Part shown: positions 1-64,000 of the stretch, in pieces
Position numbering within the stretch: the stretch's first letter is position 1
How the letters are laid out: each line of letters begins with the position of its first letter
DNA from: Streptomyces lushanensis
Lineage (GTDB): Bacteria > Actinomycetota > Actinomycetes > Streptomycetales > Streptomycetaceae
Assembly: GCF_001700515.1 (NCBI RefSeq)
Contig: NZ_MAUD01000103.1
Span: forward strand, 1 to 64,000
DNA: 64,000 bases
Direction of reading: 5' to 3'
The notes under the pieces: generated by a model
What the model saw: the letters and a program-made list of their open reading frames with translations, nothing else
Told to the model about the DNA's origin: nothing
The model's database searches: none
Made by a program: the position numbers and the translations under genes

Positions 1-223
1 GGCGCCCGCCCCCGCGCCCGCCTTCGCCGGCGCCGAGGGCACGGAACACGGCTACGGCCTCCTCGCTCCAGGCGAGGCGCCGCGTCGTCGGCTGCGCCCG
101 TAGCAGCACCCAACCGGGCGTCAGACACCGTGTCAGCGCGGCGCCGAGCAGCGGCCCGCCCGTCCGGACGCTGATCCGGGCCAGCAGCCGCAGCGGTGGC
201 AGCAGGATGCGCGCGGTCCCCAT
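1..223 (-). CDS. N-terminal fragment of an unrecognised protein, cut by the window edge
   Basis: A minus-strand frame opens at an ATG (221-223) and stays open to the left edge, giving about 74 residues that begin MGTARILLPPLRLLARIS. A strong AGGGGG Shine-Dalgarno lies 6-7 bases before the ATG, which supports the start. The visible part is Leu/Arg-rich, with no signal peptide, clear membrane segment or motif I can name. It is transcribed divergently from the small secreted protein at 410, with 186 bp between them that must hold both promoters. I do not recognise the family. The call rests on the start site and codon bias only. Confidence 0.45.
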   Translation of the reverse strand, partial: MGTARILLPPLRLLARISVRTGGPLLGAALTRCLTPGWVLLRAQPTTRRLAWSEEAVAVFRALGAGEGGRGGGR

Positions 224-409
224 GTGTTCCCCCTCACAAGGAGGACGGCCGGGCCCGCGCCCTGGTTGCACTCCACGCCGCAAGGGCGCATCCGCATGCC
301 ACCTGGGCCTACCCCGACTGCGGCGGTTCCGTTCGCACTCTCATCACACTTCGTGTTCACATGAAAGCGCAAAGTCATCTTCTGTTTTTGGTCAACCAGA
401 GGAGTTGCC

Positions 410-736
410 ATGCGTAACCGTCACACCCTGCGTCTCGCTGTCACCTCGGCCGTGACGTCCGCCGTGCTGGCCCTGACGTCCGGAGCCGCGCTGGCGAGCG
501 ACTGGTACGGCTATCCGCAGTCGAACCAGAAGGGCCAGCCCCAGCACATCCTGGCCTGCGGTTGCAGCAATCTCGACGAGGGCAAGCGCGGCTCCTACTA
601 CTTCGACCACCGCGGACAGGACGCGACGATGTTCAACGACCGCGACTGTCCCCGGGGTCACGGGCACTACACGTTCCGGGGCGACTCGGAGCGGAACGCG
701 TCGTTCGGCTGGAAGAGCATCCATATCCACTGCTGA
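410..736 (+). CDS. Small secreted protein of unknown function
   Basis: The gene encodes a 108-residue protein with a classical Sec signal peptide: basic MRNRHTLR, then a hydrophobic Val/Ala/Leu run, with probable cleavage after ALA near residue 29. The mature part is about 80 residues, aromatic and polar, with CGC near the middle, an RDCPRGHGHY stretch and a terminal HIHC. Four cysteines (two in CGC, one in DCP, one at the C-terminus) could form two disulfides, and the His residues could bind metal. GAGGAG five bases before the ATG fixes the start. It appears monocistronic, with a perfect hairpin terminator about 40 bp downstream. I cannot assign it to a family. A small extracellular inhibitor, metal-binding or surface protein would fit, but this is only inference. 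Confidence 0.8.
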   Translation: MRNRHTLRLAVTSAVTSAVLALTSGAALASDWYGYPQSNQKGQPQHILACGCSNLDEGKRGSYYFDHRGQDATMFNDRDCPRGHGHYTFRGDSERNASFGWKSIHIHC

Positions 737-778
737 CATCCACTGCTGACGGATTCGGTCCGGGCAGTCCGCGCGGAA

Positions 779-806
779 CGCCCGGCCGGGATTTCCCGGC
801 CGGGCG
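779..806. terminator. Perfect 12-bp hairpin terminator between convergent genes
   Basis: The stem CGCCCGGCCGGG (779-790) pairs perfectly with 795-806 around an ATTT loop and is followed by TTCT. It lies after the small secreted gene and before the 3' end of the convergent small membrane protein, so it could serve both. Confidence 0.75.
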
Positions 807-907
807 TTCTGTGATGCGAGGCGACGTCAGCAGCCGGGCGGACGGGCGAACGCGGTACACACGACCGCAGGTCGTATTCGTACGCCGAACTCAGGGGAAC
901 TCCGCAC

Positions 908-1084
908 TCAGGGGAACAGCAAGATGCCCACCAGCACCAGCACGACAAAGGCGATGAGAAGGAGCGTGGTGGTCCGTATGCGGTGGTGTTCCGGAACGTA
1001 ACTCTCCGAACGTCCGCGAGGGCGGTCCTCCGGCAGCTCGGGGTTGTCCGGCCGGTCGCGGGTGTAGAAGTCGGTGTCGGCCAT
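908..1084 (-). CDS. Short single-span tail-anchored membrane protein
   Basis: The 58-residue protein starts MADTDFYTRDRP at an ATG preceded by AAGGGG (7 bases upstream). The first 37 residues are hydrophilic and rich in Asp, Arg and Pro. The last 20 (TTTLLLIAFVVLVLVGILLF) form one hydrophobic helix that ends at the C-terminus, so the N-terminus is probably cytoplasmic with a tail anchor. Tiny membrane proteins of this kind are frequent in Streptomyces and mostly uncharacterised. It is divergent from the Ser/Thr kinase at 1338, with about 250 bp between them. Function is unknown. The longer open frame upstream of this start has no ribosome site and poor codon bias, so I rejected it. Confidence 0.7.
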   Translation of the reverse strand: MADTDFYTRDRPDNPELPEDRPRGRSESYVPEHHRIRTTTLLLIAFVVLVLVGILLFP

Positions 1085-1337
1085 GGAAACCCCTTGGACG
1101 TCGTGACTTCGTTCGAGGCCGGGGCTCCGACCCCGTATGTCAACTTTACTCCCGAACGGATGATCGGAGAAAAGCGACGGCGGGGCGCGGGTACGGAGCC
1201 GTCGCCGTGGGCGCTGCCCCATTCCGATTCCGCCCGGGAACCGGACATGGCGGATTTGTGTCTGCCATGGGGACAGGGTGTGGGCTACCGTCCGCCGTCG
1301 CGCGACAGGCGACCGGCGGCGACGCCGAGGGGGAGAA

Positions 1338-3047
1338 ATGAACGCCTGGTCCGTGCCCGGGTACACGGAGTACCGCGAACTGGGCTCCGGCGGCAGTGGG
1401 CGGGTCGTCCTCGCCGTCCACGACACCACCGGTGTACCCGTCGCCGTCAAGTATCTGAGCGAACGGCTGCGCGCCGACTCCGCGTTCCTCCGGTCGTTCC
1501 GGGCCGAGGCGCGCCTGCTCAGCGGCCTCGACACACCCCATGTGGTGGGTCTGTACGAGTATGTCGAGGCACCGCGGGGCGCCGCCATCGTGATGGAGCT
1601 GGTCGACGGCGTCGCCCTGAGCGCACTGCTGCGGCAGGAGGGACCCACCGGTCCGGAAGCGGCGCTCGTGGTGCTCAAGGGTTCGCTGCTGGGGCTGGCC
1701 GCCGCCCACCGGGCGGGGGTGGTCCACCGCGACTACAAGCCGGAGAACGTCCTGGTCGCCACGGACGGCTCGTCCAAGCTCGTGGACTTCGGTATCGCCA
1801 CGGGCCGTGGGAGCACCCCGGGCGTGGCCGGAACTCCCGCGTACATGGCCCCGGAGCAGTGGAACGGAGAGCCCGCCTCCCCCGCGGCGGACGTCTACGC
1901 GGCGACGGCGACCTTCTACGAATGCCTCACCGGCCGCAAGCCGTTCTCCGGCGACAACTTCGCCGAGCTGGCGCTCCAGCACATCGGCGCGCCCGTTCCC
2001 GAGGAGGAGGCGCCCGAACCGGTGCGTCCGCTGATCCGGCGCGGCCTGGCCAAGGAGCCCGGGGAACGGCCCCACAACGCGGACGTGTTCGTCGCGGAGC
2101 TGGAGGAGATCGCCGGGACGGCCTACGGCCCGGACTGGGAGGAACGGGGACAGCGGAAGCTCGCCGCGCTCGCCGCCCTGCTGCCGCTGCTTCTCCCGTA
2201 CGCGGCCGGCCGGCCCGCGGGCACGACCGCGTCGGCCACCACGGAGCTGGGCGGTGGAGGACGACGCGGTGAGGGCGGAGGGCGCGGCGGCGGGCGAGGC
2301 CGTAGCTGGAAGCCCGGTCTGAGAGGGACCCTGGCCGCCGCCGTCGCACTGGTCGTCGCCGCCGTGGCCGCCGTCGCCGCGGGAGCGGTGGGAGCGGTGG
2401 GAGCGGTGGAAGACGGCCAGGGCCGGACCACGGCCCGGGCGGTCACCACGGCGGGCCCGGTCCAGGCCACCGGCACGGGTCCGGGCGCCGCCGTGTCCGC
2501 CGGACCGGCCGACTCCATGAGCCCGTCGCCGACCGGCGCTGCCTCTCCCGGCGGCCCGCCCTCGTCTCCCGCGTCGCCCTCGTCGCCTTCGGTCACCGAC
2601 AGCGCGACCGCCGGGACGACCGGTACCTCCACACCTCCCGTGGCGCCGCCGTCGCCGCCCGCTCCACCGTCGTCGTCCGCCCCCTCGGTCACACCGACGT
2701 CCTCGGCGCCGACGACGGATCCCGTACACGTGAAGTCCGTCTCCGTCACCGGCCTGCGGCAGACGGGTACGACGAGCGCCACCGCCACCGTCGACATCGC
2801 GACGGACAGCACCGGGCCGGTCACGGTCGTCGTCACCTGGTTCGCCGCCGAGGCATCCGGCGAACTCGGCGCCCAGGACGGCTCACAGACCTTCCGGCGT
2901 GAAGGCGCCACGCGGTACACGATCCCGCTCGACCACACCTTCCAGCGGCAGGGCTGCTACTGGGGCGTACGGGCGACCACCGATCCGGCGGCGGCGAGCG
3001 GCGCCTCCTCCCAGCAGATCCTGATCCGGCGGTGTGTGATCTCATGA
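1338..3047 (+). CDS. Transmembrane Ser/Thr protein kinase (PASTA-less, with extracellular C-terminal domain)
   Basis: This 569-residue Hanks-type kinase phosphorylates Ser/Thr residues of cytoplasmic proteins in response to an outside signal. Residues 12-280 hold the kinase fold: Gly-rich loop GSGGSGRV (16-23), ATP-binding Lys in VAVK (38), catalytic HRDYKPEN (about 129-136), DFG and the APEQ activation-loop end. Next come a basic juxtamembrane stretch, one membrane span (about 330-355), a Pro/Ser/Thr-rich stalk and an extracellular C-terminal domain of about 105 residues with two Cys. The start is the ATG after GAGGGGGA; an upstream in-frame ATG lacks a ribosome site. It overlaps the next gene by four bases (ATGA), so the two are translationally coupled. 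The outer domain is not PASTA; it resembles the neighbour's outer domain, suggesting a shared ligand or direct pairing. Confidence 0.93.
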   Translation: MNAWSVPGYTEYRELGSGGSGRVVLAVHDTTGVPVAVKYLSERLRADSAFLRSFRAEARLLSGLDTPHVVGLYEYVEAPRGAAIVMELVDGVALSALLRQEGPTGPEAALVVLKGSLLGLAAAHRAGVVHRDYKPENVLVATDGSSKLVDFGIATGRGSTPGVAGTPAYMAPEQWNGEPASPAADVYAATATFYECLTGRKPFSGDNFAELALQHIGAPVPEEEAPEPVRPLIRRGLAKEPGERPHNADVFVAELEEIAGTAYGPDWEERGQRKLAALAALLPLLLPYAAGRPAGTTASATTELGGGGRRGEGGGRGGGRGRSWKPGLRGTLAAAVALVVAAVAAVAAGAVGAVGAVEDGQGRTTARAVTTAGPVQATGTGPGAAVSAGPADSMSPSPTGAASPGGPPSSPASPSSPSVTDSATAGTTGTSTPPVAPPSPPAPPSSSAPSVTPTSSAPTTDPVHVKSVSVTGLRQTGTTSATATVDIATDSTGPVTVVVTWFAAEASGELGAQDGSQTFRREGATRYTIPLDHTFQRQGCYWGVRATTDPAAASGASSQQILIRRCVIS

Positions 3048-3856
3048 GCGATCCCCGAATCCCCTACCACCCCGATGACGCGAACCCCGAGCGCCTGGAG
3101 GACGAGACCGAGACCGTGCACGGGAGTGGCGACGAGACCCGCCCCGCCGGCGGTCCCGGTCCCGATACCTACAGCGCGACCGTCCTGGGCAGCCACTGGT
3201 CCGAAGGGCCCGACCCTGCACCGGATCCGACGCGCGCTCCGGAGCCGGCGACCACCGCCTCGTCCCCCGCACCAGGTCCCCCGGCTCCGTTGCCGGAGGC
3301 GGCGCCGGACCGTGTCGAGGGCCAGGTCCTCCGCTTCGGTCCCGGAGTGACCGCCGCCGTCCGCGACCGGCACCACGAGAACACCACCACCGCCGCCGCC
3401 CTCTGGCACGGCGCCCCGCCCGGACGGCCGCCCGGGCCGGAGCCGGCGGTCCCCGGACGCCGCTCCGGGGGACCACGCCGGTACGCGCTCGCCGCCGCGG
3501 TCCTGCTCGCCGTCGTGGTGTTCCTCGCCTGGCAACGGTACGGGCCCGCCCTCGCCGTACAGGACGTGTCCGTGGGAACCGCCTTACGCGGGCCAGGATG
3601 TGACGGTACGTCGGACATCGTCGGCGTGGTGCGGACCAACGGGCGCCCCGGCACGATCACCTACCGCTGGGTGCGCGGCGACGGCACGTCCTCGGGTCCG
3701 CTGCGCGAGAAGGTGACGCGCGGTCAGAAGACCGCCCGGCTGCGCCTGCTGTGGACGTTCCGCGGCCGGGGCGAGTACCGGGCGACCGCGGAGCTGCGGA
3801 TCACCTCGCCGTCCCGGCACACGGCCGTCACGCGCTTCGTCTACCGGTGCGTCTGA
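3044..3856 (+). CDS. Membrane protein coupled to the Ser/Thr kinase, with similar extracellular domain
   Basis: The 270-residue protein starts at the ATG that overlaps the kinase stop (ATGA). Residues 1-145 are acidic, Pro-rich and predicted disordered and cytoplasmic, with several Ser/Thr that could be kinase substrates. A single membrane span follows (YALAAAVLLAVVVFLAW), then an extracellular domain of about 100 residues that ends in YRC-V. The outer domain shares layout with the kinase C-terminal domain: a Val-rich first strand (VQDVSV / VKSVSV), a W in the middle and a C-terminal R-C. It looks like an immunoglobulin-like beta sandwich. A TTA codon occurs at 3584-3586, so translation may depend on the bldA tRNA. 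I infer a co-receptor or substrate of the kinase; no enzyme motif is visible. Confidence 0.85.
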   Translation: MSDPRIPYHPDDANPERLEDETETVHGSGDETRPAGGPGPDTYSATVLGSHWSEGPDPAPDPTRAPEPATTASSPAPGPPAPLPEAAPDRVEGQVLRFGPGVTAAVRDRHHENTTTAAALWHGAPPGRPPGPEPAVPGRRSGGPRRYALAAAVLLAVVVFLAWQRYGPALAVQDVSVGTALRGPGCDGTSDIVGVVRTNGRPGTITYRWVRGDGTSSGPLREKVTRGQKTARLRLLWTFRGRGEYRATAELRITSPSRHTAVTRFVYRCV

Positions 3857-3890
3857 GCCGCCGCCGTACCCCCGTACCACGGCGGCGGCT
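3856..3890. terminator. Hairpin between convergent genes
   Basis: A 12-bp perfect stem (3856-3867 with 3879-3890, AGCCGCCGCCGT arms) flanks an 11-nt loop. It begins at the stop codon of the kinase partner gene and precedes the 3' end of the convergent secreted-protein gene, so it probably works in both directions. There is no T-run, as is usual for Streptomyces terminators. Confidence 0.6.
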
Positions 3891-3938
3891 CGTCCGGCCG
3901 GTGGACCCGGTCGGTCAGCAGGCCGAACCGTCGGCCGG

Positions 3939-5375
3939 TCAGCCGTTCACCACGACAGCGGCCCTGTTGTTGGCCAGGTTCGGGTCGAAGTCCCTGATCC
4001 TGAGGTCCGGCCGGTCGTTGAGGGTGACCGCCTTGCCACGAGCGCCCGGCACGACACGGTCGACACGGAGCGAGAACGGGAAGGTGTGACTCGCCCGCTC
4101 GTGCAGGACGTTGGGCGTCGTGCAGCGGTAGCGGGGCGCGCCGAGCTGCTCCTCCCGCCATTCACCCGAGGCGTCGAGCGCGTAGCACTCCTCCGGCTTG
4201 GCGGTGACGGCCGTCCCGCGCGGAACGGTGAAGTCCACGGTCGCCACCGGCTCACCCGCGCCGAGCGAGGCCACCCATGCCGGACCGCGGTTCTTCACCG
4301 TGACCGAAGCGGTGACGGTCTCGCCCGCCGCTCCCGCGACCTTGCCGCCGATCAGTTTCAGATCCGCGGTGTTGACGGCCTTGATGAGCACGGAGCGGTT
4401 GTTGTCGGAGGTGTCGACGTCGTCGTCCGCGGCCACGCGAGACGCGGCACCCGCCGCGCGCAGATCGAGTTCGGCGCCGTGGCCCCGGACGAACGGGCGT
4501 CCCGCGCGCGCCTGTTCCAGCGCCTCGTCCGAGTACGGCTCGACCCCGTAGTCGAAGCGGTCGTAGAGGACGCTCCTCTTGGCCCGCAGCGCGCCCGCGT
4601 CGAGGGACGAGGTCCGGCCGGGAGCGACCGGCTCGTCCAGTACGCACAGGGCCCAGGTGCCGACGGGAGTGGCCGGCGCGCCCTCGTGGGTGTACTCGCA
4701 GTTCTCGTGGCGCGAGGCGAAGTCCACGCCGTGCGAGGCGAACAGCGTCAGCAGGGTGCGGTCGGCGGTGCGGTTGCCGTTGTTGGTGAGGGTGATGGGC
4801 ACGTCGACAGGGGTTCCCGGTCGCACCCCGGTCCGGTTCGGTGCCTGTACGAGGCCCAGATCGGGTCCGTTGAGCACGGTCACGGTCGTCTCGGCCGGAT
4901 ACGCCGTCAGATCCCCCGCGACGGCCGTGGACCTGATCGTCGCGACCGTTCCCTCGACGGCCGCGGACGTGGCCGTTATCCCGATCTCGGCCCCGTGGAC
5001 GTAGCTGTCCGTCGACAGCTCGGGAAAGGAGCAGTCACCGGTGACGGTACGGTCCTGGCCCGTTCCGCCGATCCGCTCGGTGCAGTTGGCGGGCCAGGTG
5101 ATCTCGGCGAGGTCCGCCAGCTCGGTGACATCGACGGTGAGCGTGCCCGCGGGCACCACCATGTTCGTGTTGTCGTGCGAGAGCTCGATGGTCAGGGTTC
5201 TGGTGGGCGCGTTGCCGTCTGCGTCCGTGCCGAGCAGGGTCATCTCGTACGGGACGGCGATCCACAGCGCGTCCGACTCGTCGGCATGCGCGGGCCCCGC
5301 ACCCGCGGCGACAAGGGCGAAGACGGCGAGGAACGGTGTGATGAGGCGACGGGTCAGGGTCAGGCGTCCGGTCAT
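3939..5375 (-). CDS. Secreted protein with CARDB/DUF11-like beta domains
   Basis: The 478-residue product starts [16 protein letters not shown] and carries a signal peptide with probable cleavage after AHA near residue 31. The rest is beta-rich and has at least two domains of the CARDB/DUF11 type. One begins near PDLGLVQAPNRTGVRPG with TLTNNGNRTADR; another near ADLKLIGGKVAGAAG with VKNRGPAWV. These are extracellular Ig-like modules found in surface and adhesion proteins. No sortase motif, membrane anchor or catalytic signature is visible, so it is probably released. GGGAG five bases before this ATG decides the start; the upstream in-frame ATG (5387) has no site. The start overlaps the stop of a 39-codon ORF by four bases (ATGA), suggesting coupling. 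Confidence 0.88.
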   Translation of the reverse strand: MTGRLTLTRRLITPFLAVFALVAAGAGPAHADESDALWIAVPYEMTLLGTDADGNAPTRTLTIELSHDNTNMVVPAGTLTVDVTELADLAEITWPANCTERIGGTGQDRTVTGDCSFPELSTDSYVHGAEIGITATSAAVEGTVATIRSTAVAGDLTAYPAETTVTVLNGPDLGLVQAPNRTGVRPGTPVDVPITLTNNGNRTADRTLLTLFASHGVDFASRHENCEYTHEGAPATPVGTWALCVLDEPVAPGRTSSLDAGALRAKRSVLYDRFDYGVEPYSDEALEQARAGRPFVRGHGAELDLRAAGAASRVAADDDVDTSDNNRSVLIKAVNTADLKLIGGKVAGAAGETVTASVTVKNRGPAWVASLGAGEPVATVDFTVPRGTAVTAKPEECYALDASGEWREEQLGAPRYRCTTPNVLHERASHTFPFSLRVDRVVPGARGKAVTLNDRPDLRIRDFDPNLANNRAAVVVNG

Positions 5376-5491
5376 GACGTCTCCCATGGGTCGAGTTGTT
5401 CGAGCTTCTTGAGCTGTTCGTGCTGATCGAGCTGTTCGAATTGGCCAGAAAGTCGGAATGTCGGAACGTCAGGAGATACGGCTTTCGTCAT
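5372..5491 (-). CDS. Possible 39-residue leader peptide with Glu-Gln-Leu repeats, coupled to the secreted protein
   Basis: A short frame starts [16 protein letters not shown] and ends with a block in which EQL recurs every six residues, then DPWETS. The underlying DNA is three 18-bp repeats, an exact multiple of the codon length. Its TGA overlaps the ATG of the downstream gene (ATGA). Both facts favour translation. Against it, the Shine-Dalgarno is weak (GTGGG) and the length is minimal. The repeat region could form a short amphipathic helix. It may be a leader peptide, a small partner of the secreted protein, or chance. I recognise no homologue. Confidence 0.4.
5393..5446. repeat. Three tandem 18-bp direct repeats
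   Basis: The core GAG(T/C)TGTTCG begins at 5393, 5411 and 5429, exactly 18 bp apart. The block lies just upstream of the secreted-protein start and inside the possible 39-codon ORF. It may be coding (six-residue periodicity) or an operator array. Confidence 0.7.
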
Positions 5492-5808
5492 CAGGACCCA
5501 CGGGACTGTCGGAAAGTTGTACGGGCGCGCCGGGCCGTGCTGTCTCCCGGCGCGCCCCGTACGGTCGTCCGCCCGCGCCGGGCCCGGCCCGAGCGCCACC
5601 CTCCGCCACCCGTTCGGGCCCACGGCGCGGCCCGGACGGCCCTGGGGTCCCTCGCCCGGGTACGCCGGGCCGACCGGCGCCGGACCTCCGTACGCCCGGC
5701 AGCCGCCGGGGCCCGGCCGGACACCGGCCGTTTGACATCAGGACCCAACGGGCACCGATCGCCCCCGACAAGGCTGACCACGACACCCACGAGCCGCGGA
5801 GGAGAGCC
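5447..5808. promoter_or_regulatory. Divergent intergenic region before phosphoketolase with a repeated CATCAGGACCC motif
   Basis: This stretch holds the upstream regions of the leftward secreted-protein gene and the rightward phosphoketolase operon. CATCAGGACCCACGGG at 5489-5504 recurs as CATCAGGACCCAACGGG at 5736-5752. A TTGACA (5732-5737) overlaps the second copy and is a candidate -35 box for phosphoketolase, but I see no good -10 at 17-bp spacing. The paired motif suggests a regulator site; its identity is unknown. No further gene is supported here. Confidence 0.35.
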
Positions 5809-8244
5809 ATGCGCGAGGCGAGCACGCCGGCGCGGACCACGGTCACGGCCGCCGTCACCGACGAGGAACTGGACGCTCTGGTGGCCCATTGGCGGGCCGC
5901 CAACTATCTGGCGGTCGGCCAGATCTATCTGATGGGCAATCCGCTGCTCACCGAGCCGCTGCGTCCTGAGCACATCAAACCGCGGCTGCTGGGCCACTGG
6001 GGTACGTCCCCCGGGCTGAATCTCGTGCACACCCATCTCAACCGTGTCATCAGGGCCAGGGGCCAGGACACGGTCTGCGTCTGGGGGCCCGGGCACGGCG
6101 GTCCCGCGGTCCTGGCCAACGCCTGGCTGGAGGGCAGCTACTCCGAGGTCTATCCGGACATCGGCCGGGACCGGGACGGCATGGCCCGGCTCTTCCGCCA
6201 GTTCTCCTTCCCCGGCGGCGTGCCCAGCCATGTCGCGCCCCAGACGCCCGGCTCGATCCACGAGGGCGGTGAACTCGGCTACTCGCTCTCCCATGCCTAC
6301 GGCGCCGCGCTGGACCGTCCGGATCTGCTGGTCGCGTGCGTGATCGGCGACGGGGAGGCGGAGACCGGGCCGCTGGCGGCGTCCTGGCACTCAAACAAGT
6401 TCCTCGATCCGGTGCGCGACGGCGCGGTGCTGCCGATCCTCCATCTCAACGGCTACAAGATCGCCAATCCGGCCGTGCTCGCCCGTGTCCCCGAGCCCGA
6501 GCTGGACGAGCTGCTGCGCGGCTACGGCCATGAGCCGCTGCATGTCGGCGGCGACGACCCGCACACCGTCCACCGCGCCATGGCCCGGGCGATGGACAGC
6601 GCGCTGGACCGTATCGCGCTGATCCAGCGCACCGCCCGGCTGGAGGGCGCCACCGCGCGGCCCCGCTGGCCGGTGATCGTCCTCCGTACGCCCAAGGGCT
6701 GGACCGGTCCCGCCACCGTGGACGGACTGCCGGTCGAAGGGACCTGGCGCGCGCATCAGGTGCCGCTGGCCGCCGTACGCGAGAATCCGGAGCATCTGCG
6801 CCAGTTGGAGGCGTGGCTGCGCTCGTACCGGCCCGAGGAGCTCTTCGACGGCCAGGGCCGGCCACGGGCGCGGGTACTCGCGTGCGTTCCCGAGGGCACG
6901 CGGCGGCTCGGCGCCACCCCGTACGCCAACGGCGGTCTCCTGCTGCGCGAGCTGCCCGTGCCGGCCCTGGAGCCGTACGCCGTACGGGTCGACCGGCCCG
7001 GTGCCGGCCTGCATGAACCGACCCGGGTACTGGGCGATCTGCTGGAAGCGGTCATGGAGGCCACGAGCGAGCGCCGTGACTTCCGGGTCGTCGGCCCGGA
7101 CGAGACGGCGTCCAACCGGCTCCAGGCCCTCTACAAGGCCTCGGGCAAGGCCTGGCAGGCTCAGACGCTGAGCGTCGACGAACATCTCGACCGGCACGGC
7201 CGGGTCATGGAGATCCTCTCCGAGCACACCTGCCAGGGCTGGCTGGAGGGCTATCTGCTGACCGGACGGCACGGTCTGTTCTCGTGCTACGAGGCCTTCG
7301 TCCATATCGTGGACTCGATGGTCAACCAGCACATCAAGTGGCTGAAGGTCTCCCGTACCCTGCCGTGGCGGCGCCCGGTCGCCTCCCTCAACTATCTGCT
7401 GACCTCGCACGTCTGGCGCCAGGACCACAACGGCTTCTCCCACCAGGATCCCGGCTTCATCGACCATGTGCTGAACAAGGCGCCCGAGGTCGTACGGGTC
7501 TATCTGCCGCCGGACACCAACACCCTGCTCTGTGTCGCCGACCATGTGCTGCGCAGCCGGGACTACGTCAATGTCGTCGTGGCGGGAAAACAGCCGTGCT
7601 ACGACTGGCTCACGCTGGACGAGGCGCGGGCCCACTGCGCCCGTGGCGCGGGGGTGTGGGAGTGGGCCGGTACCGAGCGCGAGGGCGAGGAACCGGATGT
7701 GGTGCTGGCCTGCGCGGGCGATGTCCCGACCCAGGAGGTCCTGGCCGCCGCCCTGCTGATCCGCCGCCATCTTCCCCGGCTCGCGGTCCGTGTCGTCAAT
7801 GTGGTCGATCTGGCCCGGCTGCTGCCGGAGACACGGCATCCGCACGGACTGTCCGGCAGCCAGTACGACGCGCTGTTCACCCGCGACAAGCCGGTGATCT
7901 TCGCCTACCACGGCTATCCCTGGCTGATCCACCGCCTCGCCTACCGCCATGCCGGCCATGAGCATCTGCATGTACGCGGTTACGAGGAGTCGGGCACCAC
8001 CACAACGCCCTTCGACATGGTGGTCCGCAACAATCTGGACCGCTACCGGCTGGTCATGGATGTCATCGACCGCGTACCGGGACTCGCCGTACGGGCCACT
8101 CATGTGCGGCAGGCGATGGAGGAGGCCAGGCTCAGGCACCACTCCTGGATCCGTGAGCACGGCGTCGACCTGCCCGAGGTGACCGACTGGACCTGGCAGC
8201 CGGTGCCCGTGGACAGCGAGATCCACCCCACGACCCGCCTGTGA
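5809..8244 (+). CDS. Phosphoketolase (xylulose-5-phosphate/fructose-6-phosphate)
   Basis: This is an 811-residue thiamine-diphosphate enzyme that cleaves xylulose-5-P or fructose-6-P with phosphate to acetyl-phosphate plus glyceraldehyde-3-P or erythrose-4-P. Full family length and motifs are present: N-terminal [40 protein letters not shown], the ThDP/Mg segment [19 protein letters not shown] with LNGYKIANP, then [23 protein letters not shown] and [16 protein letters not shown]. The start is the ATG after GGAGGAGAG; upstream in-frame codons have no ribosome site and poor coding character. The stop is 16 bp from a GH65 enzyme, so the two are likely co-transcribed. Acetyl-P could feed ATP formation or acetyl-CoA. 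In several actinobacteria such genes belong to low-oxygen or dormancy regulons, but that link is inference here. Confidence 0.95.
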
Positions 8245-8260
8245 GCGGCGGGCACTGACC

Positions 8261-10663
8261 ATGCACGGCTGGAGCTGGACGTACGAGGGCTACGAGCCGG
8301 AGTCGGAGCGGCTGCGCGAGGCCCTGTGCACGCTGGGCAACGGGTACTTCGCGACCCGGGGCGCGGTGTCCGAGACCTCGTCGGGACCGGCGCACTATCG
8401 CGGCACCTATGCGGCGGGCTGCTACAACCGGCTGGTCTCGACCGTGGCGGGACACCAGATCGAGAACGAGGACCTGGTCAATCTGCCCGACTGGCTGCCT
8501 CTGCGCTACCGCGTCCACCCCGAGGGAGCCGGGCCCGGACCATGGCTCTCCCCCGACCGGGCCGAACTGACCGGCCACCGGCGGACCCTGGACCTGCGGC
8601 AGGGCACGCTCGTCATCCGGTCGGTGTACGAGGTCGGCGCCGGGCGCCGGCTGGCGGTCGAGCAGTGCCGGCTGGTGCACATGGGCGAGCCGCATCTGGC
8701 GGCGCAGCGCACCTCGTTCACCGCCGACGGATGGGCCGGGAGCGTCGAGGTGGAGTCGGCGCTCGACGGCGATGTACGCAACACCGGGGTCGAGCGGTAC
8801 GGCGAGCTGGCGAACCGGCATCTCACCCACTGGCACACCGGCACCGGGCACGCGGACACCGACTGGCTGCGCTGCCGCACGGTCACCTCGGACATCCGCG
8901 TCGCGCTCGCCGCGCGCACCCGCGCCGCCGCCTCCGGCGAGACCGTCACCTCCACCGCGCGGCTGACGGAGCGTCAGGCCCTCCGGACGCTGCTGATCCC
9001 CGTGGCGCCCGGAAGGACCGTCACCGTCGACAAGACGGTCGCGCTGTACACCTCACGCGACGCGGCGATCAGCGATCCCCGGTCCGCCGCCGTCGAGGAG
9101 GCACGGCGGGCGCCCGGCTTCGCCCGGCTGCTGGCCTCGCACCGCCGGGCCTGGGAGGACATCTGGCGCCGCGCGGCCCTGGACGTGCCCGGAGAGGCGG
9201 GCCGGATCCTGCGGCTGCACCTCTTCCATGTCCTTCAGACGCTCTCCCCGCACACGGCCGAACTGGATGTCGGGGTGCCCGCCAGGGGGCTGCACGGCGA
9301 GGCGTACCGGGGGCATGTCTTCTGGGACGAGCTGTTCGTGCTGCCGTTTCTGAATCTGCACTTCCCCGAGGTCTCCCGGGGGCTGCTGGACTACCGGCAC
9401 CGGCGGCTGCCCGCGGCCTGCCGCGCGGCGCGGGAGGCGGGCCGGCTGGGGGCGATGTATCCGTGGCAGAGCGGGAGCGACGGGCGCGAGGAGACCCAGG
9501 AGGTGCATCTCAACCCGCTCTCGGGCCGCTGGCTCGCGGACCGTTCACGACTGCAGCACCACGTCGGTTCGGCCGTCGCGTACAACGTGTGGCAGTACTG
9601 CCAGGCCAGCGGCGATCTGACGTTCCTGCACACCAAGGGCGCGGAGACCCTGCTCCAGATCGCCCGGTTCTGGGCGAGCGCCGCGGCCTGGGACCCGTCC
9701 CTCGCCCGGTACCGCATCCGCGGTGTCATGGGTCCCGACGAGTACCACGACGGCTATCCGGGAGCGACGGCTCCGGGTCTCGACGACAACGCCTACACGA
9801 ATGTCACCGCGGCCTGGGTGCTGGCGCGGGCGGGCGAGCTCTGCGCCACCCTGCCCGCCTCGCGCCGCCGCAGGCTCTTCGAGCGGCTCCAGCTCGACGC
9901 GGACGAGCCGGAGCGCTGGGACGACATCTCGCGGACGCTCCATGTGCCCTTCCACCGCGGTGTCATCAGCCAGTTCGCGGGTTACGGGGATCTCGCCGAG
10001 CTGGACTGGGCGGGGTATCGCGCGCGGTACGGCGACATCCGGCGGCTGGACCGGATCCTGGAGGCCGAGGGCGACTCGGTCAACCGCTACCAGGCGTCCA
10101 AGCAGGCCGATGTGCTGATGCTGGGCTATCTCTTCTCGCCCGGTGAACTCGCCGGCCTCCTCCGCCGGCTCGGGCACCGGCTGGACGACGACTCCTGGCG
10201 TACCACCGTCGACTACTACGAGCGCCGTACGAGCCACGGCTCCACGCTGAGCGCGCTGGTCCACGCGTGGGTGCTGGCGCGGATCCACCGGGACGAGGCG
10301 TGGACGTACGCCAGGGAGGCGCTGACAGGTGATGTGGCGGACGTCCAGGGAGGCACCACGGCGGAGGGCATCCATCTCGGTGCGATGGCGGGCACCCTGG
10401 ACTTCGTCCAGCGTGGTCTGACCGGTCTGGAGACCCGGGAGGACGCGGTGTGGCTGGATCCGGCTCCGCTGCCGCAGCTCTCGAAGTTCCGGGTGGGAAT
10501 CCGCTACCGGAACGACTGGGACGTGGATCTGCGGATCCGTGCGGAGCGCGTACGGGTCGGTGTCCCGGCGTCGGACGCGGATCCGGTGCGGGTGGTGCTC
10601 GGTGGCCGGGCGTACACGATCGCGCCCGGTACGGCCCGCTGGCTGGACCTGCCCGGCGCGTGA
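8261..10663 (+). CDS. GH65 glycoside phosphorylase/hydrolase (maltose-trehalose-kojibiose phosphorylase family)
   Basis: This 800-residue enzyme has the three-part GH65 layout: an N-terminal beta-sandwich opening with SWTYEGYEPE and TLGNGYFATRGA, an (alpha/alpha)6 barrel, and a C-terminal beta domain. The general acid is Glu494 in the hallmark GVMGPDEYH. RTSHGSTLS matches the phosphate-binding loop of GH65 phosphorylases, which favours phosphorolysis of an alpha-disaccharide to beta-glucose-1-P plus glucose over hydrolysis. It is cytoplasmic, with no signal peptide. It follows phosphoketolase by 16 bp with only a weak ribosome site, suggesting coupled expression. Together they would turn stored disaccharide into sugar phosphates and acetyl-P. 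I cannot tell trehalose, maltose, kojibiose or nigerose specificity from sequence alone. Confidence 0.93.
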   Translation: MHGWSWTYEGYEPESERLREALCTLGNGYFATRGAVSETSSGPAHYRGTYAAGCYNRLVSTVAGHQIENEDLVNLPDWLPLRYRVHPEGAGPGPWLSPDRAELTGHRRTLDLRQGTLVIRSVYEVGAGRRLAVEQCRLVHMGEPHLAAQRTSFTADGWAGSVEVESALDGDVRNTGVERYGELANRHLTHWHTGTGHADTDWLRCRTVTSDIRVALAARTRAAASGETVTSTARLTERQALRTLLIPVAPGRTVTVDKTVALYTSRDAAISDPRSAAVEEARRAPGFARLLASHRRAWEDIWRRAALDVPGEAGRILRLHLFHVLQTLSPHTAELDVGVPARGLHGEAYRGHVFWDELFVLPFLNLHFPEVSRGLLDYRHRRLPAACRAAREAGRLGAMYPWQSGSDGREETQEVHLNPLSGRWLADRSRLQHHVGSAVAYNVWQYCQASGDLTFLHTKGAETLLQIARFWASAAAWDPSLARYRIRGVMGPDEYHDGYPGATAPGLDDNAYTNVTAAWVLARAGELCATLPASRRRRLFERLQLDADEPERWDDISRTLHVPFHRGVISQFAGYGDLAELDWAGYRARYGDIRRLDRILEAEGDSVNRYQASKQADVLMLGYLFSPGELAGLLRRLGHRLDDDSWRTTVDYYERRTSHGSTLSALVHAWVLARIHRDEAWTYAREALTGDVADVQGGTTAEGIHLGAMAGTLDFVQRGLTGLETREDAVWLDPAPLPQLSKFRVGIRYRNDWDVDLRIRAERVRVGVPASDADPVRVVLGGRAYTIAPGTARWLDLPGA

Positions 10664-10717
10664 GCCGTGCCCAGGTGTCCTGGCGGGCGCCGGGTGTGCG
10701 CCGTGCCGGGGCGGGTG

Positions 10718-11773
10718 TCAGTCCGCGTCCGGTACGAGCACGGCGGCGCCCTGTACCCGGTCGCCCGCCAGATCGGCGAGCGCCCGGTCGGCCCTGCTCA
10801 TCGGGTACGGGGTGGTGGTGACCTGGATGCCGATGCGCTCGGCGAGCGCCAGGAACTCCCGGCCGTCGTGGCGCGTGTTGGAGGTGACACTGCGCAGGTT
10901 CCGCTCCTGGAAGAGATGGCGGTCGTAGTTCAGTACGGGAATGTCGGTGAGGTGGATCCCGGCGACGGCCAGCGTGCCGGAGCGGTCCAGGGCCTCCATC
11001 GCCACCGGTACGAGATCACCGACGGGGGCGAACAGGATCGCCGAGTCCAGCGGCTCGGGCGGACTGTCGTAGGCGTCCCCCGCCGAGTCGGCGCCGAGCT
11101 CCAGGGCGAGTTCGCGGGCCCGCTCCGACCTGGTCAGCACATGGACGGTGGCGCCCTCGGCGAGAGCGACCTGGGCGGCGAGATGGGCCGAGCCGCCGAA
11201 TCCGTAGAGTCCCAGCCGCCCGCCCTCGGGCAGCGCGCTGCGGCGCAGCGCCCGGTAGCCGATGATCCCGGCGCACAGGAGCGGCGCGAGCAGGACCGGG
11301 TCCTGGGACGCGGGCAGCGGATAGGCGAAGGCCTCGGGCACCACGGTCAGATCGGCGAAGCCGCCGTCCGCGTCCCATCCGGTGTAGCCGGACCAGGGGC
11401 AGAGGTTCTCCCGGCCGGCCAGACAGTAACGGCAGGTTCCGCAGGTGCCGCGCAGCCAGGCACCGCCGGCCCGGTCGCCGGTGCGGAACCGGGTCACCGA
11501 ACCGCCGGTGGCGATCACCCGGCCGACGATCTCATGGCCCGGGACGGTCGACGGCCGGTGAGGGCTCAGATCTCCCTCGGCGAGATGCAGATCCGTACGG
11601 CAGACACCGCAGGCCTCCACGCGCAGCAGCAGATCCCCGGGGCCGGGGACCGGTGTGCGGCGGCGGATTCGGACCAGCGGCCCGGTGGCGACCGGGCCGG
11701 GCGTCTCGACGGCCCAGGCGCTCAGCGCGTCGGGGACGGCCGCGGGAGAGGCGGCGGAAGCGGGAGAGGCCAT
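10718..11773 (-). CDS. Zinc-dependent alcohol dehydrogenase (MDR family)
   Basis: The 351-residue protein belongs to the medium-chain dehydrogenase/reductase family and interconverts alcohols and aldehydes with NAD(P). It shows the catalytic-zinc residues in CGVCRTDLH and GHE, the structural-zinc cluster [15 protein letters not shown] and the nucleotide-binding loop LYGFGGSAH. The layout resembles the AdhA-type actinobacterial enzymes. It converges on the GH65 gene with a 54-bp gap. Upstream lies the GH4 gene on the same strand (113 bp), so it may have its own promoter. The chosen ATG has only a poor Shine-Dalgarno (GGAT). The Ala/Ser/Pro-rich first 16 residues are unusual, and the true start could be a little downstream. 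Confidence 0.92.
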
Positions 11774-11886
11774 GTATCCAGCGTGCGGCGGGCGCCGACG
11801 AGGGGCAAACGGTCGGCGGACCGCCCCTCGCCCGTCGCCGGGGCCCGCCGCGGCGCCGCCCGAACGCGGGGACCACGGGACACCCC

Positions 11887-13233
11887 TTACGGGCGGTTCA
11901 GATACGCGAGACCGGGATGCGCCTTTGTGTAACCGTCAACGAGATGATGGGCCACGGTCACCGAGTCCACCAGCGGGTGCAGGGCGAACGCCCTGACGGC
12001 GGCGGCGCGGGAGCCGCTCCCGGCCGCGGCGAGCACCTCGCGTTCCACGGCCTTGACGGCGCACACCAGGCCGGTGGCATGGTCGGGCAGGGGCGCGACG
12101 GAGAGCGGATGGGCGCCGTTCGCGTCCACGAGACAGGGCACCTCGACGACCGCGTCCTCGTCCAGCACCCGCAGGGTGGTGCGGTTGCGGACATTGAGGA
12201 TGAGCGTGGTGCGCTCGTCGCGGGCGATGGCGCGCATCAGGGCGAGGGCGACCTTCTCGTAGCCGCCGGACTCCAGATCGTCGGCGTCCCGCTCGCCGAC
12301 GCCCGCCGCCTCGCGGTTCTCCGCCATGTACGTGGCCTCGCGTTCGGCGCGGGTACGGTCCCAGGTCGCGAGCGCCGGCGCGTCCGGACGGGCCATCTCG
12401 TCGTAGAAACGGGCCTGCTGGTCCCGGAGGAACGCGCCGCGTGTCTGCTCGGCCTCCTGGTAGGCGCGTACCGCTTCCCGGTTGAAGTAGTAGTAGTGCA
12501 GATACTCGTTGGGGATCGCGCCCAGGGAGCGCAGCCACTCGGGGCCGAAGAGCCTGCCCTCCTCGAAGGAGCCCAGCGCCTCGGTGTCCGCGAGCAGCCG
12601 GGGGAGTTCGTCACGGCCGGCCACCCGCAGTCCGCGCAGCCAGCCGAGATGGTTGAGACCGACATAGTCGGCCGACGCCTCGTCCGGGTCGGCGCCCAGG
12701 AGGCGGGCGACGCGCCGGGCCAGCCCCACGGGCGAGTCGCAGATGCCGATGACACGGTCGCCGAGCCGGCGGGACATGGCCTCGGTGACCAGTCCGGCGG
12801 GATTGGTGAAGTTGATGACCCAGGCGTCGGGTGCGAGCCGGGCCACGCGCCGCGCGATGTCGACGGCGACGGGCACGGTGCGCAGTCCGTACGCGACACC
12901 GCCCGCGCCGACGGTCTCCTGGCCCAGGACACCGAGGTCCAGGGCGACGCGCTCGTCGGCCGCGCGCCCTTCGAGCCCGCCGACACGGATCGCCGAGAAG
13001 ACGAAGTCGGCGCCGCGCAGCGCCTCGTCGAGATCGGTGGTGGCTGTCACCGCCGGCGCGTCGGGGACGCCCTCGGCCTGCTCGGCCAGCACCCGGGCGA
13101 CGGCCGTGAGCCGGGCGGGATCGAGATCGTGGAGGGTGACCCGGGTGACCCGGCCTTCGGCGTGGTCGGTCAGGAGCGCTCCGTACACGAGCGGCACCCG
13201 GAACCCGCCTCCGCCGAGAATGGTCAGCTTCAC
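11887..13233 (-). CDS. GH4 family 6-phospho-beta-glucosidase
   Basis: The 448-residue enzyme belongs to GH4, whose members use NAD+ and a divalent metal (usually Mn2+) to cleave phospho-disaccharides through a redox-elimination route. It starts [14 protein letters not shown], a Rossmann motif at the very N-terminus. [13 protein letters not shown], the metal-site Cys in GICDSPVG and Asn/His in GLNHLGW are all present. The length is typical. Among GH4 subtypes the GLNHLGW and YYYFNRE segments favour 6-phospho-beta-glucosidase over alpha-glucosidase. The substrate would be a cellobiose or beta-glucoside phosphate from a PTS, but no PTS gene is in the window. Two tandem 17-bp repeats 120-155 bp upstream are a candidate operator. 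Confidence 0.93.
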
Positions 13234-13353
13234 GCGGGAACCGCCTTCGCGTCGGCCTCCTCCGGCACGGCCCGGATCACCGCGTCCGGGGAGGCATGGG
13301 AACTACGGGACCGACGGCGTGAGGGCCGCCCGCCGGGAGGCCGCCGGAGTGCG

Positions 13354-13388
13354 GATCGCGCAGGATCAGCCGATCGCACGGGATCAGC
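13354..13388. promoter_or_regulatory. Tandem 17-bp repeats upstream of the GH4 gene, candidate operator
   Basis: GATCGCGCAGGATCAGC (13354-13370) and GATCGCACGGGATCAGC (13372-13388) differ at two positions and are spaced 18 bp apart. They lie 121-155 bp before the GH4 start and beyond the 3' end of the histidine kinase gene. Head-to-tail repeats at this spacing are typical of regulator sites. The regulator is unknown. Confidence 0.4.
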
Positions 13389-13471
13389 GGGGGTCGTCGC
13401 TCGGCCGGCACGCCGTGAACACTACCCGTCGCCCGGCGCACTTCTCCACCGACCGGGAGGCGCGGTCTGCG

Positions 13472-15028
13472 TCATCCGGTCCCGGCGAGGGGCAGCCGTA
13501 CGGTGAAGACGGTATGGCCCGGACGGCTGGTCACGTCCACCGTGCCGTCGTGGGCGGCGGTCACCGCGGCGACGATCGCCAGGCCGAGACCCGTGCCGCC
13601 CGTGGTTCCCTCGCCCGTGGTCCTGGACCGGGCGCGGTCGGCGCGGGTGAACCGCTGGAAGATCTCGGGCTGGAGCTCCTCGGGGATACCGGGCCCGGTG
13701 TCACTCACGGTGAGTTCGGCGTGGTCCTCGTGGGCGGCGATACGCAAGGTCACCGTCGTGTCCGGCGGGGTGTGCGTACGGGCGTTGCCCAGGAGATTGG
13801 CGACGACCTGGTAGAGACGGTGTTCGTCGCCGGTGACCGTCACCGGTTCACTGGGCAGCTCCAGCAGCCAGTGGTGTTCCGGCGCGGCGGCGCGCGCGTC
13901 GCTCATGGCGTCGAGGGCGAGCCGGGTGAGGTCGACGGTGGCGCGGGCCAGCGGGCGGCCCGCGTCCAGGCGTGCCAGCAGCAGCAGGTCCTCCACCAGG
14001 CCGCTCATCCGTTCGCTCTCGTACTGGATGCGCTCCAGCGCGTGCCGTACGTCGTCGGGTACGGACTCGGGGTGGCGCAGGGCGAGTTCCGCGTGTGCGC
14101 GCACGGTGGCCACCGGAGTGCGCAGCTCATGGCTGGCGTCGGCGGCGAAGTGGCGCAGCCGCTCCTCGCTGGCGTGACGGCGCGAGAGCGCGTCGCCGAC
14201 ATGGCCGAGCATCCGGTTGAGCGCGGCGCCGACCTGGCCGACCTCGGTCCGGCTGTCGGTGTCGGGCACCGGGCCGGGCATGGCGACCTCGCCGCTGGCC
14301 AGTGGCATACGGGTCACCTCGGTGGCGGTCGCGGCGACGCGGCTGAGCGGGCGCAGGGAGAGCCGCACCCAGAACGCGCCCGCCACTCCGGTGACCACGA
14401 TCGCGGCTCCGAACACCGCCGTCTCCACCGCTTCCAGCCGGTGCACCGTGTCCGTCACGCGTCTGAGCGGCAGTCCGGTCAGAAGCGTGTCGCCCCCGTG
14501 GCCGCGCTCGGCGACCACCCGGTAGGCGCCGAGGGAGGAGAGGGCGATGTTGTGTCCCCTGCCGTCCGGCGGTACGGCGGCCAGCGTCCTGCGGTCCGCG
14601 CGGGTGAGCGGTACGGGCACATGCGTATAGCTGTGCACGATCGACGCCTCGGTGGCGACGCCGAACAGCAGCCGGGCGCCGAAGGTGCCCTCCGCCTGGC
14701 CCCGGGTGTCGGGATTCGCGTCGTCGTTGTTGTCGTCGTTGTCGTTGTCGTTTCCGTTCTCCTTGTGCTGGAGGCTCGCGGCGAACCGTCCGTCGGCGAC
14801 GGCGAGCTGATGGTCGAGCCTGGCCATCAGGAAGCGTTCGAGCGCCAGCACCGTGATCACGCCCACCGCGAGGCAGGCGAGGGCGAGCAGCAGCAGGAGT
14901 CCGGTGGTCAGCCGTGCCCGGAGGGTGCGGGGCAGGGGCAGCCGACCCGGCAGGCTCCGCAGCGCCGCCACGGCCTGCCGGGCCCGTCCCGCGCGGCCGG
15001 CGGCGCTCGCCCGCCGCACGCCGCTCAC
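13472..15028 (-). CDS. Two-component sensor histidine kinase
   Basis: The 518-residue membrane kinase starts with GTG and overlaps the response-regulator stop by four bases (GTGA). It has a first membrane span near residues 43-64, an extracellular sensor region to about 204, a second span near 205-222, a HAMP segment, a dimerisation helix with His300 in HFAADASHELRTP, and an HATPase domain with NLLGNARTHT, DTGPGIPEE, FTRADRARS and GGTGLGLAIV. This is the usual Streptomyces EnvZ/PrrB-like layout. The sensor region contains an odd run of Asn and Asp (about 90-107) encoded by a GTC/GTT-type microsatellite on the plus strand; it may be a flexible insert and may vary in length between strains. The signal is unknown. 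Confidence 0.95.
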   Translation of the reverse strand: MSGVRRASAAGRAGRARQAVAALRSLPGRLPLPRTLRARLTTGLLLLLALACLAVGVITVLALERFLMARLDHQLAVADGRFAASLQHKENGNDNDNDDNNDDANPDTRGQAEGTFGARLLFGVATEASIVHSYTHVPVPLTRADRRTLAAVPPDGRGHNIALSSLGAYRVVAERGHGGDTLLTGLPLRRVTDTVHRLEAVETAVFGAAIVVTGVAGAFWVRLSLRPLSRVAATATEVTRMPLASGEVAMPGPVPDTDSRTEVGQVGAALNRMLGHVGDALSRRHASEERLRHFAADASHELRTPVATVRAHAELALRHPESVPDDVRHALERIQYESERMSGLVEDLLLLARLDAGRPLARATVDLTRLALDAMSDARAAAPEHHWLLELPSEPVTVTGDEHRLYQVVANLLGNARTHTPPDTTVTLRIAAHEDHAELTVSDTGPGIPEELQPEIFQRFTRADRARSRTTGEGTTGGTGLGLAIVAAVTAAHDGTVDVTSRPGHTVFTVRLPLAGTG

Positions 15029-15774
15029 GCGTCCGGCTTCAGTACGTAACCGACACCGCGCACCGTGTGGATCAGCGGTGTCCGGCCCGCGTCGATCTTC
15101 TTGCGCAGATAGCTGATGTACAGCTCGACGACATGTGCCTGGCCACCGAAGTCGTAGGACCAGACCCGGTCCAGGATCTGTTCCTTGGACAGGACCCGGC
15201 GGGCGTTGCGCATCAGGAAGCGCAGCAGTTCGAACTCGGTGCGGGACAGGTCCACCGCCACCCCGGCCCTGGTGACCTCGTGCGACTCCTCGTCCATCAC
15301 CAGTTCGCCCACCACCAGCCGGTCGCCGCCCGGCTCGCGGGCCATACCGGCCCTGCGCAGCAGTCCGCGCAGCCGGGCGAGCACCTCCTCCAGGCTGAAC
15401 GGCTTGGTGACATAGTCGTCACCGCCCGCCGTGATGCCCGCGATCCGGTCCTCGACGGTGTCACGGGCGGTGAGGAAGAGCACACAGACGTCGGGCAGTG
15501 TGGCCCGCAGCTCGCGCAGGACCTGAAGGCCGTCCATGTCGGGCAGCATCCAGTCGAGTACGACGGCGTCGGGGCGGAACGTACGGGCGGCGCGGACCGC
15601 CGACCGGCCGTCGCCCGCGCTCTGCACCTCCCATCGCTCGTAGCGCAGTGCTCCGGACAGGACCTCGGTCAGGTCCGGCTCGTCGTCGACGACGAGGACG
15701 CGCACCGGGGCGCCGTCGGGCCTGCTCAGGACGGGAGAGGCGGAGTGATCGGCGTGTTCGGCGTGTTTCTCCAT
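15025..15774 (-). CDS. OmpR/PhoB-family response regulator
   Basis: The 249-residue regulator has a receiver domain with acidic pair DDE (30-32), phospho-acceptor Asp74 in VVLDWMLPD, Thr102 and Lys124 in YVTKPF. A winged-helix DNA-binding domain follows, with LSRTEFELLRFLMRNARRVLSKEQIL and the C-terminal wing IHTVRGVGYVLKPDA. It is the first gene of the pair and is coupled to the kinase by a GTGA overlap. The ATG at 15774 has a weak ribosome site (GGA), and the first 23 residues are not conserved in the family, so a slightly later start is possible. It diverges from the ApbE-like gene with about 190 bp between, and could control it. Confidence 0.95.
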   Translation of the reverse strand: MEKHAEHADHSASPVLSRPDGAPVRVLVVDDEPDLTEVLSGALRYERWEVQSAGDGRSAVRAARTFRPDAVVLDWMLPDMDGLQVLRELRATLPDVCVLFLTARDTVEDRIAGITAGGDDYVTKPFSLEEVLARLRGLLRRAGMAREPGGDRLVVGELVMDEESHEVTRAGVAVDLSRTEFELLRFLMRNARRVLSKEQILDRVWSYDFGGQAHVVELYISYLRKKIDAGRTPLIHTVRGVGYVLKPDA

Positions 15775-15966
15775 GGTGGGTCCAGCTTCTCGCGCCGCGA
15801 TCGCCGAGGCGGGCAGGCCGGCGTCCGCGTCCGCGCGTCGCGCCCGTCCGCCCGCCGGGGCCCGCCGGTGTCCCCCGCCGGTGTTCAGAGGGTTCTCAGA
15901 GGGCGTCCTGTCAGGGTGGTGCTTCCGTGTCCTGCGGACAGCCCGCCTCCGAAAGAGGGACCCCTG

Positions 15967-16749
15967 GTGATCACTCAACAGGACCCGCAGAGCAGACACA
16001 GCCCCCATCCCGGTCTGCGCCACTTCGAGCATGTGATGGGGAGGGTGTTCTCGTTCGACATCCACGATCCCGTCACGCAGGAGGTCGGGCAGGCCGTCAC
16101 ACGGAGTGTCGCCTGGCTGCACGAGATGGACGCGCTGTTCTCCACGTTCCGCGCGGACAGCGCCGTCAACCGGCTCACGCGCGGTGAGACGACCGTGGAC
16201 CGGTGCCCGGGCGAGGTGGCGGAGGTCCTTGCGCTCTGCGACGAGGCGGCACGGGACACCGAGGGGTTCTTCACCGCCGTTCCGCAGGGCCGGCTCGATC
16301 CGTCCGGCCTGGTGATGGGATGGTCGGTGGAGCGGGTCTCGCAGAAGCTGTACGCGGCCGGAGCGCGGAACACCTACATCGACGCCGGAGGCGATCTCCA
16401 GCTCCGGGGCGAGACCTCGCCGGGCCTGGCCTGGCGGGTCGGTATCGCCCATCCGGTCCTGCGGGACCAGCTCATAGCGGTCGTCCACGGCCATGAGCTG
16501 GCCGTCGCGACCTCGGGATCGGCGGAACGCAGTGGCCTCATCATCGATCCGCGTACGGGTCTGCCGGCCTCCCAGTCGCTGTCCGTCACCGTGACCGGGC
16601 CTCATCTCACCCGGGCCGACGCCTTCGCCACCGCCGCCTTCGCCATGGGCGATCTGGCGCGTTCCTGGATCGAGACCCAGGACGGGTACGAGGCGCTGGG
16701 CGTCACCGCCGACGGGGAGACCTGGCGGAGCAGCGGCTTCCCGTCCTGA
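15967..16749 (+). CDS. ApbE-like FAD:protein FMN transferase
   Basis: The enzyme uses FAD to attach FMN covalently to a Thr or Ser of a target flavoprotein, with Mg2+. The 260-residue sequence has the family signatures: MGRVFSFDI, FSTFRADSAVNRL, DPSGLVMGWSVERV, YIDAGGDLQLRG, RVGIAHP, VATSGSAERSGLIIDPRTG and TRADAFATAAFAMG. It is shorter than typical secreted ApbE proteins, lacks a signal peptide or lipobox, and would act in the cytoplasm. The GTG at 15967 is fixed by AGAGGGA six bases upstream. It is divergent from the two-component system, an arrangement that suggests regulation by it. No obvious flavoprotein substrate is nearby. Confidence 0.9.
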   Translation: MITQQDPQSRHSPHPGLRHFEHVMGRVFSFDIHDPVTQEVGQAVTRSVAWLHEMDALFSTFRADSAVNRLTRGETTVDRCPGEVAEVLALCDEAARDTEGFFTAVPQGRLDPSGLVMGWSVERVSQKLYAAGARNTYIDAGGDLQLRGETSPGLAWRVGIAHPVLRDQLIAVVHGHELAVATSGSAERSGLIIDPRTGLPASQSLSVTVTGPHLTRADAFATAAFAMGDLARSWIETQDGYEALGVTADGETWRSSGFPS

Positions 16750-16774
16750 GGCGCCCCGGGGAACGGCCCGCACC

Positions 16775-16809
16775 GTCCTGCGCCCCGGGAGCCTCCCGGA
16801 GCGCAGGAC
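16775..16809. terminator. Long hairpin between convergent genes
   Basis: A 17-bp stem with one mismatch (16775-16791 with 16793-16809, GTCCTGCGC outer arms) sits between the stop of the ApbE-like gene and the stop of the convergent secreted protein. It is a likely bidirectional terminator. Confidence 0.65.
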
Positions 16810-16824
16810 GTGCCGTGCGCGCGT

Positions 16825-18099
16825 TCAGCACTGGGGGACGCCCGGCAGCCACTGCTCGGGGACATCGATGTAGATGTTGGTGATGTAGCCGCCGTAGTCC
16901 GGCAGATAGGACCACGCGTCATTGGTGATGCCGTCGACGGTGACGCGCTGGCCGTGGACCTGGCACGAGACATTCACCCGTGTGGGCCCGGCCAGTCGCG
17001 CCACCTCTGCGGACGCGGTGGTGGCCTGCTGCCGGATGCGCACGGCGGTGCCCCAGGTGGGGAAGGACTTGCCCGTCTGGGTGCCGGTCCACAGATAGGT
17101 GACGGTCACCCAGCCGTTGTCCCTCAGCCCGACATTGGCGAAGGTGCCGTCGGCGAGATCGATCCCGGCCGGGTTGAGCACCCGCCGGCCGGAGCCGTCG
17201 AGGCCGCCGTTGTAGCCGCTCTCGTACGCGGCCTGCGCCTGCGGCCTGCCCTGCGGCAGATCCTTGAAGCTCTCGCGGACCGAGGAGGGGTTCCAGTGGT
17301 CGTCCCGGATGTTCCACGGGCCGACGTCCCAGACCGGGGCGGTCTCGCAGCGGGCCGGGCCGCACACCTGGACGGAGTACTGGCCGCTGCCGTTGGGCGA
17401 CAGGCCGCGCCGGGAGGGCAGGGCGACGAAGTGGTCGTTGGGCTGTATGACATGGCCGTTGGCGGTCGTCCCGCCGACCAGTCCCTCACGGGTGGCGAAG
17501 ACCCGGGCGCTGAAGGCGGCGGCGGCCCGGGGCGTACGCGGCTCGGGGCCCCGGTCAGCGGTCAGCCGCAGCCCCTGGACCCGTGCCTGTCCGGCCTTGT
17601 CCCACAGCGTGATGCGGGCCTGGACGGCGACGACGGTACGGGGCAGGGACACCGCGCTCGCCTCCGGACCCGCCTCCGTCCCGCGCCACTCGGTCCAGGA
17701 GCCGTCCTCGGCGCGCCCCCGGACCTCGACGGCGACCCGCGCCCCGGAGGGGACCTCGGCGGAGAGCTCGGCCCGGACGCGGTTGACGGGACGGTCGAGC
17801 GTTCTGGGCGGGAGGACCTGGGAGCCGTATCCCGCTTCGCCCCCTTCGGCGGTGGTGCGGAAGTCCCGCTGACGGACGGCGAGGGCGCCCCGGGTGTGGC
17901 GCACGTTCACGTCGTCGGTGTCGACGCGGGAGAGATCCGCCCGCCAGGAGATCTCCCCGGACACCTCCTCGGACGCCGCGCGCGCGGATGCCCGGGTGCC
18001 GGCCGCCCCCGCGGGCTGCGCGGTCACCGTCAGCCCCAGGCAGACGAGCGTGGACAGGACTCCGGTCAGTGAACGGTGGAGCTGCCGTCTCTGGCGCAT
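16825..18099 (-). CDS. Secreted protein, possible cell-wall-associated beta-barrel protein
   Basis: The 424-residue protein starts MRQRRQLHRSLTGVLSTL, with a signal peptide and probable cleavage after AGA near residue 34. Residues 40-190 are a beta-rich region whose SWRADLSRVDTDDVNVRHTRGALAVRQ stretch resembles the N-terminal part of secreted Streptomyces peptidoglycan-active proteins. The C-terminal half (GGTTANGHVIQP, VCGPARCETAPVWDVGPWN, NPAGIDLADGTF) looks like a double-psi beta-barrel, as in RlpA-like or expansin-like proteins. Cysteines in VCGPARC, SCQVHG and the terminal PQC suggest disulfides. I see no certain catalytic residues. The start is the ATG next to the signal peptide, although its ribosome site (GAGAG, 13 bases away) is weak. 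Function is inferred as cell-wall binding or remodelling. Confidence 0.85.
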   Translation of the reverse strand: MRQRRQLHRSLTGVLSTLVCLGLTVTAQPAGAAGTRASARAASEEVSGEISWRADLSRVDTDDVNVRHTRGALAVRQRDFRTTAEGGEAGYGSQVLPPRTLDRPVNRVRAELSAEVPSGARVAVEVRGRAEDGSWTEWRGTEAGPEASAVSLPRTVVAVQARITLWDKAGQARVQGLRLTADRGPEPRTPRAAAAFSARVFATREGLVGGTTANGHVIQPNDHFVALPSRRGLSPNGSGQYSVQVCGPARCETAPVWDVGPWNIRDDHWNPSSVRESFKDLPQGRPQAQAAYESGYNGGLDGSGRRVLNPAGIDLADGTFANVGLRDNGWVTVTYLWTGTQTGKSFPTWGTAVRIRQQATTASAEVARLAGPTRVNVSCQVHGQRVTVDGITNDAWSYLPDYGGYITNIYIDVPEQWLPGVPQC

Positions 18100-18268
18100 C
18101 GCGTGTCTCTCTCGTTCCGGGCCGGGCACGTGCCCTCCCATGACACACGCGTGGGGGGCCGATCCGGCGCAGGGTCCGGTGAACGGGTCACGCCGGTGTG
18201 GCGCGGCCCGCCACACCGTAGCGATCCTGTCATGTACACAACAAGAGAAATCCGGAGGTCTTCACGTG

Positions 18269-18299
18269 CGGACGGGCCCGTTCGCCACGGGCCCGTCCG
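18269..18299. terminator. Hairpin terminator downstream of the ycnI-like gene
   Basis: A perfect stem of about 12-13 bp (GGACGGGCCCGT arms, 18270-18281 with 18287-18298) and a 5-nt loop lie about 35 bp past the stop of the leftward YcnI-like gene. Confidence 0.6.
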
Positions 18300-18334
18300 T
18301 ACGGCATCGCCGTCAAGGGGCGTTCATGTCCGGC

Positions 18335-19069
18335 TCAGACGGAGCCGGCCCCCGAGCGGCGCCTGAACCACCAGGCTCCGCCGGCCAGCGCGACCACGAC
18401 CACCACGCCGAGTCCGACGAACAGCAGAGGACGTGTGCCGTCGTCCGTCGCGGCTGCCGGCCCGGCCGCGGCGTCGGAGGGGTCGTCGGAGGGGGACGGT
18501 GAGGTGTCGGCGGAGGATCCCGTGGTGGGCTCGGTGGCCGGGCCGGTACCGACCGGCTCGGCTCCGGGCGCCGCGGGCCTGAGCGCGAGTGTCGGCGCGG
18601 GACTGCCGTGCCCGCCGTCCGCGGGCTCCTCCAGTTCGATCCAGCGGTCGACGCGGCCGTCGTCGTAGCTCTGGAGGGTCTTGAACGCCAGGGACTCGGC
18701 GTCCGGAAGCTGCCGTACGGTGACGGTGTACGCGGCGTCCCCGCCGACGGCGATCGCCGGTCCGGAGACGGTGTAGCCCCGCGCGGTCGCGGCGAGCCGC
18801 CAGCCCTTGGGACCCTTTCCGTAGGTGATGTCGGCGGGCGCGACGCCGTCGGGCAGGATCACCTCCAGGGCGGTGATCCCCGCCGTGTCGGACTCGGTCT
18901 CCGCGGTGAAGGCGAGGGTGACGTTCTCGGCGAGGGCGGCGGCGCCCGGCGCCTCGACCTCCACATGGGCGGACGCCGGAGCGGCGAGGGCGACCGAGGC
19001 CGCGAGCACGGCCGCGGTGAGAACGGAGAGACGGCGCACGGCGCACGCCGGAGCGGTGGTACGGAACAC
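18335..19069 (-). CDS. YcnI-like (DUF1775) copper-binding membrane protein
   Basis: The 244-residue protein starts at a GTG with GGGAG six bases upstream. A signal peptide ends in SA|H, so the mature protein would begin with His35 of HVEVEAP; in the YcnI family this N-terminal His coordinates Cu(II). The DUF1775 domain covers about residues 35-170 (ALEVILPDGV, YGKGPKGWRLAA, YTVTVRQLPDAE, FKTLQSYDDG, RWIE). A Thr/Ser/Pro-rich linker and a C-terminal membrane span with a basic tail (WWFRRRSG) anchor it to the outer face of the membrane. It lies 56 bp after a His-containing membrane protein on the same strand, so the pair likely forms an operon for copper delivery or homeostasis. Confidence 0.9.
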   Translation of the reverse strand: MFRTTAPACAVRRLSVLTAAVLAASVALAAPASAHVEVEAPGAAALAENVTLAFTAETESDTAGITALEVILPDGVAPADITYGKGPKGWRLAATARGYTVSGPAIAVGGDAAYTVTVRQLPDAESLAFKTLQSYDDGRVDRWIELEEPADGGHGSPAPTLALRPAAPGAEPVGTGPATEPTTGSSADTSPSPSDDPSDAAAGPAAATDDGTRPLLFVGLGVVVVVALAGGAWWFRRRSGAGSV

Positions 19070-19125
19070 GGATGACTCCCATGGTGATGTGGGGCGGTAC
19101 GGGCACGCCGGAGCGCGCCCCGGGC

Positions 19126-19848
19126 TCAGAGGGCGGGGGCGTGCTCCGGAGGCGGCCCTCGGCGTACCACCGCGTGCGCCAGTATCGGAGAGCCGTGCGA
19201 AGGCGGCGGCGCACGCGTCCCTACGGCGCGCGGGACGCGGGGCGCGGACGGGAACGGCCGGGTGGGAGCGCGCCGCAGGAGCCGTACCAGCAGCGCGCCG
19301 AGCACACCGCCGGCGCTCCGGCAGACGGCGAGACAGGCCGCGTCGGCGCGCTGGAGGAACCAGGCCACCAGCAGCGCCGCGAGGACATGGGCGGCCGTCA
19401 TGGAGAGCCCGTGGCGCCCGGCGTGCCACGCCTCGTACGTTCCGTGCGCGGCGCCGTGGCCCGCGGCGCCGTGCGGCGCGGGCGCGCCCGGGGCCGAGAC
19501 CCGTACGAGCCAGAGGTGCAGGGCCAGTTGGGCCGTGCCGGTCGCCGCGATCACCGAGGGCAGCGGCAGTGGCCACGACCGTGACGGCGGGCGCGACGGC
19601 GATGTGCGCACGGCCGGCAGCGTGAGGGCGAAGAGCGCCGCGGCGGCGGGCGGCACAGCCCGCCAGGGCACCGGATGGCCGGAGACCACATGATGTCCCG
19701 TGACCGCGAGCACCACACCGGTCACGGTGAACACCGCCGCACGGACGACGGCCACCGGCACGCGGGACCCGGACGCTCGACCGGTCCGGCGCGCGGTGCG
19801 GGTGCGGTGGATCCGCGAACACGACATGGCCGGCCCATCATGGGGCAT
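19126..19848 (-). CDS. Multi-span membrane protein of the YcnI locus
   Basis: A protein of about 240 residues with several hydrophobic segments: VVRAAVFTVTGVVLAVTGHHVV, VPPAAAALFALTLP, a SVIAATGTAQLALHLWLV stretch and MTAAHVLAALLVAWFLQ. A His-rich loop (HGAAGHGAAHGTYEAWHAGRHG) could bind metal. It is immediately upstream of the ycnI-like gene. Similar membrane proteins accompany YcnI-type proteins in other actinobacteria, so a copper role is reasonable but unproven. Two starts are possible: ATG at 19848 (GAGGG, 7 bases upstream) or the in-frame ATG at 19827. I chose the first for its ribosome site. The C-terminus is Arg/Pro-rich and low in complexity. Confidence 0.78.
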   Translation of the reverse strand: MPHDGPAMSCSRIHRTRTARRTGRASGSRVPVAVVRAAVFTVTGVVLAVTGHHVVSGHPVPWRAVPPAAAALFALTLPAVRTSPSRPPSRSWPLPLPSVIAATGTAQLALHLWLVRVSAPGAPAPHGAAGHGAAHGTYEAWHAGRHGLSMTAAHVLAALLVAWFLQRADAACLAVCRSAGGVLGALLVRLLRRAPTRPFPSAPRVPRAVGTRAPPPSHGSPILAHAVVRRGPPPEHAPAL

Positions 19849-20156
19849 CGCCGGGCCCTCGGACCGGGAGTCGCGGAATCCGGCCATCCGCCGGCCGGGT
19901 CCGCGGGCCGCCTCCCGGCTCCCGGATGCGGCCCATTGGCCGCCTCCTGCTCGCGGACATCCCGCACGGCACGCATGGTCGATCTGTGTCCCCGCGAGGA
20001 GCACCAGATCCGAACCGGTGAACGGAGCCCGCCATCCCCTCCGCACAGCACACCTCGCCGTCCTTCGGTCCCGGTCCTGAGGCCGCGCTCGGGACACCGG
20101 AGCCGCGCGAGCGGTCGTCGCGTCACACGATCGCCCTCGTCCTCGGTCCGTTCGCC

Positions 20157-22121
20157 GTGGCGCTGCTCCTCGGGCTGTGGGGAATCGACCGCGGGAACAC
20201 GCTGTGGGGCGACGAGGCGGTCACCTACGAGATGGCGCACCGGAGCGTCGGACAGATCTGGCACACGCTGGGCCACGCCGACGCCGTGCACGGTCTCCAC
20301 TACCTGCTCATGCACGGGGTGTTCGCGCTGTGGGACGGCGCCGAGGCGGCCCTGCGACTGCCGTCCGTCCTGGCGGTGGCCATGGCGGCGGTGGGGGTCA
20401 CCCTCATCGGGCGGACGCTCGCCGGGCCACGCGCCGGAGTACTGGCCGGGCTGGCCTTTCCGCTGATCCCGACGGTGCAGCGGTACGCGCAGGAAGGACG
20501 TTCGTACGCGCTGGTGTGTGCGCTGATCACCTGGAGCACCTGGCTGCTGCTGACCGCGATCGGCAGGCGGGGCGGGCTCCGCTGGAGCGCGTACGCCGCC
20601 GTCCTGCTGATCGCCTGTCTGCTCCACGAGCTGGCGGTCGTGACCCTGCTCGCCCATGGCGCGACGGTGTTCCGCTCCGGGCTGCCGCGCGCGGTGATCC
20701 GGGAGTGGGGCATCGCGGCCGGATGTGTGGGCGTCGGGCTGCTGCCGCTCGCGGCCTTCAGCACCACGCAGGCCGGACAGGTCGACTGGATCGGCTTTCC
20801 CGACCTCTGGCAGACGGCACGCTTCGTGGCGGCGGCGCTGCTGGGCCTGCTGTGCGCCAGGGTGGCGGACCGTGCCGGACCCGGTGCGGGGCGGCCGGTC
20901 GAGCTGCGGACGCTCGCGCTCCCCCTGCTGATCCTCCCGACCGTACTGCTCATCCTGCTGACCCCGGTACGGCCGCTGTACGTCGACCGCTATGTCCTCT
21001 CGTACACCATCGGCCTCGCCCTGCTGGTGGGCGCGGCGCTCGACCGGATCCGGCGCCGGGCGACCCGGCCGCGCGCGCTGCGCGGCGCCGTGACCGTGGC
21101 GGCGGCGGGCGCGGCGCTGGCGGCGCTGTTCCCGGTGGGCGCGTATCTGCGGACCCCGCAGAGCCGCCAGAACGACGCCGACGCCGTCGCACGAGCGGTA
21201 CGGGAGGTCGCGCGGCCGGGCGACGGGGTGCTCTTCATGCCCGCACGCCGGCGCGTATGGACCCTCGCGCGCCCCGAGGCGTTCCGGGGGCTGTCGGATC
21301 TCGCGCTGGAACGCTCCCCGGTCGCCTCGAACACCCTGCACGGTACGGAGTTCGCACCCGGCCGGATCCGGGCCCGCGTCCTGACCGCCCGAAGGATCGT
21401 CGCCGTCCATGACCTGGCCGGCCAGCCGCTGGAGACGGACGCCCGGGAAGTCGCCAAGCGCGAGACCCTGCGGGCCCACTTCCAGGAGTGCCTGAGCCGT
21501 ACGGTGACCCAGGCCCAAATCACGGTGTACGCCCGTCCCGGCGCCTGCCGGCACTCGGCAGGAACCGGGAACCGCCCCGCCCGGTACGGGGCTCGGAGGC
21601 GGGGTGACCTCGGGAGCGAACCGGGCGCGGGGCGGGAAGCGCCGCTGACGCCGTCCCACCCCGCACCTCCTTCCCCGCGCTTTCGTCGGCCGTCGCGCGC
21701 CCTCCGTCCCGCGCCGCCGGCCCGCGCGCTCAGCGCGAGATCGGCTCCACGGGAATCCACAGCTCCGCGTCGGCCGTCCTCGCGTCCTGCGACAGCCGGG
21801 TGCGCAGGATCTCGGGTCCGGGCACACTCCGGTACGGATTGGACGGGAACCACTGCGTGTAGATGTCCCGCCACAGATACTGGAGCGCCTTCGGGAACTC
21901 GCCCGAACTCTCGAACACCGCCCAGGTGCCGGCGGGAACGCTACGGCTCTCCATGTCCTCGGGAACCGGGGCCCCCGTCACCACCCCGTGGTAGTAGTCG
22001 AGTTCGGTGCCCTCCGCCCTGCTTTCGTCGATCTTGTCGCTCACGCCGAGGATCCCGAGCGGTTCCTGGTCCGACAGTTCCTCCAGCCGCCGGAGCGTGT
22101 CCTGGCCGATGCCCCGGATGA
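20157..22121 (+). CDS. GT39-like membrane glycosyltransferase with abnormal 5' and 3' ends
   Basis: The core encodes a multi-span glycosyltransferase of the GT39/ArnT type, which uses lipid-linked sugars. It has the first-loop acidic motif WGDEAVTYEMAHRS, then VHGLHYLLMHGVFALW, RLPSVLA and YAQEGRSYAL, and about nine hydrophobic segments. Both ends are odd. The first in-frame GTG (20157) cuts the first membrane helix; an open frame extends back to 20022 with GGAG six bases before an ATC codon (20034) but no ATG or GTG. At the 3' end the protein should finish near YARPGAC (about 21545), yet the frame runs on to 22121, overlapping the AraC gene antisense for about 390 bp with non-protein-like Arg/Pro/Ser sequence. 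A lost stop, an indel or a sequence error is likely. Family assignment is firmer than the ends. Confidence 0.7.
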   Translation: MALLLGLWGIDRGNTLWGDEAVTYEMAHRSVGQIWHTLGHADAVHGLHYLLMHGVFALWDGAEAALRLPSVLAVAMAAVGVTLIGRTLAGPRAGVLAGLAFPLIPTVQRYAQEGRSYALVCALITWSTWLLLTAIGRRGGLRWSAYAAVLLIACLLHELAVVTLLAHGATVFRSGLPRAVIREWGIAAGCVGVGLLPLAAFSTTQAGQVDWIGFPDLWQTARFVAAALLGLLCARVADRAGPGAGRPVELRTLALPLLILPTVLLILLTPVRPLYVDRYVLSYTIGLALLVGAALDRIRRRATRPRALRGAVTVAAAGAALAALFPVGAYLRTPQSRQNDADAVARAVREVARPGDGVLFMPARRRVWTLARPEAFRGLSDLALERSPVASNTLHGTEFAPGRIRARVLTARRIVAVHDLAGQPLETDAREVAKRETLRAHFQECLSRTVTQAQITVYARPGACRHSAGTGNRPARYGARRRGDLGSEPGAGREAPLTPSHPAPPSPRFRRPSRALRPAPPARALSARSAPRESTAPRRPSSRPATAGCAGSRVRAHSGTDWTGTTACRCPATDTGAPSGTRPNSRTPPRCRRERYGSPCPREPGPPSPPRGSSRVRCPPPCFRRSCRSRRGSRAVPGPTVPPAAGACPGRCPG

Positions 22122-22596
22122 ACGCGACGAGTGCCGGGTTCATGCCTTCGTGGACCAGAGGGATCCGTGCCTTTCTGCCGACCACTCGGAAGGCCGGCTT
22201 CTCCACGATCCGATACCGCATGCTGCTGTTCCCTTCAACGATGAGACGGAAGGACATCCGGGGCTGGGAACGCAGCGCGGCACCGGTCCGTCTGGCCTCG
22301 CCCGGGCCGACGCCGTGCAGAGCACGGAAGGCCCGGGCGAACGACTCGGCGGAGCCGTATCCGTACCGCACCGCGATGTCGAGCAGCGTGCTGCCCCTGC
22401 CGAGCACCTCGGCGCCGGCGACGGTGAGCCGTCTGCGGCGGATGTACTCGGACAGCGGGATGCCCGCCAGCGCGGAGAACATCCGCCGGAAGTGGTACTC
22501 CGACGTGACGGCGATCCGCGCGAGTTCGGTCATCTCGATCCGCTGGTCGAGGTTCCGCTCGATGTACTCCATGGCCTCGTTGAGTCCCTCGATCAT
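21730..22596 (-). CDS. AraC-family regulator with GyrI-like effector domain
   Basis: The 288-residue protein starts MIEGLNEAMEYIERN, fixed by a perfect AGGAGG eight bases upstream. Residues 1-110 form the AraC double helix-turn-helix (ELARIAVTSEYHFRRMF, GIPLSEYIRRRRL, LDIAVRYGYGSAESFARAFRALHGVGPGEAR). Residues from about 120 form a GyrI/AraC-E effector-binding domain (YRIVEKPAFRVVGRKARIP, WPVF-type strands, YLWRDIYTQWFPSNPYR, AELWIPVEP), as in Rob-like regulators that sense cationic or aromatic compounds. The likely role is activation of efflux or stress genes. It diverges from the coiled-coil/winged-helix gene, with 458 bp between. Confidence 0.93.
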   Translation of the reverse strand: MIEGLNEAMEYIERNLDQRIEMTELARIAVTSEYHFRRMFSALAGIPLSEYIRRRRLTVAGAEVLGRGSTLLDIAVRYGYGSAESFARAFRALHGVGPGEARRTGAALRSQPRMSFRLIVEGNSSMRYRIVEKPAFRVVGRKARIPLVHEGMNPALVAFIRGIGQDTLRRLEELSDQEPLGILGVSDKIDESRAEGTELDYYHGVVTGAPVPEDMESRSVPAGTWAVFESSGEFPKALQYLWRDIYTQWFPSNPYRSVPGPEILRTRLSQDARTADAELWIPVEPISR

Positions 22597-23054
22597 CCCC
22601 GGACCTCCTGCCCCTTCCACTTCCACTTGCACTCGTCACGCTAGGTACGGCCCACCCTGCCCGACCCGGCATTCCATGCCCGTATCGGTCTGCCGGACAT
22701 CGCGTGCCTCCGTGGAGGAGCCCGGCCCGTGGACGGTCCCGGAGCGGCTGCCGTACGCGCGGCGGAGCGCCATGCGCGTGTCCTTGCCGACGGGCCGCGC
22801 AAGCGCCGGCGCGTGTCCGGAAGCACCGCGCGCCGGTCGTCAGGGACCGTCCGACGTGCACAACACGGGTATGCGGCAGCGCGGTTCGCCGTCCGGACCA
22901 CTGTTCCGTCAGGCGTGGATGTCCGCACACGGCGGTAGCACGATGACAACGACGGCGCGCCGTCCGTTGGCCGCCACAACGCAACACACTCTAGTCTGCT
23001 CTACAGCGGTCACCGACGGGGTCAAGTGGTGACCCGGAACGAAAGGGCGACACC
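22597..23054. promoter_or_regulatory. Divergent intergenic region
   Basis: No coding frame is convincing. The region must hold promoters for the AraC-type gene (left) and the coiled-coil/winged-helix gene (right). A perfect inverted repeat, GGTCACC (23008-23014) and GGTGACC (23028-23034), lies just before the right-hand ribosome site and could be an operator or a leader hairpin. The AT-richer stretch around 22965-23005 is the likeliest promoter zone for the right-hand gene. Confidence 0.35.
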
Positions 23055-23807
23055 ATGACATCCGTGACCGGCACACCGGGCAGCATCGAGGCGACCACAG
23101 CGCTCCTCCTGAGCGAACTCCCGCGACTGGAAGCACAACAGCAGACACTTGAGAACGAGTTGGCGGCCGTCACCGAGCGGTTGGGCTCGGTACGTGCCGC
23201 CCTGACCGCGCTCCAGGCGCTGTCGGCCGCTCCCCATGTGCCGGAACCGGCGGTGTCCCCGGAGGCCGGTGCCGAGTCGGGGACGGAGCACGGCGCGCCG
23301 GCCGAGGAGTCCGTCGGGCAGCCCGCCGAGGAGTCCGACACGACGGCGAAGAAGGAGGAGACGGCTGACGACGCGGCCTCCGCAGCCGACGCGGAGGACG
23401 ACGCCGAGGCCGCGACCGAGGACGACGCGACGTCAACGCCGGTACAGCACAAGGTTCCTCGGGCCCGCGCGAGCCGGAAGGCGGCGGAGGCTCCCAAGGA
23501 GCGCAAGCGGCGCAGCGCGAAGAAGACCGTCCCCGCCGCGGCCGACGACGCCGTCGCCGACGACACCGTCGAAGACGCCGCCGATGACGCCGCCGCGGAT
23601 CAGCCTGCCGGTCTGACCGAGCAGATCCTCGCGGTCCTGGCCGACTCCGCCGACACCCCGGTCCGCGCCCGTGATGTGGCACAGGTGCTGGGTCGCGACG
23701 AGTCGCCCGGCAGCATCAACGCCGTACGCAGCACGCTCGACCGCCTGGTCGGTTCCTCGCGGGCCCACCGTGCCGGCCGTGGCCTCTACCAGGCCGTCCA
23801 GGGCTGA
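23055..23807 (+). CDS. Coiled-coil and winged-helix protein, nucleoid- or regulator-like
   Basis: The 250-residue protein has three parts. Residues 10-55 form a coiled coil (ELPRLEAQQQTLENELAAV, TERLGSVRAALTAL). Residues 56-175 are low-complexity: an acidic Ala/Asp/Glu tract containing a basic Lys/Arg patch (RASRKAAEAPKERKRRSAKK). Residues 185-250 form a compact winged-helix fold (LTEQILAVLADS, VRARDVAQVLGRDESPGSINAVRSTLDRLV, RGLYQAV). Such proteins are common and mostly hypothetical in Streptomyces. The basic patch and winged helix suggest DNA binding. GAAAGGG seven bases before the ATG supports the start. It converges with the PAS-LuxR gene across a strong palindromic terminator and lies just outside the polyene cluster. 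Confidence 0.88.
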   Translation: MTSVTGTPGSIEATTALLLSELPRLEAQQQTLENELAAVTERLGSVRAALTALQALSAAPHVPEPAVSPEAGAESGTEHGAPAEESVGQPAEESDTTAKKEETADDAASAADAEDDAEAATEDDATSTPVQHKVPRARASRKAAEAPKERKRRSAKKTVPAAADDAVADDTVEDAADDAAADQPAGLTEQILAVLADSADTPVRARDVAQVLGRDESPGSINAVRSTLDRLVGSSRAHRAGRGLYQAVQG

Positions 23808-24323
23808 GCGGCCGCGCACGGGCCGGCGGTGCGGTGGTTACCGTCGGTCCGGATTCGGCTGTCACTCCCGGGAATAGCGGGCAATGTGCGGGAAAGGCCG
23901 GGCGTACTCCCTTCACGGGAATGACGTCTACGCGCATCGCACGGCGGCCGGCCGCTTCCGGGGCCCGGAGGCGGATCGTCAAGCCGAATCAGAAATCGTC
24001 TACCGATTCGGGCAGCAAAACCACATCTCCGGGTGAGCAAAACCACACGGCGGTCAATTTGTTCGAATTCTTGACCAGGAAAACCGGTCTTCAGAACACA
24101 ATTACGCCGGGCTCCGCGCTCGATCAAACAGACAACAGAACGGCGGAAGCGGACCGCGGTACCGCGTACCGCCCGGCAGAAAACACGGAAGCCCGCACAG
24201 ATCCGCGGAACCCTTCGAAGGGTTCCGCGGATCTGTGCGGGCTGCGCGGATTGTACTGGCCGTACGGCCGTGCGGGCCGGGAACCGGCGACGCCGGCGGG
24301 CCGCTCCCGGCGGCCCGGCGGCC
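23808..24323. other. Gene-free, AT-richer spacer at the edge of the polyene cluster
   Basis: Between about 23970 and 24190 the base composition is clearly less GC-rich than the flanks, and no open frame shows Streptomyces codon bias. The only strong structure is the palindromic terminator at 24190-24243. This looks like the boundary between chromosome and cluster. Confidence 0.6.
24190..24243. terminator. 54-bp perfect palindrome, strong bidirectional terminator
   Basis: The two 27-base halves (24190-24216 and 24217-24243) are exact reverse complements, centred on TTCGAA. It lies about 80 bp past the stop of the leftward PAS-LuxR gene and 380 bp past the stop of the rightward winged-helix gene. 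The stem is far longer than needed for a terminator. Confidence 0.85.
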
Positions 24324-25007
24324 TCACTTGATGAAGTCCTCGACCACCTTGGGCGGCCAGGTACCGACGTTCAGAACACCCATCGAGTAGGCGCGGGAGA
24401 CCAGGGCGGCCCGGTTGGGCACCCGCAGCTTCCGCAGCAGACCCGTGACGTGGTATTCCACGCCCTGCCGGCTCAGATAGAGCCGCGAGGCCAGCGGAAT
24501 CGTCGACAGACCCGCCGCTATGCCTTCGAGGATCCGCGCGTCGATCTCGGTCAGGATCTTCTTCTGACTGGTCACCACACCCGCGTCGGCCGTGTTCTCC
24601 GACGAGCGCATGAGCACCAGGATCGCGGCCACGTCAGGGGTCTCCCCGCTGACGGCCGCGGCCGTCAGCGTGCCTGCGAACGCGGAGTCCTCCGGCCCCA
24701 GTGCCACCACATGCGAGGCGAACCGCTGGCGTTTGCCTTCGACCAGCCGGGAGAACTGACGCATCAGCGGCTGCTGGACGCTGGGGTGCACCAGCTCTCG
24801 GAAGCTGCGTCCGCAGACATCGGCCGAGGAGTCGCCGAAGCGGCGGAAGAACTCCTGGTTGGCCTGCTGGACGGTCAGGGCCGGGTCGAGCGAGGCCATG
24901 CAGAGCCCCGCCTGGTCGAACTGCTGGGCACCTCCGCGCCCGTGCTGGTCGGGTACGAGTTCGGTGGGGTTGAGCTGCGCCGAGTCTACGAGTGCGGCAA
25001 TCGCCAC
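24324..25007 (-). CDS. PAS-LuxR regulator of the PimM/NysRIV type
   Basis: The 227-residue protein has an N-terminal PAS domain (about 30-140: MASLDPALTVQQANQEFFRRFG, CGRSFRELVHPSV, a RFASHVVAL strand) and a C-terminal LuxR helix-turn-helix (about 155-215: EIDARILEGIAAGLSTIPLAS, YLSRQGVEYHVTGLLRKLRVPNRAALVSRA). This small PAS-LuxR layout is typical of pathway activators in polyene macrolide clusters (PimM, NysRIV, AmphRIV), which bind a palindromic operator at PKS and tailoring promoters. The start chosen is a GTG with AAAGGA ten bases upstream; an internal ATG 36 codons in would give a protein nearer the size of PimM. No TTA codon is seen. It is the last cluster gene, before a strong terminator. 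Confidence 0.92.
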   Translation of the reverse strand: MAIAALVDSAQLNPTELVPDQHGRGGAQQFDQAGLCMASLDPALTVQQANQEFFRRFGDSSADVCGRSFRELVHPSVQQPLMRQFSRLVEGKRQRFASHVVALGPEDSAFAGTLTAAAVSGETPDVAAILVLMRSSENTADAGVVTSQKKILTEIDARILEGIAAGLSTIPLASRLYLSRQGVEYHVTGLLRKLRVPNRAALVSRAYSMGVLNVGTWPPKVVEDFIK

Positions 25008-25045
25008 AAGACCGCCATCCTTTCGGGTCCCCCGGTTCTCTGGGA

Positions 25046-25070
25046 ATTGACAACGACGCTATGCGTCAAT
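25046..25070. promoter_or_regulatory. Nested inverted repeats upstream of the PAS-LuxR start
   Basis: ATTGAC (25046-25051) mirrors GTCAAT (25065-25070), and inside them GACGCTATGCGTC (25055-25067) is a 13-bp palindrome. The block is about 40-60 bp from the GTG, so a bound regulator or RNA hairpin would affect expression. Confidence 0.5.
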
Positions 25071-25388
25071 TAGCAGTGGTATCCGGCCTTACCTGTACCC
25101 ATTGACCGGTTATCCATTTACCGAAATTGAGACTAGGTAACCGCGCGCTCGCGCGTCAACAAGGTCCCCTGTTCATCGGGCTAAAGCTGTGGTCGAACCC
25201 GGGGAAGGTTCGGTCCGCAATGGCGACGGCACGGGATGGGCAAATCACGGCATGACGGGCGGGGCCGACCGGGCACCCATCCTGCAATTGAGCCGCCTTT
25301 GAGGTTCCGCCGGGGCACGTCCGGCGCGGTGTGACCGAACCACCGGGCGCAGCCGTCGCTCCGGTCACACCGTCCGTAGCACGCCGTT

Positions 25389-25402
25389 AACACATATGTG
25401 TT
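25389..25402. promoter_or_regulatory. Perfect palindrome AACACATATGTGTT
   Basis: This 14-bp AT-rich perfect palindrome lies 7 bp after the stop of the third LAL gene and about 380 bp before the PAS-LuxR start. It is too AT-rich for a typical terminator and looks like a protein-binding site. Confidence 0.45.
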
Positions 25403-25408
25403 CGCATG

Positions 25409-28303
25409 CTACGCGGGGAGAGCGCCCGCCAGTTCGTGCCGGCCCGAGATGCCGAGTTTCCGATAGGAATTCGTCAGATGCTTCTCGACGGCCCTGGAAC
25501 TCACACCGAGTTCACCCGCAATTTCCTGATTGGTGAGGCCGCGGCCGACAAGGGAGACGACCCGGCGCTCACTGCGGGTGAGTACGGCCGTACGCGGTGG
25601 CGGTGCGGGCGTACCGAGGCCGTGCTCGGCCTGTTCGACCAGCCACGGAGCCCCACAGGCGGCGGCGATCGCGCCCGCCTCGCGCAGGGCGGACTCCGCC
25701 TCCGGGCCGCCGCCGAGCCGCCGGCCCAGCAGCACCAGCGTTCTGGCGAGTTCGAGGCTGTGCGTGGAGCCGCGCAGTACGCCGACGGCCTCGCGCAGCA
25801 GCGGAACGCCCTGGCCGCCGTGGAGCCAGCCCTTGAGGCGCAGGGCGCGTCCGAGGCCGGTCGGCGCTCCCCAGGCCGCGGCCCAGGCGTGCTCCTCCTC
25901 GGCCAGTGCCAGTGCGGCGTGCGAGTCACCGAGCCGGTGGTGAAGGCCGATCGCGTGAGGACGCCACGGAAAGAGCGCCGAGTTCTCCCAGCCCGACGCC
26001 TCCAGCCGCCGGCCGCAGACCAGCAGGCTCTCCAGTGCCCTGGCGCGGCGACCGCGCTGGGCGTCCACCGATGCCTGGAGGATCCGTAATGTCACGGTCA
26101 CGGCCAGGCCGGTGAACCTACGGCGGTGCGCCCGGTTCAGGACGCGCTCGCCGAGCGCCGGATCGCGCAGCTCGAACGCGACGGCGCACAGGACGAGTAC
26201 GGCGCTCTCGCGCCAGTCCGCGTCGGCCAGTCCCATGGCGCGTTCCAGATATTCGCGCGCCTGGCCGTGCCTGCCCTGCATGACAAGGGCCAACGCCCGT
26301 TCCGCGAACAGGAGTACGCCGTCGGCGCCGGTGGTGTTCTGCCGCCGGGTCTGCTGTTCGCTGGACAGCCAGGAACCGACACCTCGTATCGATTCCGCCG
26401 CGAACAGTGTCATCACCACCAGCGGCAGTCCGGTGTACGCGCCCGCCGAGGCGGCCGGTTCGCGTTCCAGGACGCGGTTGGCCGTGCGGGCGGCTCCGGC
26501 CGCGGTGAGCCGGCCGGTGAGCGTGCCCGCGCAGAGCAGGACGGCCACCAGCTCGCGTTCGCCCGCCGAGCCGAGCGGTGGATCCTCGCCCAGCTCACGC
26601 AGACGTTCGGCCGCCGAGGCCAGCTCGCCCGGATTCTCGTGCCCGCAGTGCCGCAGCCGCGCTTCGAGGCGCAGTGCCAGCTCGCGCGCCGGTTCGTCCA
26701 GGCGGGCCTGCGCGCCGAGTTCGGCTGCCGCGGCGCGCAGCAGGGCGGCCGTCGCGGGAGGCACCGCGCCGAGCAGCGTCGGCGGGATGCGCAGCGCGGC
26801 GGCGGCGCGGTCCCTGGCGGTGGTGAGCAGGGGGATCGCCTGGACGACATGGCGCTCGCACGCCTCCGGGTCGAACGCCCGCTCCGCGGTGGCCAGATCG
26901 ACGAGCAGCCGGGCCCGTCCGGTGTCCTGGGCACGGTGGGCGAGCAGCGCGCGGCGCAGATAGCGGGCCGCGGTCTCCGGCGCGCCCCGGCGCAGCGCGC
27001 TGTCGGCGGCGGACCGCAGCACCGGCAGGGACCAGGAGCGGCCCGGACCGGTGACGGCCATCAGGTGGGCGGCGACCTGTTCGGCCGGAAAGCCGCTGCG
27101 GTACAGCAGATCCGCCGCGTCGGCGTGCGTGCGTTCGCGCTCGGCCGGTGTCATCGAGAGCTCGATCGCGTCCTGGACGACACGGTGGGTGAAGCGGGGC
27201 TCCCGGGCACCGGTCAGCAGTCCCGTCTCCTCCAGCGCGCGGCGCGCGGCGCCGAAGCCGATCTCGTCCAGCCCGGCCAGCTGGGCGACGAGCGCGGGCT
27301 CCGCGTGGTCGCCCAGGGCGGCGACCGCCGCGGCCAGGTCGCGCACGGCGGGTGTCTGGGTCCGCAGATGGCTCGCCAGCCGGTCCCGCAGTTCGGCGGG
27401 CCGCAGTGCGCGCACCTGCCCGATGTGGTCCGCGGTCGGCGGGAAGCCGCGCGCCGCCGTGCCCAGCAGTACCGACATCAGGAACAGCGGATTGCCGCCG
27501 GAGACCTCGTGGCAGGCGCGCGCGTACTCCTCGTGCCCGGGGCCGCCGCGCCGCTCACGGACCAGGGCCCGGGCGGCGTCGAGCGACAGCGGCGCGGGCC
27601 TCAGCACGCGCGCGGCGGATTGGGCGACCTCACGTACCAGGGGATGCCGGGCCCTCGGCTCGCCGTCCCGTAGCGCGCAGACGAGTACGGCGCGCAGTCC
27701 GTCCAGCCGTTTGGCGAGGTGGGCGAGCCAGCGCAGCGAAGGAACGTCCGCCCATTGCAGATCGTCGACGAGGATCAGCAGCCGGCCGTTCGAGCCGAGG
27801 CAGGCCGGCAGTGACCGGAGACCGTACAGGATCGCCTCGGAATCGGCGTCCTCCCGGCTCTCCCCAATGCCGTGCGCGGTGGCGGCAGAGGGGAGGCCGA
27901 ACCCGTGGCCGGACTCGTGGCCGGACGCCCGCGTGCCGTCCCGGCCGCGGCCCCGGCGGTCACCCCGGCCGCGGTCGTCGGGCACGGTGCCGGCGGTGAA
28001 GATCCGGGTGAGACCGCCCGCCTCACCCGCCCAGCGCGTACGGTCCGCCTCCGGCGCGCCGGCCACCAGGCTGTCGAAGAGCTGGCGCACCACCCCGAAG
28101 GCGAAGTCCTGTTCCGTCGCAGCGGCGTTGGCGCGCAGGACACGTACGTCCTCGCCCGCGCAGAGGCCGGGCAGGCACCGCAGCAGGGCGGATCTTCCGA
28201 TGCCGAGCGGACCGGAGAGCAGTATGGACGACGACGTGCCTTCTTCGGCGGCTCTCAGAGCGGTGCCCACGTGCGCCAGTTCGGTGTCCCGCTCAAGAAG
28301 CAT
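25409..28303 (-). CDS. LAL-family (ATPase-LuxR) pathway regulator, NysRIII-like position
   Basis: The 964-residue LAL regulator has an N-terminal ATPase domain and a C-terminal LuxR helix-turn-helix (ERRVVSLVGRGLTNQEIAGELGVSSRAVEKHLTNSYRKLG). The Walker A loop reads GPLGIGRS, with Arg where Lys is normal; Walker B (LLILVDDLQWAD) is intact. The start is ATG 28301-28303, overlapping the stop of the preceding LAL by 11 bases, so the two are coupled. A TTA codon (26087-26089) in VTVTLRIL makes it a likely bldA target. In transcription order it is the third LAL after the thioesterase, the place of nysRIII in the nystatin cluster. It probably activates polyene genes; weakened ATP binding is inferred from the Walker change. 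Confidence 0.93.
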   Translation of the reverse strand: MLLERDTELAHVGTALRAAEEGTSSSILLSGPLGIGRSALLRCLPGLCAGEDVRVLRANAAATEQDFAFGVVRQLFDSLVAGAPEADRTRWAGEAGGLTRIFTAGTVPDDRGRGDRRGRGRDGTRASGHESGHGFGLPSAATAHGIGESREDADSEAILYGLRSLPACLGSNGRLLILVDDLQWADVPSLRWLAHLAKRLDGLRAVLVCALRDGEPRARHPLVREVAQSAARVLRPAPLSLDAARALVRERRGGPGHEEYARACHEVSGGNPLFLMSVLLGTAARGFPPTADHIGQVRALRPAELRDRLASHLRTQTPAVRDLAAAVAALGDHAEPALVAQLAGLDEIGFGAARRALEETGLLTGAREPRFTHRVVQDAIELSMTPAERERTHADAADLLYRSGFPAEQVAAHLMAVTGPGRSWSLPVLRSAADSALRRGAPETAARYLRRALLAHRAQDTGRARLLVDLATAERAFDPEACERHVVQAIPLLTTARDRAAAALRIPPTLLGAVPPATAALLRAAAAELGAQARLDEPARELALRLEARLRHCGHENPGELASAAERLRELGEDPPLGSAGERELVAVLLCAGTLTGRLTAAGAARTANRVLEREPAASAGAYTGLPLVVMTLFAAESIRGVGSWLSSEQQTRRQNTTGADGVLLFAERALALVMQGRHGQAREYLERAMGLADADWRESAVLVLCAVAFELRDPALGERVLNRAHRRRFTGLAVTVTLRILQASVDAQRGRRARALESLLVCGRRLEASGWENSALFPWRPHAIGLHHRLGDSHAALALAEEEHAWAAAWGAPTGLGRALRLKGWLHGGQGVPLLREAVGVLRGSTHSLELARTLVLLGRRLGGGPEAESALREAGAIAAACGAPWLVEQAEHGLGTPAPPPRTAVLTRSERRVVSLVGRGLTNQEIAGELGVSSRAVEKHLTNSYRKLGISGRHELAGALPA

Positions 28304-31187
28304 CCGTCGGCCGTCCTTCCATGGCCTTGACCAACTCGCACAGTTCCTCACGGCCGGTGATACGGAGCTTGCGGTAGGTGTTGCTCAGTCGCAGCTCCAC
28401 CGTGCGCCTGCTCACCGACAGCAGTTCGGCGATCTCCCGGTTGCCGTGGCCGCGCCCGGCGAAGGTCGCCGTGCGCTGTTCGACCTTCGACAGCGTTGTC
28501 CACTCGCGCGGCGGCGCGGGCGGCGAGGGCGTGACCGGTTCGTCCAGCCGCTCGGCGAACCGGCGCAAGGACACGGCGATCCGGCTCGACGGATAGGCGG
28601 TGACGAAGGCGGACAGCTCCTCGGCGGTACGCGCGGCGGCGTGCCGGTCGCCCTCCTCCAGCTCGGCGGCGGCCAGTTGGACGAGCCCCCACGCGTGGGC
28701 CAGCCGGGCGGGCGAGTCCCGCAGCACGCGTGTCGCGCCACGGGCCCTGACCACCGGCCTGCCACCCGTGCCGGTCATCGGTCCGGCCCACAGCTCGGCC
28801 AGCCCGAGCGCGCTCGCCGTGCCCCAGCGGCGGGCGAGCGTCAGCTCCGAGAGGCTCAGCCGGGCCGCCTCGGCGCGGTCGCCGAGCGCCAGGCCGGCCG
28901 TGGCGGCCAGCGGGCGCCAGCACAGCAGCGCCGGGTTGCTCCACCCACGGCGCAGCAGCAGCCGGCCGCACTCCTTGGACAGCTCCAGCGCCTCGGTCCA
29001 CCGCTCCTCGACGGCGGCGAGCTGCGCCCTGGCGAGCAGCAGCGAGGACCAGGCCACACCGTCCGCGGCCCCGGCGGGCGCGGGCGCGGCGGCGAGCGAC
29101 CTCGCCCGCTCGTGGCGCCCCGCTTCCAGAGCGGTGGCGATCCGCAGGGCCGTCAGCTCGGGCGCGATGAGCGGATGGCGGCTCGCCGGCGGCAGCGCGC
29201 GCTCGGCGGCCTCGGCGTCCCGTTCGGCGGCATCCAGCATGCCCGTACGCAGATGCAGTTCGGCCCGTACGGTCAGCACCCGCGCGACCGCGGCGGGGAG
29301 GTGATCGCGGCGGGAGGCGGCGAGCAGGGCGGTCAGCCCGGTGGCCGCCTCCGTGCAGTCGTCGGTCAGGATCAGTGCCTTGCAGGCGGCCAGCCGGGGA
29401 AGGAACAGGGCGGCGCCGGGCCCGCCGCCGGCCAGCGCGGCACGCGCCAGCTCCCTGGTCGTCCCCCGGTCCTCGCCCCGCGCGGCGAGCTGCCAGGCCC
29501 GTACCCCCGCCTGGGCGGGCCCCGGGGGCAGGTCGGGGAGCGCGGGCACCTCGGGCACCATCGGCTCGGTGTCGTCCTTGGCCGCGTCGGCCAGCCAGAA
29601 CAGCGCGATCAGGCCGTCCCGTTCACCGTCGTGGGCGTCGTGCAGCGCCTCGGCGGCGGATCTGCGGACCGTGTCGCTGTTGCCCCGGGCGAGCGCCAGA
29701 TCGACGGCGCGAACCCTCAGCCCGGCCGGGACATCGCCGCGCGCGCGCACGAGTTCGGCCAGTCTGCGGTCACCGGCCTCGGGTGAGCGGACCGCCTCGA
29801 CGGCGGCCAGTTCCATGCTCAGCCGGGCACGCTGGTCCGGCTCCAGCGGCTCACGCAGGGCGCGGGTCAGACACGCGACCGCGTTGTCGTGGTTCTCGGC
29901 GCGCAGGGCGGCGGCGAAGCCGCGGCGCAGTACGGGGACGGCCCACGAGGAGCCCAACGGCGGTGAACGCAGCAGAAGGCGGGTGAGGTCCTCGTCGTTC
30001 ACGGATGCCCGATGGGCCTGTTCGGCGGCGCCGGAGTGGAGAGCGGCCCGTTCGTCGGCGGGCATGTCCTCCAGCAGCCGGGCCTTCACCATCGGACAGA
30101 TCAGAGCCTTCATCCCGGCGGAGGTGATCAGACCGGCCGCCTCCAGCATCGCGCGCAGGTCGCGGCCGACGGCCGGCCGCAGTCCGGCCACGGCGCACAC
30201 GAGGGAGAAGGGCAGCAGGTCACCGCAGACCGCCAGCGTCCGCAGAAGTGTGGTCACTTCCACGGGCAGACCGCCGAGCGCGTGGGTGACCAGGTCGCCG
30301 ACGACCTCCGTGGCGACCGCCTTCAGCTCGGGCAGCCGGGCGGCGACCGGTTCATGGCCCTGGCCGGCGAAGCGCCGCAGCACCTCGTACAGCGCGGTGG
30401 GATTGCCTCCGGTGGCGGTCCTGGCCGCCCGGGTGAACCGCGGGTCGCCGGAGGCGCCGCAGATCAGCCGCACGGCCGCGGCGACACCGCCCTCGCTCAG
30501 ACCGTGCACCACGAGCCGCTTCACGGGCACCGGGGCCGTGGGCAGAGCGCTCAGCCAGTCGGGTCCTCCGGCGGACAGTGTGCTGGCGCTCGCCATGATC
30601 GCGACCGGTGTGTCCGGAGTCAGCCGCCGGACCAGTGTCTCCAGCCAGTGCCGTGAGGCGGCGTCGAGCCACTGGGTGTCCTCGACGACCAGCAGTGTCG
30701 GCGTGGTGCGGGCGGCGCGCAGAAGTCCCCGGAGCCCCGGGAGCGGATGGAGGTGTCCGGGCACCGAACGGTCGTCACACCCGTCCCGTCCGGTCAGGGC
30801 CCGCAGGGAGTACGGGACCCGACCGTCCCCGTGCGCCGGACCGCCCACGGGGACAGGCCCGTGCAGCGCCGTCATGAGCTGGACGACCACCCCGTAGCGC
30901 AACTCCCGCTCGGCCGGGGCCGCCTGCGCGCGCAGCACCCGTGATCCGCTCTCCCCGGCCAGCCGCGCGGCCCAGCCCAGCAGGGCGTTCTGCGCGTGTC
31001 CCGGTCTCCCGGTGAGTGTCACGACCGCCGCGCGCCCACCGCTCAGCTCGGCCAGCACCGAGCGCAGCACCGTCTGTTCGCGCCGGCGCTCGAACAGCGG
31101 AAGTTCGTCGTCGTGGATGTCCGGACCGTACGCCCACCGCGTGGACCGCGTGCTCAGACATTTGTCATTCCGGCCGGTCACGCGCAC
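28293..31187 (-). CDS. LAL-family regulator with degenerate Walker A, NysRII-like position
   Basis: The 964-residue protein matches LAL regulators in length and layout, ending in a LuxR helix-turn-helix (EQRTATFAGRGHGNREIAELLSVSRRTVELRLSNTYRKL). Its P-loop region reads TLTGRPGHAQNALLG, with neither the Lys nor the Ser/Thr of Walker A, so nucleotide binding is doubtful; the Walker B-like LLVVEDTQWLD remains. The GTG start has GGAG seven bases upstream and lies 18 bp after the previous LAL stop, in one operon. The protein overlaps the next LAL start. No TTA codon was noticed. Position and size match nysRII. Confidence 0.92.
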   Translation of the reverse strand: MRVTGRNDKCLSTRSTRWAYGPDIHDDELPLFERRREQTVLRSVLAELSGGRAAVVTLTGRPGHAQNALLGWAARLAGESGSRVLRAQAAPAERELRYGVVVQLMTALHGPVPVGGPAHGDGRVPYSLRALTGRDGCDDRSVPGHLHPLPGLRGLLRAARTTPTLLVVEDTQWLDAASRHWLETLVRRLTPDTPVAIMASASTLSAGGPDWLSALPTAPVPVKRLVVHGLSEGGVAAAVRLICGASGDPRFTRAARTATGGNPTALYEVLRRFAGQGHEPVAARLPELKAVATEVVGDLVTHALGGLPVEVTTLLRTLAVCGDLLPFSLVCAVAGLRPAVGRDLRAMLEAAGLITSAGMKALICPMVKARLLEDMPADERAALHSGAAEQAHRASVNDEDLTRLLLRSPPLGSSWAVPVLRRGFAAALRAENHDNAVACLTRALREPLEPDQRARLSMELAAVEAVRSPEAGDRRLAELVRARGDVPAGLRVRAVDLALARGNSDTVRRSAAEALHDAHDGERDGLIALFWLADAAKDDTEPMVPEVPALPDLPPGPAQAGVRAWQLAARGEDRGTTRELARAALAGGGPGAALFLPRLAACKALILTDDCTEAATGLTALLAASRRDHLPAAVARVLTVRAELHLRTGMLDAAERDAEAAERALPPASRHPLIAPELTALRIATALEAGRHERARSLAAAPAPAGAADGVAWSSLLLARAQLAAVEERWTEALELSKECGRLLLRRGWSNPALLCWRPLAATAGLALGDRAEAARLSLSELTLARRWGTASALGLAELWAGPMTGTGGRPVVRARGATRVLRDSPARLAHAWGLVQLAAAELEEGDRHAAARTAEELSAFVTAYPSSRIAVSLRRFAERLDEPVTPSPPAPPREWTTLSKVEQRTATFAGRGHGNREIAELLSVSRRTVELRLSNTYRKLRITGREELCELVKAMEGRPTDAS

Positions 31188-31205
31188 CGCCTCGCTCCGT
31201 TCGCT

Positions 31206-34109
31206 TCAGCGTCGCCAGCGTGACTCGATCACCCAGCCCGGTGGTTGTCCGTCGGGGATGTCCGGAGTGTGCAGAATGGCGCCCAGTTCGGTCCGCCGGC
31301 TGACACCCAGCTTCCGGTAGACGCTGGTCAGATGCGTCTCGATGGTGCGTACGGTCACGAAGAGGGACTCGGCGATGGAACGGTTGCTCTCTCCCGAGGC
31401 GGCGAGACCCGCCACCCTGCGCTCCATTCCGGTCAGCATGTCCAGCGGTGAGGCGCTCATCCTCCGCATCCTGCCGCCGGCGGTGACCAGCAGTTCGCGG
31501 GAGGTCCCGGCGAGGGCCAGCGCGCCGCAGCGCTGGGCGAGGTCGGTGGCGGTACGCAGATGTTCGCGGGCGCCACGCTGGTCACCGGTCCTCAACAGCG
31601 CGCGGCCGAGCAGGAATTCGGCCCGCGCGTGCGCGGATCTGGCGGGTGAGCCCGCCAGGAGCCGGACCGATTCGGTGAGCAGCTCGATGCCCGCAGCGCC
31701 GGACGTGATCACCCCTCGGGCCAGAGCCGCGAGACCGAGCGCGCGGGCCGTGCCCCATCCGGCGGCCAGATCGGCGCCGTACTCGGTGATCTCCCGGGCC
31801 TCGTCGGCGCGGTTCATGACGGCGAGCAGCGAGGCCGCCTCGGCCCACCACGGGAGGAACGCCGGATTGGTGAACCGCGATTCCCTCAGCGAGTCGCCGC
31901 AGTCCAGGAAGAGGCCGAGGGCCCTCTCGCGGTCACCGAGCGCCCACCGGGCACGGGCGCGGGCCATCAGATACCAGTGGTACTCGATGACGAACCGGTC
32001 CAGGCGCGGTCGCCCGATCCCCAGGAGCAGTTCCTCGGCGCGCGCGGGCTCGTCGCGGTCGAGCAGCACGGTCGCGAGCGCGATCCGCGGCATCGCGGCG
32101 CTGTCGCCCCATCGCTCCTCACCGGTGATCTCGATGGCCGTCTGCGCGTCGGCCAGCGCGTCCGGCACGGCGCCCACGCTGTGCAGGACGAGGGCACGGG
32201 CGGAGAGCCCGAGCACATAGGTCCAGACCGCGGCCGTCTCCTGGCTGCGCCGGAGGAGACCGTCCAGCGCGTCCAGGGCCTCGCCCACCTCGTCGGCGAG
32301 GCCGAGCACGAACGACGAGGCGAGCAGCGACCAGCTCTCCAGCTCGGCTCCGGGCAAGCACATGGCCCGGCGGGCCTGTGCGACCGTACGCTCCGCGCAG
32401 TGGCCGTCCATCGCTGCCAGCACCGTCATCATCGCGAGCTTCTGCCGCTGGGCGCGGGTGTCGCCGGGCGGTAAGGCCAGCCGCGCGGCCCGGTCCCTGG
32501 CCGCCGAGACCGTCGCCTTCTCGTCCGCGCCGACGATCAGCAGGACCGATTCGACCAGGGTGTGCAGCTCGCGGTCGGCGGGATCGGGCCTGGCGGGCAG
32601 CTCGGCCTCCAGGGCCGCCAGCACCTCCTCCAGCACCCGGACGCCGGCCGGCGCCTGCTGCACGGCCAGACATGTCATGCCGTACCGCACGGCGACCGTC
32701 GCCCTCGTACGGATGTCACCGGCCCTGGCCAGCGCCTCCTCCAGCAGCCGGACGGCCTCCGGCGGGTTGGTCTCCGCCAGCGACGCGGCCATCTGGACGC
32801 GGACCGGCACACTGTGCGGCTCGACCTCCAGCACCCGGTGCAGATACCGGACCGCGGCCTCGGGCGCGCCCCTGCGCTCGGCCTGGACCGCGGCCTCACG
32901 GAGCACTCCCGGCATCCACGGCTGGGTCACGGCGGGCAGCAGCATCAACAGGCCCGCGACCTCCTCGGCGGGCCGGCCCGCGTCGCTCAGCAGGAGGGCC
33001 GCGGCCGCCCGCAGCTCGGCGGGCGCCCGCGCGCCGGCGGATTCCAGCACGGCCGAACGCACCACGTCGTGCACCAGATCCGGCCGCCCCGGCGCCAGCA
33101 GTTCGGCGCGCCGCAGGACGAGCAGCGCATCGGCCACGAGCGAGGGCGGCACACCGGCCAGCGCGGAGAGGAGATCGGCGGACTCCTCGCCGAGGACCGC
33201 GATCGCTCTGGCCACCTCGCGCACCCAGGGCGGCTGCCGGTCCAGCAGCGCGCCGACCGAGAGGGTGACCACCTGCCCGCCCGCCTCGGCGAGTCGTTGC
33301 TCGCCCTTCTCGTCGGGCCGTACCCCTTCGGCGCGCAGCTCGGCCAGCAGCCGGCTGAGAATGAAGGGGTTGCCGCCGCAGACGGCGGCGGCGCGCTCGG
33401 CGAAGCCGGGACCGACCGGGTCCAGGAAGATCCCGCTCGCCATCTCCGCCACGTCCTCGACGGTCAGCGGCGCGAGCCGGAGCAGGGTGGGACCGTGCTG
33501 CGCGGCGATGTCCGCGAGGGCGACGGGCGCGACGGGCGCGGTCTCGCCGCGCTGCGCGAGCACCACCAGCAGCGGCAGACCGTCGGCGCGCCGCAGCAGG
33601 AAGTCGACCCAGCGCAGGGAGCGTTCGTCACACCACTGCACATCGTCGAGGACCAGTACGAGCGGACGGTCGGCCATCAGATTCGCGGCGAGCCAGTAGA
33701 GCCCGTGCAGCACGGGATAGACGCCGGAAGCGCCCGCCGTCGCGTCGTCGGCGGGTCCCGGGGTGAGCGCGGGCAGCGCGCGCCGGGCGAGGCCGCGCAA
33801 CAGGGGTGACCGTCCGGCATCCTCGCCGCTGAGACCGAGGGAGCCGAACAGCTCCCGCACCCCGCCGTACCCGGCGCCGCCCACGACCTGGCGGCACGAG
33901 CCGTACAGCACCGCCATGTTCCGGCAGGCATCGGTCTTCAGGAAGGCACGGAGCAGGCTCGTCTTGCCGATACCGGCCGGTCCCGACAGCAGCACCAGAC
34001 CCGCGCGCCGGGCGCGCGCGGCCTCGGCGTGGCGCGTCAGCACCCGCAGCTCACCGGCGCGGCCGACCAGGGCGCTGGACAAACCCATGAGATCGGCCTG
34101 ATCCGGCAT
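31206..34109 (-). CDS. LAL-family regulator with intact ATPase motifs, NysRI-like position
   Basis: The 967-residue protein is the first of three LALs after the thioesterase, as nysRI is in nystatin. It has a canonical Walker A (GPAGIGKT), Walker B (LVLVLDDVQWCD), a long tetratricopeptide-like middle and a LuxR helix-turn-helix (MERRVAGLAASGESNRSIAESLFVTVRTIETHLTSVYRKLGVS). GAGGAG six bases before the ATG at 34109 fixes the start; an upstream in-frame start at 34172 has no site. A TTA codon (32472-32474, in RLALPPGD) predicts bldA dependence. It is probably the master LAL that starts the three-gene operon, with the 466-bp upstream region as its promoter. Confidence 0.94.
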   Translation of the reverse strand: MPDQADLMGLSSALVGRAGELRVLTRHAEAARARRAGLVLLSGPAGIGKTSLLRAFLKTDACRNMAVLYGSCRQVVGGAGYGGVRELFGSLGLSGEDAGRSPLLRGLARRALPALTPGPADDATAGASGVYPVLHGLYWLAANLMADRPLVLVLDDVQWCDERSLRWVDFLLRRADGLPLLVVLAQRGETAPVAPVALADIAAQHGPTLLRLAPLTVEDVAEMASGIFLDPVGPGFAERAAAVCGGNPFILSRLLAELRAEGVRPDEKGEQRLAEAGGQVVTLSVGALLDRQPPWVREVARAIAVLGEESADLLSALAGVPPSLVADALLVLRRAELLAPGRPDLVHDVVRSAVLESAGARAPAELRAAAALLLSDAGRPAEEVAGLLMLLPAVTQPWMPGVLREAAVQAERRGAPEAAVRYLHRVLEVEPHSVPVRVQMAASLAETNPPEAVRLLEEALARAGDIRTRATVAVRYGMTCLAVQQAPAGVRVLEEVLAALEAELPARPDPADRELHTLVESVLLIVGADEKATVSAARDRAARLALPPGDTRAQRQKLAMMTVLAAMDGHCAERTVAQARRAMCLPGAELESWSLLASSFVLGLADEVGEALDALDGLLRRSQETAAVWTYVLGLSARALVLHSVGAVPDALADAQTAIEITGEERWGDSAAMPRIALATVLLDRDEPARAEELLLGIGRPRLDRFVIEYHWYLMARARARWALGDRERALGLFLDCGDSLRESRFTNPAFLPWWAEAASLLAVMNRADEAREITEYGADLAAGWGTARALGLAALARGVITSGAAGIELLTESVRLLAGSPARSAHARAEFLLGRALLRTGDQRGAREHLRTATDLAQRCGALALAGTSRELLVTAGGRMRRMSASPLDMLTGMERRVAGLAASGESNRSIAESLFVTVRTIETHLTSVYRKLGVSRRTELGAILHTPDIPDGQPPGWVIESRWRR

Positions 34110-34575
34110 CGAGGTCTCCTCGCATCTCAGGGGACACAACAGACGCACTGACTCGCCGGTGACATCCCGCACAACGTAGTTGAAGGAACAACGATCGACC
34201 GGACGCGCGGGTGCGCGATCAAGGATCCCGTACCCGTGGAGCCACTGGCGCCGGTGGCTCCGGGCGCGCTGAGCAGGTCATCGACCAATCGATGCCTGGG
34301 GACTACCCCACGAGGACTGGATCACTCACCACCGTCTTGCAGACGCCAGAAGTCGTTCGGAAATCGAGATCATGGCATACGGACCGCGCCGCGGATGCCC
34401 GGACAGGACACCGTTCCGGAAGAGCAACTCCCTTCCGGGGTACGGCATTCGGGGGCATCCGGTCCTCGACGGCGTCCGGCGCTCGGTGCTCCGCGCGGTG
34501 TGGGACGGAGCGGGGGAGGAGAGGGTGGTGGGGGGACATGTCGTGCGTGGTGCCCCGGGGGCCGGCCGGTAGGCG
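34110..34575. promoter_or_regulatory. Intergenic region before the LAL operon
   Basis: This non-coding stretch separates the thioesterase stop from the first LAL. It should hold the thioesterase terminator and the LAL operon promoter. An 8-bp inverted repeat with an 8-nt spacer (GGAGCCAC 34238-34245, GTGGCTCC 34254-34261) is about 130 bp from the LAL start. Open frames here lack ribosome sites. Confidence 0.45.
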
Positions 34576-35328
34576 TCAGCCGGACGTCAGATGGTCGCGC
34601 AGAAGATCGATCACGGCGGGCGCCTGGGCGCTGAGAAAGAAGTGCCCGCCCGGGAAGACCTTCAGCTCGAACGCTCCCGTGGTGTGTCCGCGCCAGTCCT
34701 CGGCCTCGTCCAGCGTGGTCTTCGGATCGCTGTCGCCCGTGAGTACGGAGATCGGCGCGCGCACGACCGCGCCCGGCTCGCACCGGTAGGTCTCGATGGC
34801 GCGGTAGTCGCTACGGATCGCCGGCAGGATGAGGCGCAGGATCTCCTCGTCGCCGAGCAGGGCCGAATTGGTACCGGAGAGCAGCTTCAGCTCCGCGACG
34901 ATGCCGTCGTCGCTGAGGCGGTGCACGTTCTCGTCGCGGTGGCGCGACGGCGCGCGCCGGCCCGAGGCGAAGAGACGGGAGAGCTCACCGCCGTCCGCCT
35001 CGTACCGCCGTGCGACCTCGAAGGCGAGCGTCGCGCCCATGCTGTGCCCGAAGAACGTCGTCGGCCGCGTGTGGAGCTGTCTGCGCAGTGCCGCGTAGAC
35101 CTGGTCGGCCATGGTGCCGATGTCGTCGGGGCTGGTCTCCTTGCGCCGGTCCTGCCGTCCCGGGTACTGCACCGAGAACACCTCGGCCACGGACGACAGT
35201 TGTGCGGACACCGGGAAGTAGAAAGACGCCGAGCCACCCGCGTGGGGGAAACAGAAGAGCTGTCTCGGGCTGTCCGATGCCTGATGGAAGCACCGTGCCC
35301 AGAGGCTCTCCTCGGTGGACGTCGTCAT
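34576..35328 (-). CDS. Type II (editing) thioesterase
   Basis: The 250-residue alpha/beta hydrolase removes stalled or mis-primed acyl groups from PKS carrier proteins. It has LFCFPHAGGSASFYFPVS at the N-terminus, the nucleophile Ser96 in GHSMG, a catalytic Asp near 199-201 (ISVLTGDSDP) and His229 in FPGGHFFL. FSVQYPGRQDR is also typical of type II thioesterases. The ATG is preceded by GAGGAGG at a slightly long 10-base spacing. It sits between the PKS 3' end and the LAL regulators on the same strand, as nysE does in nystatin, and supports the polyene PKS in trans. An operator-like palindrome lies about 150 bp upstream. Confidence 0.95.
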   Translation of the reverse strand: MTTSTEESLWARCFHQASDSPRQLFCFPHAGGSASFYFPVSAQLSSVAEVFSVQYPGRQDRRKETSPDDIGTMADQVYAALRRQLHTRPTTFFGHSMGATLAFEVARRYEADGGELSRLFASGRRAPSRHRDENVHRLSDDGIVAELKLLSGTNSALLGDEEILRLILPAIRSDYRAIETYRCEPGAVVRAPISVLTGDSDPKTTLDEAEDWRGHTTGAFELKVFPGGHFFLSAQAPAVIDLLRDHLTSG

Positions 35329-35467
35329 CGTGTCGCATCCTCCTCAGAGCTGGGTCGAGCGATCCGGACCGCCCGGCGGTCCGCAACTGCGGGACGTCCG
35401 GGACCCGTACGGCATTGTCACACGGATCGACAGCCATGACGGTCCGGTGCCCGGCCATCCCATTCCA

Positions 35468-35495
35468 CTAGGGCGGACAGTGGGAAATTCCCTAG
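35468..35495. promoter_or_regulatory. PAS-LuxR-like operator between PKS and thioesterase
   Basis: GGGAAATTCCC (35482-35492) is a perfect odd palindrome followed by TAG, so the right half TCCCTAG matches the published PimM operator consensus CTVGGGAWWTCCCBAG. The centre is one base longer than the consensus. CTAGGG (35468-35473) and CCCTAG (35490-35495) also form an outer inverted repeat. It lies about 140-165 bp before the thioesterase start. Confidence 0.45.
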
Positions 35496-35600
35496 TCTCT
35501 CGGCGCCCCGCCGTGACGGAACCCACCATGGACGCCCGGCCGGACCGCCATCGGACCCCGCGGCCCGGGTCACTTCCGGCCGGACGGCCCGCATCCGCTG

Positions 35601-37035
35601 TCAGGACAAACCCAGTTCGTCGTCGAGAAGCGCGAACACGTCGTCGTCCGACGCCGCGTCGAGATCGAACTCGCCCGTGCCGTCCGCAGGTTCGCGGCGC
35701 AGCGCCGCCCACTTCGTCCTCAGCACCTCGATCCGTCCGGCGACATGCTTGAACTCCTGTGCGTCGACGGTCAGTTCCGCGATCGCCTTCTCCAACTGGT
35801 CGAGCCCGGCGAGTACGGAGCCGGTCCCGGTGACCTCCTCCGTGACGAGCTGGGAGTGGAGATGGTCCACGACATCGGCCGCCGTGGGGTGGTCGAACAG
35901 GAGGGTGGCGGGCAGGCGCAGTCCGGTCGCGGCGTTGAGCCGGTTCCTGAAGTCCACCGCCGTCAGCGAGTCGAAGCCGAGTTCCTGGAACTGGCGCGTG
36001 GCCCCGATCGCCGTCCCGTCCGTGTGTCCGAGCACCACGGCGGCCTGGTCCCGTACCAGTTTCAGCAGTACCTCACGGCGCTCCTCGTCGGTCAGCCCGG
36101 TCAGCCGTCGTGCGAGCGTGTCCGCCGCCCGCGGAGCGGCCGTGGCCGTGGCGGACCGCCGGGAGGTCGTACGGATGAGGCTCCGGAGCAGCGGCGGGAT
36201 CTCACCCCGGGCGGCCCGCAGGGCCGGCAGGTCCAGCTGTACGGGGACCATCAGCGCCCGGGTGCCGGTGGCCACCGCGTCGAAGAGCTCCACGCCCCGG
36301 GCGGCGGGGAGCGGCGGCATGCCCGAGCGCGCCAGCCGTCGCATGTCCGCCTCGGACACGGTGCCGGTCATCCCGCCCGACCCCTCCCACGGACCCCATG
36401 CCAGCGATACGCCGGGCAGACCCTCGTCCGCGCGGTGCGCCATCAGCGCGTCCAGGAAGGTGTTGGCGGCGGCGTAGTTGCCCTGGCCCGCACCGCCGAA
36501 CACACCGGCCACGGACGAGAACACGACGAACGCGGTGAGATCGAGGTCCCGCGTCAGTTCGTGCAGATGCCAGGCGGCGTCGGCCTTGGGACGCAGGACG
36601 GTGTCCAGCCGCTCGGGTGTCAGCGAGCCGATGGTGCCGTCGTCCAGCACACCCGCCGCGTGCACCACGGCCGTCACCGGATGCTCGGCGGGCACCGCGG
36701 CCAGTACGCCGGCCAGCGCGGCGCGGTCGGCGACATCACAGGCGGCGGCGGTCACCTCGGCCCCGAGGCCGGTCAACTCGTGGACGAGGTCCTGGGCACC
36801 CTCGGCGCCGATGCCTCGGCGGCTGAGCAACAGCAGCCTCCGTACGCCGCGCTCCGCGACCAGGTGCCGGGCGAGGACTGCGCCGAGCCCGCCGGTTCCA
36901 CCGGTGAGGAGGACTGTGCCGCCTCGCTCCCAGGTGGCCGGGGTGACGGGGGTGGACGCGCCGGCCGGAGTGGCGGGGCGGTCGGGTCGGTCGAGTAGGT
37001 CGGGTCGGTCAGGGAGGACGCGTCGGTCGGGGCAT
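35601..37035 (-). CDS. C-terminal part of the modular PKS (catalytic KR, ACP, docking domain), out of frame with the main PKS reading frame
   Basis: This frame carries the rest of the last PKS module. The KR starts with [21 protein letters not shown] (36.90-36.94 kb) and has the B-type LDD motif in HAAGVLDDG, the catalytic Ser in VFSSVAG and Tyr in GNYAAANTF. The ACP has the phosphopantetheine Ser in [13 protein letters not shown] (about 35.97 kb). A C-terminal docking domain ([19 protein letters not shown] through [11 protein letters not shown]) ends the protein, so there is no thioesterase domain and the chain passes to another PKS subunit. It has no plausible start codon or ribosome site of its own and is a -1 shift away from the upstream frame. 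The left bound given is approximate; the join lies between 36.94 and 37.04 kb. See the frameshift entry. Confidence 0.85.
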
Positions 37036-40000
37036 CCTCCGTGACCGGGGCCGGGAGGGGTGCGCGTTCGAGCCTCGCGGCCCTGATCTCGCGCCCCCGG
37101 AGCACCAGTTGGGGTTCGTCCGAGCCGAGAGCTTCCCCGAGACGGGTGAGGCCGTCGAGGGCGGGCGCCGTATCCCCGGAACCGGCCGCCGGGCCGAGAT
37201 CGAGCAGGGCGAAGCAGCCCGGATTCTCCGACTGCGCCGACCGCACCAGGCCCCAGACGGCAGCCGCCGCAAGATCGGACACACCGCCGCCGTCCACCGC
37301 CACCGCGCACCGGGTGACGAACAGCAGACGCGATCCGGCGAACCGGACCTCGGTCGCCCAGTGCCGCACCTGCTCCAGCGTCCTGGCCAGGACGGCGCGT
37401 ACGGATCCGGGCACGGCATCGCCACCGGAAGCCGCATCGGCCGTCTCACCGCGCACCGGAACCAGCACCACATCCGGCACCGGGCCGTCCGCCGCCGCGA
37501 GCGACGCCAGATCGTCGTACGCCTCGACACTCGGGCCCGACGCGGTGACAGCGCCGGCGAGCCCGAAATGGTCCGGCCCGACGAGGGCCACCACCCCGGG
37601 CACGGCCGAACCGGCTGTGACGGGGATCCACTCCACCGCGAACAGCGCGTCCGTGCCGCTTCCCTCGGACGGGGGCAACTGCTCGCCGGACACGGCCCGT
37701 ACGAGCAGCGAGTCGACGGAGGCGACCGGGGCCCCGGAGGTGTCCGCGACCGCGATCGACACCGCGTCCTTGCCTCCGGACGGAGCGATCCGTACCCGTA
37801 GAGCGGAAGCGCCCGTCGCGTGCAGCGAGACGCCCTCCCACGAGAACGGCAGACCTCCGGTGCCCTCCTGGCCGTCATCGGCGAGCAGGGACGCGTGCAG
37901 GGCCGAGTCGAGGAGGGCCGGATGCAGACCGTACTCCCCCGCCTCGCTGCCCTCGGGCAGGCTCACCTCGGCGAAGATCTCACCGTCGCGACGCCACGCG
38001 GCTCGGAGCCCTTGGAACACCGGTCCGTACGCGAAACCGAACTGCGCGAACCGCTCGTAGCAGCCGTCGAGTTCCAGCGCCTCGGCGCCCCTCGGCGGCC
38101 ACACCGTGGCGTCGAAGCCGGTGTGCGCCGTCCCGGTACCGCCGATGGGGCCGCCGGTGCTCAGCGTGCCCGTGGCATGCTGCGTCCACGGCGCGTCGAC
38201 GGCATCCTCGGGCCGTGAGTAGATGCCCAGCGTGCGACGGCCCGACCCGTCGGGAGTGCCTACGGCGACCTGTACCTGTACGGCCCCGCGCTCGGGCAGG
38301 ACCAGCGGTGCCGCGAGCGTCAGCTCCTCGACCCGGTCGCCGCCCACCTCGTCACCCGCTCGGACAGCCAGCTCCAGCAGGGCGGTCCCGGGCAGCAGGG
38401 TCCGGCCCATCACCCTGTGGTCGGCGAGCCATGGATGCGACTGCACGGAGAGCCGACCGGTGAACAACACGCCTTGACCGGAGGCCAGTTCGACGGCCGC
38501 GCCCAGCAGCGGATGCCCGGCGGAACCGAGCCCCGCCGCGCGCATGTCACCGGCTCCGGACAGCGAGGCGGCCGGCCAGAACCACTGGTGCTGGAAGGCG
38601 TATGTGGGCAACTCCACCCGCCGCGCACCGGTTCCGGCGAAGAACCGGCCCCAGTCCACCGTCACACCGCGCGTATGCAGCTGAGCCAGCGCGGTGAGAG
38701 CGGTCAGCTCCTCGTCCCGGTTCCTGCGGAGGATCGGTACGGTCACGGCCGCTTCCGGCGCGCACTCCTGAGCCATGGCGGACAGAACCCCGTCGGGACC
38801 CAGCTCCAGGAAGGCGGTCACGCCTTGCTCGGCCAGAGTCCGTACGCCGTCGGCGAAGCGGACGGCCTCGCGGACATGCCGTACCCAGTACTCCGGAGAA
38901 CACAGCTCATCGGCCGACGCGAGCCCGCCCGTCAGATTCGACACCACCGGAATACGAGGCGCCCGGAACACCAGCCCCTCCACAACCGCTCGGAACTCCG
39001 CCAGCATCGGATCCATCAGCGGCGAATGGAACGCGTGCGACACCCGAAGACGACTCGACTTCCGTCCCAGGGCCTCCAGTTGGGTCGCCACCTCCAGGAC
39101 CGCGCCCTCCGCGCCGGAGATCACCACCGAGGACGGACCATTGACCGCCGCGATCGACACCCGGTCCGAGAGATACGAGGCGACCTCGTCCTCGGTGGCC
39201 TGGACCGCGAGCATCGCACCACCGGCCGGCAACGCCTGCATCAGGGATCCACGGGCCACGACAAGAGCGCAGGCGTCCTCCAGCGAGAGGACACCGGCCA
39301 CATGGGCGGCGGCGATCTCACCGATCGAATGGCCCGCCACGAAGTCGGGCCTGATGCCCCACGACTCGACCAGCCGGAACAGCGCCACCTCGATCGCGAA
39401 CAGCGCGGGCTGCGTGACGGCCGTCCCATTCAGCGCTTCGGCGTCCTCGCCCCAGATCACATCCCTCAGCGACCCGCCCAACTGGCCGTCCAGCACAGTC
39501 AGTACCGAGTCGAACGCCTCCGCGAACACCGGGAATCGCCCGTACAGCTCACGGCCCATACCGAGCCGCTGCGAACCCTGACCCGAGAACAGCACCGCCG
39601 ACTTCCCGCCGGCGACCGAGCCCGAGACCGCCAATGGATCCGGTTCACCGGCGGCCACCGCCGCCAGCGCACGCGCCGCATCAGCGGAGCCGGCCGCCAG
39701 CACCACCGCACGATGCTCGAACGCCGAACGACCCGTCGCCAACGAGAACCCGACATCCACCGGCCGCACGTCCGGCCGTGCCTCCACCAACGACAACAAA
39801 CGCGCCGCCTGCCCCCGCAACGCCTCCGGCGTCCTGCCCGAAAGCACCCAGGGAACCGTCACCGCTTCGGCCGGGTTCTCCGTGGACGTCCCTGCCTCGG
39901 TCTCGGTGACGACCGTCGGCTGCTCAAGGATGACGTGAGCGTTTGTACCGCTGATGCCGAACGACGAGATACCGGCACGCCGTACATGGTCCGCCTCGGG

Positions 40001-43000
40001 CCATACGGTCTGCTCGGTGAGCAGTTCCACCGCGCCCGCCTGCCAGTCCACATGCGACGACGGCGCGTCAACGTGAAGCGTCCGAGGCAGAACCCCGTGC
40101 CGCATCGCCATCACCATCTTGATCACGCCAGCCACACCAGCAGCCGCCTGCGTATGCCCGATGTTCGACTTCACCGACCCGAGAAGCAGTGGACGCTCCG
40201 GATCGCGGTCACGCCCGTACGTCGCCAGCAACGCCTGCGCCTCGATCGGATCACCCAACGTGGTCCCCGTGCCGTGCGCCTCCACGACATCCACATCACC
40301 CGCAGACAACCCACCACTCGCAAGCGCCTGCCGGATCACCCGCTGCTGCGACGGACCATTCGGAGCCGTCAGACCATTCGACGCACCATCCTGATTCACC
40401 GCAGACCCACGCAACAACGCAAGCACCTCATGACCACGACGCCGCGCATCCGACAACCGCTCCAGCACCACCACACCCACACCCTCCGACCAGCCCACAC
40501 CATCAGCCGAATCCGAGAACGCCTTGCACCGACCATCAGGCGACAACCCACGCTGACGCGAAAACTCCACAAACGTCCCAGGAGTCGACATCACCGTCAC
40601 ACCACCCGCCAACGCCAACGAGCACTCACCGCCCCGCAACGCCTGAGCGGCCAGATGCATCGCGACGAGCGACGACGAACACGCCGTGTCCACCGTCACC
40701 GCGGGACCTTCGAAACCGAAGGTGTACGACACCCGGCCCGAGGCCACGCTGCCCGCACTGCCCTGGCCCTGATGGCCCTCGAACTCCTTGCCGTTCAGCG
40801 TCGTTCCGTAGTCGCTGTACATCACCCCCGCGAACACGCCCGTCTGGCTGTCGCGCAGTGAGTGCGGGTCGATACCGGCCCGCTCGATCGCCTCCCACGA
40901 CGCCTCCAGCAGCAACCGCTGCTGCGAATCCGTCGCCAACGCCTCACGCGGCGACATACCGAAGAACACCGGATCGAAATCGCCTGCGCTCTGGAGGAAT
41001 CCGCCCGAGCGGGTGTACGACGTACCGGCGTGGTCCGGGTCCGGGTGGTAGAGCGACTCCACGTCCCAGCCACGATTGGCCGGGAACTCGGAGATCGCGT
41101 CCGTGCCCTCGGTGACCAGCCGCCACAGATCCTCCGGCGACGCCACCCCGCCCGGGAACCGGCAGCTCATCCCCACGACCACGATCGGATCGTCCGCTGT
41201 CGACGGCAGAAGCCGGAGCGGGACAGACGCCTCGGTCTCGGCCTCGCTCCCGAACAGCTCGTCGCGTAGATGGTCCGCCAGAGCCGTCGCGGTCGGGTAG
41301 TCGAAGATCAGCGTGGCGGTGAGGCGCAGGCCGGTGACCGTACTCAGCCGGTTACGCAGTTCGATCGCCGTCAGCGAGTCGAAGCCCAGGTCCCGGAACT
41401 GGGATACGGCGTCGACGGCTCCACCGTCGGCGTGTCCGAGCACCAGGGCGACCTGACTCCGCACGAGATCCAGAAGGGCTTCCCGTCGCTCCACGGCGGT
41501 GAGTCCGGCCAGCCGAGCGATCAGACCGGTCGCGGTGGCCGATCCGGTCACCGCGCTCCGGCGCGAACGTGCCGGGATCAACGCCCTGAGTACGGACGGT
41601 ACTTCGCCCTGCGCGCGGAGCGCGGGAAGATCCAGCCGTACGGGGACGAGAGCCGTCAGGCCCGTGGCGAGCGCGGCATCGAAGAGCGCCACACCCTGGT
41701 CGACGGAGAGCGGTGGCATGCCCGAGCGCGCCAACCTCCGCATGTCCGACTCGGTGACAGCGCCCGTCATACCGCCGCCCGTCATACCGCCGCCGGTCAT
41801 GCCTCCGATCCGGTCCCAGGGGCCCCAGGCCAGCGATACGCCCGGCAGGCCCTCGGCCCTTCGGCGTTCGACCAGTGCGTCGAGGAAGGTGTTCGCGGCG
41901 GCATAGTTGGCCTGCCCGGCGCCGCCGAGGAGACCCGCCACGGAGGAGAAGACGACAAACGCGGCGAGGCCGAGATCTTGGGTCAGTTCGTGCAGATGCC
42001 AGGCCGCGTCGGCCTTGGGGCGCAGCACGGCGTCGATCCGCTCGGCCGTCAGCGAGCCGACAGTGCCGTCGTCCAGCACGCCCGCCGTATGGATCACGGC
42101 CGTCAGCGGATGCTCGGCCGACACCGACGCCAACAGCCCGGCCAGCGCCTCCCGGTCCGCCGCGTCGCACGCGGCAACCGTCACCTGGGCACCGTACAAA
42201 GTGAGTTCGGCGACCAGTTCGGCCGCGCCGGGGGCCTCAGTACCTCGTCGGCTCGCCAACAGCAGGCGGCGGACTCCTCGTTCGGTGACCAGATGCCGCG
42301 CGAACACACCGCCCAGGCCGCCTGTGCCGCCGGTGATCAGTACCGTACCGTCGGGGTCCCAGACCGGGCCCGTACCGCCGTCGGCAGCGGCCTCGACATC
42401 GGTAGCGGGAGCGGTGGCGGCCTCGATATCGGCGCCCGAGGGGACGGTCGTACGGACAAGGCGTCCGGCGGAGATCTCACCGTCACGGATCAGCAGGGCG
42501 GGCTCGTCCATACCGAGCGCGTGCGGCAGCGCGGTGAGCGACGCCGTGCCGGAGTCGAGATCCAGCAGCCCGAAGGAGCCCGGGTTCTCCGTCTGCGCGG
42601 AACGTACGAGGCCCCAGACGGAGGCCGCCGCCACATCGACGGCACGGGCCTCACCATCGCCGCCCTCGCCGGTGCCCCCGACCGCGCCCCGGGTGACGAA
42701 CACCAGCCGGGAGTCCGCGAACCGCTGCTCGGCCAGCCACTCCTGTACCAGGGCCAGCGCGCTCGCCGTCAGCGTGTGCGCGGACTCCACGACCTGGCCG
42801 TCGGAATCGCCCGCAAGTCCCACCAGTCCCACCAGGACGGTGTCCGGCACCGGCCCCTCCCCCGTCGCCAGCGACGCGAGATCGTCGTATGTCCCGACCA
42901 GGAGACCCGGTCCCGCCAGCGGTTCGGCGAGATCCAGCACGTCGGCCCCGAGGACGGCGACCGACGGCGGGACGTCCGGAGCAGGGGCCACAGGGGCCCA

Positions 43001-46000
43001 GGCAAGCTGGAACAGTGCGTTGGTGGCAAGGATCCCGATGTCACCGAGCCCGTCGCTCGACACGGCTCGTACCAGGAGCGAGTCGACGGAGGCCACCGGA
43101 GCGCCGGAGGTGTCCGCGACCGCGATCGACACGGCGTCCTTGCCGCCGGCCGGTGCGATCCGTACACGCAGCACCGAGGCACCGGTCGCGAACAGCGACA
43201 CGCCCTCCCACGAGAACGGCAGACCTCCGCCTTCCCGCGCGCTGTCGCCCGCCAGGAGCGAGGCGTGCAGGGCGGAGTCGAGCAGCGCCGGGTGCAGACC
43301 GTACGCTCCCGCCTCGGTGCCCTCGGGCAGGCTCACCTCGGCGAAGATCTCACCGTCACGGCGCCAGGCGGCACGAAGACCCTGGAAGACCGGACCGTAC
43401 ACGAAGCCGATCTCCGCCAACCGCTCGTAGCAGCCGTCGAGTTCCAGCGCCTCGGCGCCCCTCGGCGGCCACACCGTGGCGTCGAAGCCGGTGGCCGGCT
43501 CCTGGACGCCGACGGCCAGTGCGCCCGTCGCGTGCTGTGTCCACGGCACGTCAGCGGCGCCCTCGGGCCGGGAGTGGATGGTGACCGTACGCCGGCCCTT
43601 GTCGTCGGCGGCGCCGACCCGTACCTGTGTCTGAACCGCGCCACGCGCCGGCAGTGTGAGCGGCGCCGCGAGCGTCAGCTCCTCCACCCGGTCGCAGCCG
43701 ACCTCGTCGCCCGCCCGGAACGCCAGCTCCAGCAGAGCGGTTCCCGGCAGCAGCACCCGGCCCATCACCACATGATCGGCGAGCCATGGATGTGTTCCGA
43801 CCGAGAGACGGCCGGTGAAGAGCATTCCCTCGCCCTCGGCCAGTTCGACCGCGGCGCCCAGCAACGGATGTCCGGCCGGGCCCAGGCCCGCGGCCCGCAT
43901 GTCGCCCGTTCCGCCGAGCGGACCGGTCGGCCAGAACCACTGGTGCTGGAAGGCGTACGTGGGCAACTCCACCCGCCGCGCACCGGTTCCGACGAAGAAC
44001 CGGCCCCAGTCCACCGTCACACCATGCGTGTGCAACTGAGCCAGCGCGGTGACGGCGGCCAGCTCCTCCGGCCTGTCCTTCCGGAGGACCGGCACCACAG
44101 CGGCGGCGTCTCCCGCGCCCTCCCGCACGAGAGCGGAGAGCACGCCGTCCGGGCCCAGCTCCACGAAGGCCGCGACACCTTGCGCCGTGAGCGTGGTGAC
44201 GCCGTCGGCGAAGCGGACGGCCTCGCGGACATGCCGTACCCAGTACTCCGGAGAGCACAGCTCCTCGGCCGACGCGAGCCCGCCCGTCAGATTCGACACC
44301 ACCGGAATACGAGGAGGCTGGAAGGCCAGCCCTTCGGCCACCGTACGGAACTCGTCCAGCATGGGGTCCATCAGCGGCGAGTGGAACGCGTGCGAGACCC
44401 GAAGGCGGTTGGTTTTACGTCCCTGGTCCGCCAGCCGGACGGCCAGCTCCAGGACGGCGTCCTCGTCACCGGAGATGACCACGGAGGACGGACCATTGAC
44501 CGCTGCGATCGACACCCGGTCCGAGAGACAGGGGACGATCTCGTCCTCGGTGGCCTGGACGGCGACCATCGCACCACCGGCCGGAAGCGCCTGCATCAAC
44601 AAGCCCCGCGCGACCACCAGACGACAGGCATCCTCCAACGAGAACACACCCGCCACATGAGCCGCGGCGATCTCGCCAATCGAATGGCCCGCCACGAAGT
44701 CGGGCCTGATGCCCCACGACTCCACCAACCGGAACAGCGCCACCTCGATCGCGAACAACGCGGGCTGAGTGGAGGCCGTCTCATTCAGCGCTTCGATGTC
44801 CTCGCCCCAGATCACCTCACGGAGCGAACGGCCCAACTGGCCTTCCAGCGAGGTGAGTACGGCATCGAACGCCTCGGCGAAGACGCGGAACCGACCGTAC
44901 AGCTCACGCCCCATACCCAGCCGCTGCGAACCCTGACCCGAGAACAGCACCGCCGACCTCCCACCGGCGACCGAACCCGAGACCGCCAACGGATCCGGTT
45001 CACCGGCGGCCACCGCCACCAGCGCACGCGCCGCATCAGCGGAGCCGGCCGCCAGCACCACCGCACGATGCTCGAACACCGAACGACCCGTCGCCAACGA
45101 GAACCCGACATCCACCGGCCGCACGTCCGGCCGAGCCTCCACCAACGACAACAAACGCGCCGCCTGACCCCGCAACGCCTCCGGCGTCCTACCCGAAAGC
45201 ACCCAGGGAACCGTCACCGCTTCGGCCGGGTTCTCCGTGGGAGTCTGCGTCGCCACCGTCTCGGGCACTTCCGACGGCTGCTCCAGAATGACATGCGCGT
45301 TCGTGCCACTGATACCGAAGGACGACACCCCCGCGCGCCGTACGCGGCCTTCCTCCGGCCATACGGTCTGCTCGGTCAGCAGCTCGACCGCGCCCGCCGA
45401 CCAGTCCACGTGCGACGACGGCTCGGTCACATGCAGTGTCCGCGGCACCGTCCCGTGCCGCATCGCCATCACCATCTTGATGACACCCGCCACACCAGCA
45501 GCCGCCTGCGTATGCCCGATGTTCGACTTCACCGAACCCAGCAGCAACGGACGCTCCGGATCACGGTCACGCCCGTATGTCGCCAGCAACGCCTGCGCCT
45601 CGATCGGATCACCAAGAGTGGTCCCCGTGCCGTGCGCCTCCACGACATCCACATCACCCGCAGACAACCCACCACTGGCAAGCGCCTGCCGGATCACCCG
45701 CTGCTGCGACGGACCATTCGGCGCCGTCAGACCATTCGACGCACCATCCTGATTCACCGCAGACCCACGCAACAACGCAAGCACCTCATGGCCATTGCGC
45801 CGGGCGTCCGACAACCGCTCCAGCACCACCACCCCCACACCCTCCGACCAGCCCACACCATCAGCCGAATCCGAGAACGCCTTGCACCGACCATCAGGCG
45901 ACAACCCACGCTGACGCGAAAACTCCACAAACGTCCCAGGAGTCGACATCACCGTCACACCACCCGCCAACGCCAACGAGCACTCACCGCTCCGCAACGC

Positions 46001-49000
46001 CTGCATCGCCCAGTGCATCGCCACCAACGACGACGAACACGCGGTGTCCACCGTCACCGCCGGACCCTCAAGCCCCAGCGTGTACGACACCCGGCCCGAG
46101 GCCACACTGCCCGCACTGCCCTGACCCTGGAAGCCCTCGAACTCCTCACCGCTGAGGGTGGTGCCATAGTCGTTGTACATCACCCCGGCGAACACGCCCG
46201 TCTGGCTGTCGCGCAGCGATACGGGGTCGATACCCGCCCGCTCGATCGCCTCCCACGAGGTCTCCAGCAGCAACCGCTGCTGCGAATCCGTCGCCAACGC
46301 CTCACGCGGCGACATACCGAAGAACGCCGGATCGAACTCCCCAGCCGTATGCAGGAATCCACCCGACCGCGTGTAGGAAGTCCCACTGTGGTCCGGGTCC
46401 GGGTCGAACAACGCGTCGACGTCCCATCCGCGATTGACCGGGAAGTCCGAGATCACATCGGTGCCCTCGGTGACCACACGCCACAGATCCTCCGGTGACG
46501 CCACACCGCCCGGGAACCGGCAGGCCATGCCGACCAGCACAATCGGATCGTCGGCCACCGGCGGCAGCGACGACACCGGGACGGACGACTCCGGCTCGGA
46601 GCCGAGCAGTTCGGCGAGCAGATGGTCCGCCAGCGCCGACAGCGTCGGATAGTCGAAGGCCATCGTGGCCGGCAGACGCAGACCCGTGGCGGTGCCGAGC
46701 CGGTTCCGCAGCTCCACCGCCGTCAGCGAGTCGAAGCCGAGGTCACGGAACGCCCGCCCCGAGTCGATGTCGGCACCGCTCGCGTGTCCCAGTACCAGGG
46801 CCGCCTGGGCCCGTACGACATCCAGCACCACTTCCTTGCGGTCGGCGGGCTCCAGCGCGCCCAGCCGGCGCACCAGAGCGCCGTCCGCGCCCGAAGCCGC
46901 GGTCGCCGTCCGGCGCGACGGTGTCCGCACCAGACCGCGAAGCAGCGCCGGTACGGTGCCCAGGGCACGCAGCACCGGGAGATCGAGCCGTACGGGTACG
47001 ACGACGGCCTCGCCGGTCGCGAGCGCCGCGTCGAAGAGCGCGAGGCCCTGTTCCACCGGCAGCAGTGGCATACCGGCGTCGGCGGCCCTGCGCACATCCC
47101 GCGCGTCAAGTCCGCCGGTCATGCCTGCGACCTGGTCCCACGCACCCCAGGCGAGCGACAGGCCCGGCAGTCCCTCGGCCCGCCGATGGGCGGCGAGCGC
47201 GTCCAGAAAGGCGTTGCCCGCCGCGTAGTTGGCCTGTCCGGCGCCCCCGAACGTACCGGCCACCGAGGAGAACACCACGAACGCGGCGAGATCCAGCTCA
47301 CGAGTCAGCTCGTGCAGATGCCAGGCCGCGTCCGCCTTCGGCCGCAGCACACGGTCCAGCCGCTCCGGGGTGAGCGAACCGATCACACCGTCGTCCAGTA
47401 CACCCGCCGTGTGGATCACGGCCGTCAGCGGATGCTCGGCCGGCACCGACGCCAGCAGCCCGGCCAGCGCGTCCCGATCGGCCACATCGCACGCGGCGAC
47501 CGACACATGCGCACCCCGGGCGGTCAGCTCGGCCGCCAGATCCTCGGCACCTTCCGCCGCGGGCCCACGACGACTGGTCAGCAGCAGATGCCGTACGCCC
47601 CGCTGACCGATCAGATGACGGGCCAGCACCCCGCCCAGACCGCCCGTGCCGCCGGTGATCAGTACCGTACCTTCGGGATCCCAGGCGGAGCCGACCGTCT
47701 CGGACCCGGACCTGAGTTCGGACCTGGCCTCGGTCACGGTCACTCGGGTCAGGCGCCCGGCGCGGATCCCACCGTCACGGACGAGCAGTTGTGGTTCCTC
47801 GACACCGAGTACGCGCGGCAGCAACGTCGCCGAGGACTCGGCGGAGTCCAGGTCGACCAGCCCGAAGCAGCCAGGGTTCTCCGTCTGCGCGGAGCGCACC
47901 AGGCCCCAGACCGAGGCCGCCGCCACATCCGCGACCTCCTCACCACCTCCGGCGACGGCCCCGGTGGTGACGAACACCAGCCGGGAGCCGGCGAATCGCT
48001 CCTCGGCCAGCCACTTCTGCACCAGGGCCAGCGCGTCGGCGGTCAACGCCCGGACGGAGTCGGTGACTTCGGCGCCGTACGCACTGGACACGCCCACCAG
48101 CACCGCATCCGGCACCGGGGCCGACCCGGCCGCGAGTGACGTCAGATCCCCGTGCCTGACGAGCTCGACGCCCGTACGTGCCAGTCCTTCGGCGAGCCCG
48201 ACGACATCCGGGCCGATCAACGCGACCGTACGAACGGCGGATTCGGCCGGCAGCGCCACCGGTACCCATCCCACTCCGAACAGCGCGTCGTGGGTCGCCC
48301 CCGCGCTGCCGCCGCTCAGCTGTTCGCCCGAGACGGGCCGTACGCGCAGCGAATCGACGGAGGCAACGGGCCGGCCCGCCGTGTCGGCGACCTCCACCGA
48401 GAGTGTGTCGTGACCGGCGGGAGTGATCCGTACGCGAAGTGCCGTGGCGCCCGTCGCGTGCAGGGACACACCCTCCCACGAGAACGGCAGACCTCCGCCT
48501 TCTCGGGTGCTGTCACCCGCCAGGAGCGAAGCGTGCAGGGCCGAGTCGAACAGCGCCGGATGCAGACCGTACGCTCCCGCCTCGATACCCTCCGGCAGAC
48601 TCACCTCGGCGAAGATCTCACCGTCACAACGCCAGACCGCACGAAGACCCTGGAACATCGGACCGTAGACAAAACCGAGCTCCTCGAACCGCTCATAGCA
48701 GCCCTCCACCGCCAGCACCTCGGCACCCACGGGCGGCCACACCACGGCATCGAACCCGGTGACCGGCTCATGGGCCCCACTGGCCAGCACACCGGTCGCA
48801 TGCTGTGTCCACGACGGCTCATCGCCCCCGTCAGGACGGGAATGCACCGTGACCGCACGCCGACCGACCTCATCGGCAACACCGACACGAACCTGCACCT
48901 GAACCGCACCCAGCTCAGGCAGCACGAGCGGCGCCGCAAGCGTCAACTCCTCCACCCGGTCACAACCGACCCCGTCACCCGCCCGGAACGCCAACTCCAA

Positions 49001-52000
49001 CAACGCCGTCCCCGGCAACAACACCCGACCCAGCACCACATGATCAGCAAGCCAACCATGCGACCGCACCGACAACCGACCAGTGAGCAACACACCTTCG
49101 CCCTCGGCCAGCTCGACCGTCGCACCCAGCAACGGATGCCCGGCCGAGCCCAGGCCCGCCGCTCGCATGTCGCCCGTACCGCCGAGCGGACCGGTCGGCC
49201 AGAACCACTGGTGCTGGAAGGCGTACGTGGGCAACTCGACCCGTACCGCACCGGTTCCGGCGAACACGGCCTCCCGTTCCATGGGCACGCCCTGCACATG
49301 CAGTCGCGCCCACGCGGTGGCGGCGGCCAGCTCCTCCGGCCTGTCCTTACGCAGAACAGGCACCACAACGGCGTCGTCCCCGGCGGACTCGCGTGCCAGT
49401 GCGGAGAGAACGCCGTCCGGGCCCAGCTCCACGAACTTCCTTACGCCTGCTGCGTCCAGGCAGCGCACGCCGTCGGCGAAGCGGACGGCCTCGCGGACAT
49501 GCCGTACCCAGTACTCCGGAGAGCACAGCTCCTCGGCGGAGGCGAGCCCGCCCGTCAGATTGGACACGACCGGAATACGCGGAGGCTGGAAGGTCAGCCC
49601 CTCCACGACCGCCCGGAACTCCCCCAGCATCGGATCCATCAGCGGCGAATGAAACGCATGCGACACCCGAAGACGACTCGACTTACGACCCAAGGCCTCC
49701 AGTTGGGCCGCCACCTCCAGGACGGCATCCTCCGCGCCGGAGATCACCACGGAGGACGGACCATTGACCGCCGCGATCGCGACTCCATCGGAGAGATACG
49801 GAACAACCTCGTCCTCGGCGGCCTGGACCGCCACCATCGCACCGCCCGCCGGCAATGCCTGCATCAGCAAGCCCCGCGCCACCACCAGACGACAGGCGTC
49901 CTCCAACGAGAACACCCCCGCCACGTGGGCGGCGGCGATCTCACCAATCGAATGGCCCGCCACGAAGTCCGGCCGCACACCCCACGACTCCACCAACCGG
50001 AACAACGCCACCTCAACCGCGAACAACGCAGGCTGCGCACAGCCCGTCGCGTTCAACGCCGCGGCATCCTCACCCCAGATCACCCCCCGAAGCGACCGGC
50101 CACCCAGCTCACGACCCAACTCGCCGTCCAACAAGCCCAGTACGGAATCCAGCCCCTCCGCGAACACCGGGAACCGCCCGTACAACTCACGCCCCATACC
50201 CAGCCGCTGCGAACCCTGACCCGAGAACAGCACCGCCGACCTCCCACCGGCGACCGAACCCGAGACCGCCAACGGATCGGACTCCCCCGCAGCCACCGCC
50301 GCCAGAGCCCGCACCGCCTCACCGGCATCACCCGCCAGCACCACCGCACGATGATCAAACACCGAACGACCCGTCGCCAACGAGAACCCGACATCCACCG
50401 GCCGCAGGTCCGGCCGAGCCTCCACCAACGACAACAAACGCGCCGCCTGACCCCGCAACGCCTCCGACGACCTGCCCGAAAGCACCCACGGCACCACACT
50501 CGTCTCGATCACCGAAGCCGGAACATCGCCGCTGCCGACCACCGTTCCCTCAACGACCACAGGCGGCTGCTCAAGAATCACATGCGCGTTCGTCCCACTG
50601 ATACCGAACGACGACACCCCCGCACGCCGGACACGGTCGACCTCCGGCCACACCGTCTCCCCGGTCAGCAACTCCACCGCACCCGCCGACCAGTCCACAT
50701 GCGACGACGGCGCGTCAACGTGAAGCGTCCGCGGCACCGTCCCGTGCCGCATCGCCATCACCATCTTGATGACACCCGCGACACCAGCAGCCGCCTGCGT
50801 ATGCCCGATGTTCGACTTCACCGACCCGAGAAGCAACGGACGCTCCGGATCGCGGTCACGCCCGTACGTCGCCAGCAACGCCTGCGCCTCGATCGGATCA
50901 CCAAGAGTGGTCCCCGTGCCGTGCGCCTCCACGACATCCACATCACCCGCAGACAACCCACCACTCGCGAGCGCCTGCCGGATCACCCGCTGCTGCGACG
51001 GACCATTCGGCGCCGTCAGACCATTCGACGCACCATCCTGATTCACCGCAGACCCACGCAACAACGCAAGCACCTCATGGCCATTGCGCCGGGCGTCCGA
51101 CAACCGCTCCAGCACCACCACCCCCACACCCTCCGACCAGCCCACACCATCGGCCGAATCCGAGAACGCCTTGCACCGACCATCAGGCGACAACCCACGC
51201 TGACGGGAGAAGTCCACGAACACCGTCGGTGTGGACATCACCGTCACACCGCCGGCCAGCGCCAACGAGCACTCACCGCTCCGCAGCGCCTGCATCGCCC
51301 AGTGCATCGCCACCAACGACGACGAACACGCGGTGTCCACCGTCACCGCCGGACCCTCAAGCCCCAGCGTGTACGACACCCGGCCCGAGGCCAGGCTGGT
51401 GCTGCCGCCGCCCTGGAAGCCCTCGAACTCGGGGCTCGCCAGTACGGCGGTGTAGTCGCTGTACATCACTCCGGCGAACACGCCCGTCGCGGTGCCCTTC
51501 AGCGACACCGGGTCGATACCCGCCCGCTCGATCGCCTCCCACGACGCCTCCAGCAGCAACCGCTGCTGCGAATCCGTCGCCAACGCCTCACGCGGCGACA
51601 TACCGAAGAACGCCGGATCGAACTCCCCAGCCGTATGCAGGAATCCACCCGACCGCGTGTACGACGTACCCAGATGGTCCGGGTCGGGATGGAACAGTCC
51701 GTCGACGTCCCATCCGCGATTCACCGGGAAGCCCGAGATGGCGTCCCCGCCCTCCATGACCAGGCGCCACAGATCCTCCGGCGATGCCACGCCCCCCGGA
51801 TACCGGCAGCTCATCCCCACGACCACGATCGGATCATCGGCGATCGCGGCCGAGCGCCGCGCCACGGCAGCGGCCATGGCGGCCGATCCCGCACCTCCGG
51901 CGACCGCCGCGTCCGTGTCACCGTCCGCGTCCGCGCCGAGCAGTTCATCGAGAAGGTGGTCGACAAGCGTCTGGACCGTCGGATGGTCGAAGGCCATCGT

Positions 52001-55000
52001 GGCCGGGAGCCGGAGCCCGCTCACAGTGTTGAGCCGGTTCCGCAGCTCGACCGCCGTCAGCGAGTCGAAGCCCAACTCGCGGAAGGCACGGCCGGGATGG
52101 ACGGCCTCGGCGTCGGCGTGTCCCAGCACGAGGGCGACCTGCCCGCGTACCAGATCCACCAGCACCTCCTGCCGCTCGACGACGGTGAGCGCCCTCAGGC
52201 GCTCCACCAGGCCCTGGGCGGTCGCCGAGCCCGCGACCGCCGCGCGGCGCGCACGTGTGCGGATCAACGCCCGCAGGAGCGGCGGAACTTCGCCTTGCGC
52301 GCGGAGCGCCGGCAGGTCCAGCCGTACCGGCGCCAGCACGGCGTCACCGGTGGCCAGCGCGGCATCGAACAGCGCGAGTCCCTGCTCCACCGGGAGCGGC
52401 GGCACTCCGGACCGCGCCATCCGGTCCGTGTCGGCCTCCGTCAGTGTCCCGGTCATCCCGCCCGACTCCCACGGGCCCCAGGCCAGCGCGACTCCGGGCA
52501 GACCTTCGGTACGCCTGCGCTCCATGAGGGCGTCCAGGAAGGCGTTGCCCGCCGCGTAGTTGCCCTGTCCCGCGTTGCCGAAGGTGGCCGCTGCCGAGGA
52601 GAAGACCACGAAGGCCGTCAGGTCGAGATCGCGGGTGAGTTCATGGAGGTGCCAGGCCGCGTCCGCCTTCGGCCGCAGCACACCGCTCAGCCGCTCCGGA
52701 GTGAGCGCGCCGACCACGCCGTCGTCCAGGACGCCCGCCGCGTGGACCACCGCCGACACACGGTGTCCGGCCAGCAGCTCCGCGAGCGCCGCACGGTCCG
52801 CCACATCGCAGGCCGCCGCGGTGACCTGGGCTCCTCGCCGCTCAAGCTCCGCAACGAGTTCTTCCGCGCCCTCGGCCGCCGGTCCCCGCCTGCTGACCAG
52901 CAGCAGTCGTCGTACATCGTGCTCCGCCACCAGGTGCCGGGCCAGCACGGCGCCCAGACCACCGGTACCCCCGGTGATCAGCACAGTGCCGCCGTCGGTG
53001 TTCCAGACGGGACGTGCGTCGCTCCCGGCCGCCGGCCGGCGCACCAGGCGTCCGGCGCGTACCTCACCGTCGCGGACCACGATCTGTGGCTCGTCCGTGT
53101 CCAGAGCCGCCGGCGGCAGGGCCGTCGTCTCCTCGTCGGGATCGAGATCGATCAGGCCGAAGCAGCCGGGATTCTCCGACTGGGCGGACCGTACGAGACC
53201 CCGGACCGAAGCCGCCGCCACATCGTGACCGCCGACGGCGCCGCGTGTCACGAAGACGAAGCGGGAGTCCGCGAAGCGCGCCTCGGCCAGTCGGGCCTGG
53301 ACCAGAGCCAGGGCCCGGTGGGTGAGCGTGTGTGCGGAGGCGGCGGTGTCGGTCTCGGCGCCCTCTTCCCCGACCACGGGGATCAGCACCACGCCCATCG
53401 GCACCACGTCCATGGGCTGACCGCCCGTCGGCTGACCAGACACCTCGCCGGTCGGCAGCTCGCCCGTCGGCAGCTCATCGAGGACATTGACCTCGGCGCC
53501 CGCGGCGCGCAGGGCCTCGGCGAGGCCCAGGGTGTCCGGGCCGAGCACCGCCACCGTCCGCTCGGACCACCCGGACCGCTCAGACCGTCCGGCCCGCGCC
53601 GAAGCCGCGCCGGAGGGAGCCGCCACCGGCGTCCAGTCGAGCCGGAACAGCATGTCCCGTGTCAGTGCGTCGGCATCGCTCAGGCTCTCGCCGGACAGGG
53701 CCCGCAGCGCCAGCGACTCCACGGAGGCGACCGGCGCACCCATGGTGTCGGCGACAGCGATCGACACCGTTCCCTCGGTCGTACGGGACAGCCTGACCCG
53801 CACGCTGGAGGCTCCCGACGCCTCCAGCGACACACCGCTCCAGGAGAACGGGACACCCAGCGGTACTCCGCCCGCGCGGCCGTTCGCGTCGGCGGGCGAG
53901 CCGATGAACCAGGCCGCGTGAAGACCGGCGTCCAGCAGCGCGGGATGCAGTCCGAACGCCTCCGCGTCGGCCCGGACGCCGTCCGGCAGGCTCAGCTCGG
54001 CGAAGACCTCGCCCTCGCGCCTCCAAGCGGCCCGTAGACCCTGGAAGACCGGACCGTAGACGAAACCGTCCTCGGCGCGAGCCTCGTAGAAACCGTCCAG
54101 CTCCACCGGTTCGGCGCCCACCGGCGGCCATACCGTGGCATCGAAGCCCGTTGCGCCGAAGCCCGTCGCACCAGAACCTGTGGCGTCGGCCCCGGAGAGG
54201 ACCGCGGCCGTTGGGCCGGCGGCCAGTACGCCCATGGCGTGCTGGGTCCAGGGCGCCTCGGGCTCACCCTCGGGCCGCGAGTGGATCGTCACAGTACGCC
54301 GACCGCTCGCGTCGGCCACCCCTACCCGCACCTGTGTCTGTGTGGCGCCCCGCTCCGGCAGCACCAGCTGCGCCGCGAGAGTCAGTTCGTCGACACGGTC
54401 GCTGCCGACCTCGTCCCCGGCCCGGATCGCCAGCTCCAGCAGGGCCGTTCCCGGCACCACGATCCGGCCCGTCACCGCATGATCGGCGAGCCATGGATGG
54501 GAGCGCACCGAGAGGCGTCCGGTGAACAACACGCCTTCGCCCTCGGCCAGTTCGACCACGCCGTTCAGCAGCGGATGTCCGGCGGACACCAGACCGACCG
54601 CGGCGGCGTCGGCCGCGCCGCCCGTGCCGTCGGGCCAGTAGGGCCGGTGCTCGAAGGCGTACGTGGGCAGCTCCACGCGCCGCGCGCCGCTTCCGGCGAA
54701 GTACCGGGGCCAGTCCACGGAGACACCGTGCACATGCAGTTGGGCCAGTGCGGTGACGGCGGACAGTTCCTCGGAACGGTCCTTGCGGAGCACCGGCACC
54801 GTGACCGTACCGTCGGGCACCGACTCCCCGGCCATCGCGGAGAGCACCCCGTCGGGCCCCAACTCGACCAGTACGGTGGCACCTTGTCCGGCGAGGGTAC
54901 AGACTCCATCGGCGAAGCGGACGGCCTCCCGGACATGCCGTACCCAGTAGTCGGAGGTGCACAGCTCCTCCGGGGACGCAAGCCCACCGGTCAGATTCGA

Positions 55001-58000
55001 GACCAGAGGAATGGTGGGTCGCCGGTACGACACCGTCTCCGCCACGGCACGGAACTCATCGAGCATCGGCCGCATCAGCGGTGAGTGGAAGGCATGCGAG
55101 ACCCGGAGCCTGGTCACCTTCCGGCCGTCCCGCTCCCACCGGGCCGCGATCTCCAGGACGGCATCCTCCTCGCCCGAGATCACCACCGAAGAGGGCCCGT
55201 TGACCGCCGCGATCGACACCTGGGCCTGTGCCCCGTACTCGGACAGCAGCGGGACGATCTCGTCCTCGGTGGCCTGGACGGCGACCATCGCGCCACCGGC
55301 GGGCAGCGCCTGCATCAACGAGGCACGGGCCGCCACCAGACGACAGGCGTCCTCCAGCGAGAACACCCCCGCCACATGAGCCGCGGCAATCTCACCGACC
55401 GAATGCCCCGCGACGAAGTCGGGCCTGACGCCCCACGACTCCACCAACCGGAACAACGCCACCTCGACTGCGAACAACGCAGGCTGCGCACAGCCCGTCG
55501 CGTTCAACGCCTCGGCATCCTCACCCCAGATCACCCCCCGAAGCGACCGGCCACCCAGCTCACGACCCAACTCGCCGTCCAGCAAGCCCAGTACGGAATC
55601 CAGCCCCTCCGCGAACACCGGGAACCGCCCGTACAACTCGCGCCCCATGCCGAGCCGCTGCGAACCCTGACCCGAGAACAGCACCGCCGTTTTCCCACCG
55701 ACGACCGAGCCGGTGAGGGCCAGTGGATCCGGTTCACCGACGGCCAGCGCCGCCAGCGCGCGTACCGTCCCGCCGTCCTCCGCGGCCGTCACCACCGCGC
55801 CGTGCTCGAACCTCGACCGGCCGGTGGCCAGCGAGAACCCGATGTCCACCGGTCGTAGTTCGGGCCTGGCCTGGATGCAGGAGAGCAGCCGGGCCGCCTG
55901 GCCGCGCAGCGCCTCCGGTGTCTTGCCCGACAGCACCCAGGGCACCGCACCCGGCGCCCGCGACCCGACGGGCGGCGCGGCTTCGGCGCTGCCGGGCACC
56001 GAATCCTGGATCACCGTGGGCGGCTGCTCAAGAATGACATGCGCGTTGGTGCCGCTGATACCGAAGGACGACACGCCCGCGCGCCGGACATGATCGGTCC
56101 CGGGCCATTCGGTGGGCACGGTCAACAGTTCCACCGCGCCGGCCGACCAGTCGATGTGTGACGACGGCTCGGTGACATGGAGCGTCGGCGGCAGCACACC
56201 ATGACGCATCGCCATGATCATCTTGATCACACCCGCGGCTCCGGCCGCGGCCTGGGTGTGGCCGAGGTTGGACTTCACCGAGCCCAGCAGCAGCGGACGC
56301 TCCGGATCACGGTCACGCCCGTACGTCGCCAGCAACGCCTGCGCCTCGATCGGATCACCAAGAGTGGTGCCCGTACCGTGCGCCTCCACCACGTCCACAT
56401 CGGCGGGCGAGAGACCACCGGCGGCGAGCGCCTGACGGATCACCCGCTGCTGAGAAGGGCCGTTCGGCGCGGTGAGACCGTTGGAGGCACCGTCCTGGTT
56501 GACTGCGCTGCCCCGGAGGACGGCGAGGATCTCATGGCCCCGGCGCCGGGCGTCCGACATACGTTCCAGCAGGAGCATGCCGATGCCCTCGGACCAGCCG
56601 ACACCGTCGGCCGACTCGGAGAAGGGCTTGGACCGGCCGTCGGGTGCGAGGCCCCGCTGCCGGGAGAACTCCACGAAAGTGTCGGGGATCGACATCACGG
56701 TGACACCGCCGGCCAGTGCCAGCGAGCATTCACCGCTCCGGAGCGCCTGGGCCGCGAGATGCATCGCGACGAGCGACGACGAGCACGCCGTGTCCACCGT
56801 CATCGCGGGGCCCTCGAAGCCGAAGGTGTACGAGACCCGGCCCGAGGCGACGCTCAGCGCGCTGCCCTGGCCCTGGAATCCTTCGAACTCCTTGCCGTTC
56901 AGCGTGGTGTTGTAGCCGCTGTACATCACCCCGGCGAAGACACCGGTCCGGCTGTCGCGCAGCGAGTGCGGGTCGATGCCGGCCCGTTCGATCGCCTCCC
57001 ACGAGGTCTCCAGCAGCAACCGCTGCTGCGAGTCCGTCGCCATCGCCTCGCGCGGGCTCATCCCGAAGAACGCCGCGTCGAACTCGCCCGCGTCATGGAG
57101 GAATCCGCCGGAGCGGGTGTACGACGTACCGGTGTGGTCCGGATCCGGGTGGTAGAGCGCGTCCGTGTCCCAGCCACGGTTCACCGGGAAGTCCGAGACC
57201 ACATCGGCGCCCTCGGAGACCACACGCCACAGATCCTCGGGCGACCCGATGCCTCCGGGAAAACGGCAGCTCATGCCCACGACGACAATGGGGTCGTCAT
57301 CGAGCAGGGCCGGGGAGAGCTCGGGTACGGCGGCCGGGGCGGTGTCCGGGCCCAGCAGTTCTTCGAGCAGATGACCGGCCAGTACCTCGACCGTCGGATA
57401 GTCGAAGACCATGGTGGCGGGCAGCCGCATCCCGGTCGCCGCGTTCAGCCGGTTGCGCAGTTCGACAGCGGTGAGGGAGTCGAAGCCCAGATCGCGGAAG
57501 GCACGCGCCGGATGGACTCCGTCGCCGCTCGTGTGGCCCAGGACCAAGGCCGCGTGGTCACGCACCAGTTGAAGCAGTGTCTCGTGCCGTTCCGCGCGCT
57601 CCAGCCGGCTCAGCCGCTCGGCCAGACCGGCGTCCGTGCCCGTGCCCGTACCCGATCCGGCTCCCGCGGCCACCGTCCGCCGGGAACCCGTACGGACCAG
57701 TCCGCGCAGCAGCGCGGGAACGGAGCCCTTGGCGCGCAGGACGGGCAGATCGAGGCGTACGGGCAGAACCACGGCCTCGGCGGTCGCGAGGGCCGCGTCG
57801 AACAGGGCGAGGCCCTGTTCCACCGGGAGCAGCGGCATACCCGACTCGGCGGCGCGGCGGACGTCGCGGTCGTCGAGCCCGCTGGTCATGCCCACACCCT
57901 GGCCCCAGGGACCCCAGGCGAGCGACAGGCCCGGCAGTCCGACGGACCGCCGATGGGCGGCGAGCGCGTCCAGGAAGGCGTTGCCCGCCGCGTAGTTGGC

Positions 58001-61000
58001 CTGCCCCGGGCCGCCGAACGTACCGGCCACGGACGAGAAGACGACAAACGCGGCGAGTTCGAGATCGCGGGTCAGTTCGTGCAGATGCCAGGCCGCGTCC
58101 ACCTTGGGCCGCAGTACGGCGTCCAGCCGCTCGGGCGTCAGCGAGCCGACGGTCCCGTCGTCCAGCACGCCCGCCGTATGGATCACGGCCGTCAGCGGAT
58201 GCTCCGGCGGAACCGACGCCAGCAGTTCCGCCAGCGCCTCCCGGTCCGCCACATCACAGGCGACGACCGACACATGCGCACCCCGGGCGGTCAGCTCGGC
58301 CGCCAGATCCTCGGCGCCGTCGGCAGCAAACCCGCGTCGGCTGGTGAGCAGCAGATGGCGCACACCCAGGTCATTGACGAGATGGCGTGCCAGCACACCG
58401 CCCAGACCGCCGGTACCACCGGTGATCAGCACCGTACCGTGGGCATCCCACACAGACGGCATCGACAGCACGATCTTGCCCACATGCCGGGCCAGACTCA
58501 TAAAACGGAACGCATCCCGGGCCCGACGCACATCCCACGAACGAACCGGCAACGGCTCCAGCACCCCTTGGCCGAACAGTTCCATGAGAGAACTCAGCAT
58601 CCGCTGGATGTCCTCCGGATCCACCCAGCCGAGATCGAACGCCTGATAATCCACCCCGGCAGGAAGATCGGCCACGTCACGAACATCCGTCTTGCCCATC
58701 TCCAGGAACCGGCCACCCGGACCCAGCAACCGCAACGACGCATCCACAAACTCACCGGCCAGAGAGTTCAGTACGACATCGATCCCCTCACCACCCGCCA
58801 CCCCGGCGAAAGCAGCCTCAAAATCCGTCGTCCGAGACGAGGCGATGTGGTCCTCCGCCACCCCCAGCGAACGCAGCACACCCCACTTGCCCTCACTCGC
58901 CGTCGCGAAGACCTCCGCACCAAGATGACGCGCGACCTGAACCGCCGCCATCCCCACACCACCCGCACCCGCATGAACCAGCACCCTCTCACCACGACCC
59001 AGACCCCCCAAACCGACCAACGCGTGATACGCCGTCAGAAACACCAACGGCACCGAAGCCGCCGTCTCCCACGACCACCCCACGGGCAGTGTGGTGAGCA
59101 GCCGCGCGTCGCCCACCACCAGTGAGCCGAATCCTCCGGACACCAGGCCCGTGACGCGGTCGCCGGGCCGCAGCCCGGTCACCTCCGGCCCCACCTCGAC
59201 CACCACGCCCGAGGCCTCCCGGCCCATACGCCCGGCGTCGCCGGGATACATGTCCAGTGCTTTGAGGACATCACGGAAGTTGACACCGGCCGCACGGACC
59301 TCGATCCGTACCTCGAACCCCATCAGCGGTTCCAGTGCCTCCGGGAACGGTGTCGTCGTCAGACCGTCCAGGCTTCCCTTCGCCCCGCTGTCCAGCCGCC
59401 AGGGCACATCCGTGGGCGGGATCAGGGCCATGTCCGGCGCCAGCCGCGCGAGCCGCCCGGCCAGGAGTGCTCCGTCACGGACGGCCATCTGCGGCTCGTC
59501 CGCACCGGCGGACCGCGCGAGCCGCGTCATGAGCGGGGCAAGGCCGTCGTTCCCGGGGCCGAGGTCCAGCAGGCCGAAGCAGCCCGGATTCTCCGTCTGT
59601 GCCGAGCGCACCAGGCCCCACACCGACGCCGCGGCCACATCGGTGACCTCCTCGTCCCCGGCCGCCACCGCGCCTCGCGTCACAAACACCAGCCGCGAGC
59701 CGGTGAATCGGTCCTCGCTCAGCCACTCCTGCACCAGGGCGAGGGCATCGGCTGTCAGTACGTGCACCGCCTCCACGGGCCCGGTCCCAGCGCCGGCCCC
59801 GGTGCCGACTCCGATGCCTGTGCCGGTGCTGTCGGTGCCGTCCGTGCCGTTGACCTCGACCAGCACGGTGTCCGGTACCGAGAGCTCTCCCGCCGCCAGC
59901 GACGCCAGGTCCGCATGGACCTCGATCCCGACGCCGGTACGGACCAGTTCCTCCACCAGCCCGAGGGCATCCGGTCCGATCAGCGCGAGCCTCTCCGCAC
60001 CGGGCATGGAACCACCGGGCACAGGAACGCCGGGTACGGGGGCCCACTCCAATGTGAACAGTGCGTCGCGGACGTATCCGGCGGCGCTGTCGAGCCGGTC
60101 GTCCGACACCGCACGTGTGAGCAGCGAGTCGGCCGAGGCCACGAGCGCACCCGTGGTGTCGGCGACCGCGATCGACACCCCGTTCCTGCCTTCGGCGGGA
60201 GTGATCCGTACGCGAAGTGCCGTGGCACCCGTCGCGTGCAGCGACACACCCTCCCACGAGAACGGCAGACCTCCGGTGCCCTCCTCGCCGTCACCCGCGA
60301 GGAGCGAGGCGTGCAGGGCCGAGTCGAACAGCGCCGGATGCAGACCGTACGCTCCCGCCTCGGTACCCTCGGGCAGACTCACCTCGGCGAAGATCTCACC
60401 GTCACGACGCCACGCGGCACGAAGACCCTGGAACATCGGACCGTAGACAAAGCCGAGCTCCTCGAACCGCTCATAGCAGCCCTCCACCGCCAGCACCTCG
60501 GCGCCCACGGGCGGCCACACCACGGCATCGAAGTCAGCAGGCACGAGCTCATGGGCTCCGACAGCCAATACCCCGGCCGCATGCTGTGTCCACGACGGCT
60601 CGTCGCCCCCGTCAGGACGGGAATGCACCGTGACCGCACGCCGACCGACCTCATCGGCAACACCGACACGAACCTGCACCTGAACCCCACCCAACTCAGA
60701 CAGCACGAGCGGAGCCGCAAGCGTCAACTCCTCCACCCGGTCACAACCGACCCCGTCACCCGCCCGGAACGCCAACTCCAACAACGCCGTCCCCGGCAAC
60801 AACACCCGACCCAGCACCACATGATCAGCAAGCCAACCATGCGACCGCACCGACAACCGACCAGTGAGCAACACACCTTCGCCCTCGGCCAGCTCGACCG
60901 TCGCGCCCAGCAACGGATGCCCGGCCGGGCCCAGGCCCGCCGCCCGTACATCATGCGCGCCGGCCGACGAGGCAGTCGGCCAGAACCACTGGTGCTGGAA

Positions 61001-64000
61001 GGCATATGTGGGCAGATCGACCGGTCGGGCGCCGGTGTCCGCGAACAACACCGGCCACTCCACATGAGTACCGCTCACATGCAGTTGAGCAAGCGCGGTG
61101 ACGGCCGAGGTCTCCTCGGACCGGTCCTTGCGGAGCACCGGTACGACCACCGCACCCTCCGGCACCGACTCCTGCACCATCCCCGCCAGCACACCGTCCG
61201 GACCCAACTCCACAAACGTACGAACACCCTGCTCACCCAGCGTCCGCACACCGTCCGCGAAACGCACCGCCTCCCGCACATGCCGAACCCAATACTCCAC
61301 CGAACACAACTCACCGGCGGACGCCAGCCCACCCGTCAGATTCGACACCACCGCCACCGACGGCTCCGCGAACGCCAACCCCTCCACAACCGCCCGGAAC
61401 TCCCCCAGCATCGGATCCATCAGCGGCGAATGAAACGCATGCGACACCCGAAGACGACTCGACTTACGACCCAAGGCCTCCAGTTGGGCCGCCACCTCCA
61501 GGACGGCATCCTCCGCGCCGGAGATCACCACGGAGGACGGACCATTGACCGCCGCGATCGCGACTCCATCGGAGAGATACGGAACAACCTCGTCCTCGGC
61601 GGCCTGGACCGCCACCATCGCACCACCGGCCGGCAATGCCTGCATCAGCAAGCCCCGCGCCACCACCAAACGACAGGCATCCTCCAACGAGAACACCCCC
61701 GCCACATAAGCAGCCGCGACCTCACCGACCGAATGCCCCGCCACGAAATCCGGCCGCACACCCCACGACTCCACCAACCGGAACAACGCCACCTCAACCG
61801 CGAACAACGCAGGCTGCGCACAGCCCGTCGCGTTCAACGCCTCGGCATCCTCACCCCAGATCACCCCCCGAAGCGACCGACCACCCAACTCACGACCCAA
61901 CTCCCCGTCCAACAAACCCAGTACCGAGTCGAACGCCTCCGCGAACACCGGGAACCGCCCATACAACTCGCGCCCCATACCCAGCCGCTGCGAACCCTGA
62001 CCCGAGAAGAGAATCGCGCGCTTTCCACCGACGGCCGGACCCGAGACCACCGAGATGTCCGGTTCGCCTGCCGCCAGCGCGGCCAGTGCGCGTACCGGAT
62101 CGGCGGACTCGGCCGCCAGGACCACCGCACGATGGTCGAACACCGAACGACCCGTCGCCAACGAGAACCCGACATCCACCGGCCGCACGTCCGGCCGAGC
62201 CTCCACCAACGACAACAGCCGCGCCGCCTGCCCCCGCAACGCCTCCGGCGTCCTGCCCGAAAGCACCCAGGGAACCGCTACCGCTTCGGCCGATTCGTCC
62301 ATGGAGATCTGCGCCGTCACCGCCTCGGGCACTTCCGGCGGCTGCTCAAGAATCACATGCGCGTTCGTCCCACTGATACCGAACGACGACACCCCCGCAC
62401 GCCGGACACGGTCGACCTCCGGCCACACCGTCTCCCCGGTCAGCAACTCCACCGCACCCACCGACCAGTCCACATGCGACGACGGCTCATCGACATGAAG
62501 CGTCCGAGGCAGAACCCCGTACCGCATCGCCATCACCATCTTGATCACACCCGCCACACCAGCAGCCGCCTGCGTATGCCCGATGTTCGACTTCACCGAA
62601 CCCAGCAGCAACGGACGCCCAGGATCACGCTCACGCCCATACGTCGCCAGCAACGCCTGCGCCTCAATCGGATCACCAAGCGTCGTACCCGTACCGTGCC
62701 CCTCCACCACATCCACATCACCCGCAGACAACCCACCACTCGCAAGCGCCTGCCGGATCACCCGCTGCTGCGACGGACCATTCGGCGCCGTCAGACCATT
62801 CGACGCACCATCCTGATTCACCGCAGACCCACGCAACAACGCAAGCACCTCATGGCCATTGCGCCGCGCATCCGACAACCGCTCCAGCACCACCACCCCC
62901 ACACCCTCCGACCAGCCCACACCATCAGCCGAATCCGAGAACGCCTTCGAGCGGCCGTCGGGCGCGAGACCCCGCTGGCGGGAGAACTCCACAAAGGTGC
63001 TCGGAGTGGACATGACCGTCACACCGCCGGCCAGCGCCAGCGAGCACTCGCCGCCGCGCAGCGCCTGCGCGGCGAGGTGCATGCCCACCAGGGACGACGA
63101 GCACGCGGTGTCCACCGTGACCGCCGGGCCTTCGAGGCCCAGGGTGTACGAGACCCGGCCGGAGGCCACGCTCGGAGCGCTGCCGTTGCCGCGGAATGCC
63201 TCGTACTCCTCGCCCGTGAGCAGGGGACCGTAGTCGTTGTACATCACCCCGGCGAACACACCGGTCCGGCTGTCGCGCAGCGAGTGCGGGTCGATGCCGG
63301 CCCGTTCGATCGCCTCCCACGAGGTCTCCAGCAGCAACCGCTGCTGCGCGTCCGTCGCCATCGCCTCGCGTGGTGACATACCGAAGAAGTCGGGGTCGAA
63401 CTCGCCCGCCGTGTGCAGGAATCCACCGGCGCGGACGTAGGTCCTGCCCGGACGGTCCGGGTCCGCGTCGTACAGTCCGTCGATGTCCCAGCCCCGGTTG
63501 ACCGGGAAGCCCGAGATGGCGTCCCCGCCCTCCATGACCAGGCGCCACAGATCCTCCGGCGAGGTCACCCCGCCCGGATAGCGGCAGGCCATGCCGACGA
63601 TCGCGATGGGGTCGTCGGCCACCGGAGGCAGGGCCGTACGGTCGGGCGCCGCCGACGCGTCGGCGGAGCCGATCGCCTCGCCGAGGAGTTCGTCGCGCAT
63701 ATGGTCGGCGAGCGCGCTCGGTGTCGGATAGTCGAAGACCATGGTGGCCGGGAGCCGCAGCCCGGTCTCGGTGTTGAGGCCGTTGCGCAGTTCCACCGCC
63801 GTCAGCGAGTCGAAGCCCAGGTCCTGGAACTGGCGGCCGGCCTCGACCTCCGCCGCGTCGGCGTGGCCCAGTACCCGGGCGACCTGGCCGCGTACGAGAT
63901 CGAGCAGGATCTCGCGGCGCTCGGCGCCGTTCAGTCCGGCGAGGCGCCGGGCGAGGCCGTCGGCGGTGCCGGAGACCCGGGCGGCGGCGCGCCGGGCAGG
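36773..64000 (-). CDS. Modular type I polyketide synthase, polyene type, partial (continues beyond right edge)
   Basis: This very large frame (over 9,000 residues visible) is the elongation subunit of a modular PKS. It contains the ACP of an upstream module, one KS-AT-DH-ER-KR-ACP module, three KS-AT-DH-KR-ACP modules and most of a fifth module before the frame is lost. All KSs have DTACSSS and the [10 protein letters not shown] or [10 protein letters not shown] motif. All ATs have GHS(V/I)G and HAFH, the malonyl-CoA signature. All DHs have HxxxGxxxxP and HPAL(F/L)D. All KRs have LDD, so B-type. Each dehydrated, unreduced unit should be a trans double bond; the ER unit is saturated. The gene neighbours (editing thioesterase, three LALs, PAS-LuxR) match a nystatin-like cluster, where NysC holds this place. 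The frame ends at 36773 in nonsense sequence because of the apparent frameshift. Confidence 0.95.
36936..37040 (-). other. Apparent -1 frameshift within a repetitive interdomain linker
   Basis: Upstream sequence is PKS-like in one frame down to about 37.04 kb, and from about 36.94 kb onwards only in the frame shifted by -1. Between them lies a run of GGTCGG/GTCGGTC-type repeats (36979-37010 region). One missing base (or two extra) in this tract would explain the break. It may be a real slippage mutation or an assembly/base-calling error. Confidence 0.85.
41210..46560 (-). other. PKS module D: KS-AT-DH-KR-ACP
   Basis: KS about 45.27-46.56 kb (Cys about 46.04), AT about 43.93-44.96 (malonyl), DH about 43.06-43.88 ([10 protein letters not shown]), KR about 41.68-42.36 (LDD) with a triple GGMTG repeat near its C-terminal end, ACP about 41.26-41.52. 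It should make one double bond. Confidence 0.92.
41763..41807 (-). repeat. Three tandem 15-bp in-frame repeats in the module D KR
   Basis: Units CCCGTCATACCGCCG at 41763-41777 and 41778-41792 are identical; 41793-41807 differs at three positions. On the coding strand they encode GGMTG-type repeats where other modules have one copy. Replication slippage is the likely cause. Confidence 0.85.
48600..49145 (-). repeat. DH-coding block of module C, near-identical to 60380-60927
   Basis: This is the counterpart of the module A DH block. Similarity falls off at both ends: in the linker before the DH and in the sequence after it. Confidence 0.8.
49610..49850 (-). repeat. AT-coding block of module C, near-identical to 61390-61630
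   Basis: This is the counterpart of the module A AT block. A further stretch at about 50.00-50.24 kb is also shared with module B (55.40-55.68 kb), showing a patchwork of exchanges. Confidence 0.75.
51910..57300 (-). other. PKS module B: KS-AT-DH-KR-ACP
   Basis: KS about 56.03-57.30 kb (Cys about 56.79), AT about 54.64-55.69 (malonyl), DH about 53.70-54.59 ([10 protein letters not shown]), KR about 52.34-53.00 (LDD; Ser in VFSSAAA; Tyr in GNYAAGN), ACP about 51.94-52.19. The post-DH linkers contain in-frame tandem repeats (LPTGE twice, ATGF twice). It should make one double bond. Confidence 0.92.
60380..60927 (-). repeat. DH-coding block of module A, near-identical to 48600-49145
   Basis: Only scattered mismatches separate this segment from its counterpart about 11.8 kb away. 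It uses an unusual set of A- and C-ending codon complements not seen in the flanks, for example the stretch around 60770-60860. The shared pattern implies recent duplication or gene conversion between modules A and C. Confidence 0.8.
61390..61630 (-). repeat. AT-coding block of module A, near-identical to 49610-49850
   Basis: The stretch coding for the [15 protein letters not shown] region and the preceding [21 protein letters not shown] residues is essentially the same as in module C. The flanking AT sequence diverges. Confidence 0.75.
63680..64000 (-). other. PKS upstream module: ACP only
   Basis: The carrier domain has [13 protein letters not shown] around 63.79-63.83 kb, followed by [21 protein letters not shown]. 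It belongs to a module whose KS and AT lie past the window. The preceding sequence to 64000 is continuous in frame. Confidence 0.9.

Follow-up and report, generated by a model that had tools for sequence, protein, structure and literature searches.

Previously, the enoylreductase (ER) of module 5 in the nystatin-like synthase subunit NppC has been reported to reduce C28-C29 (PMC6134108), and inactivation of ER5 in NysC has been described to give a heptaene (nystatin review, PMC12844000). Pseudonocardia endophytica has been predicted to produce nystatin A3 in a paper that mentions more than 250 polyene clusters (PMC8944477). Furthermore, mandimycin, which bears three sugars (PMC12955498), comes from Streptomyces netropsis DSM 40259 (PMC12560086) and was found via a glycosyltransferase of the mycosaminyltransferase kind (PMC12560086, PMC12775259). 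In the literature listings and passages searched, a natural cluster with the ER in module 4 was not found.

The present study concerns a locus of Streptomyces lushanensis in which the ER occupies that position. We consider it probable that the region encodes the NysC-position subunit (modules 3-8, M3-M8) of a nystatin-type glycosylated polyene synthase with a rearranged module order, an intact copy of which would lead to a mycosaminyl pentaene.

Domain layout of the subunit

The stretch analysed, hereafter the window, comprises positions 1-64,000 of the 76,982-bp contig C6 in a 7.5-Mb draft genome of 732 contigs. The minus-strand frame was translated and parsed by Pfam, by motifs and by HMMs built from the subunit's own domains. 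A six-module gene runs on the minus strand from 69,043, where its ATG lies beyond the window, to 35,601, with M3 as DH-KR, M4 as DH-ER-KR and M5-M8 as DH-KR. The ACP of M3 and its upstream linker occupy 63683..64000 (motifs, own HMMs), and the KS-AT-DH-KR remainder of M3 lies outside the window at contig 64085-68953 (own HMMs). From 63,625 down to 35,844, Pfam and the own-HMM parses both find what the first-pass annotation had described, a fully reducing module followed by four KS-AT-DH-KR-ACP modules. The fully reducing M4 (57353..63625; Pfam, motifs, own HMMs) consists of KS (62300-63625), malonyl AT (61046-62038), DH (60053-60910), ER (58466-59440), KR (57773-58441) and ACP (57353-57622). 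M5 (51938..57307), M6 (46604..51847), M7 (41252..46561) and M8 (35844..41203) follow, and the expected docking domain is seen as a coiled-coil-like C-terminal region ending in the stop codon (35601..35843); all of these lie on the minus strand. The annotation's guess of at least six modules thus becomes exactly six, with the DH-KR module M3 before the ER module. Its suggestion of a longer subunit fails, as the ER-third subunits of Streptomyces sp. CB01373 and P. endophytica also have six; compared with those two, four rather than three DH-KR modules follow the ER module, as it had said of NysC.

Every AT of the gene carries the malonyl motif HAFH, every DH has HxxxGxxxxP and HPAL(L/F)D, and every KR has GGTGGLG, (V/L)DD and YxxxN, in agreement with the malonyl-type ATs and B-type KRs first proposed. 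Scored with HMMs built from these same domains, KS, AT, DH, ER and KR reach 397-944 bits and the ACPs 150-155; given these scores and the agreement of the Pfam models, chance is no explanation for the layout. ER4 has an intact NADPH motif, and 317 of its 321 residues align to the SpnB ER (3slk) with an E value of 6e-110. The residues that we take to be the catalytic Lys and Asp of SpnB are kept in this alignment. DH8 keeps the DH histidine and aspartate, and both DH motifs, when compared with the rifamycin DH (4ln9). By motif, no inactive ER or DH, a possibility that the first-pass annotation had raised, was found in the six-module gene; the defects found are instead a broken frame in M8 and an ACP9 that lacks its serine. 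ARAGORN also calls a tRNA-Gly (ccc) at window 52349-52427 (minus strand), inside the KR5 coding sequence and on the same strand, which is probably a false positive.

The rest of the assembly line

Six further PKS contigs of the genome were placed by synteny on two contigs of Streptomyces odonnellii NRRL B-24891. C62, C112, C731, C1 and C222 are consecutive there, with overlaps of about 20 to 210 bases; a gap of about 3.2 kb, into which most of M18 falls, separates C222 from C333, and one of about 160 bases separates C333 from C6. Upstream of the six-module gene lies a subunit with two methylmalonyl-type ATs (M1-M2). C62 encodes two ABC transporters and a GDP-mannose dehydratase and also holds the beginning of the next subunit (KS-AT-DH), C112 holds M10 and the KR-ACP of M9, and C731 holds the methylmalonyl AT of M11. 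KR13, on C1, scores weakly and is without the KR motifs searched for. The trimodular subunit on C222 has its ER in the first module (M15), and the DH of its M17 is without HxxxGxxxxP. C333 carries the loading subunit (its KS without a DTACSS-type motif), the mycosaminyltransferase, an aminotransferase, two P450s and the ACP-TE end. The mycosamine set (GDP-mannose dehydratase, aminotransferase and glycosyltransferase) and two P450s are therefore present.

Beyond the subunit, the minus strand of the window encodes a discrete type II thioesterase in the NysE position (34576..35328; PF00975), three large ATP-binding LuxR-family regulators in the NysRI (31206..34172; PF13191 and PF00196), NysRII (28293..31187) and NysRIII (25409..28351) positions, and a PAS-LuxR regulator of the PimM/NysRIV type (24324..25007; PF08448 and PF00196). 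With C333 and C6 joined by S. odonnellii synteny, the order nysA-B-C-E-RI-RII-RIII-PAS-LuxR with a divergent nysDI, which we take to be that of the nystatin cluster, is present. NCBIfam added nothing polyene-specific for the ten proteins scanned. Adjacent to the cluster in the window, a phosphoketolase, a family 65 glycoside hydrolase, an alcohol dehydrogenase and a family 4 glycoside hydrolase (5458-13302) stand in an order conserved in S. odonnellii. A 123-residue protein at 365-736 (plus strand) matches MiAMP1 (PF09117), a family named for a plant antimicrobial peptide; this small, antifungal-like protein is encoded fairly near the antifungal cluster. Contig C8 (10320-35729; L011, L012) carries a further type I PKS, also with malonyl-type ATs, that is not part of the polyene cluster, and S. 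odonnellii contig C545 has a similar layout.

Predicted product

In an intact copy, such as that of S. odonnellii, M3 would set an isolated C32=C33 double bond and M4 would saturate C30-C31, because its ER stands one module earlier than ER5 of NppC, which acts on C28-C29. M5-M8 together with M9 of the next subunit would then set five conjugated double bonds over C20-C29. The first-pass annotation had placed a whole tetraene within the one subunit. That four DH-KR modules in a row come behind the ER module within a single gene does invite the idea that M5-M8 make the entire polyene and that the next subunit opens with a non-dehydrating module, but we rejected this as highly improbable since M9 has both DH and KR. 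C62 starts the next subunit as KS-AT-DH with both DH motifs, the KR on C112 has LDD and YxxxN, and the two contigs overlap by about 20 bases on S. odonnellii, where M9 is DH-KR in one frame. As M9 opens the next subunit as DH-KR, a conjugated pentaene is expected.

The remaining line would be nystatin-type, with two methylmalonyl modules first, a methylmalonyl M11, a weak KR13 and ER15. Nystatin has a ring size of 38. The predicted mycosaminyl pentaene would share this ring size and nystatin's number of double bonds and would probably be a positional isomer. The early notion of a nystatin-like but distinct macrolide is thereby upheld, with a predicted pentaene as the point of difference.

Occurrence of the layout

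A 391-residue query from the ER4 module matched at least 76 loci in genome contigs, and 76 were parsed with our own HMMs. Among the nine NysC-type loci readable for ER position, a sample biased by the ER-derived query, the ER is second in seven (this genome, S. odonnellii, S. netropsis, Streptomyces fulvorobeus, Streptomyces sp. CB00316, Streptomyces sp. L-9-10 and Actinomycetospora sp. NBRC 106378) and third in two (CB01373 and P. endophytica). Longer stretches were used for this count where they had been fetched, and L021 (too short), G028 and G119 (too fragmented or frame-broken) were left out; the L-9-10 sequence ends just past the KS after the ER module, and frame breaks interrupt those of CB00316 and S. 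fulvorobeus. A mycosaminyltransferase at E 1e-90 or better occurs in 14 of the 295 genomes of the genus sample, and four of these 14 enzymes, this genome's included, are at least 86% identical to the one here. The layout is not unique to this strain; it is a variant of the nystatin-type synthase, a known kind of system.

Two defects in this assembly

The frame from M3 to DH8 stops at 36,773, and KR8, ACP8 and the docking region sit in the frame of 35,601-37,310. The change of frame lies at approximately 36930..37060 (minus strand), in the low-complexity, repeat-rich DH8-KR8 linker. The relative G028 has DH, KR and ACP in one frame across this site, and S. odonnellii and S. netropsis have all six modules in one frame. 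The single protein of the first-pass annotation therefore holds as one gene, intact in these two species, and is broken within M8 in this assembly. The second defect is in ACP9 (contig C112, about 6500-6700; L008), where the frame is open and 69 nt (23 residues) are absent, including the chain-carrying serine. S. odonnellii has this stretch, and G028, the closest relative found (mycosaminyltransferase 96% identical), has 69 more bases there, from which its serine is deduced. Between KR18 and ACP18, C333 moreover has 30 consecutive N.

Were both defects real, the cluster would be dead in this strain and no polyene would be made. The two open frames do meet in the DH8-KR8 linker, ACP9 does lack bases found in relatives, and the defects hit neighbouring modules. 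We nevertheless regard a dead cluster as unlikely, considering that the draft is in hundreds of contigs, that a low-complexity linker and an ACP resembling many others are both prone to assembly failure, that the serine motif is present in all 18 remaining ACPs of the cluster's 19, and that the draft frame breaks of S. fulvorobeus and CB00316 are at other places. Judged from these features, both defects are likely to be assembly or sequencing errors. If either were real, this strain would not make the polyene and the prediction would hold for the intact relatives.

Descent of the modules

Units running from the end of the KR through the ACP to the start of the next KS were compared in a linker tree of seven clusters. 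The M3 units of all seven group together, and the M8 units likewise. The own M5 unit groups with M5 of S. odonnellii, M5 and M6 of S. fulvorobeus, and M6 of both ER-third clusters and of Actinomycetospora (99/98); the own M5 also joins nystatin-type M6 in the DH tree (100/99), so that nystatin-type M6 is its counterpart in both trees. The own M4 goes with the ER-third M5 at 87/90 (not starred), and the seven ER-bearing units come together at 66/94. The KR-ACP unit of M6 falls in a 12-row group of M4/M5/M6 units that includes all seven ER-bearing and the nystatin-type M4 units (97/99), and its grouping with nystatin-type M4 was not rejected (p 0.24, linker). Positional homology with the ER-third type is rejected for M4, M5 and M6 both in the linker alignment (p 0.007, 2e-6 and 2e-32, respectively) and in the DH alignment (4e-63, 3e-6 and 7e-5, with a bootstrap that had not settled). 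The shifted groups were named after the tree had been seen, and the trees hold only two ER-third clusters.

Other domains follow paths of their own. The own DH4 pairs with the own DH6 and not with nystatin-type DH5, and the M4-M8 ATs sort by species. In a quick KS tree, KS4 stays in its place (95) and the KS after the ER module moves with that module (99). As far as can be judged from sequence, gene conversion blurs the module assignment. Within the S. fulvorobeus NysC locus, M5/M6 (KR 96%) and M7/M8 (KR 98%) are near-duplicates, which suggests module conversion or recent duplication.

The order would have been rearranged at constant length, the ER module and its follower standing before, and not after, one DH-KR module when compared with the ER-third order. 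The pattern would suit exchange units that begin at an AT and end with the following KS, because the ATs cluster by species, KS4 is positional and the KS after the ER goes with the ER. Recognition between ER and KS has been reported for azalomycin (PMC9899208), and since a laboratory deletion across modules 4 and 5 of NysC was obtained (PMC12844000), recombination there is feasible.

Kinship of ER4 with ER5 and ER15

For the first 122 ER residues, the five Streptomyces ER4s other than that of S. netropsis form a clade (95/92), and the Actinomycetospora ER4 goes with the ER5s (93/97) on a long branch; ER4s and ER5s together make up one side of a weak branch (71/93). Joining the Actinomycetospora ER4 to the Streptomyces ER4s was rejected on this N-terminal part (p 0.009, with groups chosen after seeing the tree), and with it a single origin of the ER-second layout in the two genera. 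The linker test of the five ER-second modules gave p 0.046; placing the S. netropsis ER4 with the other Streptomyces ER4s gave p 0.15. The Actinomycetospora M5 unit corresponds to nystatin-type M4 (95/93) and its M6 unit to M6 in the linker tree, so its module order differs from that of the present lineage.

The remaining part of the ER groups by genome, here at 100/99, and in S. fulvorobeus (100/100), CB00316 (100/98), Actinomycetospora (97/84) and, weakly, S. odonnellii (89/90); in S. netropsis it does not. ER4 and ER15 of four genomes were also compared as DNA in 60-nt windows. The longest identical ER4/ER15 run is 153 nt here, 421 in S. fulvorobeus, 422 in CB00316 and 66 in S. odonnellii, and the longest that any ER4 shares with another ER4 is at most 58 nt. 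Over the last ~600 nt, identity between ER4 and ER15 is 98-100% for S. fulvorobeus and CB00316 and 75-100% for S. odonnellii and the present genome; much of the cofactor half is thus near-identical between the own ER4 (C6, 58466-59440) and the own ER15 (C222, from 13207). Over the first 360 nt, other ER4s are at least as close as ER15 in most windows, with exceptions that include the first three in S. odonnellii. We read this pattern as suggesting recurrent gene conversion between ER4 and ER15, mainly in the cofactor-binding half. Copying of ER4 as a whole from ER15 was not adopted: whole-ER trees mix the two, but trees of the N-terminal part separate them; holding ER4 and ER15 together on that part was not rejected (p 0.22). 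The ER15 of L-9-10 (L052) appears split, but its gap holds unknown residues of the assembly and was not taken as a deletion.

Discussion

Our fullest reading is that, where the cluster is intact, the members of this group produce a mycosaminyl pentaene not yet described, of nystatin's ring size and isomeric with nystatin in its double bonds, on a synthase that arose by whole-module transposition (3-5'-6'-4'-7'-8' in nystatin numbering) at constant chain length, and that the ER-second layout evolved at least twice, with different module orders, in Streptomyces and Actinomycetospora. Taken with all its parts, this may be so, but it falls short of probable.

Two other histories have to be weighed against transposition. 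The ER domain alone could have hopped from module 5 to module 4, leaving the surrounding DH-KR modules in place; the fixed position of KS4 and the separation of the own DH4 from nystatin-type DH5 would agree with this, and Actinomycetospora, with M6 and M8 units matching nystatin-type M6 and M8, could fit it. Such a hop nonetheless appears quite unlikely, as M5 of this lineage matches nystatin-type M6 in both its DH and its KR-ACP part, two alignments reject homology by position for M5 and M6, and the KS following the ER module moves too. The direction of change could also be the reverse, with the ER-second order ancestral and the ER-third order of nystatin and amphotericin derived. S. netropsis does fall outside a group containing both types in KS3 (0.99; 95 in the quick tree), in the M3 linker (100/97) and in DH3 (100/99). 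We find this polarity conceivable but somewhat improbable: the NysDI tree gives no resolution (its S. fulvorobeus row covers a third only), Actinomycetospora shows that the ER-second layout can arise anew, and the clusters are few. Transposition of whole modules thus remains our preferred, if tentative, account.

Taken together, these clusters amount to a natural experiment: the position of the reducing module varies at a constant module count. The comparison suggests that the ER module, the module behind it and the KS after that travel as a set, and that ATs (by species) and much of the ER's cofactor half (by the other ER) are overwritten; such knowledge would be useful for polyketide synthase design. 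Besides, if the prediction is true, a pentaene isomer of nystatin would stand between the tetraenes and the heptaenes, which differ in antifungal strength and toxicity.

The nystatin/NPP type, represented by P. endophytica, has in common with this line a six-module NysC-position subunit after the methylmalonyl M1-M2 of NysB, a methylmalonyl M11 in NysI, ER15 in NysJ and a mycosaminyltransferase homologue (77%). It differs in having its ER in the third module (module 5) of an 11,066-codon frame, where the ER here is second (module 4), and in an expected tetraene plus diene, compared with a pentaene plus isolated alkene here. CB01373, an amphotericin-like cluster, likewise has a six-module subunit after a two-module methylmalonyl subunit and an M9-M14 type six-module subunit that opens with DH-KR, as here; however, its ER is in the third module, and its polyol ER is in M16, whereas here it is in M15, the first module of the NysJ homologue.

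The cluster of S. odonnellii is collinear with our contigs, at about 78-90% DNA identity in collinear blocks, and has the same layout in one 10,998-codon frame, with subunit frame and ACP9 intact; a product of the NRRL B-24891 cluster was not found in the literature. S. netropsis CECT 3265, presumably the same strain as DSM 40259, has the identical six-module layout with the ER second in one 11,631-codon frame. Its genome has a single mycosaminyltransferase homologue (E 1e-90), and genes for a nucleotidyltransferase, a dehydratase/epimerase and an EryCIII-like glycosyltransferase directly follow the nysC homologue. These features, together with the reviews on S. netropsis DSM 40259, make it probably the mandimycin cluster; the characterised cluster of the same layout that the first-pass annotation had allowed for thus probably exists. 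Here, additional deoxysugar or glycosyltransferase genes are absent from the 272 bases between PKS and thioesterase, and from the four C333 and six C62 genes scanned.

Engineered amphotericin pentaenes carry module deletions (PMC10974182). Selvamicin from Pseudonocardia, compared here by its description, is a natural nystatin-related glycosylated pentaene, with a smaller ring and rhamnose instead of mycosamine (PMC8944477).
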